64,000 bases of DNA. Source: Sordaria brevicollis (taxonomy: Eukaryota; Ascomycota; Sordariomycetes; Sordariales; Sordariaceae). Positions 1 to 64,000 of this stretch are shown here, in pieces. Under the pieces are notes generated by a model. That model ran no database searches. It was not told the DNA's origin and saw nothing but the letters and a program-made list of their open reading frames with translations. The position numbers and the translations under genes are program-made. The stretch spans positions 930,001 to 994,000 of the forward strand of contig JAUTDP010000015.1 of assembly GCA_033439795.1 (NCBI GenBank). The letters are read 5' to 3'. Position 1 is the first letter of the stretch. Every line of letters starts with the position of its first letter.

Positions 1-155
1 TGAACTTGCAGGCTACCATGGACTGCACACCATAAAATCTCATTTTCCCATCCCTCTAGTCCTTCCTTAAAACCCGCTTGCAACTCTTACGACTGCGAAT
101 AACCCACCTACCACCCTGACACTCACCATAACCACATCCATCAAACCCAGGCACG

Positions 156-1133
156 ATGTCGTTAACTACCGTGGAGAACAATATCATCGCCTTGAGTAAG
201 TTGCCTATTGGTGTTCCGCGCTCGTCGCTCGACGGTCGACGACTTCGACACAGATCTTCGCTAACCCTTTGTCATCCATAACAGTCCATGGCATCCAGGA
301 GTTGCCGCTTGATCTACACCCATCCGATCGCCGTCGCCATGCGGTCCAGCTGGTTGGCAAAATCTGCACGCTGCCTGCTTTCGAAAACTACCCCTTAACG
401 GACCTCGCAGACCTCGTTGCGAGATATGGGGTCATCGTGAAGCGGTACTTAGCCCGGGCCGAAGACGCGCGGGACAAGGAGTGGTTGACCAAGATTGACC
501 TCTTTTGCCCAGTCATTCTGGGCGTTGTCACCCGTAAGAGATCCCGTCAAACCTCTAGTTATCATTTCATTTTCTAGTTCAAGGTAACTGACCCTTGTTT
601 ACAGGGTTGATAAACTTCGGGTATGCCCTTGATGCCATCCGCTGGGTCAACGAGCACACTGTCGACGGCGAAGTCAGCGACTCGGATGACTCGGAAACCG
701 AGAGTGTCTTCGACAGCGCTTCGGTTGTCGGCGCCAACGCCAACGATGATACGGGTAAGAGTTTACTGAGAGCATGGAGTGACCCATCTGGCAGCCAGTT
801 TAAACTAACTGTCACTGTTTTACAGCATCGATCACCGACAGTGACACCGATGAGGAGGCTTCTGAAGCCGACTTTGAGGAGTGGGAAGTGGCTTCCGAGG
901 TCTCTGACCTCATCATCGACGAGTGGGACACGGCTTCTGAGGCTCCGGATCTTGTCGCTTTCGACGAGGTGGAAGTGGACCTCATTAGCTTCGATGAGGT
1001 AGAAGTTGACCTAGTCAGCTTCAACGAGGTGGAAGTTGACCTCATCAGTTTTGATGAGGTCGAAGTGGACCTTATGAGCTTCAACGAGGTGGAAGTGGCT
1101 TCAGAGCCATTGGACCTCCTCAGCTTTGACTAG
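156..1133 (+). CDS. Small acidic protein with 30-nt tandem repeats, cluster family-like
   Basis: Function not recognised. Four exons are read at 156-195, 285-533, 605-754 and 826-1133, giving a 248-residue protein. All three introns have GTAAG donors and CAG acceptors and are phase 1. The N-terminal half is mixed and predicted helical. From about residue 145 the protein is strongly acidic and ends in a tandem repeat with core DLxSFxEVEV, about five copies. The EWEV and EVEV elements resemble the GWExV/EWELV C-termini of the next two genes. No signal peptide or membrane segment is seen. The start is the first ATG after a CA-rich leader and opens a 40-nt first exon like those of its neighbours. 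Intron phase and position place it in the cluster, but sequence similarity to the other members is weak. Confidence 0.75.
951..1100 (+). repeat. 30-nt coding tandem repeat
   Basis: Roughly 4.5 in-frame copies of a 30-nt unit (GAGGTGGAAGTGGACCTCAT type) encode DLxSFxEVEV. Copies differ mainly at third positions and at D/N, so the repeat is not freshly homogenised. Confidence 0.9.
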
Positions 1134-1214
1134 AGGTCTCTCGGATTGCAGGATCTTGCCCTGCGGGAGTGTCATCAAGTTGGATATGCGATATTCTTGG
1201 AGTTCAAAACGGCC

Positions 1215-1312
1215 GTGATTTTTTTTGTTTCCTTTTTTTTTTTTTTTTGTTTCCTTTTTTTTTTGTTTCCTTTTTTTTAAGTTTCATTTTTTTTTGGTTT
1301 CATTTTTTTTGT
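1215..1312 (+). repeat. T-rich low-complexity tract
   Basis: Runs of T separated by GTTTCC/GTTTC repeat several times just downstream of the first gene. The tract is non-coding and is probably 3' flanking sequence. No other structure is seen between 1134 and the next promoter. Confidence 0.85.
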
Positions 1313-1555
1313 ATTGCTTTCACAGAAGTGTAACGTCTCGCAGCTCATCCGTTCCCCGCACTTTGTATTTATCTGCCTCTTAAATCTATTATATCATCAG
1401 GCTTCGTCCCGCTCATTTGCATCTTTTCTTCGACATCCCCCCTCGTTTCAGTCCACAGTGGACATCCCAAACCTTCACATCACCGGTAAATTTCACAACT
1501 GTACCCGGAATTTATGAAGTGAAGTACAGGTACAAGATGTGGTCTGTACCATTCA

Positions 1556-1640
1556 CCGTGCATTGCATTCACATTTCGCTGCACTGCCTAGGCTCCCTAC
1601 CTCTCAAGCTAACCTGGGCACTGGCATAAAACCCCCATCG
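1556..1640 (+). promoter_or_regulatory. Promoter module upstream of the 1789 gene, duplicated before the 2601 gene
   Basis: The segment holds TTTCGCTGCACTGCCTAGGC followed by CCTA.C..TC, GGGCA and CATAAAA. A clearly related block occurs at 2400-2485 (TTTCGCTTCACTGCCCTAGG, GGGCAT, TATAAAAA). The TATA-like element lies about 160 nt before the ATG at 1789 and about 120 nt before the ATG at 2601. This suggests that the two genes arose by tandem duplication with their promoters. Confidence 0.6.
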
Positions 1641-1788
1641 AAGCCCACAACATTTTTTGCGGCGTGGCAAAAGATTCGTCCCTCACGCGTGTTTCCTTGA
1701 CTGGTCTTTTTCCTGGAAACACAACACCCACCAATAAATCTACCAATCTACTAGCAAAGGACCAACCACAAGCGGCTTGACAAACAAT

Positions 1789-2201
1789 ATGTCGTCCCAG
1801 GATGGAAATATCATCAACGAGCTACATGCCGTGTGTGAGTTGCTCGTATGCCCGCAGCCCGCCCAAGTCTAAACCACCCTCATCATTCGACGGCATGCCC
1901 ATTCGACAATGAGAGTCGACTAGAAGGGAGTCAGCCTCGAGGAAATCGAGACGCAATCAAACTAACAATGAATTCCCCGCGGTAGCCGAGGCACTCGATC
2001 GCCTTGAGAAGTCAATTGCTGACGACAGCAATGACAAGGTGGTCGCCAAGAAGAAAAAAGACTTGAAGAATGACGGCTTCGGTAGGTTATTGGCGAATCA
2101 ATCATGTTTAAGTCTCAACTAACTCTTGTCATGCTGTAGTTCTCGTCCACAAACGCGATAGAAAGCCCGAGAAGAAGGATGGCGAGTGGGAACTAGTTTG
2201 A
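1789..2201 (+). CDS. 67-residue lysine-rich family member (mini version)
   Basis: Function unknown. Three exons are read at 1789-1834, 1986-2081 and 2140-2201, both introns phase 1. The first exon begins MSSQDGN. The second encodes a short charged segment. The third begins VLVHK, continues with a K/E-rich stretch and ends EWELV. The last exon matches the last exon of the downstream gene (VFVKK to GWEMV), which supports the splice choice. It lacks the helical core seen in other members and so looks like a trimmed copy. Promoter similarity to the downstream gene points the same way. The ORF is too short for a plain ORF scan and the model rests on splice signals and homology. Confidence 0.7.
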
Positions 2202-2600
2202 GCCATTGAGGCATGATCTGATAGGGGTCACTGCGGGTGTAAACAGGCAGTACATTTCGTTACATAGTCATCTCAAATCCGTATCAAAAGTCTCCCTGTC
2301 AATCAAGGCGTCCTTCAGGAATGGATACATTTATTTCCTGAAATACACTGGTAAAATGCGTCTCAGCTGAATACGGGCTACGGCCTCTACCATCCACCGG
2401 CTCATCCATTTACTTTTTCGCTTCACTGCCCTAGGCCACCTATCCATCTTCACCTACCCGGGCATGACCTAACTGGTATAAAAACTACCCCCTCCACGCA
2501 CATTTTGCTGGGCTTGAACTTTCTCCTGCAAAAAACAACAAATCCCACCTACTAAACAACCACCATATCTCATCAAATACACACAGAGACTGACTACACA

Positions 2601-3430
2601 ATGTCGTCCTTTGAGCAGAAGCTTTACAAGCCCGCCTTCCCGAAGAGTAAGTCCTGTCCCACCTCTCACCATCTGTTCAGTTTACTATTACCTAGCCAAA
2701 CATCAACCCTCACCATATCTCAGAAACATCCACCAGGTCCTTTACTAACATGTCCCAGTCGTCGAGATGGCCGAGCAAATCGACGACAAACCCACCACCA
2801 TGCTCGCCGTGGACCGCGACAAGTTTGCCGAGGAGCTAGTTCACGATGCTCTCCGCGAGGGGTACTCCCCCATCAAGCTCCTGCACGCCATCGACATGTA
2901 CCTCGAAATGTGCAGCCACAGTGTCCGCGTGGTTGCCAAGACGGGCGTGGTGAATGATCAGTTGCTGCTCACCAGGAAGAACTTTTGTCTGCACGTGAGC
3001 AAGGCGTTGATTCGTAAGTTTCCTTAGCGTAACGACTCATGATGTCCAACCATTGTGGCATTGCCTGGAAACGTTTGTACGCTAGAATAGGTATTGACAT
3101 CTTCTCTCGTTACTACGTGTAGGCTTCGTGCGCCAGGAGAAGAACGACGCAGCTAGGGCGGCGGCTGTAAACGCTCGTGTTGAGGCCAGCTTGAAGGCCG
3201 CTGCGGTTGGCGAGAGGACCAGTATTGCTACAGTGGTTGCCAACCAGCCTGTCTCGGTCCTTGAGGATAAAATGGATATCGAGTTTGGTGGGTACTACCT
3301 GGTGATGTGTCATGTGAGGCGTGAGAGTCATCTGTTCAAAAGCTAACCTGCCGTGTCTCCAGTGTTTGTCAAGAAGCACAATGGCAAGTCTGAGACTGGC
3401 TCGGATGATGACGGTTGGGAAATGGTTTGA
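2601..3430 (+). CDS. 177-residue helical family member with GWEMV terminus
   Basis: Function unknown. Four exons are read at 2601-2646, 2759-3013, 3123-3287 and 3363-3430, all introns phase 1. Exon 1 encodes MSSFEQKLYKPAFPK. Exon 2 (255 nt) is a helical segment including FAEELVHDALREGY, comparable in place and length to the 264-nt core exon of the minus-strand members. Exon 3 is alanine-rich. Exon 4 begins VFVKK and ends DDDGWEMV. The TATA-like box at 2477-2484 and the ATG context ACAATGTC support the start. No targeting signal is visible. The basic/acidic make-up is compatible with a nuclear or cytosolic protein, but this is inference. Confidence 0.85.
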
Positions 3431-4295
3431 GGCTTGCGGTTTTGGAACAGAGATGGAGTGCCGAGGAGGATGTTTAGGGTGAAGCTCTGACGGGGCCCCC
3501 AAGCAGCTGCAATTGTGGTGGTGCAGACTCAAAGGAGTTGAGCTCCCACAGAGTTAACTGGATGTAGAGACTTGGCATGATCATTTCCGGCAAACCAACT
3601 CTTCAATATTTCGTTGTACTGATCGTTTGAAGTTAAGATCATACCTTATCAAGTTGTGACATGCGAATGCCTTCGAGACTCCTACGGGCACGGACCAGAC
3701 AGATTGCGTTCATCATGCTTTCGCTTTTTCACCGCGGGCCGTGCAGGTGGCAGGTGCTGGCCGCTCGCCGCTCGCCGCTCGTTTGGTATCCTGCATTCTT
3801 ACCCCATTCTCTCCAACTCTTGTGGAGACACTGGTACTGTGGTACAAAAGTTGACTGTCCCTTCCTTCCACTTCCCTTTTGATCTGGCCTCACACCTGGT
3901 CTTTCCATCTCACGCCGTGTTGAAGTTCACCACGACTTCCTAGGCAAAAGGCGCGAAGGCATCAATCCAGCAAGAGCGCTTCATGGGCATTTCCCGTACC
4001 TTTGACCCTGCAGTACAGTCAAGCGGCCTCAAGTTCAACCTCTCATCTCATTCCTTACAACTTCGATCTTGCAATCTCCTCAAAATGTTGTTTGCCGTGA
4101 TATGGGAGTCTTCTCATCGTTCATTCGGATGGGAAGCAGGGTGAAGCCTCTTCTCAACTTGGTCATCAGCGTACATGCTTCCAACATCATGGCTTCCACT
4201 CCACGAGCTATCCTCCCAATCACTATTTACGAGTCCCAAAAACCGACGGATCTCTGGAGAGCAAAAGCGCCTCGAACTTCTCACTACATGTCGAC
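3431..4295. other. Intergenic region, nothing clear
   Basis: No convincing coding region. The sequence just before 4296 is open in the frame of the next gene back to an AG at 4232-4233, which would be a phase-1 acceptor, so an unresolved first exon of that gene may lie in 4085-4170. Confidence 0.5.
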
Positions 4296-4696
4296 ATGGA
4301 AAAGCCCCTTGACGGTGCTGGCCGCATGGAAGCCGCCGAATTTGCCGTCCGCCTCCTTCATGGAAAGGCTGTCTTTGGTCCGTACACGTTCAAGAAGGAC
4401 AGAGAGTTTGATCCTGCAAGGGCAGAGACCCTCAAGTCGATTGTCAAGACATGGATCGCTATCAATGAGCATGTGTGTGAGAATGCTCGTTTGGAAAAGG
4501 ACACCGAGGCGTTCAACAAGGTTCTTGAGCGTCTATACTTTGCTCACAACATCCAGCTCGCTGCCAGTAAGTTCTTTTCTTTGAAATATCTGAAGGCCTG
4601 AGCAATTTCTTTCATCTTCAAGACATAGAGGCTGCTCTTTCTCCCGTTAATGGTGGCTCATCTTCTCGTACCGCCATCGACGACGACCTTTCCTAA
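4296..4696 (+). CDS. Helical protein, probable family member, 5' end uncertain
   Basis: Function unknown. Two exons are read at 4296-4566 and 4623-4696, with a phase-1 intron (GTAAGT to CAAG), giving at least 114 residues. The first exon is mostly helix-forming (AAEFAVRLLHGKAVFG and a charged segment after it) and the second ends in an acidic SRTAIDDDLS tail. The length of about 271 nt, the phase and the position are like the core exon of the cluster. The frame stays open upstream of the ATG to about 4234, where an acceptor-like AG sits in phase 1. The true start may therefore be an earlier short exon as in the other genes. Residue similarity to the named core motif is weak, so membership is inferred from structure and location. 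Confidence 0.55.
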
Positions 4697-5274
4697 CCGC
4701 AGCCGAGGAAACGTCGTTGTACCGAGAGCGAACAGAGTCATATCTCCCCACGTCGTTCGGCGGGTCAAGCGAGTCGTCGAGTGTGAACCAAGGGCTCGAC
4801 TGAAGACAGAGCGCAAACACAAGGAGGCGAGGACAACTGCTGCGCACACACTAGGAAGTACCTAGCTACGTTATTGAGATTTACAAACCTTCCGCCCGTT
4901 CTACACGTTGATTTGCACAATTACCCTCCAAATAAACTGTCGTGAGCAGCTAGGCAAATTTCCATGTGTCTTTTGCGTTCGTTCGACTCGCCTGTTCCAG
5001 TGTGTTTCCTACACGCCCGATCATCGTCAAACGACGGGCTCCGGAATGACGCTAAGCACAGAGGCAAAGACAAGATGTTATTCACATTTGCGGAGGCAGG
5101 CATTCAGCAGAACCTTCGAAAGATCGAGTTTGACACAATGCCATTGTTGATGCTTTACAGCTACCTCCATTTTCTTTCGCCAGTGTTTAACATGGAACTC
5201 GACTTCGTTTTGTAGCAGGAGATTGTTGTCTTGTGTATCTTGTTGTTGTCGACATGCGAAGTTTTTTAAGCCCC
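4697..5274. other. Intergenic region, nothing clear
   Basis: Short open frames are present but show no splice logic or family motif. I see no supported feature. Confidence 0.5.
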
Positions 5275-5547
5275 CAGACTGTCACTCATGGGCATGGCCG
5301 GCAAGATCCAGTCCTTAACCTTACTCCTGCTGCAGTCTATCTGGCACTCGAAGGCGCCAAGTCGGTCCAATCCATGTAGACCTGTTCATCTTCCCCAACT
5401 ACGCCCAATCAATACGCGAAAGCATCACCATCGTCCACTCGTCAACCAAAGTTACTCGCGTAGGTGGCGCCATTGGACAAGCCCCTGGCTTCATGGTGGA
5501 TGCCAACGCACTCCTCCGGGCAAAGAAGGGTGCCAGCTACCTCTAGT
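5275..5547 (+). pseudogene. Frameshifted gene fragment, family unknown
   Basis: Two adjacent frames read as protein-like sequence. One contains LNLTPAAVYLALEGAKSVQ up to a stop at about 5376. The other continues without a break from VDLFIFPNYAQSIRES through GGAIGQAPGFMVDANALL to a stop near 5547. One missing base at about 5375 joins them. The balanced composition and codon use suggest a real protein once encoded here. I do not recognise the family, and it does not resemble the cluster genes. It has no start codon and lies tail to tail with the minus-strand gene ending at 5584. Confidence 0.5.
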
Positions 5548-5583
5548 CGAGGAGGTAGTGGAAGACCTCTGCAAGGGCAACAG

Positions 5584-6320
5584 TTAGCTCCGCTGTCCGC
5601 TCAGGGAATCTGGACAAGAAGAACGAATGAGAAGAGGGCTAGGGAGGTCAACGCACCACACTCCGCGCGGAGGATCACACGGAGGAACATTCTCTGAAGT
5701 TCGAGGCGTTCGTACGCCTGTCCGTGGGGTTGGTTGTGCATGTACCCTGGATTGCCGCTGATCACCGAATCCAGACGGCCGATTATGGCTTGGGCAGCGG
5801 CCTTCACGACCTCAACCCTGGTACCGGTGCGGTAAGCGTGCTTAAACCAGTTGATGGCCTCAGCCTCGATTTCGCCCACGGACGGGGAGACGCCGCCGTT
5901 GGCGTCGACCATATCGCTCACTACGAGGATTGGCTTGGTTAGAGACCCAAGGACCCGCCAGGGGGAGGCAAGAAACATACTGATCGAGTCAATAGGAAGA
6001 ATCTCGAGATGTCCGAGGACACGACGGGTCGGCAAACGAAGCTTGATCTCTGCACTGGGTCAATACCGCGATGCGAATAAGCATCAGAAGGGTTGGCAAG
6101 ACCTACTCGTAGGCTTGGGTTTCATGGGCCCGCTGAGAGGGGCGGTCGTCTTCGAGCCAGTGTCTTCAGCAGCACCGGGCGCGGAGGAATGAGGCTCGGG
6201 AAGCTGCATAAACAACTCGTCGTCGTTCTCGACAGCCTCATTACTTTTGGTAGGTTTCTCTTGGGCCGGAGCTTTCGCCTTCGGAGCCGTCGGCGACTTT
6301 CGCTTCGTGAAGTGCGCCAT
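5584..6320 (-). CDS. DILPVDxI-family basic protein, copy 1 (about 190 aa)
   Basis: Function unknown. Exons on the minus strand are 6320-6107, 6049-5981 (69 nt), 5920-5657 (264 nt) and 5609-5584, all phase 1. Exon 1 encodes a K/P-rich tail starting MAHFTKRK with the LPEP element. Exon 2 ends LEILPIDSI. Exon 3 holds NGGVSPS, WFKHAYRTGTR, GNPGYMHNQP and ERLELQRMFLRVIL. The last exon would encode DSLSGQRS and needs a GTGCGT donor. If that intron is not removed, the protein instead ends LLVQIP at 5601. Exon lengths identical to those of the next three minus-strand copies make the model strong. The conserved upstream block lies about 97 nt before the ATG. Confidence 0.8.
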
Positions 6321-6412
6321 GTTGGATTGAGCGCACCAAGTGTTGCGGGGGAATTGATCGGGTCTTACTCCTTGATGTTCCGCTCGTGCCTTTTTCAGTA
6401 AGCGAAATATTG

Positions 6413-6464
6413 AAAAAGAGGTTGTCGAGACGAGGAAGGTCGACCTTGAGCTTTCGAAGTCGAC
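6413..6464 (-). promoter_or_regulatory. Conserved upstream block of DILPVDxI genes (copy 1)
   Basis: On the plus strand the block reads AGAGGTTGTCGA, then AAGGTCGACC, then CGAAGTCGAC. The same three elements occur at 8109-8158, and the first occurs at 11256-11266. The distance from AGAGG to the ATG is 97, 96 and 96 nt in the three genes. A TATATA element at 6696-6703 (about 380 nt before the ATG) has a counterpart at 8378-8385 before copy 2, so the block may lie in the 5' UTR rather than the core promoter. Confidence 0.65.
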
Positions 6465-7071
6465 GGGCTTTTAAGCGACGAAATTGAAGGAAGGGGGCAC
6501 TGTGGACGCGGAAGAAGGAAGTGAAAGAAGCTTTCAGGTTTGAAGGTTCCATGAGGGGTGTCCTGTGAAGGGACCTCGAGTCATTACAAAAGAAGAGCAA
6601 GGCCATGATGAGGAACCTCGACATGGCGACTCGTAGCGCGTTTGTGAGGCGAGATCGGTGTGTGAATGGGACTTGTAAGTGTACCTCCCGTCGGTTATAT
6701 ACCGGACAAGGGTGTTTTTGTACTCCATGTTCAGTGCAATAACTTTGCTAATGCTTCGAGGTTGCCTTTCGCCAATGAATCCGCAACGTGTATCTCTTGG
6801 TATTATCATTGAATGGAGGTTTTTTTGGATAGCTATGTTGTTATCGTCGACATAAGAAGTGAATCATCCCCTAGGCTGTGTCCCATAGGTCACAGGAGAG
6901 AGGAATTGAAGCCGATCCTTCTACTATCCGTTGAACCTCTATCATATGTCTTCCGCCAACCGTGCCCTATAGCACCTCATTACCACATTGGGAATCTTGA
7001 AGCCCTGAAAAAAAAAGAAAAGATGCGCGGGTCGTACCCAAAGCCCACCTCTTTGTTCAACGTTGGTCTGT
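6465..7071. other. Intergenic region
   Basis: Apart from the TATATA element at 6696-6703, I see no coding region or repeat here. Confidence 0.5.
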
Positions 7072-8013
7072 TCATACAACCTGTAGGTGGCATCGCTGAC
7101 CAACACCAACTTCTTTGGCGAGGGTCAAGGAACCTAGCCCCTGCAGCACCGTTCTCAGTGCACGCTGGCTAATTCAGGATGTAATTGAAGAGTTCTATGC
7201 AATCAGCCGGTCAGTTCAAACCTGCGCTTCAAAAAGTTCCGCAAGAGAGAAGAACATATCCAGTCCAGGACAATCGACTTACCGCAACGGATGTCGAGGA
7301 TGGCCTCGAGGAACTTCCTCTGGCTCTCCAAACGCTCGTATGCTTTACCGCAAGGGCGGTTATGCAGGTACTTTGGGTTGCCTTGAAGAACAGAGTCGAG
7401 CCTCTCCATGATGACGTTGGCCGCATGCTGGACAGACTCGACCCTCACTCCAGCCCGGTAGGCCGTCTTAAACCAGTTGACGGCAGCGGCCCGAATTTCG
7501 CATGATGAAGGCACGACGCCACCGTGGGTCTCCGTCAAGTCGCTCACTGTGGGGTTTCGATTTCGTTAGAGACACCACAAAACGGGGATAAATGAGAGGG
7601 TAGAAGGGGAGAAGCTCACTTATCGTGTCGACTGGGAGAATATCCATTTGTGTCTGCACGCGGGCGGGAGGGAGGTGAAGAATGATCTCTGTAACCGGTC
7701 AGTAAAAGGCGGGTAGACGGTTATGGCGCACGGCGCCTTGATGAGTTTATCGCGACTCGAGAACTAGGCGACACTTACTCTTTATCGTCTTGGGCTCCGT
7801 CTGAGCGTTCTTCGCAGCCGCTCCAGTCTTGGTCGGGTTGGCCTTGGCCCTGGATTTAGGCTCTGGAAGCAGTAACGTCGACTCTGTGTTGCTGTTGCCG
7901 GCTTCTGACGACGCGGTTCGCATTGTTTGGTTCTCGTCGGCGCCAGCGCCTGGTAGCTCGGCTTCAGCTTCAGGCGCCGCCGTCTTTCTGCTGGTAAACT
8001 TGATGCGCGCCAT
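7072..8013 (-). CDS. DILPVDxI-family basic protein, copy 2 (about 209 aa)
   Basis: Function unknown. Exons are 8013-7779, 7688-7620 (69 nt), 7546-7283 (264 nt) and 7133-7072, all phase 1. Exon 1 starts MARIKFTSRK and holds STLLLPEP. Exon 2 encodes IILHLPPARV ending DILPVDTI. Exon 3 holds WFKTAYRAGVRVE, GNPKYLHNRP, ERLESQRKFLEAIL and DIRC. The last exon (acceptor CTAG at 7137-7134) begins GSLTLAKE, which parallels the last exon of copy 3. The basic start of exon 1 resembles a nuclear or DNA-binding tail, but no known domain is recognised. This copy is complete and shows no internal damage. Confidence 0.85.
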
Positions 8014-8105
8014 TTGGAGATGGGCGCATCAAGTTTTCCGTGGGGTTGATTGGTATCTTTTCGTCGATATCTCCTTTTTGTGGGATTCGGGAAGCGAAAA
8101 ATTAC

Positions 8106-8158
8106 GGAAGAGGTTGTCGAAAAAAAAAGAAGGTCGACCCCGGTCCTGCGAAGTCGAC
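8106..8158 (-). promoter_or_regulatory. Conserved upstream block of DILPVDxI genes (copy 2)
   Basis: Same ordered elements as at 6413-6464 (AGAGGTTGTCGA, AAGGTCGACC, CGAAGTCGAC). AGAGG starts 96 nt before the ATG at 8013. A TATATAC element lies at about 8378-8385. Confidence 0.65.
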
Positions 8159-8840
8159 ACGCCATTTAAGCAATGAGCTGGTCCACAAATGGCCCAAGTG
8201 AATTACCAGCTATGAAGGTTCCAAAGGTTCTTTGAGGGTTGGTGAGGTGACGCATCCAAGAATACATGGCAAACGCGGAGGAAATTCATGACCAAGGCCT
8301 TTGACAGGGTGAAGCGCCGGTTAGACTGCCTTGGACAGTGACTGGATCTTGTGCTGCAGTCGTGAAGTGTATCCGAGTTATATACAGTGCTGGCTTGAAG
8401 GTTCCAGGGTTATTCTCGGCCTTGTTGCGTAAGAAGGTTTGGAAGTACTTGGGCTTCGTGCCACTGTTGTCGGTCGAACCCCTCACGGCAAGTGAATACA
8501 CAGTATCATGCCCTATTTCCACTTGCTATGGCACATCTATTGTCTTTGACAGCCACAATAAAGTTCCTCTCCATACTTACCGAGCCTGTACTCCTTTGAG
8601 ATGAAATTATCCTCTCCAAACGCAAACCCGGGGGATGTGTCCCATTACATAAGGTACTAAATCTGGTGATGGTAGCGTAGTTAATAGCGTGTATTTCGCT
8701 ATACCCCGCCGGCAATAGGAAGGACTGCACCCTAAGCAAGTAGTCAGAGAGTGTCGTAGGGTATGCCCCCCTTCTTGGGTTGAGGCAATCGTATCTTGCT
8801 AGTACCGGGTGATGGAAGAAGACCTCTAGAAGGTCAACTC
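8159..8840. other. Intergenic region
   Basis: Holds the TATATAC element of copy 2 and otherwise nothing that I can support. Confidence 0.5.
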
Positions 8841-8846
8841 ACTGCA

Positions 8847-9100
8847 GTCGATCCGCAATATCGCCCTGAGAAACTATCGCTGTGTTTCCAAACGCTCAAG
8901 GCCCTTGCTGTGAGACCTACTGTATATGTATCGTGGATTTCCCACAATGACCGAGTTTAACCTCTACATGATTATAAACGCAGCGTTCATGATGACGGAG
9001 ATTCTGACGCCGGGCACACCTTACAAAGATTGATAGGTATATGAACTCTAATAGACCCATCGGCCTGTTGCTCAAAGGCCGCATAATACGGGGATTGGTG
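8847..9100 (-). pseudogene. Degenerate core exon of a DILPVDxI-family copy
   Basis: The minus strand reads as a decayed 264-nt core exon. In one frame it gives RISVIMNAAF, a TAG, RLNSVIVGNPRYIYSRS, KGLERLETQR, a second TAG, then FLRAILRIDC and an in-phase GTGAGT donor at about 8847. Both stops stand where intact copies carry GAG (Glu). The alignment to GNPKYLHN, ERLESQRKFL and DIRC of copy 2 is plain. The upstream part (WFKxAYRAG region) is barely recognisable and no exon 1 or exon 2 is found, so this is a relic. Confidence 0.75.
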
Positions 9101-9206
9101 GTACACCCGTTACCGGGCATCTATCTAGCCTTTTTCTTTTCAAAAGAAATGACAAGCCAACTGGAAAGAAAGCCTTGAACTCCATTCTTGAGATTCTCCC
9201 AGATTC

Positions 9207-11160
<1,954 letters not shown>

Positions 11161-11389
11161 GTTGAGATGGCTGTATCAAGTCAGTAGCGCAACAGTTGAG
11201 AAAAATGCGTTCTTCTGGAAGTGCTTTGCGAAAACACAAGACGAGATACTTCGGAAGAGGTTGTCTGCCAAAAAGGCCGAGTAGTCAACTCTGTTCTTGC
11301 AAGGACGGCAGGCTTTAAGCATGCAGATTGAACAGAGAAGATACCAGTGAACAGTCCGTACTGGCACCAAGGTTCTATCTGACAGGGTT

Positions 11390-11700
11390 CGGTGAAGAGC
11401 CCCGTGTCAGCAAACAAATGTAGTCTCACCATTAAGGTCGTCAATACGGTGGAGCCCGTGCCCGTGAATTACCTTGATTCATGAACAGCATGCCTGTACC
11501 CCCCTTCTCCCACCCTGACACTCTATCTTCCTACATTGGAATACCATCCGTCTGGAATCCTGCGCAGCAAGCCTTCTACCGCGCCTACAACACCCCGAAC
11601 ACTACATACCCAACACCGACGCCAGCGTCAACGTCGCAACAATGGTACGTCTCAAGCACTCGGACAAACCGCTCATCGTAATGGTAATATGAATGGAGAT
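11390..11700 (+). pseudogene. Relic of promoter and start of a 14224-type gene
   Basis: The sequence around TTGATTCATGAACAGCATGC (11473 onward) repeats the upstream region of the intact gene at 14224, where the same string begins at about 13913. At 11642 an ATG opens MVRLKHSDK, matching MVRVKHSDK at 14224, but the frame stops after 16 codons. It sits divergent to the gene starting at 11160, just as the intact gene is divergent to the gene starting at 13609. Confidence 0.75.
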
Positions 11701-12115
11701 CAGGATGGCGGCCCCCCAAATCTTAGTCATGGCCTTGCTCTTAAGAGCAGCATCGGCGAACAGCTTCGCATGAGCTTCTAGCTCGGCGTCCGGTACGCCT
11801 GCTTGAACCACCTCACGGCTTCGGAGCGGAGCTCGTGCATCAAGGGTGGGATTCCGTCATTCGCATCAGTCAATCTGACACTGACGTCCTGGTCAGAGGC
11901 ATGTTAGAAGATGACACTGCGCTAAAGTGGGCGAAGGACCTGCTCATGACATTTACGGGGAGGATGTCTACGGTTGGCTTCGAAATTTGAGTAGCTTCCT
12001 TAGCTGTGTCTGGCTCTGGGCGTAACAAGATCGACTCGTAGTTTTCTGTGGCAACTTCTGACGGGTTGGTATGTTTGTCTTCCACGTCGCTCTGAGTTGA
12101 GGCTCTCTTTCCGGG
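11690..12115 (-). pseudogene. Chimeric degenerate family copy
   Basis: Read on the minus strand. An exon-1-like piece with SILLRPEP runs straight into an exon-2 end, DILPVNVM, where the GT donor has become GC. After an acceptor the core exon starts VSD with a one-base frameshift, then LTDANDGIPP and AVRWFKQAYR. Right after AYR the sequence switches to a segment like the other subfamily (DAELEAHAKLFADAALKSK, compare EELMSHAKIFAEHAIKQ at 14224), in a different frame with a stop between. So this is a fusion of two subfamilies, broken at several points. No start codon is found. Confidence 0.7.
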
Positions 12116-12569
12116 CGTATCTTCGGGTTATATATACGGAGCAGCGCTGAAGTCTCAGGCTCAGCACAATAACGTTGTGGATGGCTGAAAATTTTCTTTG
12201 AACGACGAACGCGCAAAAGTATAGTAGGTTGGTCTCCCTCCTTTTGTCAAATAGAGTCCCTCTTGTTCAAAGCTAAAACTTGGTATGAGCTATCCTCGCC
12301 GAGAAAACAGCATCGGCTGGAGTGCCCCCGTCCCCGGAAAGGCCCGAATGCCCAACATCAAGGAGCTTGGGACTACTCCGACTGCCGTCTATCAAAGTCC
12401 ATGTCCGTGCTATTCTCTTGCTCCTCGACCAAACTATCTCTTCGTATGCCTTTATCTCGGCACACAGAACTCGAAACCATCGTGAACGGCCTCGTCCCTA
12501 CCGATCACCTCTACCGTCCATGACAGACTTGAACAGATGCCCTTGGGACATATGTCCTTGTGTTCCCCC

Positions 12570-13609
12570 CTACGTCAAGAACACGGGTCTTTCCCCCCTG
12601 CAAGGCGCTTTTGGGCGAAGGCTAGAAGTTTTAGTAGATGGATGCTTGAGAAAAGGAGCCGATGAAGCTTTTTGGGACACTTGGTTGTTGTCGCTACCAC
12701 CGATGGTGCTGCGGACAATCCCTAGTTGGGACCGAGCATGAACTCGAATACCTCTGTCACGTCGATTTGTTAGATGAAACGTGCGCTTCTATATATTCGT
12801 TTAGGATCACGCAAGGGATTCTGATGGATCAACTTACCGCAGCGGATATCGAGGATGCACTGAAGGAAACTCCTCTGGAGCTCCAAACGCCGAAGACCCT
12901 TCCCACGAGGTCTGCTATGGGGCTTCATGGGGTCGCCCCTGATCATCTCATCGCGGTGTCGAAGAATTTGTTCGGCGGCTGCTCGGATTACTTTCATTTC
13001 GGTACCGGCCCTGTAGGCATCTTTCATATAGTCCACGGCCCTGGCCCTGATCGCCTCCTGGGAGGGTGGGATGCCACCACTATCATTTGTCATGTCTTCC
13101 ACTTGTTGCTTGTTAGACATCTGGGACGAAGCTGGACGCAGGGGGAAAAGGACTTACTGATAGTATCCACGGGCAAAATTCCCTGGTGGTAAATAATCCG
13201 ACCAGGCGTCATTCGGAGGATGATCCCTGACTCTGTTAGCACGGTCGGCCCGTCGGGTGCCAGATGATCCCAGAAAAACAGAAGCTCGAAGAAGATATTT
13301 CGACGAGTCCCTGAATGAATGTCGAAGATTGAGGAGACACTTACGTTTGGCCTTTGGAGCCTGATGCTTCTCATGGCTGTGGCCGGTGGTCGTGGTCGAC
13401 TCAGCTTTGCCGTTGAGCTTGGAGCCCTTAGTGGCTTTCTCATGGCCCAACTGCGGCTCGTTGTTGCCTTTCTCACTTGACGTAATGCCAGCTCCCTTTC
13501 CATCGACGGAAATAAGCTCGTCGTTGTCGGACACAGGCTCGTCGTCGGGATCCGGACTTTGCGCTTTGGGCGGCGCCTCTTGACGTGTGGTGGGCTTAAT
13601 GCGCGCCAT
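12570..13609 (-). CDS. DILPVDxI-family basic protein, copy 4 (about 249 aa)
   Basis: Function unknown. Exons are 13609-13345, 13226-13158 (69 nt), 13101-12838 (264 nt) and 12721-12570, all phase 1. Exon 1 starts MARIKPTTRQ and is rich in K, S, T and H. The LPEP element of the other copies is not evident. Exon 2 ends GILPVDTI. Exon 3 holds NDSGGIPPS, MKDAYRAGTEMK, RRLELQRSFLQCIL and DIRC; the GNPxYxHN element is altered to GDPMKPHS. The last exon, after a CTAG acceptor, is S/K-rich and ends RPVFLT. It is divergently paired with the gene at 14224 over about 615 nt. Exon lengths identical to three paralogues make the model secure in its middle part. The C-terminal exon is less certain. Confidence 0.8.
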
Positions 13610-14049
13610 GATTGACGCGCATTGAGCACTGGAGAGAGGGACTAAGAGATGTTCTGGTCTGGCGAAAAGTTCTCGAGCCAGAGGTAAGTTAGCTAGAAGG
13701 TGTTGGTGGGTTTTGAAATGCAGATTTTGGGGATTTATCCTCGAATGACCGAACGGACAGTCGAGTCCAGGAACCTAAGAAAGGTAATGAGCAACACTGT
13801 GAAGCGCAAAGGTTTCTAAAGTTTGTCAGGTGAACTACCCAGGCGTTAAAATAGATGAAAAGCCTCACCATCAAGGTCATCAACACGGTGAAGCTCCCGC
13901 CCGCAAGTAACCTTGATTCATGAACAGCATGCCTGTACTCATTCCAGGTCCAGGTTCAAAGTTCCCGTCACTCTGCAGACCTTGAGCGCAGCCACTGAGT
14001 CTCAGGTTATGCGACGGCCAGTTCAGAATTTCCAGTCGCTTGTCCACCT

Positions 14050-14057
14050 TATATAAA
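14050..14057 (+). promoter_or_regulatory. TATA box of the 14224 gene
   Basis: TATATAAA lies 167-174 nt before the ATG, followed by a C-rich leader full of CCACC/CACCATC. Confidence 0.6.
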
Positions 14058-14966
14058 CAACATCCTCCCACCCTGACCCTCCACCTTCCAACATCGGAAC
14101 ACCATCCGCCTGGGAATACTCACCTACTGAAAAGACACCCCAACGGCCACCACCGTCCGCCGACAATCACCCTCCACCAACCACCACGCATCTAGCGCAG
14201 TCTCAACTCTCAACACCACCACGATGGTTCGTGTGAAGCACTCGGATAAGAAGCCGCCTTCCTGGAAGAGGGCACGCAAGCCCACCGCGAAAGAGACCCA
14301 GCCGGCCAAGAAGGTCACCACTTCGAAGGCCACAGTCACCAAAGCCACCAAGGCCGCTGAGGCTGATGACACTGAGAGCTGGCTCCTGCTTCCGGAGTTC
14401 GATCAGAAGGAATTCAAAGCGGCCGCCACCGAGCCCTTCCGTGGTAAGTTAAAATTGCATTGGACGGGTTATAATCTTCATTTACTGACAGCAGTACTCA
14501 CAGTCATCCTTCCTGTGCCCCGTCGTGGCACCAAGCTGTACGCAGCCTGGGAGCTGATCCCCGTGGGAAAAATTGGTAAGTCGTCAACGTCGACCTCCAG
14601 CACTGCCTTCTCTGCCGTCTTGTCGGGCTTGGTTTAAGGGTTAGATCGCTAACTTCAAAGGACAGTCAGCGATATGTACCAGTTCGGCTCTCCCCCGACA
14701 AACGAGGAGCTGATGAGCCATGCCAAGATCTTCGCTGAACACGCCATCAAGCAGGATGCTGCCACCGAGATCGAGAAAGCAGCTAAGGCCATCTTGGAAG
14801 ATCTGAATTTCACCGCCAACGGCTTCGGGACTGGAGCCTACCCCGTAGGCCAGCAATTCGAGGGGATTCTGAAGCAGGGCTTCTTTGTCGGAGCCATTGC
14901 TGATATTCTTAGCTCTGGCGCAGCCTCGGAAATTGGTAAGATATTCACTATCCATTCCCCTGTATC

Positions 14967-15326
14967 CAGCGGTAGAAACAAGTCAAGTATCGCAAGCAAG
15001 TATAAGCAAGTACTTGCAAGTTGTAGGTCAAGTAAGGGTCCTTACTTGCTTGATCAAGTCAAGTAAGCGGTCTTGCTTGCTTGACTGACTTGCCAAGCCT
15101 TTTGGACCTATCTAAAAGTTGATCCACCGGTTAGATAATTGATAATAAGGTCCCGATAAACTTCGATAAACTCCGATAAGCTTCGATAAGCTCCGATAAG
15201 AAACTAATAAGTACATTATCAAGCAAGTCAAGCAAGTTTCAAGCAAGCAAGTATAAGGCTTTTACTTGACCCACTCAAGTCAAGTAAGGTATTAAACTTG
15301 CTTGATTTGACTTGTTTCTAACGCTG
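14967..15326 (+). mobile_element. 360-bp hAT-like MITE in intron 3 of the 14224 gene
   Basis: Terminal inverted repeats: left end CAGCGGTAGAAACAAGTCAA, right end its near-perfect inverse (CAGCGTTAGAAACAAGTCAA when reversed). The flanks carry a perfect 8-bp duplication CCTGTATC at 14959-14966 and 15327-15334. CAGNG-type termini plus 8-bp duplications are the hallmark of hAT transposons. The interior is a set of CAAGTCAAGTAAG/CTTGCTTGACT repeats and GATAAGCTTC repeats with no coding capacity. Without it the intron would be about 106 nt. It is not RIP-mutated, as expected for such a short repeat. Confidence 0.88.
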
Positions 15327-15494
15327 CCTGTATCAGCGCCTTCCCGAGAATACGCTGCCAAGGGGTTGCCTTCTAACACACTTTCGCTGACGCATTTTCT
15401 CTCCATTAGTTGCCCAGAAGGTCGCGTCTACCAAGGGCCCTACTTCCAAGCCCACCCCGAAGGCCGTATATGCCAAGGACACCATCTCGAAATC

Positions 15495-15675
15495 TATCAC
15501 AATACTGGGTGGCTGGCCTGCAGGGATAACAGGAGTGTACGTAACCTAAATAACCGAAGTCTAAAGTCTAAGGGATTTTTATACAATAGCTAGAGATTTA
15601 TACATCTATAGAGTCTTACACAATTACACACAATCAAGCCTTCTTTACTCCCCCAATATTATTACTATTATAATA
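15495..15675 (+). repeat. 5' LTR of the Copia element
   Basis: 181 bp from TATCACAATACTGGG to CTATTATAATA. The ends derive from TG..CA by C-to-T/G-to-A change. The first ~45 bp are little mutated and the rest is RIP-mutated. Confidence 0.88.
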
Positions 15676-18600
15676 ATTAAGAATTTTATCAATTCGCCTA
15701 AATTATAATATTAATAACGTTAATAATAACGAAATTAGTAATAATAATAATATCTTCGAAGATTAATAATATTCGTTTCAATTCCCCTAAGGATTGGCCT
15801 ACTTAAGAAGATGCCTTTATTTCCTAAGCCTAAAATTTAGGCCTATAGGAATATATTAATCTTATAAATCGCTAATTTTAGTTAACGAAACCCTCTAAAT
15901 TTAATATTTTCGATTATATTAGCTAAAAACCCGAAGGAAAAACCGCCATTAAGAAGAAAGTTCATTTTAAAGAGCTATTTAATATTATAATTAAATACAG
16001 CTTTTATTATAAACGCAATTATCGCGATTATATAATTAAAAAAAACGATTAATATATAAATTTAAAGGCAATTTTTAATTTAGGGACTAAAAAAACCTAA
16101 TTAAATTTATAAATAACCGAAACCGTTAAAAATCTATACCGCGAAATTAATTTTACTAAATATTTTAATATTTACAAATAATACAATAATTTTATTAAAG
16201 CCGTATATTTTAACAATTAAGAAATTAAAAAATAAATTAAAACCCAATTAATCTCTATTCTACATTTAGGCCGTACTATTAAGGATTAAATTATTTAATC
16301 GTTCTATTAAAAATAAACTATAATTCTATACAAGGCCCGCGGGGTCCCTAAATCTAATAACCTAAATATTTAATTTATAGAATTTAATTATATAATTAAA
16401 AGAAGTCTTTTTTCCTTATAGGTAGATACGTATTAATTTTAATATAATAAAGAATTAAAAAAGGATAATTATATAGAAATAGGATTTTATACCGTTACTA
16501 AAGATTTTCGTAAAGTAATAACGGTAAATCCTACTTAGGGTAAAAGCCGGCTAACCCCCCTATTAAAAAGTACAATATTTACGGCTACGTTAAGCGGAAA
16601 ATCCGTTAAGGAGGACGCTCCTAATAACAAGGAAAACCTTAATACGAATATTAGAGAAGGGCGGAGAAAAATTATAATACTAATAAAGAAGAAGGGAAAT
16701 AAGAAAAATACATCCTCTAAATTTACTAATAAAAAATACGCCTCCTCCCTTCCCTAGTAAATTTATAAAATAAAACGTCCTACTTATAAATTTTATAATT
16801 AATTCAATTACGAAATTAAATTATATTATTACATACGCTTATAAATTACCTTCGAAGGTTAAATAATAAACGAGGATATTAAGAAACGTATTACCGCTAA
16901 TATAGAAAAGGATAAGAAATTTAAAGAGGCCGTTCTCTAATTATATAAATAAAAGGAAGACGAATTTAATTAAAAGTAATTTTATAATCGTTTAATAAAT
17001 AAAAGTAGTTTTTTAGTACTTACGGATTACTACGCCGTATACCTATTAAGAAACTTTACAATTTTCGATTTAAATATAATAATTTATATTTTCAATAAAA
17101 TTAATCAATTTAAAAACCTTTCCCCTATAAATATAAACGATTATATATAAACTAATAGTAACTATATTTCTATCGAAGGGTATAATACCGTAATAATTAA
17201 AATCTAAAATAATATAGGGTTAAAGGAATTAATCCTCCCTAACGTCGCTTTAATACCAAATATAACTTATAACCTTATTTCTTTAAAATAATTCGAAGAT
17301 AATTATATTTTTTAAAATTATAAGAACGGGTATTTACACTCTAACCTTACAAACTCTTTAATCTATTACGTATATTCTATTAATAAATAATTTATATTAA
17401 AATATATCCTTCTATTAAAAAATAATATTAACGAATCTTCTTTTACAATACATATTACTTCTAATTATTCTTAATAAAAGCTATAAAAAGGCGTAACCCT
17501 CCATTAACACTTTCGATTTAACTACCTAAAACTAAATACGCTTACTAAATTAATTAAATAAATCTATAGGGTTCGACTTAAAGGTCCAAATCTAATATAC
17601 TACGAATTATATACTATAACCAAATTAAAACGCTAAATACGCAAAGAACCTTACAATTACTCAAAAAGTCTAAAATTACGCTTCACTATCGACTTCTTCT
17701 TTTATAATAAAACTAAAATATAAAATAGAGAATATTTAAATTTAATAATAATTATAAATCGATAATTTAAATATATTTAAACGTATTATTTAAATAACCG
17801 AAAAGCCGATTTTATATTAATATATTTTTAAAACCTTTTTACAAACTTATAAACCTAATATAAAATCCTCCCTTATATCGTAGAATATAATAACGAAATA
17901 AATAATAATCGAAAAATTACAATATAATTAATTAAACGTAGTATTATAGTCGAACTTTCTATATTTTATATATAGGCGTAAAATAGCGGCGTAGAACGCT
18001 TAAAGGGTATAATTAAAATTAAAGCGGCGTTAATATATATAAATACAAATCTACCCGAAGTATTTTAGCTAAAAATTATACGCGTAATTACGTATTTCTA
18101 TAATTTAACGCCTAAAGTAGACTACTACTAGAAGGCTCCTAAAGAGAGATTTAAATCGTACTATAACTTCAAAAACGGTAATATACTACTAATAAATCCT
18201 TCCCCTATAATCGCGTACTTAAAAGTCTACGGTTATAAGGCTTTTACCCTTACTACCGCCATTATAAATAATAAAAAAAAGATTAGAAAATTTAAAAAAC
18301 GTACGTAAATCGAATATTTAATCGGCTATTAATTAACGAACTAATATAAAATTTAGAACCCCTATACTAATTAAATTATAATAATACGAAATATTATATT
18401 TAACGAAAACGAAATATTTCCGGGTAAAATTAAAGAAATCTATAAATCCCTATAAATTTCCTTTAAAAAATTAACTATATAATTAAAAACCCTTTATAAT
18501 ATAAATACCATTAAAGTAAATTAATTAAAATTACTATAAATTCTCCCAACGTTTAACTTTATAATTATAAACTTTCCGACCGACGCGAACGAAACGATCG

Positions 18601-20995
18601 ATACAATTAATACCTTAAAAGAGGGGAAATAAAAGGAGGAAGCGATCGTAAAATTATTAAAAGATTAGCACTAAATATAAATAAACCAAATCCCATTAAA
18701 TTAATACTACGAATTAATAAACTAATTCCTATTATAAATATAGGAGTTAAAAATTCTAACCGAATTTTTGGAAAAACCAACTCCAATACCTTCATAATTA
18801 ATTACTAATTTCTAAAATACGGTTATAAACCTAAAAGATAAAGGGTACTACTCTACGTCCCTAACCCTAAATAAAATACCAATATCGTTCTTAATTAATA
18901 AACTCTTAAAATCCAACGAGGATTTATAACTAACTATAAATTAATACCTCAATTGGGCCGCATTTTTCTTAACCGGACGGGGTAACTATCCTATAAATCT
19001 TTAGGGAAATTAAATCGTCGATTAGGGTTTCCTAGAAAAAATACGAGAGAAGGGTATTAAAATCGATCTTAATTATAACTCTAAATTAAAATTAATAAGG
19101 GAAAAAGTCGACCGGCTATAGAAATAAAGATTTCTAAAAACCTTTTATCGATTTAATTTTTTACTACTTTTAAAATATTATTAAACGCTTAACCTTCATC
19201 CTATAGGGGAATTATTTAAAATTATAAAAAAAGAGTATTTAATTAAATACAATAAAATAAAATTTTAAAAATAAATAAATATTAAGGATATAAATAAAAA
19301 GGAGATTTTAAAGTTATAATAAATCTACATTTATAAATTTAATTAAAACAGTAAATTTTAGAAGTATAAAGCTCGTTTAGTAATACAAAGAAATTAATAA
19401 ATTAAAAATAAAATTCGCAAAATTTATACAACTACATTAATAATTAAGTCCTTCCGTATTCTTATAATAATTATAACCTATTTCAATTTAAATTTAACCT
19501 AATACAACATTAAAAATACCTTTATTAATACCTTACTAAATAAATTAATTTATATACAAACTCCTCCTAAGTATTAAAAAAAGGGCTAAATAATCTAATT
19601 ACTTCGAACGCTATACAAGTTATATAAATTACTATTCCTATAATAATAAGAATTTATTAAAACCCTTATAACTATAAGTATATCCCCTATCCCTTTTAAG
19701 CCTAATATTTTAATTAAAAATAACGTATTCCTCTTCTTCTACGTTAATAATATCGTAATCGTTTACTTAAATAAAGATAAGGAAATAACTATAATTAAAG
19801 GGGTAATTATTACCCTCAAGAAAAAATACTAATTAATTAGCAAAGAGGAACTAAAATAATTCCTAAAAATTAAAATTATTTATAACCGTAAAAAACGGTT
19901 AATCTAACTATTATAGCGCGACTATATTAATAAAATTATAAATAAAGTTAAAGGGATAAAGAAATTCTTCTAAACCCCTATAGTTAAGGAGGAATTAATC
20001 CCCTATAAAAATAAAATACTATTATACGAAATTACCGTCTATTAAATTAAAATCGGCTCTATCCTCTATATTATTATTACTACGCGCCTAAATATTACTT
20101 TCCCTATTTCTAAATTAATTCGTTTCAATTCGAATTCTAATCCGATATACTATAAAATTATAAATCGCGTCCTTCTATATTTACTATCAACCTAAAACTA
20201 CGTTCTCCAATTAAATAAATTAGACCGTTAGGATTTTTATGTAATAATTAATTCCTCCTTCGTAAATAATTCCCTTAATTATAAAAATTCCTAAACATTT
20301 ATTTTAAAACTCCTAAATACAACCGTAAATTAGCGAATTAATAAATAAAATACAATAACTACCTTTTCTACGGAAATAAAACTATTATCCCTAAACTAAA
20401 ACGCTAAAGAAACTATTTACGCCCACCGTCTATTTAACGAATTAACAATAAAATTCGACTAAGAAACTACGCCTATAAATTACAATAATAAATAAACGAT
20501 CTACTTCGTTATTAAAGAGGGTATACGCTTAATAACTAAATTAAAATATATAAATATCTATAAATACTAACTATATTAAATATAGGAAAAGAAATTTATC
20601 GACGTTATTTACATCCCGATTAAAGAATAAATCGCCGACGGCCTTATAAAGAATCTCGGGCCTATAAATTACCGCATATCGATAAAATAATTAAAACTCG
20701 TAGAACTCTAACAGCTACCGATTAAATTACTAAAAATTACAAGCGCGTTTATTATAATAAAAATACCTAAAAAGGTAATAGATTTAAAAAATAAAGATTA
20801 AGAGGAACCAAAAGATAAAAAGGCTATAAATAAATTAGATAGGAGACTTTACAATCTACTTAAAAATTAACGTAATAAATAAAAACTCTAGGGAAATACT
20901 ACTATACTAAGAATAGAGGTATAAGACTCTTAAAGGATTATAAGGCATTTCTAAATAGATTTAGTACTAATTTATAACATAAATTTAAGGGGGTG

Positions 20996-21176
20996 TATTA
21001 TAATACTAGGTAATTGGCCTACAGGGATAACAGGAGTATACGTAACCTAAATAACCGAGGTCTGGAATCTAAGGGATTTTTATATAGTAGCTAGAGATCT
21101 GCACGTCTGCAGAGTCTTACACAATTACACACAATCAAGCCTTCTTTGCTCCCCCAATATTATCACCATTGTAACA
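20996..21176 (+). repeat. 3' LTR of the Copia element
   Basis: 181 bp from TATTATAATACTAGG to CACCATTGTAACA. The last ~110 bp look unmutated and best preserve the original LTR sequence. Confidence 0.88.
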
Positions 21177-21308
21177 AAATCCGCCCCGGAGATTGTGCCT
21201 AGCAAGGCCACTGCCCAGAGGTCCGCTCCGAAGCGACTACAGGAGCTGCGCGAGGGCACTCGCAAAAGTGCTCGCCTTCAAAGCGCGGAGCCTAAGATGG
21301 AGATTTGA

Positions 21309-22187
21309 GATCTCCCCGGTTGCAATGGCTCTGTTAGAACGTTGTAATAGGTTGCAGGTGTAAAAGCTAGGCCGGGCCAATCTTCTTGTTCAGCATTGCG
21401 AGAGTAGGGAAGGCAAGACCGTGAAAAGAGATAGATTGCATATATGTTTCGAGCAGCGGACAATGACTCTTGTAACCCATGATAGAACAACGGAAGCAAC
21501 TTATCAACCGTACATCCATACTGGAAGGATAACAAATGTGACGCCGAGAGACTTGATGACACCTGTGAAACACTGAAATAGCGATGTGAAGTTTTCTGTA
21601 CCTCGCCGTGCGTTTGAACCCCCCCCCCCCCCCCCCCCCCTTCCCGTCGGCGCTTGCCTGTCAGTATATCCTCTCTTTCAGAGGCCGTCCACCTTGGTGG
21701 ACATGAGTCGCAGCTAAGCAAGGCAGAGTGTCAAACCCAACGACAGAGCCTGTCGCAGGACCAGTTATGTATTGTGCTTCAACCGCAACCTCAGGAGTTC
21801 ACGATGACATGATTGCGGATGGAAGTGACGCGAACACCAAAGGGTGACTCAACAGGAATTACAGTTTGCTCGTTCAAAGACGTTAGACTTTTCTGCACTG
21901 ACAGAAGATCATCACTTGTGACATCGGCCACTGGCCAGTAGGTCATTCCGAGTACTGATAAAACTCCATCACGTCTTATTCACCAAGGAAAAGAAGGGAG
22001 TAAAAAGATCAAGGAATAATGAGAGTTATACACAAACCAGCTATCTTACACCAATTTTCCAGTCTGTCATCAAGTGACGCTTCTACTTCATGGGAAGAAA
22101 GTTAGCACAGCTTTTCAATCTCTGCGCCAAGAACAGCAGCTGAAGATTACTTACCGGCAGCAGCATGCTATCATGAAAGAGCTTTGC
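21309..22187. other. Intergenic region with a poly-C run
   Basis: Holds an uninterrupted run of about 22 C at 21619-21640. No supported gene. The minus-strand gene ends at 22188. A possible extra 3' exon of that gene (donor GTAAGT near 22155) cannot be confirmed. Confidence 0.5.
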
Positions 22188-23609
22188 CTACTTGAGCAGC
22201 TCCTGAAGAAAGACTTGCTGGAGTCTCTGTCTGAGGATCTCGGACACGACCTCAAACTGGACGGGCCTTCTTGTGAGCTCTTCAATCTTGCCTTGCGTAA
22301 TTGAGCTAAGCAACGTCGCTGCCTTCTTCACCGCGCCCACTGTCTCGTTTTCCTGGGCTCTAGCCAGAAAGAGGCGTGCCTCAGCGGTCACCATCTCCGG
22401 AGTGGGCGACTGCAGTGTCACGAGACTTTCGAGGAACAGGCGGTTGACTACAGTAGACAGTTAGCGGGATTCAACGGCATGGAGGAGTGTGACATAAAAA
22501 TGCGACTGGAAGGAAACATAAGGAAAGGGTAGGAGCTTACTACGATCAACGACTGGGACCAGCTGATAGGCGGCCTTAACACGTGCTTCGGATTGACCAG
22601 AAGCTAGCTGGGTCATCTGCTGGTTTCCTGCCGCGGTGCTAGCGACGACGCTTTGCACAGGGGCATTGCCGCCGATGACGGACTCTGACAGCTTTGCAGC
22701 TGTATGCTCCTCGACTTCAACAGCTGGAGCTTCCATAGCCGCCGGTGTAGTAGTCGGAACAGTAGCCGAAGGTGGAGCTGTATCAGTGGCTATGACAGCC
22801 TCCATGGAATCTGCCGGAGAAGCGACAGGAGCAACTAAAGGAGCAAAGGCCGGAGCAGGGACCGGAGTAGCGGCAGGAACGAAGGCCGGTGTAGGAGTCG
22901 GGGCTGTGGCCAGAGTAAAAACCGGGGCAGGGGTCGGGGCAACAACTGGTCGAGCTGCCAGAATGGTGATGGTAGGGCGAGCCTTGGTAACGCTGGCATT
23001 CTCATCGCTGGCATCATCGCCGTCAACATCCTCGTGGCTGACATCATCGTGGTTGGAGTCGTGGTCGTTGGCTTCTCCCTCGTGGTTGAAATTGTCACTA
23101 TCAAATTCGATTAGTCCCTCCTCCACTATCTCAGCATCCCGAGACCCCTCTTCATCAACGTCAACGGCGCTAGCAACAGGAAGAACAGCGGGGCTTGTCA
23201 TGATTGGAGAACTAGCTAAAGGGGAATCAGGAGCCTCGCCTTCATCGTCGTCCGCGGTGGGTGTTGAAGCGATGTCGTTGTCGGGCAAGCCACCAGGTGT
23301 AGCGGTAATACCGAGAGCCCTAGCGACAGCTCTTGTCATACGCCTCTCGGTAAGAGGTCTCATGTCGGGTGGAGGAGAGCCGCGTCTTCTCCTGCGGGTT
23401 CCGCTGGGGGAAGCGTTGGCCGGAGCCTCATCCTCCGGTATGATCTCGCCGGCCGCACGGCGACGCTCGATGTCCCTTTGGCGCTCAAGCTCCGCCTGCC
23501 TTTGACGCTCTTCGCGTTCCAAACGACGATTTCGCCAACCGATAAGCTGGCTCGGATCGGTGATCTCCTCACCGATACGCTCTCCGACCTTTTTACAATT
23601 CCACGGCAT
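22188..23609 (-). CDS. Long family member with extended disordered N-terminal half (about 442 aa)
   Basis: Function unknown. Two exons are read at 23609-22541 and 22447-22188, with a phase-1 intron. The start MPWNCKKVGERIGEE is chosen for its context AAAATGCC; the frame is open a little further upstream. Residues about 30-60 are an R/E-rich helix, 85-110 hold an arginine run, 150-230 are acidic with D/H/N-rich repeats, and 230-310 are A/P/T-rich low complexity. The end of exon 1 reads AAYQLVPVVDR and exon 2 holds SPTPEMVTAEARLFLARAQE. These align with WELIPVGKI and PPTNEELMSHAKIFAEHAI of the gene at 14224, so the C-terminal module belongs to the family. Here the exon-2 motif has fused to exon 1. 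No membrane or signal segment is seen. Confidence 0.8.
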
Positions 23610-24600
23610 TTTGATCGGTAATCGTGAGTTTGTCACGGGTGCTTGGTGATGGCTGTATGGTTGCAACAGAAGGAGAGTCATTAATCTTGCAAGCCAAAGG
23701 GGAAAAGTTTTTGTAATTTGAGGTAGAAGTTCGCGATGGTGGTATGCAAAAAAAGGTAGCCGTGAAAGTCAGCAGTGACTGGGAGGTGGGCAAAACGATG
23801 GACTCTGTTCGCCTAACCATCGATTGAATGGTAACTCGCCTCACTCCACTCCGAATCGGGGGCACTGTTGGAAACTTCCAACTGGAAGAACCATAGGGCG
23901 TAGTTCATACACTCTCGGGTTGATACACCATTTACTCGAGGTACGAGGTGTGCTCGCATACCCTAATTCGTGCCAACCGACTGACATCAAGACTGGTCCG
24001 GGCAAATAAGTCAATCAGGCTTATGTTGTCACAAGACCAGCCCACCGAGCCATTGATTCAGACCGCACTGCGTGTACATACGGATTTGAGATCCCTCCGA
24101 TGCTTTTATATATGTAGTTTCTGAACGCCCTAGTGTTAGGAGTCGTTTGGGCTTCGTTGCGTGTTCGGGAGAACCGGTTTGGAAGGCAATAGCTAAACAA
24201 CAGTTTGCCATGGGAGGGGGGTGGACAAGGCCCAAACAGGTCATAACAGGAAGTGTTTTCCAGAAAGAGACAGCATGCTGGAGGCCGAACTGCCTGACAA
24301 TTATCGTGAAGACGCACACCTCCGAGACTGCCCAAGACTCCCAAAACAACAAAAAGCCAACGGGTCTTCCACCACACTCCAGAAAATAGCCTCCAATTCT
24401 GCTCTGACCAAGTCCGTCCACTGGAGTCACCTGTGGCAGCGAGTGGCCTGTTGTCCTGACATCACACCCCTTGTCACATTCTCTGTGTTGAACTATCCAA
24501 ATTGCATGGCGTTGACAGACTTCTGTCGGAAGTGATATACACCGCCTCCTACGACACGTCCGTTGACCAACACTGCCAGTCTGGGCTTCGGAAGTTAACT
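23610..24600. other. Intergenic region
   Basis: No supported gene. Several short open frames overlap on both strands without splice or motif support. Confidence 0.5.
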
Positions 24601-26366
24601 TCTTCTTGAAGAATCTGGCACTACCAGCTGGACAGTTTCAGTCTGGGAACTTGGACTTCCAGTTGGCGTCGTGTATTGTGTACAGTTCTGTGGGTGCTCG
24701 GTCGGTCGTTTCGGTCGGTCGGAGTCGAGCGGATTAATGTTCGTGTTGTTGTCTTGAGGCGGATCTTCAAAGCCCATGGTACAGCCAGGTGATGTTCTGG
24801 TCTGTTTCCACGAATGCCTTGGCCATATCTGAAAGCGGGTAGTGTCAGCATTGCTTTTCTGTGTCAAGTCAGCCCTAGTCATACATTACATACCGGCACG
24901 TGGAGTCCACTGTTGGTACACGAACGTCAGTCAACTTGTCTACCAAAGGGGGACGGAGAGGCCTTGTCAGCCAGAGGCCAAAGAGACGGGATGGACGTAC
25001 TGATGTCTTCGATGGGAATAAACTGCATTGCGTCCCGCACGTGTGTGGCGGGCAAGCGAATAGTCGGTCCTGTGGAGGACAAGATGTCAGTATGGGACTT
25101 CAAAGAGCGAACATCTAAGACCAATAAAGTATTTTGGTAGTTGATAATGAGGAAACCTACTTGCACCCACCTAAAACCTACCTACACCCAGTTTTTCTAA
25201 ATCGAACCTACTAACACCCAATTCTTGGCTGGGGTCCACCCGAAAAGTGGGCCGGCCAGTTGGATGATACCTGACATCGAAATCCCCGTTTTTACCCGCT
25301 AAATTTCACGATTCTGATGTATTGAAATATTGCGCTAACTTGGTCAAATTTTTTTCGAAGTCGAAGTTAACACTTTATACTTTTTTATACCAGCACCTCC
25401 CTGCACCACTACCTCCCTGCACCACCACCTCCCTACACTACCACCTCCCTACACTGCGCACCTTACACTATATAACACCCAATATCAAAAATACTACTAA
25501 AGTACGTAACTTTACTCAAATTAATTGATTTTAATCGTATTCGAATCCCTTTAATTGAGCGTAATTACTATTAATCTATTTTTAATTATTGTATTAAATA
25601 TTTACTAATGCTCCCTCTTCTATTTAGCCCCGCCCTTGTAGCGAATCCATCTCCTTTACCTTATCTATAGATTCGAACGCTTTTTCCGCTACGTAGGTAA
25701 GCGATTTATCCTTCGATAGTAATATTAAATAGGAGGTACCCGCCGACGACCCTACGTTCAATATATTACCCCAACCTAATTTTGGTAATGCTTTTACGCA
25801 CTTTATTTCGATATACCGCCGTTACCGCTTTGGCTTTACGACCGAACGTAGTGATTTATTCCCTAAGAATTATCTTTTTCGGTTAATTAATTTAATTATT
25901 ACTTAACGCGTTATTATAAAATACGATTTTACCCGTAAGAAGTTTAACCCGCCGGTAAATTTATATAAAAGGCGTAAAACTTCGATTAGAAAGTACGCGC
26001 CAAATTACCCCTTTTCAATTATTTTCTAATTTATAAAGAAGAATAATTACCGGTATACTATTAAAATTAAGAATTTTAAATATAAAAGTTACCCCCTATT
26101 TTATTACTTTAATAATTTGAAGCGGAGCTTCAACATAGAGAAGTGTTGAAAAACACGAAACGCGTTGAGCGAAGTCTTCTTCTATAATACCGTGACCCCC
26201 CTGCAATAATCCCTGTAAATCTTCCCGAGGTTTACCCGTCTACCCGCAGCTAGGATCCCTGTCGAAAAAAAAATTCTCGAGTTGGAATTGGTTGGATTAA
26301 ACCTTTGCCAAGCCGCTAAGGACGGGACGAGGCTTGGCATTCCAAAGTGGGTCCGATCAAGACAAA

Positions 26367-26645
26367 GTGGGTACCAAAATGATGAGTAAGCCGAGACGAG
26401 TAGTTTGGTACCACTCACGTGACCGTAGCTAGCCTGCCGGCCGAGAAAAACGGCTTTGAAAAAATCTGACGGATATATAGAAAAAAATCTAAAAAGCTTA
26501 TCGATAAGGGTAAGGATATCGATATAAAAATGGGTACCAAAATGATGAGTAAGCAAAGACGAGTATATTGGTATTACCCACGTGACCGTAAATTACTTGC
26601 CTGCCGAGAAAAACAGCTTTAAAAAATCAGACGGATAGGTATATA
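26367..26645 (+). repeat. Direct repeat pair of about 110 bp
   Basis: Both copies start TGGGTACCAAAATGATGAGTA and end with GAGAAAAAC.GCTTT.AAAAA and GACGGATA. The second copy is more RIP-mutated than the first. Confidence 0.8.
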
Positions 26646-26678
26646 ATAAAAAAAAAAGGATTTATTTTCTAAATAAAA

Positions 26679-26752
26679 CGTTGTAGCTAACTTAGTAAAT
26701 GTACGGTTATAATATTTACCCATTAGCGATCGGTTCGATTCCCGGCCGGAGT
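26679..26752 (+). other. Degenerate tRNA-like / SINE-like segment
   Basis: A perfect B-box GGTTCGATTCC (26732-26742) follows a D-arm-like TAGCTAACTTAGTA (26684-26697) at tRNA spacing. The acceptor stem does not pair well, so this is a tRNA-derived relic, not a working tRNA gene. Confidence 0.4.
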
Positions 26753-29700
26753 AAAAATAAAATCTTTTTAATAATATTTAAATAGTAAATAAAAATTAAT
26801 TAATAAATAGTAATAGAAAAATAAATTATAATTAATAAATAATTAAATGATCAAATAATTAAATAAATAAATAAATAAAGAAATAAAGAAATAAATAAAT
26901 AAATAAAGAAATAAATAAATAAATAAATAATTAAATAATGATAATTGGAAAAAGAAATATAATAAAAATATAATAAAAAATAGAAGAACTAAATGTTGAG
27001 CTCCGCTTCAAGTAAATTTCTGCCCACCTGTATAAAATTTGCCGAAGGCAAATTTTGCGGGGGTACGGGGGCGGCAGCCCTCGTTATATAATATTTCGGT
27101 TTTATTCCTTCGATAACGAATATTAAAATTACTTCTACGACCTCTTCGGCTAGCGGTTAATAACCGTATAAGAAGCTTACGTCCAATTTAAGGCTAAATA
27201 CCTTTATATCTTACTTACGTATAAAGATTTAAATAATATATAATAACGGTTTAAGAGGATAGAAAGAGGGGGGTATTAAAATATATAGGCCTTCGTTCGT
27301 TAATTTAAAACTAATAAATCGGTTGCGGTCCGTTATATAGAATTTAATTAATATAATAATTTAAAAGAGGAGAATAATAATATTAAAAATAAAGACTACG
27401 AACCTACCGTTTTATAATATACGTTTTAAGTAATAATAAAGTAATAAAGGATATAGTGGCGTTATTTATATACCCTCCTTCTCGATATTATTTATAAGAT
27501 TAATCGGTATTATATACCTATTATATAGGGTATTATATTAATACCCGAAAAGATTTCGATATTAATCTTTTAAATAATTATTAATAATAAAAGGGATAAG
27601 GGATTTAAGTAATTAATTGAATAGATTAAAAAGATTATTAATTATTTTAATATCCTAGAATTAAAGGTAATTATAACCGATAACGATATTTAATTAATTA
27701 AAGTAATTAGTCGAATTTTCTTTAATATCCAACGTTAATGCTATATTTAGTATATTAATTATAATATTGTAAAGTATTTTAAGGATAATTAAATACATAT
27801 AGAATAAAACGGCGAATATTAAGAGGAGGATAGAAGCCAATTTAATAATAAATTAAATAAGGAGGAGAATAATAATAATAATTTTAATAACGAAGTTACT
27901 ACGGATTAATTATAATAAAAGGTTATAAATTAATAAAATTAAAATAATATCGCGAAGCTCCGCCGTATATATAAGAAGGTTAAAACGGCTATACGAATTT
28001 AAATTAAATTAGGCCCGCTCCCTATTAAGGTAATTAATATTAAAGTAAGCCTATTTTATCTATAATAGTATATAATTTACGCCCTAATAGTTATAGAGTT
28101 TAAGGAAATATAGGTTTTCTTCCGCCGGCAATTTGAAGAGGTATAATTGGTTATTATTAATTAAATTATTAGCGATTTAATGCCCAATAAAATTAAATAG
28201 GTTAAATATTATATAAAGTATTACTTTAATTTAGGATAAAGAATTACGTCGCCGATTAAATCCAATAATAATTCTATTAAATTGTACGAACTATTTATTT
28301 ATAATAGTTTTATAAATTTTTAGTACGCTATTTATTAATACGTAACGTAATATTATATTTACTTTAAAGAGAAGTTTACCTCTTCAATTTTAAGAATACG
28401 TATAAATTAATTCGGTCGTCCTTAAATTAATAATATACCCTTTGATATTATATTATAAGCGTATTAGCTTTTAAAGGGTTAATATTAATAATTCTAAATT
28501 ATTTAATTAATTTTACGCCTATTTACTACCCGCCTTCGACCGTATATTAAGTAGTTTAAATCTTAATATAATTTCTTATATATATACGAAATAGAGGAGA
28601 TTAGGGAAAAGGGTAACGTAATCTTAGTTACTAAAGTTAATTATTATCTATATTAATATTTGATTTAGCGCCGAATAAATAATTAATAATACTTTCTAGC
28701 TATTCTTTATATTAATTACTATAATAGGACGTAGTAGATAAATATTTATAATTTCGATTAGCCGCTAAAAGTATACCTAAAGGTCGCTTATTTAAATAAG
28801 GTAATTTATTTAGTAATAAGGCTATTCTTCTTAGTAGGTTATTTAAGTAAACGATTTAAGGTAAGAGTAAAAGTAAGGGTAGGGTTAAATATATTAAGGT
28901 TCCCCGCGGTAAATTTAAAAATACGGTACTTATTAAAGTATTTATATATTGTAATTACTCTTAGTACGAATTTGGGGATAATATTAAGTAATTAGATATT
29001 AGGGATATTATAGTAGCCGCTACTTTAAATAAAGCCCGCAATTATATTAAAGTTATTAATAATAAAGAGGAAGAAGAAGAGATAGATAAAGAGGTAGTAT
29101 AATATTAGATGGAGAGGGTTCGAGAAGTAAAGTAAAGGGAGGGAAGATAAGGGGCACCGATCGAAATATTATCGGCAGTCTCGACCTTTATTTCCTTAGA
29201 TAATCGATATAATGGGGTAAATAAATTAGAGGAGTAGAGTAATCGATTTACTGCAATTTATGCTTAATATTATAGAATTATTACGAAATATGGTAGAGTT
29301 ACGAATGTTGGGATTTAGCGATTCTAGGTCACCCGGCCGAATGATTTAAATGTCCATAATTATATAAAACGGTCAAATTTACCGCAAAAATAACGAAATT
29401 TATATGACAGTTATTATAAAAAGAAATTGGGTATTAGTAGGTTCGATTTAGAAAAACTGGGTGTAGGTAGGTTTTGGGTGGGTGCATGTAGGTTTCCTCT
29501 TGATAATCATCTGGGGGTCTCGGTGGCGCATACTCTTTTGCTTCAAAGTTGACTCTGACTTTGGGACCGCGGTTTCTACGGCGACCTTGGATGTCGTGCT
29601 GTCTGGTTTGGAAGGTGATTTACTCCCAGTTTTCCCATGAACTTGAATAGCCCATTCGGTTCTGTGAAACTGCTTGAGTCGCACACTGGCCTCTCGCTGT

Positions 29701-29804
29701 GGCTTGATAAGTCGTTTTGTCGGACGAGCAAAGATGGAAGAAACGCGAAGGATGGTCTGTCGTTTCTTGCTGGCCGTTTTCGTCTTTGCTTGGAGGATCG
29801 CCAT

Positions 29805-30600
29805 GGTAGTCGTGAGTGTCGAGTTGGTTGGGTTTGTTGCTTTTGCCGGACTTTAGTCTTGTCGTCGAGACACCGGATGCTTCAGTGATGATACTGTGAT
29901 CTCAAAGAGTGGTGGTGGCGGAGCAAGGAAATTTGGACGAGAGGCTAGAGCGAATGAGTGCCAACGAGGAATGGGACTGGGGAAGGGGGAGGCGGGAAGG
30001 AGCAACCGATTTTGATCTGGCAACTCCAGAACGTACTTTCCTCCAAACTTCACTTGCATCTCCATTTGTGGTACACTGGGTTTAGGATTACTACGCTCTG
30101 TAAGCAGGACGCGTCAGTAGCACGCTGGAAATGGTCAACTTCGTCTGATGAGATGAATGATGGTAGATGGTCACCCGCGGAACAAAATCGAAGAGGAGTC
30201 AAACCAGCCATAACTCAGGCATTCCAAGTAACATCAAATGACGAGCAAGATTGAACACGCAAATCCTAGTGGAAGTTCATCGAATATATATAAGTCTTGA
30301 AGGGAAGGACACCGAGCAGAAGGTTCCAAGCCAACTGCCTGATGAGCTTTGGGGGTACTTAAGAGGCCACTGGCGGTGGTTGGCACTTCGTACTCATAAA
30401 TCAAGCTGCATGACTGGATTCCGCATTTTTCTGCCGTTTTTCTAGAAACGGGTCAGCATCTGATCTAGTAGTTCATCGTCAACAGGCCAAACAGAGTCTG
30501 GCGGGTCAACCAATCGAAGATGCTAGATAGGTGGACTCAGCTGATTCACTTCGAACGCCCACCCGCTTAGCGGTAATGTCACTCTGGCACTTCTTGTCAC
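29805..30600. other. Intergenic region
   Basis: Upstream of a divergent gene pair (29804 minus, 30727 plus). Holds a TATATATAAG element near 30285. No supported gene. Confidence 0.5.
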
Positions 30601-30623
30601 CCACCGCTCTTCCTTCCTTCTCC

Positions 30624-30631
30624 TATAAATA
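30624..30631 (+). promoter_or_regulatory. TATA box of the 30727 gene
   Basis: TATAAATA about 100 nt before the ATG, after a CT-rich stretch. Confidence 0.6.
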
Positions 30632-30726
30632 CTGGTCACCGTCAGTTATTCTGTGGCACTGCAGCGTTTTGGCCTTGCTGCTGTAAAACTGTCAACACAA
30701 CTACTTACCTCAAAAATCTCCCAACC

Positions 30727-31587
30727 ATGGATCCTTACACTGCCATGGATATGGACACACCCGAGGACGAGAGTATCTCTGGGGTTACCGTTGCCTCCGA
30801 GGATACGAGCGATGCGCAGCCCAGCAGTCTTCGAAGTCGCAGAATGACGCGCGGCATGTTGGCCGCTGGCGGCGTCCCTCCTCTTGTTGCCGCCCCAGCG
30901 AGGGCAACACGTAGAGTCCGGAAGAAGCCCACCGTAGCTGAGGAAGAGGAAGCCGGTGTTGAGGACGGCAACTCGCCCAGGTCATTCCCCCAACGCACGT
31001 CTACTACGAGGAAGAACAAGGGTAAGTAGACCATGGAAGCAACCTTTCTGGGCATTCAGTGATCAGTGCTAACAAGACATTCTCGCCTAAAGAATCTTCA
31101 CCGGATGCCGACAGCCACTGGGCTCTCAACAAGAACGGCGTGCCGGACATGGAAAAGCTTGGTATGTGCGCCTTGCAACTCACTTACTTGCTATCGAATC
31201 GACATATTAACACATGGCAACAGTCCGCCTTCTTACCAGGGACTATACCAAAGACCCTGACGAGTCTGACCTAGTCGAGGCCGCCCACAAGTACAAGTGG
31301 CGCGCAGTTGGTCCCGGCAAGCATACGCTGTGGGAGCTCAGGAGCATCACGCTCACTGAGAAGGCAGAGGCGCGCAAGAAGTTGAAAGAGAATCCTTCCA
31401 ACTGGATCGCTAAGGTGAAGCTCCGTGTCTGTGAGGCGGTTTTTTCACATGTCGTCAGTAAGTGCTATAACGTTACAAGATCCATAACATCGAAGAGGAT
31501 GTGTACTAACGACAAGTCTCAGGCGAGTGGGAAGTTGAGAGGCACGCCAAGTGGAGCGCAGACCTGGACAAAATGAAGCTCAACTAG
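30727..31587 (+). CDS. 220-residue family-like protein with acidic/basic N-terminus
   Basis: Function unknown. Four exons are read at 30727-31021, 31093-31161 (exactly 69 nt), 31224-31457 and 31523-31587, all introns phase 1 with GTAAGT or GTATGT donors. Exon 1 is acidic at the start (MDPYTAMDMDTPEDES) and then basic (RRMTRGM, TRRVRKKP). Exon 3 is helical and charged (DESDLVEAAHKYKWRAVG). Exon 4 starts SEWEVERHAKW. The 69-nt second exon and the phases match the minus-strand family although residue similarity is low. The TATA box at 30624 supports the start. It is divergent to the broken gene at 29804. Confidence 0.82.
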
Positions 31588-33275
31588 GGTGTCCTCAGGA
31601 AGATGGTGTTTGGTCAGCATAGCTCCCATGGTTACTTCTGCAGACCATGATGCAATAATATCAGTTTGTGAATATGCTATTGACCTCAAGTGCCTCGCGT
31701 TTCCGTGTGTACGAGAAACGACACGAGTAAATGTAATTTGATCCGATTGTCGTCCTTTTCCCGGGCGAATGATGCAGGGTAGGTGAAAGATTTGGCCTCG
31801 CTGAAAGACCCAAGGCAGACCGGGGTTGCACTTTACCAGCCTCTACCGGCAGGAGTTGACAACGATGTGTAAAGAAACAAAAGCAGAAGGTAACGAGGAG
31901 AAGAGAAGGGAGCAGCAGTCAACTGACACGAAAGTAAACGTCCCACCAGTGTAAATCAGATATTTCGTGTGAGAGATGAATCATGAACCGAGCCCTCGTT
32001 CTGCCGCCAGTTGATGATCGAGAGGCCCGGCATTGCCAAGCCCGACTCGGAAGCCCCACATCGGACCGAGAACAGTTCGGATGAAGTCAGTGCGAACGCC
32101 AAGGCGGCCGCTTTTGGACAGTCGGGAGCCCCCCTACAAGACCGGCAAAGCGGAGGCTAGGCGGCCGGGTTTCAGGCGGATTGTGCATTGTAAGAGACCG
32201 CAGAAGGCAAAGAATTGAAAGAGACAATAGGTTGGATTGAGTTGGTGCCGATGATTTACTTCCATGATCAAAGCCGCGAAAGCGGATTCTGGGCTTGATA
32301 CAGCTCATGGGTTGAAGTTGAAAAGAAAAATGTTTCCGCCGTGGGTGGCATGGAGGAGAGTCAAACACCACTGCAAGAAGAAAGATGTGAAGTTGAGGAA
32401 AGGGAATTGGGACACTGCAGACAGAAAACTCTGCAACTTCCTTCGATTTGGGGTCTGTGGGTGTTGCCTGCCGAGGCACAAAGTGAGCTCAGACAGCTAA
32501 TGCAATCTGCAGGCAAGAAGCGCCGATGACGCCTGCCATTTGAGAGGCTCAACTGCATCCTTTGCCTGCCCTATCCAAGTTTGGGAGTTGTTCTTGCCAA
32601 TTGCACCAAGGCTGGAACATCCCGTCATGACTGAGTCTCTTAGAGTCCGGATCGCCAATAAACGATGGCTCCATCCAAGTCATGAACCGTCATTATCCAT
32701 TAGGTGTTTCCAGATACTGTGATTTTGCTTGACTCTTGTCTTCATTCACGATATCCAAACCCAGGACCGTCCCTACAAACCCAATGAAAAAGAGACATTC
32801 GGTGAACAGACTACCACAAGCGGCTCACACACCTTCGAAAATTACACAGATATAGCTGGCTACCTTAGGTTGATGCCGTTGATGAAGATGCTGGTGTGCT
32901 TGGTACTTGATTCCTATCACTCACCCATGTCATTGTTCAATTCACAGCAAGTAATCCACGTCACAGCTGAACCTCAACCCCATGACAGACCGAACACTCA
33001 CATCACCCGATCACCGTGAGTCAGTAGGTGACCGACCGCGCAACCCTTAGAGGTAATGACTATACAGTTCCATATACATCCGAAAGGGTTAGATGTGATA
33101 TGGGCTATTAAAGAGACGATATTCCAAGTGAAAAAGAACTCATGGCGCATGGCCGCAAAGCATGTACAAGGATCGCAGCTTTATTTGAGGCAGTGGTTGT
33201 GTCTTTCATCAAGAACAGAAGAGATACCACCAGCCTTGGCATCTACACACGATCTTGGATCCGACTGTAACACAA
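31588..33275. other. Long intergenic region, nothing clear
   Basis: About 1.7 kb with normal base composition, no RIP and no family motif. Small overlapping open frames lack splice support. I see nothing to annotate. Confidence 0.5.
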
Positions 33276-33902
33276 ATGATGGAGAGAGGTTCAAACGCAA
33301 TCGGGGAGGAAGACGGCTCTGGGTCTCAACAACATCCTCCAAGTGCTTCAGATCAAGATACTTGTGAGTGTGTACATGATGATCGCGATTCATCCTCCCT
33401 AACCACCGCCCGGCTCTTATGCTAACATGTCAGTAGCTCGAAGCAATAACGAAGCTTCGCGCACTCCCCTTACCTTGGAAAACTCAATTAGATTGATTGA
33501 TCTCGACATGCTAGGTAATTGCGGTCTCCTGAGTCTCTGCATCTACACCATCCAGCCCAGTCGTCGAAACTTGAAACTTTTTGTCTAGTTCAGACATAGA
33601 AACATGTACTAACAGTTGCCCTTGTAATGCAAACTTACTCCAGCACGCGACTTGACGTCGATTACACGATGTACCCCACCGATGAACAAATCAACCTCAA
33701 AGCATGCGCGACCATCGATCGACTTACCACACTTTATCCGACCCACGAAGACAGATTCAAGATACACGTGGCTGTCATGACACTATTGACACGGTATAAC
33801 AATGTGGGGATGGTTCATGTTGCTCAAGACAAAAATAGGCGCCTGCTGTGGATAGAAAAAACCCTTTCCGCTCTGGGGCGTGCTTTGAATCGCAACACGT
33901 GA
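33276..33902 (+). CDS. 151-residue family-like protein
   Basis: Function unknown. Three exons are read at 33276-33363, 33434-33514 and 33616-33902, both introns phase 1 with TAACA-type branch sites and CAG acceptors. It starts MMERGSNAIGEEDG (two in-frame ATGs). Exon 2 ends ENSIRLIDLDML. The last exon begins VALVMQTYSS and holds YPTDEQINLKACATIDRL, which sits where PPTNEELMSHAKIFAE is found in the 14224 gene. The protein has no basic tail exon. Phase and order of exons support membership, but residue similarity is weak. No damage is seen. Confidence 0.72.
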
Positions 33903-34448
33903 GGACTCTTCTTCATGACGGGCTGTAGATGCTCATCCAGAATTGCCTCGAGATGCTAAAGTACGTCTTCCTTTTTCCTTTTTCCACGTTTGCCTTTCAA
34001 GTGAGATTTACTCACACTCTGTGTTTCACTCTCCCTTAGTTATTTCTGGTTCTTCTTATGCATGCCAACATCTCTCTGTGGAAGCTTCTTGAATATGTTA
34101 TCAAACCCCTCTCCATCGCAGATGCAGCTTCTGAGTTCAAACACGACGTTCTCTTCTCAAGACACGAGCCGAACCTTCCAGCTTTACCGCCGGAAAAAAG
34201 CACTGTCCAGTCCCCCAGCACCACAGTGACGCGCGCAACATTCTGAAGATGGGATGAAATGAACCCTTCAAAGCCTGCCCAGATGTAAGGTTTTGCTGCC
34301 CTTCACTGGCCGGAGGGTACGTACTTGCCGGGTACTACTACTTATTTGCTTCGCCGGCTCGAAATCAAACCTACTTTGCAAAATATCGAACGCGCACTGT
34401 TGACAATCCACACAATTTGTTTCCTGCCCCAAAAACAACTCGCTCACC
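33903..34448. other. Intergenic region
   Basis: No supported gene. CT-rich leader sequence precedes the ATG at 34449. Confidence 0.5.
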
Positions 34449-35048
34449 ATGCCCGCCTCAAAGAAAGACATCGCTCCTGTCACGTATATCAAACAGAGTA
34501 GGTTTTCCTAGTTACCCGCGTGCTTTTCCAGGTCGTCAGCACGCTAACATGACTGCTACACCCTAGAATTCTTCAACGCGCCTCGCCATGACCTCCTTAA
34601 GCTGTCTTTTAGGGTCATTCCCATCAACAAGATCAGTGAGTCCATCACATTCAAATTTTTTCTTCATATCCTGCACGATAGATGCTAGGCCATCACGTTC
34701 CCTCGCGTTCGTTTATCCATTCTGACACCCAATCTTTTCTTTCTTCTTTCTTCGTGTGTTTCAGCCCGCGAAATCACCCAAAACATGAAGGTTGTCCCCG
34801 TCAACGAGCAGATGGAAGCCAAGGCCCGCGAGGTCGTCGAGCAGGTTGTCGAAATTGGAATCAGGAAAGAGACGGCAGGATTGGCCCTCACCAAGCTGCT
34901 GTCCAATTTCAGCTACCTGTATGAGTGGGGAAAATGCAAGGACAAGTGGGTTTGGGTCAGCGTTTTTCTTCTTAAGGCCATGATGGAGGCGTTGAAGCGT
35001 ATGAAGGAAGAGGCGAAGGAGGCGAAGGAGGCGAAGGAGAGCGCGTAG
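34449..35048 (+). CDS. 133-residue family member with VIPINKI motif
   Basis: Function unknown. Three exons are read at 34449-34497, 34567-34635 (exactly 69 nt) and 34765-35048, both introns phase 1. Exon 1 encodes MPASKKDIAPVTYIKQ. Exon 2 encodes PRHDLLKLSFRVIPINKI, which lines up with the IILHLPPARV...DILPVDTI exon of the minus-strand copies. The last exon is helical (EQMEAKAREVVEQVVEIGIR), has a W-rich patch (KDKWVWVSVF) and ends in repeated EAKEAKEAKESA, a likely single helix. It lacks the separate C-terminal tail exon. The exact exon length plus motif makes it a secure family member. No targeting signal is seen. Confidence 0.85.
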
Positions 35049-36263
35049 ACGAAGTCTCGTTTGAAGGCGCAGGAGGGAAAGTTTTCTTGGTCAAAGCAGT
35101 CTCGTATCATTCACATTCAACATCCTTATTCTTTTCCTAGTTTCCTCATTATTTCTGCTTTTTTGTGTCTTTTCGGAACAAGTGTCCTCGGTGAGTTCGC
35201 GATGTCGTTGTCGCCGTCTTTTTGGTTTTAGGTCGACGTCGACATGTACATTTCACTTTCATTTATGTTACAGGGCATCAAGCGCTGTATTATAGCGGGC
35301 TTCTCATTCAGTTGCAGGGACGGTCCCTGCTCGCACTTGCCTTTTTCGTTCCCGTCTGTCATTCGCGACTCCACCCGCACACTCCACAGTGGGGTCCTGG
35401 TGTCTTCCTGAAAATCCCTACAGCGCTCACAGCCGCTATAACACAAATTCTTACAGCGCTTGCGAATGTCCAGCCTGTGGACACGGCATTCACCGACACA
35501 GCCCCCGGCTCAACAAAGATGTCCAAGCAAACAACACCTTGGACTGACAGTTGGGAATATCAATTGACCAATATTCATCATCACCTTTTCCTTTTGACAT
35601 AACCTGATTTTGCAGTATATTATGGCCCGCACCCTTGCTCTCCTGCGCCCGAAGTTTGGTCCCGAGACCAACCGTTCCGCCGTTATTGATGAGTGTCCAA
35701 GTGGACATCATCACCTGCAAATGGAGACTTGGGAGAACGGTGCAAAGGCATCTACACTATAAACTCACCATCAGTATACTTCTTACCCATTGATTAACTC
35801 TCCGTGAACTATTGATCAAGCTATTGCCTCGTGCTCACATGCCCAGTTTCGTTGTCTCTCGACTAGGCTTCTAAGCCTACCTTTTCTTGATCCACGTTGC
35901 GACATCACGACAGTCATGAAGCTCCGTCACCACGTTGGCATGTTCTATGGGTAGCCACATGGCTGTCGAGGAATACTTCAATTACTGATTCGTGAACCTT
36001 GTTGTCCACAAACGACGAAAGAGCTGAATTCACCTCATTACCCCTCTCAAGAGAACCTGAAGACAAAAGTGAAGTGTAGGCTTGATTTTCAAAAAATTGC
36101 TTTACGACTTTGCTCGCCTGTCGAGTTCGCTCTTCATACAACCAAAACTGGATGGCCACAACCGCAAAAGACCACGAAATCCTGCATCCAATTATCCACG
36201 CTGCCTTATCAACGGAGTTGGAGTATCTCTTCCTCGAAGCTGCCCTCGGTCTCCCTGTCAAGC
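35049..36263. other. Intergenic region, possible small gene not resolved
   Basis: The stretch 35400-35760 has readable open frames around ATGTCCAAGCAAACAACACC and, after a TTTTGCAG, MARTLALLRPKFGPE. The two pieces do not join in one frame by a phase-1 intron. I do not call a gene here. Confidence 0.4.
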
Positions 36264-36853
36264 ATGTCGACGACCACCGACGCCCCGGCTATGCCGCACA
36301 AGACAGTCAAGGAGGAGGTTGCCGCTGAGGCCAGCCTTCGTAAGCATCCAGCAGCTTTCACGCTGCATCTGCAAAGTAGGAGGGGAGAGTACTAACTTAC
36401 CGCTTGTTAACTAGCCCAGTCCATCTTGCCCGAACGTGTCGCCAATGTCCCAAACAAAACCCAGAAGAAGACCAACGTCGAACAGCATCGACTTCGCCAG
36501 GCCGCCTTAAAGCTGATCAACAAGGCAAAGAGAGACAACTCTCTGGCTGGTCTTTTTGACCTGAAGCGTGGGGTGGAGCGTGTACTTCGTGATCTCAAGG
36601 ATCCAAAGCGGCCCAGCCCAGGATGGTCGGCATGTGCCGCCTCATACTGGAGATTGCTCTATTGGAAGTTATGAAACGCGAACTTGATCGTAAGTCTCGG
36701 CTTGGCGAAACGTTCAATGATTAGAGGTACCATTCCAACCAAACGAGATGTACTGACCCCGGTGTGGCCTCAGTTTTGGTCCCGAAGCCGAAGACGAAGC
36801 GTTGGGGCTTCAAAGGGATCACGAAGGTTATTTATAACCTTCCATCAGAGTAG
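36264..36853 (+). CDS. Family member with a one-base frameshift in the core exon
   Basis: Function unknown. Exons are 36264-36339, 36415-36689 and 36774-36853. Exon 1 encodes MSTTDAPAMPHKTVKEE. Exon 2 holds VEQHRLRQAALKLINKAK and GVERVLRDL, then in another frame RLILEIALLEVMKREL up to a GTAAGT donor. This second piece corresponds to ERLELQRKFLEAILDIRC of the minus-strand copies. Exon 2 is 275 nt where 276 would keep phase, so one base seems lost between about 36598 and 36632. Exon 3, with a CTGAC branch site and CCTCAG acceptor, begins LLVPKPKTKRWGF like other tail exons and ends NLPSE. As it stands, translation stops at 36674 after WRLLYWKL. It is a recent pseudogene or a shortened gene. Confidence 0.65.
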
Positions 36854-36899
36854 TCGACCCGACCGACAATCCCGCTTTTGAAACAAGTGCCGAAAATCC

Positions 36900-37261
36900 A
36901 GAAGAGTAGCAAATCTGAGCTTCGCGTCCCTGTCTGAAGTTGTCAAGTCGAACTACTTCAGCGGGGTCTTGGACACACCAGTATTCGAGAATGTTTTGTG
37001 AGTAACAACTATATGTACATGTCATGGATGCGTGTTTATGTTTATTTTGGGATGTATACTAACTACGCTGTTGACAGACCTGAAAACCTGCAACTACAGG
37101 AACAAGAAGGGGAGGATTTGGGAAAGACACAGCATTTGCCGTGCTCGCTGCTGAAGATTTTGGTCACTGCAAAGGACGCTCCTCGTACTCGGGCCTCGTT
37201 TGCGGGTAGGACGTATGCACGAACTTCTATTGCAGCCCTTCTGCTACTTCAAAAGGTTTAA
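36900..37261 (+). other. Possible orphan exon pair
   Basis: An open stretch with SEVVKSNYFSGVLDTPVFEN meets a GTGAGT donor near 36999. A TACTAACTACGCTG...CAG acceptor near 37077 is followed by an open frame to 37261. No start codon precedes the first piece, and the phase is 2 or ambiguous, unlike the family. It may be a relic or an alternative 3' part of the previous gene. Confidence 0.3.
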
Positions 37262-37548
37262 TTTGAACTGCGTGCTTTGCAACGCAATAAAAAACATTTT
37301 TTCCCCACGTCCAGATTACCGTTGTTGGCCTATTAATATTGAACTTCTCCCCGAACAACTCCTCCCATGGATTCCTTCCTTCAACACACCCCCATCTTGT
37401 AAACTTCTTATTGCCTTTCCCAGAGATATCTGTTGATTCTGCTCCGGACAATCAACCATCACAAACCGGCAAATTGTATCAAACATCCTGTCACGACAAC
37501 CAAGGCATCATGCCCAAAGTCTAACTCAGGCTGTGACCTCTGTCACAG

Positions 37549-38166
37549 ATCCTCGTGGACAGGACCGAAGAAGAGATAATACATCGGGCGCACTCCTTCC
37601 TCGAAGTTATCTCCCCGCAGCAAACATCCTCGGCCGAGCCTTCTCATAGAGGTAGTAGGGCTCACAGAGTAACCACTCCCTGGATTGAACCCTGTCGTGG
37701 GAGTCTCATGAGCGGTTTGCGTATATCTCTTGGTAAGCCTTTTTGTTTTTTTCCCCTCTGCTCCCTGTCATGGTCGTCATCGATTCTCTTCCTTAGTTGC
37801 TTTCTCTTATTTTTTTCTCCATTTTCACCCCCGGTGGTTCTGCGGTGCCTGGCTAACCTCTCATCGACCGTCAACCTCCCTCCAGATAATACCATATGCG
37901 CCCGGAAGATTACAAAGTGGGTCGTTAGTCTGGGTACAAACAAGTACGGTCTGCATGCGCTGCGAAGGGACGCCATCAGACACTGGAACAAGAACTATGA
38001 AGGCTGCTCCACAAGAACTTTCAGGGGTAATAGGGAGGTTGTGCTGAGGATAATGGTCAATAATTATCTAATAATAATGATTGATGGTAAATTAGTTCTT
38101 GTTTATTGCCTGGACTACATGCCATGTTGCTATTCATCCAGCCCAGAAGAGAGGACATTAAACTAA
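37549..38166 (+). pseudogene. Family-like gene, 3' exons clear, 5' end unresolved
   Basis: Two phase-1 exons are well supported: 37886-38026 (141 nt; begins DNTICARKITKWVVSLG and holds DAIRHWNKNYEG) and 38096-38166 (begins VLVYCLDYMP, ends PEERTLN), whose VLV start recalls the tail exons of other members. An upstream exon ending at 37732 in phase 1 holds VDRTEEEIIHRAHSFLEVIS, comparable to the EELMSHAKIFAE helix. Its own 5' border would need a phase-0 acceptor at 37548 or reading through stops, and no convincing first exon is found. The gene is either incomplete or damaged at its start. Function unknown. Confidence 0.45.
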
Positions 38167-39489
38167 CAAGTACCTTTCCGCTCACAGACAAGTTTCGCGA
38201 ACAGGGAATGATCTCGGGACCTCTCATAGGTTATTAGGTAGACGTACAAAACAATGGATCTTCGCAGTCACGGTGTGATAAGAATTGGGTGGATAGGGAA
38301 CAGTGGCTTGGGCAGATGTTATCTACAGTTATGTAGTAGGAGAGTGGTTTGTACGAATCCTGGTTGCTATTGCTGTCTTTGATCTACCTTCTGATCGTGG
38401 GAAAGCACAGCCCAAAGGGAAGAGAGAGGGAGAGCGAGGAAAGAATTGATGGAGTTGACGGGAACGGCAATGAAGACAATTGTAAGGGATCACATCTGGA
38501 TGGCATGCCTCGCGTGCTAGGTCGAGTAACGAGCTCGAAGATGTGAAGGCTTCGGAGACATGCAGCTGGAGATATGCCCCTGATTTACATGTCAAACAAG
38601 GCATTTGATGGAAACCGGCTCCCATGACTGAGCTGCCTCTTTCAAGAGGGCAAGAACAACCGATGTACATTGTGCAATTGGAAGCGACGTCCAAGTTCTA
38701 CCTTCCCAATTCGGTGATTCCGGTTGTTCTTTCCACTCTTGTTACAGAGCCTCCGCTAACAAATCCACCTCGCTCAAGTGACATCCCATCGTCCATTTCC
38801 TCTCCGCACATACTGTACACCGCCACTAAAAGAACTTCCGTTCGTCCATGGTGAACGCCAACGTCACCTTCCCACCACCTCCCGTCGACGGAAGACAAGA
38901 TCTTCCCCCAATCTCCAGTCGCATCAATGCGGCTAAATGTTGGTCCCTTGCTTGAACCCTGCTACGCACTAAAACACCGGCAATTATCATCCCGGCTATA
39001 TCGGTACATGCTACCCCATCCAAAATGCAACGAAAATCCGGGGTGCGCTCCTCTGAGGATTGACCATGTCACCCCCGAGGCTCCGCCTTGGCGAGTTGTT
39101 TGTTCGATATTGGCTCACACGACACGGCCGATACTTCCATGCATCGGGTATCTCCTAGCGCACCTAGTCAGTGCTGGTTCTTCTTTCGATCGACGGTCCG
39201 AGATGCGGCATTGATGTTTCGGAAGATTTGTGGAAGGTCGTTGCCAAGAACTGGGGAACTGGGAAAAGTTAATATGGGTGGTTGATTGGAAAAAGCTGGG
39301 GAAGTTTCATGGAGGCTCAAAGGCCGGCTAAACTTCCCAGGACGGCGTGACGACGTCGATCAACACTCCAGGGTTCGTGGTGTGTGAGTACAAGAACCTC
39401 TTCTCATCCTCTCCTCGACTTCTCTGAGACTCTTTTCTCTCCATCCTCTAACTCTTCTCTTCATCGGCCTCGACTAGACTCCCACCAAC
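38167..39489. other. Intergenic region, end of the gene cluster
   Basis: About 1.3 kb without a supported gene. A CT-rich leader (39405-39480) precedes the deacetylase start. Confidence 0.5.
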
Positions 39490-40456
39490 ATGCTCGCCGA
39501 AACTTTCATCTCCGCGGCCCTCCTCGCCACTACGGCCTTCGCCGCCCCGGCGCCCAACCCCATCCAGCTCATGACCCGCGCTCCCAACCCTGGCGTCGTC
39601 ATCACCAAGTGCGCTTCACCGGGCATGCTCGCTCTGGCCTACGACGACGGTCCGTACCAGTACACTTCCCAGCTGGTCGACATCCTCGGCAAGGCCGGCG
39701 CCAAAGCCACCTTCTTCTGGACGGGCACTCTGTACGGATGCATCTACAACCAGGCCGCGGCCGTGAAGAAGGCGTTTGCTAGTGGTCACCAGCTTGCTTC
39801 TCATACCTGGTATGTTGTTTCTGTCCATCTTCCCGGAGCACCCTGACGGCTCTGCTCGCCAACGAGCACGAGTATGAGCAAGCCCCTGACTGGACCCCTG
39901 CATGAAGTCTTTGTGACACACTACCATGCTCAACCCCAAACACCTCCCTCGTTACAACTTTCCCAAAAGCCATGACTCCAAAGAAGTCGCAAAGTACTAA
40001 CAGAAATCCAGGACCCACCCCCACATGTCCTCCTACTCGGCCTCCCAAATCACCACCGAAATGACCAAAGTCGAAACCGCCTTTGCCAACCTCATCGGCA
40101 AGAAGCCGCTCTACATGCGCCCCCCTTACCTCGAGACGGGCGGCCAAGTTTTGCCCGTGCTCAAGTCCATGAACTACAAGGTCATCACCGACGACATCGA
40201 CACGGGCGACTGGAACAACCAGTCTCCCGCTCAATCCCAACAAAAGTTCACGCAGGCTGGCGCTGGCGGGAACGGCCATATCCCTCTGATGCACGAGACG
40301 TATGCCAGCACGGTTAATACGTTGACCCCTTGGTTGATCAACTGGGCCAAGCAGAATAACCTGAAGCTGGTCACGGTGGCGGAGTGTCTTGGTGATAAGG
40401 ATGGGGCGTATCAGGCTCAGAGTTTCCCAATTTCTTCGGGTCCTTTCTCTTGCTAA
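39490..40456 (+). CDS. Secreted polysaccharide (chitin) deacetylase, CE4 family
   Basis: Removes acetyl groups from N-acetylglucosamine residues of chitin-type polymers in the wall or outside the cell. Two exons are read at 39490-39809 and 40012-40456, with a phase-2 intron, giving 254 residues. Residues 1-18 form a signal peptide (MLAETFISAALLATTAFA, cut before APAP). The NodB-domain motifs are visible: YDDGP with the metal-binding Asp pair at 52-53 (TFDDGP in most family members, here AYDDGP), SHTWTHPH with His105 and His109, MRPPY, DDIDTGDW, and IPLMHE. There is no chitin-binding module and no GPI signal; it ends GPFSC. Length is typical for a single-domain CE4 enzyme. Which polymer it acts on cannot be told from sequence. 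Confidence 0.93.
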
Positions 40457-40856
40457 AGAAAGCGTTGGGAGACAGTCTGGCTGGGTTGAACGAAACTGGT
40501 TGGCGGCGGCAGTGGCGGCGGCAGTGGGTTCGGATCGGTCTAATGGCACTATCTGCGACTAGGTAGACGGGATATCGTACATGAGAGATCGATCTCGATT
40601 GTTGAAGTGAATATCGCGGTGCCATTTTCGGCGATTGATCCCGTGTCATCATGCGGACCGTACCCGATGTGTGGTAACACTGCTTCCGACGTTCAGTGAT
40701 GATGGTTGTTCCCCGCTCTCAGCTCGAGCAAAAGATAGCGTAGACGGCACTTATAAGAACAGACCCAGCTTGCATCGAATTCCTCGTCCTCTTCACGAAC
40801 CAACTCCTTCTTCATCTTGATCTCCTCGTTATCAAGTCTGTCTTGAACCACGCACC
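40457..40856. other. Intergenic region
   Basis: Spacer of about 400 nt between two plus-strand genes; no feature beyond a CT-rich leader before 40857. Confidence 0.5.
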
Positions 40857-41762
40857 ATGTCTTCCCATGAGAAACAACCGCAACTCTCAGCTCCACCAAC
40901 CTCCGACCCATACCCCCGTTCCACCCTCAACCCTCTCCCCAACGACACCCTCTTCACAACCCTCTGCCCCTCCTACGAAACCGCCTTCGCCAACAACCCC
41001 GCCCAAGACAACTCCATCGTCTGGCTCCTCTCCCAACTTTCCTCCGCCGACACTTTCCCACCCCCCGGCCGCCCCTGGATCCACGACTCCCTCCCTCCCC
41101 ACCTCCAACGGAAACGCATCCTCGACATCGGCAGCGGCACCGGCCGGCCCGTTTGCTCCTCCCTCGCCGAAGCGGGCCACTCCGTGTTGGGAATTGATAA
41201 CTGTCCCGCCATGGTCGACTTCGCCAGACAAAACGTCGCTTCTCTCTACCCCGACGGACGCGCCGAGTTTTTGGAGGCAGATCTTCGCACGTTTAACCCG
41301 GAGGAGGATGACCCCTTCTTTCAAGCCCGGGCCGAGGCGCTGAAAGCCAAAGGCGAAGTATGGGGAGAAGAAGATCCACAGGGGTGGTATCACGCCGTAA
41401 CGGCGCACTTCTCATTAATCGCTGGTATGAACTCGCAAAAGGAGATTAAAGAGGTGTTTCGCAGTGTATATGGCTGGTTGAGAGAAGGAGGGCTGTTTGT
41501 GTTTGGGACGGCGCCGATGGATGTTGATGGGGAGGTTATCGAGTGGATGGGAAAGCCAGTTTTGTGCTCGAGTTTGACGAGGAGCCAAGTGTTGGAGGCG
41601 ATGAGGGGGGTTGGGTTTGAGGTGGAGTGGGAGGTGACGACGAGGTTTAAGCCCAAGGCGGTGGAGGCGGGGATCGTGAAGAAGAAGGAGGAAGCCGAGA
41701 AGGTGGCTGAGGAGGAGCACTTGTTTGTGTATGCGGTTAAGATGTGGTATCCGGAGGAGTAA
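40857..41762 (+). CDS. SAM-dependent methyltransferase, class I
   Basis: Transfers methyl from S-adenosylmethionine to an unknown acceptor, presumably in the cytosol. Single exon, 301 residues. The glycine-rich motif I ILDIGSGTGRP spans about residues 88-98. The acidic post-I residue follows in LGIDNCPAMV, motif II is near EADLRTF, and YHAVTAHFSLIAGM marks the motif preceding LREGGLFVFGT. This is the order seen in small fungal methyltransferases of the methyltransferase type 11/25 group. The C-terminus is K/E-rich and ends KMWYPEE. The proline/serine-rich first 50 residues are probably flexible. The start lies in CACCATGTC context. It is convergent with the SET gene, with only 136 nt between the stop codons. 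The substrate is unknown. Confidence 0.85.
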   Translation: MSSHEKQPQLSAPPTSDPYPRSTLNPLPNDTLFTTLCPSYETAFANNPAQDNSIVWLLSQLSSADTFPPPGRPWIHDSLPPHLQRKRILDIGSGTGRPVCSSLAEAGHSVLGIDNCPAMVDFARQNVASLYPDGRAEFLEADLRTFNPEEDDPFFQARAEALKAKGEVWGEEDPQGWYHAVTAHFSLIAGMNSQKEIKEVFRSVYGWLREGGLFVFGTAPMDVDGEVIEWMGKPVLCSSLTRSQVLEAMRGVGFEVEWEVTTRFKPKAVEAGIVKKKEEAEKVAEEEHLFVYAVKMWYPEE

Positions 41763-41898
41763 GTAAGGTGGATGGGGGTTTGCTGTTTGGTTCTCGGTTG
41801 GGCAGCTCGGGTAGTAGTAGGTATGCAGGGGCAGCTGTTTCCTTCGGTGGTGTGAGTGTCCATTGTCGTACAATACTCGTTTATTTCGTCAAGTGTCC

Positions 41899-43377
41899 TC
41901 AGTTCCTATCCTCCATCTCTTCGTCCTCGTCCTCGTCCTCGAGTGCTGAAGACTTTATCTCAGCGAGCTCGTCGTCGGTGTACTCGAACTCCTTAAGCAC
42001 GTTGGCCAACACCTTCTCAATGCCATCTCTGTATCTTTTGACCAGCTCCTGCCGCTCGGTTTTCGGCTGCCATTCCCTTCCTCCATTTGGAGTTCCATAA
42101 CAGAACTCAACAAAGTCCCGTTCAATCTTCTGCGCCAAAGTGGCCTTTAGCATGTCCACTAACGGGTCCAGCTCCTCTCCCAGAGATTCGTTGCCGACGC
42201 GTTGTGGCGGCAATGCATTGAACAACTCCAGCTGTCTCGGGCTGGCCATCATGGCAACCATATCGTTGATGAGCCTGGGATCCCAGTGGTTGAACTGGGG
42301 TTGGAGATGTAGCGAATTGGGCGTGGGGTTTCCGATCCGATTCAGGAACGATTGGGATTCGGGGTTCCAGAAGGACTCGCGAGAGATCAAAAAGTCCTGC
42401 GGCTCGGCGCCATGGTCCTGTGTCTCGGCCTGTTGTTGTCTCTTGCGCACGTGGACATAGTCGTTGTGCTTCCCTTGGCCTGAGCTGTCAATGATGAAGC
42501 CGTACCCTAACAGCAACTCGCTGTTCGTCTTGTTTCCGTAGTTGTTGAAAACCTGATCACCGGGTCCGTAGCTATCCTGACAGATAAGTTCGCATGCGCT
42601 CGGCTCCGACGTAAGGTTCCATGTATACTTGGCAGTGGGTGAGTGATTCCCAATGTCGTACACAGGCTGCAAGATTGAAAAATCGTCAATCTTTACTCCC
42701 TCTGGCAGCAACTGTCCGACGTGCTCCTTAGCCGAATCTGAGAGGATCAACGAAGGCCTAAAGCTGCGACTGGTGAACATGCAGTACGCCCAGTTGTACA
42801 GCACCTGGGTATAGGCGCGGTATTCGGGGAAGCCTGCCTTCTTGAGGATCTTGCGAGCTTGTGTGTACTCGGTCTTGACGTTGTGTAGGATCTCGTGGAG
42901 GGCGATGTAAGCATTGGTTCCTTGGAGAAGCTCATACTCTTCCTCGGGCCAGAAAGGAGGCAGTGCCCACTTGTTGATCTGGCTCGGATCTGTCAAGGTG
43001 GAGATGTAGGGCGCCCAGAAGGATGATTCGCCCTTGAGATACTGCTGGATCAAGTAGAAACGGCCGATAACATGTGGTGGAAGGGAGGTCATGAAAGCTT
43101 CTGGAAACGCGGGATTTTGAGTGCTGGAAGCCGGTACTTCTGGGGATAGCGTAATAGGACCGTCAACAAGGGCATTGAGGTAAGAGAGTGTGATCGAGGT
43201 TGGGCATGTGACGGCCTTAAAGGGTGCCTCTAGTCGTCCAGATGCTGATGGTTTGACGCGTAGTGAGAAGCCCGTGTTCTCGTCCTGGTAGACCTCCAGC
43301 GAAGGGTGCAGATTTGCACCATTACTTTGTGCCCAGTCCAAGAGCCTCCCGAAGCGTTCTTTATGTGGTGATTCCAT
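41899..43377 (-). CDS. SET-domain lysine methyltransferase (non-histone type)
   Basis: A probable protein-lysine N-methyltransferase of the Rubisco-LSMT/SETD3/SETD6-like class, which in yeast modifies ribosomal and translation proteins. Single exon, 492 residues. The N-terminus LLDWAQSNGANLHPSLEV is typical of this class (a short helix before the SET domain). The SET signature is split: DIGNHSP at about 241-247, then QVFNNYGNKTNSELLLGYGF at about 275-294, including the NH and the catalytic-site Tyr. A long helical insert lies between, as usual for this class. The C-terminal part fits the Rubisco-LSMT substrate-binding helical domain and ends in a D/E-rich tail. It acts in cytosol or nucleus by analogy; the substrate is unknown. 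It is convergent with the methyltransferase gene. Confidence 0.9.
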   Translation of the reverse strand: MESPHKERFGRLLDWAQSNGANLHPSLEVYQDENTGFSLRVKPSASGRLEAPFKAVTCPTSITLSYLNALVDGPITLSPEVPASSTQNPAFPEAFMTSLPPHVIGRFYLIQQYLKGESSFWAPYISTLTDPSQINKWALPPFWPEEEYELLQGTNAYIALHEILHNVKTEYTQARKILKKAGFPEYRAYTQVLYNWAYCMFTSRSFRPSLILSDSAKEHVGQLLPEGVKIDDFSILQPVYDIGNHSPTAKYTWNLTSEPSACELICQDSYGPGDQVFNNYGNKTNSELLLGYGFIIDSSGQGKHNDYVHVRKRQQQAETQDHGAEPQDFLISRESFWNPESQSFLNRIGNPTPNSLHLQPQFNHWDPRLINDMVAMMASPRQLELFNALPPQRVGNESLGEELDPLVDMLKATLAQKIERDFVEFCYGTPNGGREWQPKTERQELVKRYRDGIEKVLANVLKEFEYTDDELAEIKSSALEDEDEDEEMEDRN

Positions 43378-43691
43378 CTTTGCCCGTCTTCGATATCGAC
43401 GTTGTTATAATGTTTGATGGTGTTGAACAGACGATTGGATGTTGAACTCAATGAGGGAAGTTTAAAGTTTTACAGCATGTCGTCAGTTCTGTCACTTGGT
43501 GGCTTCAGGCCTGCAGTCGCTACAGCTGACAGCACTGTCTGGCTTAGTCAGCGTCAACAGGTACAAGTCAAAAGACGCGGGTATCACCAAGTGGAAAGAA
43601 ACGACCGGTTGCGATTCAGCACGAACGGGGAGCGAGATCATGTAACTAACTACCTATCGTCGCTCCCTTCCTGGAACAATTTGTGGTTTTG
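43378..43691. other. Last unmutated sequence before the transposon desert
   Basis: Upstream region of the SET gene, normal base composition, no gene. It ends at the LTR border at 43692. Confidence 0.6.
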
Positions 43692-43861
43692 TGTAGAATA
43701 GCAGCAATATAGGGGTATTGAGAATGAGGGTGCAGAGTGTATATTGTGTCGAATCTGTTCTATAATTAGGAAATCCCGCACATAAAAATTAGGGTTTTAC
43801 CCAATAATTTAAATTATATAAAAAAGGCGGTAATAGGAAACCTACCCCTATATTTAATATA
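43692..43861 (-). repeat. LTR (3' in element orientation) of the minus-strand Copia
   Basis: About 170 bp. The outer half is almost unmutated and grades into RIP-mutated sequence toward the interior. Confidence 0.7.
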
Positions 43862-44039
43862 CCCCCCCAATTGCACTAACGTATGCTAAAAAGTTAGTTA
43901 AAAGGCGCTTAAATAAAGCCATTCCTAGATTCTATACCCTTAAAATTAATAAATCCCTAAATAGTCGCTTTTAAAAATATCGCTTATTAATCGTATTATA
44001 TTTAAAAGGTTTATAGTATTAATTTTTAATAATTAGCCG

Positions 44040-44183
44040 GGCGTTATAGTTTAATAGTTAAAGCGTTGGGGTCTTATATTAGATTATTATATAGTATTTT
44101 TAAATTATATTTAATAGTATATTCTTCGGATTATTTTTAATAGCTATCCTTAAAAATTGCGGGTTCGAATCCTATTGGCGCTA
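44040..44183 (+). tRNA. Degenerate tRNA-like sequence with intervening segment
   Basis: GGCGTTA at 44040-44046 can pair with TGGCGCT at 44176-44182 if G.T pairs are allowed, as expected after C-to-T change. A D-arm-like TAGTTTAATAGTTAAAGC follows, and a B-box GGGTTCGAATCC lies at 44161-44172. A T-rich run after 44185 would end polymerase III transcription. About 70 nt extra lie in the anticodon region, longer than usual tRNA introns. It lies inside the Copia element, so it is probably a mutated tRNA pseudogene or SINE. Confidence 0.35.
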
Positions 44184-47100
44184 AACTTTTTGCTTTTTTT
44201 CCTTCTTATAAATATTATACAAGATCTTTTCATTTTATAAAAATTATTTTAATAGAATAATATAAATCGATAATTATTTATAATAATACTATTTTTCCTT
44301 TTTACTTCTTTAAAGTACTCTATCCCCGCCGGAATTAAATTATTAATATATTCGTATTAATTAATTTTAATACCCTCTCCTTCTCCTTCTTTAAATTCGA
44401 AATATTTATAAAACCTATTTAGCGAATAAATTCCTTATATTTCTTTACGGTTAATACCTTTATTAGCCCGTCGGCGACTATTTCAGTTATAAGTATATAA
44501 TATATATTAAATATATTGCGCTATTATCCTTTTCGGAATTAATAATTATAAATATTAATATACTTAAATTTAATTTGAAATTTAGCGTTTTCTTTAATAA
44601 TTAAGCGGATCGTTTAAGCGTTATTATATTTTAATAGGATATTCTTATTATTAATTCCCAAATTGAGAATTAGCGAATCGAATAAACATTTTACCTATAA
44701 ATTTTTATAAACCTTTTATAATAGGGATAATAATTTAATTTCGGTAATAAAAATAATAACGGTATCTTATTTATTAATTTACTAATTAACGGTTCTATTT
44801 AATAGCTATATAACGAATTTTTATAAATTTCGTCGGTTTAGAATATTATTAATATAGGAGGCGTCGATTAAAATTAAAAATAAATTACTATTCCCTAATT
44901 AGAATATATAATTTTTAATACCTTTAAAGTAAACGAATAATCGGTTAGCGGTAATATAATAAATACTATTAAAATTAATAAGGAAATAGGATAATTTAAA
45001 GCCGGTAAAGGCACTATCGGGTTTAATAATAATTAGCGTATATATAATTTCGCCGATTACTTTTTAATATATTTTAATAGATTTGAGGTTAATAGTACCT
45101 TTAGAAGGGAGGAGCTCTTTAATATTTATAGGAATTTAGGGAAACGATCGGGATTATTAAAGCTTTTTTATAATCTTTTTAATATATTCGCGTTAAAATA
45201 ATTAAATTAACCGCTTTATTCGGTCTCGAATAACTTTAATATTTAAAAACTATTAAATATTATTACTACTTATTAATTAATAATAACCTTTTAGAACGTT
45301 AATAATTTTAATAGTATTATATTTATCTTTATTTCGGTAGGTAAAAATAATATTATCGACGTAAAAAAAGATTATTATATTTCGGTAAATAAATATATAG
45401 GGTTCTATAGGGATAGGGATTAAATTAATAGTAATAAGAATTTTAATAAATTTACATTATTATAATAAAGGGGATTACCGAAAATTATAAAAGGCGTATA
45501 ATAATTTAATAATTTTATTTTATTGGGTATATCCTAGTAATATTCGTATATAAATAAATTTATTAAAAAGGGCGTTAATAAAAGCGTTAATAATATTATA
45601 TTATTTAAATTCGAAATTAAAGTAATTTATAATAGCTATTATAATATAGAAAGTACAAATCGCTAAAATAGCTACGTAAATATCTTATAAATTTTAAAAT
45701 TATTAATCTCCTTTTATAATAAAGTGTACTTTATTTTTAAAATAATAATCTATTATATTAAATTTGTAAATATATACTTATATAAAATTAAGGGGGATAA
45801 TTTTTTAATACTCTTTTTAATTTATTTACTTTTATAATCCTTTTATATTATAATTTTAAAAATATTCCCTTTTAATTTAATAAAATATCTTTTAAAAAGG
45901 ATAAAAGTAAAGGTTTTAATAATTTTTAAATAGAGGGGGGAATTTTCAATAATATAAAGTATTTAATATATTTAATATATTATATTTTTTAATATTATCG
46001 ACAATAAATTTCGAATCCGTATAAAAATCGTTATTATTAATTTTTAACTCGAATTTCCTTAATTAATTTAAATTAGTACGATCGATAACGCGACCGTTAT
46101 ATATATTAATTTAATAAAGATTAAACGTATTTAAAAAGGATATTACCTAATATAAATACTAATCCGCTCGGGGGAAGTAAATAGGAGGTTATATTAAAGG
46201 GATACAATTTAAATTCCTAATAAAAAACGAAATTAGATTATTAAAGGGAGTCGGTAAATTGTAATTAATTAATTTATTCGTTTTATTTATTACCGTATTT
46301 TATTAATTATTTAATCGCTTTAATATTTAAAAACGTAATATTTCCTCCTTTTATTTATATATATACCCGGCAAATTTAGTAGGGATCGTAGGGGTTTTTA
46401 ATTCCGTAAGTATAAATTCGATAATTAGACCGAGATTATTTAATTCGTTATCGGTATAGCTTTTTAAAATTAAGAAAAGTATAATAAAATTATTTTCTAA
46501 TTAATAAAAATTATTTAATTATACGGCCAATTCTTTTAAGGAGATTTTAAACGAATTTTAAAATTTTTCGATATTATTTATAAAAACCTTATTTTCGTTA
46601 AAAATTACGTTTTTAATTATTATAATCGAATTAATATAAGGATTTTAAATTCGGTAAATATTTAACAATTAATAACCGACTAAATAATTAATTTAAATAC
46701 GTTTCTTAAACTTCCTAATTTTATTATAACCGTATAGGATTTCTATTATAAGTATAAAAACTTTATAACTATAAATTTTTAAATATATTAAAATAGGGAC
46801 TACTTTTTATTAGCCGCCGTTATAGTCTATTATATAGGTTTTGAAATATTCTTTTAGGGTTTTCTAATTAAAATTATACTTAGGAATTTTATTAAGAAAG
46901 TAAATTATAACCGCTATAATTTCTCTTTAAAACTCTTTTAAAAAGTTTATAAATTCTCTTATAATTTTAACTTTTTCGTTAAATATACCCCCCGAGCGTT
47001 TAACGCCACCGTTTTATACTTAAATATACGGCGTAGAAGGCTCGACCTTAATACCCTATTATAATAAAAAAATAGTAATTTTAAGTTTAATTATCGTAAT

Positions 47101-49532
47101 TTCGTTATTATATTCGACTACTTATATTTAAATTTAGTATTAAGTCTTTAAATTAATAATAAAAGAAGATAGGGCTATAATAATAAAATCGGTAATCTTT
47201 TTAATAAAATAATATACCTAAAAGTAATTAAATTAACGGTTAATTATTATTATTAATATAGAAATTTAATTAAATCCTACCTTTATTAAAATATATTCGA
47301 AAAAGTCGGTAACTACCCTTTATCCTAATCCTTTAAATATAATACGGATAACCCTCCCAATTTAACGTTTTAATTTAATTACCGTATATATATCGTAGTA
47401 TATTAAATTTAAACCCTTAAAACGTACGCTATATTCCTTATTAATTCATTAAATAAGGGTTTCGGGTCTAAAGTAGCTAAATTTAAAGTATTAATATAAA
47501 ATATCTCCTTTTTAGGGTTTTTTAACGGTTTTACTCTAGGGAATTCGAACGTTAAAAGAAAATTAATTAACGTTATCTTTATAAGAATTAAAAGGGATAT
47601 ATTTAAAAATAAATTATTAAAAATAATTAAAAATAGAATAATAATAGGAAAGATCGGGGGCGTAAATATAAGAATTAATAATATCCTAAGAGTAATCGAA
47701 TTCTATAAATTTTCGAAGAAATACGAAATTATAAACTATATTTAAAATTAACGTTATATTATTTAAACAAAATTTAAAAAAATTACTCTTATTATCGTTA
47801 ATTAAAATATAAACGGTCCTATATCCCTTAATTATTAATAAATTATTATTAGCCTAAATATAATTTCCTTTATTTATAGGGGTAAAATCTTTAAAACGGT
47901 TAATTTCGTTAAAAATATAAATTATTATACTTAAATTAAAAATAATTAAATCTCTTAGTAGGTATATTAAAACTTCTTATCGAAATTTTAATATTAAGAA
48001 ATTAAATTAATAACTAATTTTATTAATCCTCCGACTTTTAAATTAGAATCTACTATTAAGGGTATTAATCGTAAATTTTATTAACTTTTTAATAGGAGTT
48101 TATTATATTAGTACAATTTTAGTATTTAATTTATAGAATTTTTACGTAAATTAGGTACTTTTTTAATAATTTTCGTTAATTATACCCTAAATACGTTAAT
48201 TAAGAATTTAATTAAAATTAAACGCTAAAAAGGGGATTATATATTAATATTTATTATAAAAATAGCTAAATTTTTTATAAGTTTCGTAAATTCGCCTTTA
48301 GCGTTTATTATCCTAATTATTAATATTTTGGTTACGCTTCCTACCGGTATTATTAAAGGCGTCCCCTATAATTCGATTATTAAATATAAAAGTAAGAAAC
48401 GTATTACTTTTTAAGATTTAATTATACGACTTTTTAGGGTAATAATTATAAACCCGTTCTTTAAAATTATAAACTAAATTAAAGTAAATAAAATTATTAT
48501 TTAGGAGCCTTTTATCTATAATTTTAAAGGATATAGCCTAATTTTTAAAAGGGGAATTATTAAATCTATTTATTATATTAAGAAAATCGGTCTTCTATAT
48601 TTTAGGGTTAATATATTCGTCGACTTTAAAATATTTATTAATAATTATAATATATTCCTACTTTTATAACTAATTAATTTAATTATAGGGATAAATTATA
48701 ATATTAATTTTATTGCGGTAATTAGTGCGGATATCGTCGTAGGCTTATTCCTCGTCGAATTGAACGTTGGATTTCATTATATTATACTAAGCGGATAAAG
48801 AAGTAATTCCTTTAAAATAAATTAATTATAAATATTAATTAATATTATTTTTTATTTAAATACGAAGGGTAATAATCTTTTCTTTATAAATTTCCTAAAT
48901 TTTTATATTATAACGGTAATTGGCTATAGCTTCCTAATAATTATAATAATTGTACTCAATTAAAAAACTATAACGGCGCGCTACGTATAAAATTAGAATT
49001 AAAGCTAGGGTAATAGGAAAAATTAGGGCTTTAATAGCCGGTTAAATAGTAGTAGTATTAATAGGCGTAGGCGCAGTCGCCTTCTATTAGGAAAGAAGTA
49101 GTATCGAAGTACGGTTACGCATTTTCGAAACGGGTCCGCTAATTATATAATTTTCCTTAATAAATTGAAAAATCTCTTATTAAAATTAGGAATCGCTAAT
49201 ATTAAGGTTATTAGTCGAATTAGTAATAATAACCGTAATATAAATTAAAGGATTTATAAAATCTTTAATAGTAGGCTTTATAAGGATAGTAAGCTACGGC
49301 TTCTTATTATTAGGATTAATATATTTTTACAATCTTAATTCGAATACCTTCGATTGGAATTTTTTATCCTATATAATCTAATCGTTAATAAATTTGAGGA
49401 TAGCGTTGCCCGCTTTCTTAAAATTAATAATCGAGGATATTATTATAATTATTATTATTAATCGAATATCGCTATTACTATTATATTCTACCGGGTTACC
49501 GTAATCGGGGGGTAGTAAATAAAATTCTTAAT

Positions 49533-49700
49533 TATAAAATAATAGTAATATAGGGGTATTAAGAATGAAAGTATTAATGTAGGGTGAAATTATTATCTAC
49601 CTAAATATATAAGTAATTATTTGAATAGCAGATAATAGGGTAGGTACAAATTTATACCTCCTTCCCTCTAGAAGATTCGGAGCCTATATTTAAGAAAAGG
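49533..49700 (-). repeat. LTR (5' in element orientation) of the minus-strand Copia
   Basis: Matches the left LTR over TAATATAGGGGTATTRAGAATG and again near CCTATATTTAA. The exact right end is unclear. Confidence 0.6.
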
Positions 49701-50099
49701 ATAAAAGGGGGAGGCTTCTCCCTCCTTCGATTAAAGAGGGTAAGAAGGAGAACTAAAGAAGATAATAATTTTATTTTTCACCCAAAGAACCTTTTCTACG
49801 AAACTATTAAATAACCCCTTTAAAGATTTCTAAAAAAACTAATTAATAAATTTACTCCTATTTAAAAAAGATAATAAAAATAAAGTTTTATTTTACTCTT
49901 ATTCTTCTTCCTATAATAATAAAATTGAGAATTATTAACCCTATTTACGTTTCCTAAATAAAAATCCCTAAATTAATTTAATCCTTCGTTATAAATTTAT
50001 AATATAAGTTTTATTTCCTTTATAATATAGTTTTTAATTTAAATTAAATTTAATAATAAAAACGAAATAAATTTCAAATTCTTAATTAAATTAATTAAT

Positions 50100-53000
50100 A
50101 CGGACGTAAGAGACCTTCGGCCGGGGTTTTTTATAAATATAAAAATTATCCCTATAACCTTCGGGATATTATTTTAAATATTAATAATCGAATAGCGAAA
50201 TATTAATCGGTATTAACGGTAAAAGAGTTTTTCGATAAATTTATAGGAAACTTTAACTTCGGATATATACGAATTTCTATTTCCCCAATATTACGAGATT
50301 TTAATTAATAGAAAATAAATTAAAAAATAAGAAAAGATATAAAAGATTGAAAATTATAAGAAAATTAGAATAATAGAAGTAAAAGATTTAGAAATTAAAG
50401 ATTTTATTAATAAATTTGAATAGGAATTATTAGAGAAATACCGAAGGGATTAAATTCGTTCTTTATTATAAATTGTCCGTTCGTTAAATATTTGTATTTT
50501 ATACGTAGAATTCGCTTTCCGGTTAATTAAAATTATTATAGGATTTTTCTTTTTAATAATCTAAGGATTTTTTAATATTTCGAAGGAATTTTTAATTTTA
50601 TTAAAAAAAATAAAATTTATTAGCGAGGGTATTATTAAATAGATCTATTTTTCGGATAGTTTAGAAATGAAATTATTATAAAATTTTAAAAGCGGTAAGG
50701 ATTTATTAATAGTATTATAATATTTAGATCGAGAATTTATTAATAAAGAGGCGTAAATTTATACTTCTTTTAAGAAGGATACGAATAATAATTAATATTT
50801 TAATTATATATATAATACCCCTCTTCCCCTTTATTTATTATTCATTATTTATAGATTTATATTGTTTATTATATTTAATAAAAATATTATTACTACGTTT
50901 AAAGATATTCCTTTTATTTCCTTTTTTTCTTTATCGATTTTATTATTTATCCCTTTTTATTCCCTTTTTACCGAGCGAATTCTTCCTACTAGAATAGCTT
51001 TCGATATTATTACCGCTATTTTAATTAATAATACTATTTATAATATTACCCCCGCTAATCTTTTTAATATGAATAAAATTATTAAATATTTTAAATTATT
51101 TAAAAAAAAGGTAAGGATTTATAAATTCGGTAATAACGAATAGAAGATCTCTACCTAATTTTAATAATATAAGAGGGAGTTTAAAGATATTAATAAAAAT
51201 ATTATTCGTAAATTTAAATTTTAAAAGATTTATATTTAATTTAAATTTATAAAACGGTTTAAAATAGTTTATAAGGCTAAGGACTTTAAATAAATTAAAA
51301 ATACGGCTATTACTTTAAAATATTTTTATTTTAAACGGGTTCCTAATAATTGTAATATTATTATAAATACTATTCTTATTTATATAGTTCTATTAATTCG
51401 CTAAACCGTTATTAATTAATCCTTCGCTTACGCTAATATTATTAAGAATTTTTACCGAAAATTTAACTTTAAAATTAAACGGACTATAACCTCCTTCTTT
51501 AATAAATATAAGGAGGAATTTTATTATATAAATTAGGTAGAATTTTTAATTAAATTAAACGGTTTAATTATCGAATAGTTCGACGACGTTAAATTTAACG
51601 ATTATTTTAATAATAAGGAGGAGATTAATACCTACCGTCTTATATATAAAGCGATTCGTTTTTTTAATAAAGAATCTATTTAAAGCGTTAATAAGAAGCC
51701 TATTAAGAAGTCTATCCTTAAATTTATTTTTAAAATTATTAAAACTCTTATTATAATTAAAGATAATTAAATAAAGAAGTTAACTAAATTTTTCGAATAA
51801 TTAATTATTATTTATAAATCCTTAATAAATAATTAGATTATTAATACCTCTATCCCGCCTCTTCTTATACCCTTTTAACCTTAGCCGATTTAAATTTATT
51901 ATTTTTAAATTAATTCGGTTTAAACTTACCCTTATAATAAAAATTATATTAACGGTAGAGGAAAGAAGGAGCCTTATCGTTAAATATATTATTATTATAA
52001 TGAAATAGGTTATTATTTATTTAATTATAAAGAAAAGGATAAGGACGATTCTTATAGTATTATACGGTGGATTGCCCTTAATAAATAAAGATCCGTAAAT
52101 ACTACTATTTATATAAATAATATTATAAACGCTTCTAATTTACTCTTTAATAAAATATATATTTATATTATTAATTAAGGCGCTTTAGGAAAGGTAGTCC
52201 GTTTATTATTTACCTTAAACTTAAACTATTTTAATTATAATAATTTTGAGAGATAGGAGAGAAATATTTAATAGAAGGGCGTTGCTATAAATCTTCGTTT
52301 TACCCTTTATTTTAAATTCCTTAGGGACCCTAATATAGCGAAGAAGTAATAGAATGCGGTTTTCGCTTAGAGAATTAATATTAAAGCTATTAATTATATT
52401 ACTATTAGTATTTTCGATAAATTTTATAAATTTTTAATTAAATTTTATCGAAGGATTGGTACTTTTAATTTATAAATTTAAATATTTATAATTTCTAAAG
52501 TTAAGGATATTACCGATTTTACTAAGGAGTAAATTAATTCCTTTTTTAATACGGTTATTATTATTACTAAAGAATTAAAAAGGCTTAGGACGGAAGAAAT
52601 TATACCCAGCTATATTATAACGCCCCCCTTTATTTAACCTTTTAGCGCTAAAATTAATGGATTTATACCCAAATAATTTAATTAAATTTTTAAAGATGAA
52701 AACCGTATTAATAAAATAATGCTTATAATAATAATAATACCTTCGATAAAAATAATAATTAAAAAGGCGCTCGTAGCCAAAAAGGACGGAGGTATTAATT
52801 AATTAATCCTCTAGGATATTATTTTTAAATTCCGAAAATAATATTTTATAACCGCTAAATTTAAAAACGTTAAAGTTATTATTATTATCAAAGATATTAT
52901 TCGGGATAACCTAATTATTATTAAAGTTATTTATAATTAAATTAAATAATTTTTTAATATATTTTATATAAAAGACGGGGTTTCTAAAATTTAATTTAAA

Positions 53001-56000
53001 TATTATAGTAGCGCTACCCCTAATAATAATTCTAAAATTAATTATTTTATTTTTATTTAATAAAGAATTTAAATATATTTTATTGTAATTATTAATCCGG
53101 CCTATAATTTTTTTATTAATTTTATAGAAGTTTCTTCTAGGGATAAACTCTTTTCTTTATTTAATTAATAAAATATTACCGATTGGCGGAGGGTTAAATC
53201 TCCTCTTATTTAAATTTTATTAGCCCGTAATATTTTAGCCCTAACGATTAATTAAATAAAGTAAATCGATAAATCCTCTTTTATTAGGAACGAAGTTACG
53301 CGTTTAATACCGTTATTAATCCTTTATATTTTTATTAGCGTAAAAGGAAATAAGAAGGTATTTATTCTATTAAATAGTAACGCCGAATATAATATTATTA
53401 ATAAGGCGTTAATTAATAATTTTAAATTATAAAGTATTTTTATTTAAATTACTAATATTAATAATAATAGTAGGAAAAAGGGTTTCTTTAGAGAAATTTA
53501 TAAGAAGGTATATTTATTTAATAAAGGAAAGGAAGTCTATTTCTTCGTTACCGAATAGCCTTTACCTAATTATAATATTATTTTGGGTTTATTATTCTTT
53601 TATAATATAAACGTTTATTTAATTTATAAAAACGGTAAAGCTTTCGTTATTATAACGATTAAAAGGGTAATAATTTATATTACGTTAGTTAAAATTTATA
53701 ATTTAATAAAAAGGGTTTTTAAAAGCGGGTAGAAGGTTTAATTCCTTTATAATTATAGTAATAATAGTAGAGAGAAAAGTGGTAATAAAGAAAGAAAAGG
53801 AAGAGAAGAAGGAATAACGGAAATAAATAAAGGAGGAAGAAAAATAAATATTAAAGTAATTAAAGGAAGATAATAAGCGGATCGTCTCCGTACTAAATTT
53901 TATAATTAAATAGGTTTTAGAATTATTATAGCGAAAAAAGGATAGTTTAAAAGAATTAAAGGATATATAGAAGGGTATAAATAGCTTAATACGGATTTCT
54001 AAATAATTTTTACGGTGAATGCGAAAGGGGGTGGTTATATTAGTTTAAAAGTTTAATTTAGAAAGGAAATTTTTATTAGAAGAGGAATTTAATTTTAAAG
54101 GAAAATTAAAAATAATCTTCTAAACGTATATTATATATAAGTAAATAATTTAAAAGGTTAATCCGGTCGATAATATAGTTTTTAATAGTTTTAAGTTTAA
54201 AGGGGATTTTAATTAGAAAGTAAAGTAATTAAAAGTAATTAAAGAACGGATTATTATTTTATTTAAAAATTTTAATTTTAAATAGGATTAATATATTATT
54301 TTACGCTTTATAAAATTAATTAGAGGGTTTTATTTTACTGAAGAACGTTTCTAAATTATTTTAAAAACGGTCTAAAATACTTTAAACGAAACCGAAATCG
54401 AATTATTTATTTATATTTTCTATAATAGGGAATAAATTTTTATATAAAATTTTAATAAATATAGAAGATTTAATCCGGATATTATTCCCTTTTAATAAAT
54501 CTATATTATATTTTATTCTACTTAGTAGATAAAATTTATCCTAATATTTAAAGCCTTCTATAATTATATAATTTATTAAAGGATAGAATATAAAAGGGGA
54601 TTTTCGAAGAAAATTATATTACCTACCGAAATAATTAATTTTTAATTATTAAAAAGAATAGTGGCTTACGTTTTATTAATAACGCTTAATAGATTAATAG
54701 GGTAATTTTAAAAAATATTAACCTACTTCCAAATTATAAAGAATTTAGCGAAGCGTTTAGAGGGTATAAAATACTATTTTTATTCGATTTTTTCTCTAAT
54801 TATAATTAAATTCCCTTCGATAAAGCTAATTGTAACTTTATTATTTTTTTAATACTTTTAAACCTTTTTAAAATAATTATTCTATTTTAAAAAGGTATTA
54901 ATTCGGTTATTTAATTTATAAGGGTAATAATTAAAATATTTTACGACCTAATTCTTAATATTTATTAACCGTACTTTAATAATATTTATATTAAAAGGCC
55001 TCGGATAATTTATAACGAAGAGTAAATCAATTCGAAAAGGATTAGGAAATATATTTTAAAATACTTTATAAATATTAATAAAGTCCTAATTAATATTAAA
55101 TTTATTAAAGGTACTATTATAGTAATTAAATTATAATAGTACTAAAAGGAGGTAATTCTTATTAAATATTTTTATATATTTAATAAAAAGGTTTTAATTA
55201 AAGAGAAAGTCCGAAAGATTAACGAATAGATTTATTATAAAGAAATTCTTAGGAAAAAAGGAAATAATATTTAAAAAGTCCGCTCCTTTTTAGGAATTAT
55301 AAGTTATTATTAGGTATAAATCCGCGGGTTTAATATTATTATAATCCTTTTTTACGCTTTAATAAAAAAAGGAATTATATTTAAATAAATTAAAAATAAA
55401 TAATTTGTAATAAAGTATTTTCAATATTTAATTATTATAATTTTAATCTTTATAACCTTTATTTATAATAATAAATGCTATAAAATTATTATTTTAATAA
55501 TTAATACTTCTCTTAAAGGTTAGGAAAGTATTTTAGAGTAAATTAACCCTAATAATAAAAAATATTTATATAAATTTAAAAGCGGAATTTAGTTAAAGGT
55601 TGAAAAGCGTTATAATATTATTAAAAGGGAGTTTCGGGGGCTTTTTTATACCCTAAAGCGCCTACGGAAATACTTCTTTAGAATATATTTTATTATTAAA
55701 ACCGACGTTATAATCTTTATATATTAATTTAATAATATTATTAATAATATTTTAAGGGTTTTATTAATATATTAAATTATTTAGATTAAATTTTTCGATT
55801 TTAAAGTTAAATATATTCCTAATTTAAAGAATTTTATAATTAATAAACTATTTTATAAACCCCCTAAACCTTTTAATTTATATAAAAAGGAATACGAAAA
55901 GGATATTAACGATTTTATAAACGTATAAATTTACGCCACCTTTGCGGAATTTTTTAAATCGATTCTATATAGTAATTAATCGCAGTAATTAAAAGAAATT

Positions 56001-58000
56001 GTAAAATTCTTTTTAATTATAAAGATTTTTATTTATTTAAAAAATATAATTTCAAAGCGTTAATTCCGTAATAATGTGCTAAAATATATAATTTAAGATA
56101 GCGTTCTTTAATTACGGTTTACTAATTCTATTTAATTCTTTAAATAGATTATTAATATTTAGGAAGAGCGGTAATTAATTATAACCTAATATTATAATAA
56201 AGTAGGATATTAAGGACGTAAGGGAATATATTATTATATTATTAAATATTATTATTAAAAGGGTATAGATAATAATATTAAGGAATTAATTTACTCTTAC
56301 CTTTAATATTAATAATTTAATCCTAAGCGCTTCGAAGATAATTATTAATAATTTTATTTTAATTTTTACCCTTTTAATAAATAGACTTTAAATATTTAAT
56401 ATTTTCTAAAGGTTAATAAGAAAAGGATTCTTCTTTTAAAGGTTAGGGATAATACGACCGGTTATATTGAAGCTATTATTTTACCCAATATTAAATTTAT
56501 TTAAATAAAGTATTTTTTTAAATCCGTTTTTTTAAAATAAGGATATCCTTTAATAATTTTAATTAATAGTAGTTTTAAATTCTAATTAACCGTTATTAAA
56601 TATTTAATTCAATTAGGGATCCGTAGGGAATATATTATACCCTTCAATTTTAAAATTAATAAGAATAATAAATAAAAATATATAATAATCGCCGTTTTAT
56701 TTACGAAGATAACGGATAATAAAGGGCGTAATTAGAAAAAGCTTTTACCCTATATTTTATTTATTAATTAAATAATAATCCGGGGTAATTACGGTTATAT
56801 TCCCTTTTAATTAATTTATAATTATAATTTTATTATTTTTATTAAATTCGATTTACTTTTATAGCGGGTTATTAATTAGAAAAATAATAATAAATTAATA
56901 ACGAGGGAAGAAGTAATTTACGCTATTATTCGAATACGCGAAGAATTGGAGTATTAATTTAATTAGGCTATTAAGAAAATCGCTGTAATAAGGGAAATAA
57001 TTACTACTTACCGTAATAAGAAGGATAAACGAAAAATGCGCCCTATTAATATTTAAATCGAAGTCGGAAATTTTATTTTAAAGTATAATAACGTTAGGAA
57101 AGTAAATATAAATTTTATACGGAAATTAACCTACCGTTAAGAAAATCCTTATTATATATACCGGATTTCCTCTTCGGATAATATTTATTATTTGAATATT
57201 TTTAACGGAATCCCTTTAAAAAAATTAATAAATATTAAAAATATTAAAAAATTCGTAATTAAAGATATAATAATATTAAATACTAAAAATCCGATAAAAG
57301 GTTTATAAAAGCCGATTAATCCCGAAGAGGGATTTACTCGGGGTTTAATTAATAATAGAAAAATCGTAGAAGAAATTCCTAAGAGATTTCTAAGCGCGGA
57401 AAAGCCTTAATTGATACTTATTAAGGGAATTCGAATAAAGACCTTTAATAAAAGAATATATTAGAATTTTAAAAAATTTTTAATCGAAGTAATTATTTTA
57501 GCGGGAAAGCCTCCGGGGGAGTAGGCTTTAATTAAGGATTAACCTAAAATATAATTAAGTATTAAAGAAGGGGAGGAAATTTAACCCTAATTTAAAAACG
57601 ACCCCAATTAATTCTAAATTATAAATAGAAAATATATAATAAAGTTAATAACCGCCGATATTTATAGGACGTTATAAATATTATTTTTCTTCAAATTACC
57701 GAAAGTACCCCCGATTAAATAGCGTCTAAACCAATCCGTACCCAACCGATTCCTCAATTATTAATTATTTTCAATTAGGAATTCCGATTCCTTTTTCTTT
57801 TTTACTTATATTTTCTATTTTTCGTATTAATCCTTTATCTTTACTTTTAATTATTTATTTTTATTTATTTATTTTTACTTTTATTTTTTTTAATTAATTA
57901 AGGGAAGTCTTTATTAAATTCCGTAATATAAATAATTTTTAAGAGCCGACCTCACCTTTTAATTTCCTAAGAAATTACTATTTAGGATTGGAGTAAATTA
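50100..58000 (+). mobile_element. Gypsy-type LTR retrotransposon remnant, heavily RIP-mutated
   Basis: Plus-strand remnants stand in Gypsy order. A reverse-transcriptase end reads PYFNNIYIKRPR at about 54969-55005 (YFNN from YFDD). Then comes FLGIISYYWVYIRGF at about 55287-55330, the typical link into RNase H, followed by LRKYFFRIYFIIKTD near 55670 (RNase H). Integrase-like sequence follows to about 57000. Upstream AT-rich sequence from about 50.8 kb would be gag and protease. CA/TG are nearly absent and stops are frequent. I could not find matching LTRs, so both borders are approximate. Confidence 0.7.
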
Positions 58001-58960
58001 GAATACCCTTAATATTAAAAATTTAGTACCCTCTTAGTTATTTTATATTATTTTTTAATATTTTATTTTGGGGAGATTTTTTAGTGAAAGTAGTCGTTCG
58101 GAACTTTAATTACTTTTAAAAAGAGGATTAGATATTAAAATAAGAGGGAAATATTGAGGGGAGATTATTTTTTTTTATTATTTACCTATTTTATATTTAT
58201 TTTATTTATTAAAAAATTTTTCGCCGAAAAAATTTTATATTTTATATAGGAAGTATTAATTTATATTTATAATATTAATTCATTTTTACTATTCTCTTTA
58301 AGAAGAATGATAATACCCTTTCCCTTTTTTTTAACGATAATAATAATATTATTTTCTTTACTTTTATTACCTTTAAAATTATTATTTTTAATAATCCTTT
58401 TATTAAAAACCTATTAATTAATTCCTCCTTCAATTTTAATATCTTCGACGTTAATTTCGAATTTTATTTTCTTACGAATAAGTTCTTTATCTTTGCTAAT
58501 TTCTCTGCTACCTTTATTATAAAATTTATTTTCTTTATTTAAATTATTACTATCTTTTGAAAGCCGATTTATATTAATAATATTAAAAGTATTTTCGTTA
58601 TTATATATAATATTAACTTTAATATAATTATTATAAATATTTAAACCTTTTCCCTTTATATTTAATTATTTGTATTTAAATTAAATATATTCGGCCTAAT
58701 TTTTAAAATTATTAAATACGCGCTAATTTACTCTTTATTAATAATTTTTAAATACGTTATCGATTATTAAAATAGGGCCGTTAATATTATAATTATTAAT
58801 TAAAATTTCGATAAGAGGCCGTAGTGTAATGTCTTTACGAAATTTAAATTGAAATTCTTTTTTAAAATAATTCGAATAAATATATTAATCTACCCGTTTA
58901 ATATTCTAAGTGTAATTCCTATATATATTTCCTTTAATATTTCTTAATATAAAAACGCAA
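58000..58960. other. RIP-mutated non-coding sequence
   Basis: AT-rich with CA/TG almost absent; no readable protein. Belongs either to the Gypsy element's end or to another repeat. Confidence 0.5.
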
Positions 58961-58964
58961 TTTA

Positions 58965-59210
58965 CGAAAACGTAAAGTTACAGGTACGAAAGGGTAAGAG
59001 CAGGTCGCACAAGGTAGGTCTATTCTAGGAAAAGGACTTTAGCCTAGCTAAATACAAATCTCTAGCTAGAAGCTATCCTCTTTTATACTTATACATTTCC
59101 CTATAAATCCGTAGTCTCAGCTCAAACCCACTTAACCTCCGAAACCCCACCCCCCCCTTTCTGCGGTAGCAAGTCTGAGCGGGTTTTGCGCGTTTTAGTC
59201 GTATACGGCA
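58965..59210 (-). repeat. Unmutated island, possible solo or terminal LTR
   Basis: About 245 bp of normal composition with many CA and TG, sharply bounded by RIP-mutated DNA. On the minus strand it holds TATAAAAGAGG, a GC-rich leader with a C/G run, and an end reading CTTTCGTACCTGTAAC. This resembles an LTR with its own promoter. No second copy is seen in the window, so LTR identity is a guess. Confidence 0.4.
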
Positions 59211-62200
59211 AAATAATATAAAATTTTACTCTAATTAGAATAACGCTAAATTTTACTACTATTAAAATAATATTGGCTACTAACGTATATATTACTACAA
59301 CGCTATTAAAATACTATTCTTATTAAAGTAATATCTATAATACTAGATTCGGATCTTAATTAAATTGAAATATCGTTTTAAGAATTAGACCTTTTACTAC
59401 TCTCCGATTATCGCCCCGTATTCGTCCCTAATTCGCCTAATTTAACGTCCGAATTAACTTTACCCTTAATTAACCCTCCTAATCCTTTAATACCGATATT
59501 AATTAACCCCTAAAAAATATATATAAATATTATAATTTTTTCTAATTTATTAACGAATTATCGGGACTAAGGTATACCGCCCGAATTTCGTACGTTTACC
59601 CTTTTATTACCTAATCCTAAATAATATTTTATTTCCGAAATTTAAAAACTTTAAAAGAAATATTGTAGCTCTATATAATAATTCCTTTACGGTTGGGTTA
59701 AAATAAATTAATCCAATAATTAAAAATCGGGGGCTTATATTATATAATTCGTTAATATTTTTAAGGATAAAGACGTTTAAAGTACTTTACGACGCTAAAG
59801 TATATTTATTTAATTTAAAGGCGAATTTTATTTATATAAAATTAAAGTTATTAATTGAAAATTTACTTCTCTTATATAAAGGTTTCGTAATTAAATTTAA
59901 CGGTAATATCGATTAAATATTTTAATAGAAATTATAATATTCGATTAATTAGCGGAGGATATTATCGAAAATAAACCTCGTTAAAATAATTTAATTATTT
60001 TCTTATCCTTCGCCGAATTAAACGCTTATTCCGTATTTAAGGGTAATGCGCTTTATAATATTAAAAATTTATATAATATTTAATAAATCTCGGACGTAAT
60101 TAAATAAAATATATTAATAATAAAATTTCGGACTCCCGTATTATATTTACTCTTCGTATTTTTAATAATTTATTAACGCTCTTATTAAAAAGCCTATTAA
60201 ATCCGATCCGATTAGAAAGAGTGTACTTCAATTTATATTATTATAATATTTAATATTATTATAAATATCCGCGCCCTATATACTACGGATTTCTTCCCGT
60301 AAATCCTAAATTTATACTTACGTACGAATAATATCGAAAAGCGTATATAAAATACTATATTTAAATTTAATATATATATTTCCTATAATAGGATTAATAA
60401 CGCTATTAAGGCTTTTATAAAAATTATTAGAATTAATATTCCAATTTCTACTTTCCTTATAATATTTAAATTAATTTCTTTAATATAATTTTAAACGTAT
60501 TATATTTAATCCAAATTTCGTTATAATTTATAATAATTATAATTATTTCAATATTATATAAAGCCCGGGTATCGGTAAACGTAATATAATATATAATTTT
60601 ATTATATATTTATTTATAAATAGCCCGGATATACGTAGCCTATTTTAATTAAATTAATTCCAACCTACTATCCTATTTAAAATTAATTAGGTTATCCCTT
60701 TATTTACCTTAATGCCGTCTATATTTCCTTTTATTACCTATTCGTTTATTATTAAAAAATTACAATCCCTATTCCCTATTATTTCTAAATAAAATATCCT
60801 TCCTACTTTCCCCTTCCTTAATAAGCGCCGATATCGAATATATAAAAATTATATCCTTTAAACCCCTACTATTAACGAGAATGAAGGAAAATTAACTAAT
60901 ATTTACCGTTTTTATAATAAATTATTTCTTAATTTATTAAAAATAGAATTATAGTAATTCGGCGATAAACTATTTTTAATTTATAGCGATTAAAAAACGA
61001 TTTTATTCATCCGTAAAATTATATCTATTTAATTAGAAGCGTAATCTATATATAATTAAAAATAATAAATAATATTTATTCCGGCCTTCTTCTATATTAA
61101 ATTCAATTTTATTAATTTAATTTTTCGCTATTTTTAGCCTTTAATTAAATTAAATGCCTATGGGCTTAGCCGGATTAAATATATTAAATAATAAAAGACG
61201 GAATTTTATTATAAGTTACAACTTTTTTATAATATATTTTACTTTAAGATATTCGCCTTTCTTATAAAGAACTTTATCCAAAATAAATTCCTCGATTTTA
61301 ATATTATAAATAAATAAACTATAAGGATAATTATTATAGAGGCTTCTCGGGTATATAGTTTATACTATTTATTTATTTAATTCGATTATATATACGCCGA
61401 AATCTTTATTATAGAAGGATATATTAATAAATACGCCGATAATTAACTTAAATATATTAATATATAATTTCGGAATATTTATCGATATTTATACGTTATT
61501 CAGGTTCTCTTTATCTTATCCTATACTATTAACGTTAGGGATTATAATATTTTCGGATAAATAATCGATTTTTTATTACTCTTCTTCTATAATAGAAAGA
61601 ATATTAATTATAGGCCGAAAATACTTTACTTTTCGTAGCTCCTACGCCCTAAAGTAACGGATTACGCGCTATCGTAAGCTATTCTATAATTTAAGCTTAT
61701 ATAATATATTATAATTAATAGTAATTAGAAAGAAATCGATTTAATATTAAAATATATTAATTAATCCTTTACCTTCGATTTAAAATATAATAAAAATTCG
61801 ATATATAATATTAAATCTACGTTTATTAAGATATTTATTATCGGCCTAATTATTATAATTATTCGGAAGGTAATCGAATTAAAATTTAGGTAATTTAACG
61901 GTAATAAATATAATAACCCTTCGGTTAACGAAGACGTTATTAATTATATTTATAAAATCTATGTAAATAAATTCGTAATTCGGCGTTATAAATATTCTAA
62001 CCCCGCTAATTTTAATACCCTAAATTTATAATATAATAATTTTAACGTTTTATTTATAAAGGTTTTCGATTAATTTAATAATAAGGAAATATAATTAGAA
62101 CGTACCGAAGACCGCGAATATTTCGGTTTTACCGACGAATCCGAAATAAATAGCGATAATATTATTATAATTAATAATATATAAAACGCGGACTCTAATA

Positions 62201-64000
62201 ATAATATTAAAATAATTTAATCGATAATTAGTTTAAACCGTTTGTAATTTAGCGCGGCAATCTTTATAAACTCCGCTATAATAAGACTTATAAACTACTC
62301 TATTAATAATATATCCTTATATAAATATTATATATTACGAATATTATAATTATACGCTTCGTATTTTATTATAATTATTATAATTTATTTAAATATTTAT
62401 AATAGTAAATTCTATTAAAATAATTAATAAATATTATTCTAATTAAAATCGATTAATATTAGTAAATTATTTAATAATTAAATAATCCGTCTATTGTAAT
62501 TAGTAGCGATTAATTAAAATTTCAACTTTTATTTAATATATATTATTTACTAACCGCTATATACCTCTCTAATTTAAAATTTCGTTTATTTTATCCTATT
62601 TATTAATTACTACCGTTCGTTTCTTTATCCGTTTTTATTTTAATTAAATAGATTAATTAACGATAAAACTTATTCCCGGCCGTAATTAACGCTATTAAAA
62701 ATCTACTATTAATTACGATTAGCGCCGTCCTAATCGGGATTAATATATCTATAAAAACCACCTCTTATACCCTTCCTCCTTCGAACCTTCTTCTTATAAC
62801 CTTTTCCTCTTTAACTTTTCTTTCTTTAATTATTATTTCCTCCTCAACCTATTATTATATTTAAACGATTTATTCTAATTATAATAATAATTATTATTTT
62901 ACTTTAATTATAATAATAATTATTATTTTATTCGAATTATAATAATAATTATTACCCTCGCCTATAGTAATTATATTTCTAAAAAGCGGTACGAGGGCAG
63001 GATCGTAAAGGGTAATTTTTATTAAAAATTTTAATACCGATTAAATTCTATTTATCGACGACGTTTATAATATAAAAAAACTATAAAAATTATAGCACCC
63101 CCCTTCGAATAATATTGCAATTTAGAAATATATTCGGAGCGGAACGCTATTAACCTTAAAGCGATATTAATTAAAAATAGGTATTTAAATTACGCCGGGT
63201 ATTATAATTTAGATCGTATCTACGGAACCCCTTAATTATCAATACCTAAATAACGTAAAGATTTAAATTACGTTTTTATTAATTAGGACCCTATTCTTTT
63301 AAAAAATAAATTATTTAATATAGAAAAAATCTATAAAAAAATATTAAACGGATAGACTTTAATATATAAAATAAACGTAACTTTAATACTATAGAAATAA
63401 AAAGCCGTTTTTATAATAAAATATAAATTATTAGATATAATATACAATTATATAAATTATAATCGTAAATATTCCTATTTTTCGTTTTAAGTAAATATTA
63501 CTATAATTAGAGCTATAATTTTCAATTCCGATTATAATAATAATAATCCCAATTTTATTAAATCGAATTCCAATTTAATTTACTTTTATTAAAATAAAAC
63601 GTAATTATTTATTTAATATCCTAAGAAATATTACTCTAATTAGAATTAATAAACGTAATTTTAATTATAATAATAACCTACTATTTCGAACCTATTATAT
63701 AAAGCCCTATTTATATTACTTTAATTAAAATAATATATAACGATTTACTTAACTTACGAACGTATTTATAAATATATATTAATATCCGCTAATTACCGAT
63801 TAATTTAAACTTTTAATCAATTTTAAGACCCCTAACAAAAAAAAAGGCTAAGTAAATATAACCTTCCTAAACTATATTACTTTATATAATATAGCGCTAT
63901 TGAATTTTATTAACCCGTAAATTAATAATATAATACGTACGGTTAAAAAAGCTTTTATAAACGATTTACCTATATAAGCGGTCGCTATACGTAATAACGA
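59211..64000 (+). mobile_element. RIP-mutated element of unknown class, runs off the window
   Basis: Saturated C-to-T/G-to-A change with CG retained. A possible plus-strand reading at about 60960-61020 (GDKLFLIYSD, then IRKI) recalls the GDQ...R.R motif of a transposon-linked fungal protein group annotated as DUF6589, but this is weak. Palindromic ACTCTAATTAGAAT motifs occur near both 59220 and 63635. No intact frame. Confidence 0.4.
62880..62955 (+). repeat. AT-rich tandem repeat
   Basis: About three copies of a unit containing AATTATAATAATAATTATTA, each also a near-palindrome. Confidence 0.8.

Follow-up and report, generated by a model that had tools for sequence, protein, structure and literature searches.

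Gene models at the locus

The window, meaning the whole 64,000-nucleotide stretch analysed here (Sordaria brevicollis contig JAUTDP010000015.1, positions 930,001 to 994,000), carries 14 listed gene starts and several relics, given below in window coordinates.

156..1133, plus strand: gene 156; exons 156-195, 285-533, 605-754, 826-1133; three phase-1 introns; NCBI P0012, 248 aa; no sequence link to the core family
1789..2201, plus strand: gene 1789 (mini gene); exons 1789-1834, 1986-2081, 2140-2201; two phase-1 introns; without core exon
2601..3430, plus strand: gene 2601; exons 2601-2646, 2759-3013, 3123-3287, 3363-3430; three phase-1 introns; joined to 4296 in NCBI P0010
4296..4696, plus strand: gene 4296; exons 4296-4566, 4623-4696; one phase-1 intron
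5657..6320, minus strand: gene 6320, core family; exons 6320-6107, 6049-5981 (69 nt), 5920-5657 (264 nt); phase 1; tail not fixed
7170..8013, minus strand: gene 8013, core family; exons 8013-7779, 7688-7620, 7546-7283, tail exon from 7194 (alternative acceptors possible, each phase 1)
8844..9014, minus strand: core-exon relic with stops in frame; profile and tblastn matches
9422..11160, minus strand: gene 11160, core family; exons 11160-10908, 9819-9751, 9685-9422; phase 1; tail not fixed
11605..11903, minus strand: chimeric relic; minus-strand core-family pieces
12722..13609, minus strand: gene 13609, core family; exons 13609-13345, 13226-13158, 13101-12838, 12753-12722; three phase-1 introns; NCBI P0003
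14224..15494, plus strand: gene 14224, core family; exons 14224-14443, 14504-14575, 14666-14935, 15410-; three phase-1 introns; NCBI P0007
22191..23609, minus strand: gene 23609, distant core-family member; exons 23609-22541 (exon 1 and exon 2 motif fused), 22447-22191; one phase-1 intron
24930..25181, minus strand: isolated copy of the 69-nt exon 2 motif; recognised mainly by eye, the profile match being weak (E 3.2 and 0.21)
30727..31588, plus strand: gene 30727; exons 30727-31021, 31093-31161, 31224-31457, 31523-31588; three phase-1 introns; NCBI P0011; separate group (see below)
33276..33902, plus strand: gene 33276; exons 33276-33363, 33434 or 33437-33514, 33616-33902; two phase-1 introns; kinship hint at motif level only
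34449..35048, plus strand: gene 34449, distant core-family member; exons 34449-34497, 34567-34635 (69 nt), 34765-35048; two phase-1 introns
36264..36674, plus strand: gene 36264; exons 36264-36339, 36415-36674; one phase-1 intron

Another phase-1 gene, here called the left-hand gene, lies just left of the window at L029:8181-8602. No NCBI annotated protein was seen for genes 1789, 11160, 23609, 33276, 34449, and 36264. Gene 4296 may be the 3' part of gene 2601; by eye, the C-termini of genes 1789 and 2601 are similar. Intron 1 of gene 11160 is 1088 nt long and includes a repeat-rich stretch, while the tail exon of gene 14224 enters an AT-rich element with direct repeats that reaches up to about 21177. 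Next to the chimeric relic, as judged by eye, a start like that of gene 14224 lies on the plus strand near 11640, and the neighboring segment 11422-11555 is a copy of the DNA upstream of gene 14224. This relic at 11.7 kb, the core-less gene 1789, and the exon-1/2 fusion of gene 23609 had all been reported in a preliminary description of the locus and are as stated there. A centromere-sized AT block was considered and rejected, since the block after 974 kb is already over before 1030 kb. Rfam returned nothing in the window at gathering score.

Intron phase

The preliminary description held that these genes contain only phase-1 introns, and GT-AG models of this kind are possible for all 14 listed starts (31 introns), where the all-phase-1 status of 4296, 23609, and 36264 depends on a single intron in each, and a phase-2 alternative is possible for intron 1 of 33276. 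A crude phase-blind scorer ranked an all-phase-1 model first for 5/14 starts, gave no intron for 30727, and placed at least one other phase in the top model for 8/14; this scorer favours length and extra introns, and its top choice departs from the NCBI model wherever one exists. The six NCBI proteins at the locus provide an independent check, with 18/19 introns in phase 1, although their models may be ab initio rather than cDNA-based and the splice sites here are predicted. Four of them, P0012 (gene 156), P0011 (30727), P0003 (13609), and P0007 (14224), are identical to our own models, and all 12 of their introns are phase 1. P0001 is composed of exons 1-2 of gene 8013 and the core exon of gene 6320 (2/2 introns phase 1), while P0010 comprises 2601 and 4296 with intron phases 1,1,1,0,1; its 880-nt gene-fusing intron is the lone one outside phase 1.

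When homologous positions were counted once (by hand), 13/14 NCBI introns were phase 1, against a phase-1 rate of 172/534 in F. verticillioides core genes (P = 4e-6). As a local control, we took introns bridging long open frames in the flanking 60 kb (n = 11, two of them overlapping and mutually exclusive, none derived from window positions 38.2-44 kb), whose phases 0:1:2 were 4:3:4; Fisher's test against this control gave P = 0.002, or 0.0005-0.002 with one overlapping control removed. The phase-1 layout is common to all listed genes, though half lack a sequence link, and inheritance explains it only if those are relatives too.

Membership of the core family

The 14 genes had been proposed as one family, but profile tests join just seven of them. 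The core (A-type) family consists of 6320, 8013, 11160, 13609, and 14224, more distantly 34449 and 23609, plus relics. The exon 2 plus core profile recovered the five close members, which had gone into it, with E-values no worse than 4e-28 and all within the window, and tblastn of the own genome with gene 8013 found eight places, all within the window; both lines of evidence uphold the earlier proposal of a local family with relics. For the two distant members, which lie outside the profile, none of the scored shuffles was as good (0/281 for 34449, 0/276 for 23609). Among 3854 segments the same profile gave E 0.71 for 23609 and E 1.6 for 34449, with an outside segment at E 0.93 between them; hhalign probabilities for the two were only 33% and 13%, and their low E-values in a further profile search are circular. 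Gene 36264 scored weakly against the core profile (2/245 shuffles as good), and profile shuffle tests gave no signal for 156, 2601, 4296, 30727, and 33276. Robust similarity was not found for 156, 1789/2601, 4296, 33276, and 36264. DNA and protein searches of the genome (protein queries 8013, 14224, 2601, 30727, 34449, the left-hand gene, and 156), with the best candidates scored, revealed no convincing match beyond the region (lowest E 0.93).

Homologs and selection

Homologs of the core family occur in N. hispaniola, N. intermedia, N. tetraspora, and Neurospora sp. IMI 360204, and those of gene 30727 in S. macrospora, N. crassa, N. tetraspora, Copromyces, and Pseudoneurospora; sequence comparison places gene 30727 in a separate Sordariaceae group. 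Among the matches listed by the word-based search, every homolog from a named organism belongs to what we take to be a Sordariaceae genus (P0009 not counted). In the tree, gene 14224 and N. tetraspora P0008 stand apart from the A-type with support 100/100, and the duplication separating 14224 from the A-type is dated by this topology before the Sordaria-Neurospora split.

The core of four paralogs is under purifying selection, with a core-exon dN/dS of 0.15-0.29 in 4/6 pairs and infinite dS in the other two; because dS approaches or reaches saturation in 5/6 pairs, these ratios are rough and compatible with brief positive selection or with selection outside the core. Of the fast birth-and-death evolution suggested earlier, gene death is borne out, whereas "fast" finds support neither in these ratios nor in the age of the 14224/A-type split.

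Predicted fold

As predicted by AF2, residues 1-75 have pLDDT below 50, while the ten-residue blocks of residues 91-190 reach 83-92. This confident helical domain (approximately residues 91-190) is formed jointly by exons 2 and 3, and its helix 99-109 spans the exon 2/3 junction at residue 102; the exon-4 helix is of low confidence. The suggestion that the exons act as modules is therefore doubtful: in-frame loss of an exon would probably still harm the fold, because the predicted helical domain spans exons 2-3. Two AF2 models were obtained, both helical, and their helix masks agree at 0.76, a value equalled or bettered by 16/77 shifts.

Domain and literature searches

In line with the earlier observation that no known domain could be recognised, Pfam gave matches below cut-off only for the proteins scanned (10 of the 14), and NCBIfam gave nothing above cut-off for six proteins. 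A PDB sequence search with the core family returned weak rows only (best E 0.75), and Foldseek with the two AF2 models gave best E-values of 0.82 and 0.58, none below 0.001, with no stand-out fold. Candidate domains for gene 30727 were rejected: six of its homologs hit HflK_N, a bacterial family, in 3/6 cases (best E 0.0021) and DUF5473 in 1/6, and its weak PDB match to a phage-type virion polymerase (E 0.019) falls in the disordered part. Mimicry of the histone H3 tail was likewise rejected. Genes 8013, 11160, and 13609 begin with MARxKxTxR, yet chance suffices for these starts, because the degenerate pattern, found at five places genome-wide (three in the cluster), occurs twice in the reversed control and the tail lysines are not all conserved in Neurospora; one of the five places reads as histone H3. 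An accession-name search of one open-access library found no papers naming the accessions.

Origin of the cluster

We favour, as the probable explanation, an old orphan family that duplicates locally and has its phase-1 introns by inheritance; its products would be intracellular and combine a disordered tail with a helical bundle. Local duplication of this family, so far seen in Sordariaceae only, would have taken place in a single region of S. brevicollis that is rich in AT blocks. The ancestral gene may have consisted of some four exons with phase-1 introns between them, a layout that the descendants would have kept, and uniform phase 1 would then reflect ancestry and no adaptation for swapping exons. 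In the proteins, a long N-terminal tail without order would precede a compact helical bundle, predicted to arise from exons 2 and 3 together. In a crude test none of the 14 genes has a strongly hydrophobic start (best 12-residue hydropathy within the first 35 residues, -1.22 to 1.27); the proteins are probably intracellular and, judging by eye from their basic tails, probably nuclear, with a putative binding or adaptor role for the bundle.

It is possible, though we would not expect it, that all 14 genes and the left-hand gene form one ancient superfamily whose sequence has eroded while the genes kept their phase-1 introns and their helical core exon, which would extend the orphan-family explanation and not exclude it. 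Such a phase-1 pattern is improbable among unrelated genes, as the comparison with F. verticillioides indicates, and the left-hand gene adds a further instance; phase may, however, have steered the choice of models. The helix propensity of six unlinked genes fits the AF2 mask of the family, with 272/20000 random shifts jointly as good (4296 and 1789 were omitted for having no upstream intron or no core exon), but the contrast is negative in 156 and nearly nil in 33276, and the agreement of the AF2 masks is matched by shifts as noted above. A helix-start motif scores in 33276 (22/5000 shuffles, with the core start set ten residues too late) and in the left-hand gene (119/5000 shuffles), while 6/8 motif rows have P > 0.05. 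Profile and hhalign comparisons were negative for 156, 2601, 4296, 30727, 33276, and the left-hand gene.

We regard as unlikely that selection or some mechanism maintains symmetric phase-1 exons so that they shuffle among neighbours, making the cluster a modular generator of diversity. The core-less gene 1789, the absence of the 69-nt exon from 156, 2601, and 36264, the chimeric relic, and P0001, where the 6320 core follows exons 1-2 of 8013 in frame, would fit such shuffling; however, P0001 bypasses the open core exon of 8013 itself and is probably misannotated, the observed chimera is a relic with no intact swapped gene found, and the AF2 domain extends over exons 2-3 with a helix across their junction. 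Very improbable is a set of fast-evolving secreted effectors like the plant-gall bicycle genes, for although the genes are short, single-lineage, clustered, and of one uniform exon phase, the crude test detected no strongly hydrophobic start in the 14 genes, the core is constrained (dN/dS as above in 4/6 pairs), and S. brevicollis is, to our knowledge, not a known plant pathogen.

Comparison with known systems

Orphan genes are often held to be newly born for want of detectable relatives. With half of its genes in one old family and the others sharing the layout only, the cluster suggests that layout may outlast sequence, and it offers, in Sordaria and Neurospora, both of which are readily handled in the laboratory, a concrete test case for telling old relatives from new births where phase persists and sequence fades. 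If the superfamily were real, gene structure would serve to trace orphan genes that look unrelated in sequence searches.

PDB entries for small helical domains (MIT, MazG-like, stressosome) share with the predicted bundle a generic 3-5-helix arrangement. According to PMC10684091, lineage-specific genes of Neurospora are short orphans (about 192 aa and about 2 introns on average) that cluster, often with adjacent paralogs, the emphasis there being on near-telomere clusters with HET-domain genes. The present genes are likewise short, clustered Sordariaceae orphans with neighbouring paralogs; they differ in lying internally on a 1.55-Mb contig. No HET domain was found in 10 nearby ORFs scanned, in a region that is partly annotated.

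The aphid bicycle genes, as described in PMC9168663, form a highly divergent lineage-specific family of putative plant gall effectors, averaging about 17 exons, with nearly all internal exons of one phase. Both systems are lineage-specific and divergent, with nearly uniform exon phase and a structure that outlives sequence, whereas the cluster belongs to a fungus, its genes have 2-4 exons and a constrained core, and their products show no obvious signal peptide. Tentatively, and with rather more doubt than assent, the entire cluster might be seen as a fungal counterpart of the bicycle genes, a superfamily recognisable solely by its phase-1 introns around a helical core exon.

Intron phase in the gene cluster

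Phase-1-only GT-AG models could be built for all 14 starts of the preliminary description (genes are named by start position), with 31 introns in total. Hand-built models may be circular, as phase can steer model choice, and we therefore used the independent annotation of NCBI proteins. Four of these are identical letter for letter to our models and have only phase-1 introns (12/12), and two neighbor-fusing proteins have 6/7; combined, 18/19 introns in the six proteins are phase 1, bearing out the uniform phase described earlier. The sole exception, an 880-nt intron with donor GTTTGA, joins 2601 to 4296. P0010 merges these two genes (2601-4696) and P0001 merges 8013 with 6320 (8013-5597); both merged models are likely annotation errors. 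A crude phase-blind scorer ranked the all-phase-1 model top for 5 of the 14 starts and a model containing some non-1 phase for 8, and left 30727 without an intron.

With homologous positions counted once, 13/14 introns of the NCBI proteins are phase 1 (P = 4e-6 against the rate in Fusarium verticillioides core genes). Flanking control introns, called solely from long open frames, show phases 0, 1 and 2 at 4:3:4 (n = 11, two overlapping), which differs from the cluster (Fisher P = 0.002; 0.0005-0.002 once one overlapping intron is removed). Published work gives phase 1 for 172/534 introns of those F. verticillioides core genes (PMC5677156) and a bias toward phase 0 in N. crassa (PMC532390).

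Membership of the core family

A profile of exon 2 and the core exon from 6320, 8013, 11160 and 13609 (A-type), 14224 and the NCBI protein P0002 was searched against 3854 six-frame segments of the window and flanks. It recovers the five close members together with relic fragments around 8.9 and 11.7-11.9 kb. Weak matches follow, with E 0.71 for 23609, 0.93 for an outside segment, 1.6 for 34449 and 3.2 for a piece located at 25 kb. Against own-composition shuffles (300 made per gene, only scored ones counted), the scores of 34449 (18.0 bits) and 23609 (10.7 bits) were equalled by 0/281 and 0/276, and 36264 was borderline (2/245); 156, 2601, 4296, 30727, 33276 and a small gene left of the window gave no signal in this test.

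L029:8181-8602 (C7:928181-928602), left-hand gene: a short exon 1, then what looks like a GC-AG phase-1 intron, then one helix-rich exon; second copy not found in a genome search

By hhalign, 23609 and 34449 top the other genes, yet with probabilities of just 33% and 13%. A profile enlarged with both matches them strongly by construction and gives the piece at 25 kb E 0.21. Sequence comparison supports the single family proposed earlier for the five close members, the relics and, distantly, 23609 and 34449, but not for 156, 2601, 4296, 30727 and 33276.

Predicted structures and possible cousins

The AlphaFold2 model of P0005, an N. tetraspora homolog (ten input sequences; mean pLDDT 65.2, pTM 0.51), is disordered at 1-75, with predicted helices at 88-96, 99-109, 117-133, 138-157, 170-192 and 196-204; pLDDT is 83-92 in blocks 91 to 190 and 56-57 in 191-206. 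By alignment, residues 81 and 102 mark the starts of exons 2 and 3, so that helix 99-109 would span their junction.

Gene 30727 has separate homologs in S. macrospora, N. tetraspora, N. crassa, Copromyces and Pseudoneurospora. The model of this group is largely disordered at 1-103, with helices at 118-125, 135-149, 157-177 and 182-219; its helix mask agrees with that of the core family at 0.76 over 78 positions, a value equalled by 16/77 shifts. Comparison of both models with solved structures gave no outstanding match. By eye, exon 1 of both 23609 and 30727 carries an RRMTR motif; 23609 is absent among the first 13 matches listed for the 30727-group profile.

Helix-propensity patterns, taken from the core-exon start and compared with the family mask, fit jointly better than random shifts for six unaligned genes (272/20000 equally good). 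The fit is driven by 2601 (1/77 shifts) and 30727 (6/77), is middling for the left-hand gene (16/77) and 36264 (14/77), and is absent for 33276 (35/77) and 156 (49/77). The family helix-start motif gave P 0.005 for 33276 and 0.024 for the left-hand gene, the remaining six rows being >0.05. Given eight tests, this is no more than a hint of kinship.

Additionally, the N-termini of 8013, 11160 and 13609 look like the start of the histone H3 tail, which is compatible with chance. The C-terminal ends WELV in 1789 (2140-2201) and WEMV in 2601 (3363-3430) resemble Atg8-interacting motifs.

Age and decay of gene copies

Core exons of four close paralogs show pN 0.28-0.39 and pS 0.60-0.83, with dN/dS of 0.15-0.29 in the four pairs with computable dS (infinite in two); on these sequence comparisons they look like old copies under constraint. 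In a ten-core tree, 14224 groups with N. tetraspora P0008, away from A-type, with 100/100 support; the branching order within A-type was not settled. Gene copies do die, as seen from the relics and from a repeat-flanked element in 14224, beyond which sequence resembling the P0008 tail resumes.

15495-21177, AT-rich element within the last coding exon of 14224; 182-nt direct repeats at its ends, 86% identical
about 9860-10850, repeat-rich stretch with ACGACA-type microsatellite, within intron 1 (1088 nt) of 11160
948-1097, tandem repeats of 30 nt within gene 156, in its acidic last exon

Of the fast birth-and-death proposed earlier, death stands; fast turnover finds no support, given the low core dN/dS and a separation of 14224 from A-type that is older than the split between Sordaria and Neurospora.

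Origin of the uniform phase and parallels

The best reading of the uniform phase is descent from an ancestor that already carried phase-1 introns. Exon swapping between neighbors through symmetric phase-1 exons, which had been thought to occur in practice, is very improbable: one in-frame swap exists as an NCBI model (P0001, 8013 exons 1-2 with the 6320 core), but this only case leaves out 8013's own open core exon.

The cluster lies on a contig of 1,545,624 bases in the 53.08-Mb genome, with AT-rich blocks on both sides. A literature search by accession names within one open-access collection found no paper. Sordaria brevicollis is a relative of Neurospora, where orphan genes occur in clusters and paralogs lie adjacent (PMC10684091). 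The nearest published parallel is the aphid bicycle family, whose internal exons are nearly all of one phase and in which structure reveals relatives missed by sequence (PMC9168663).
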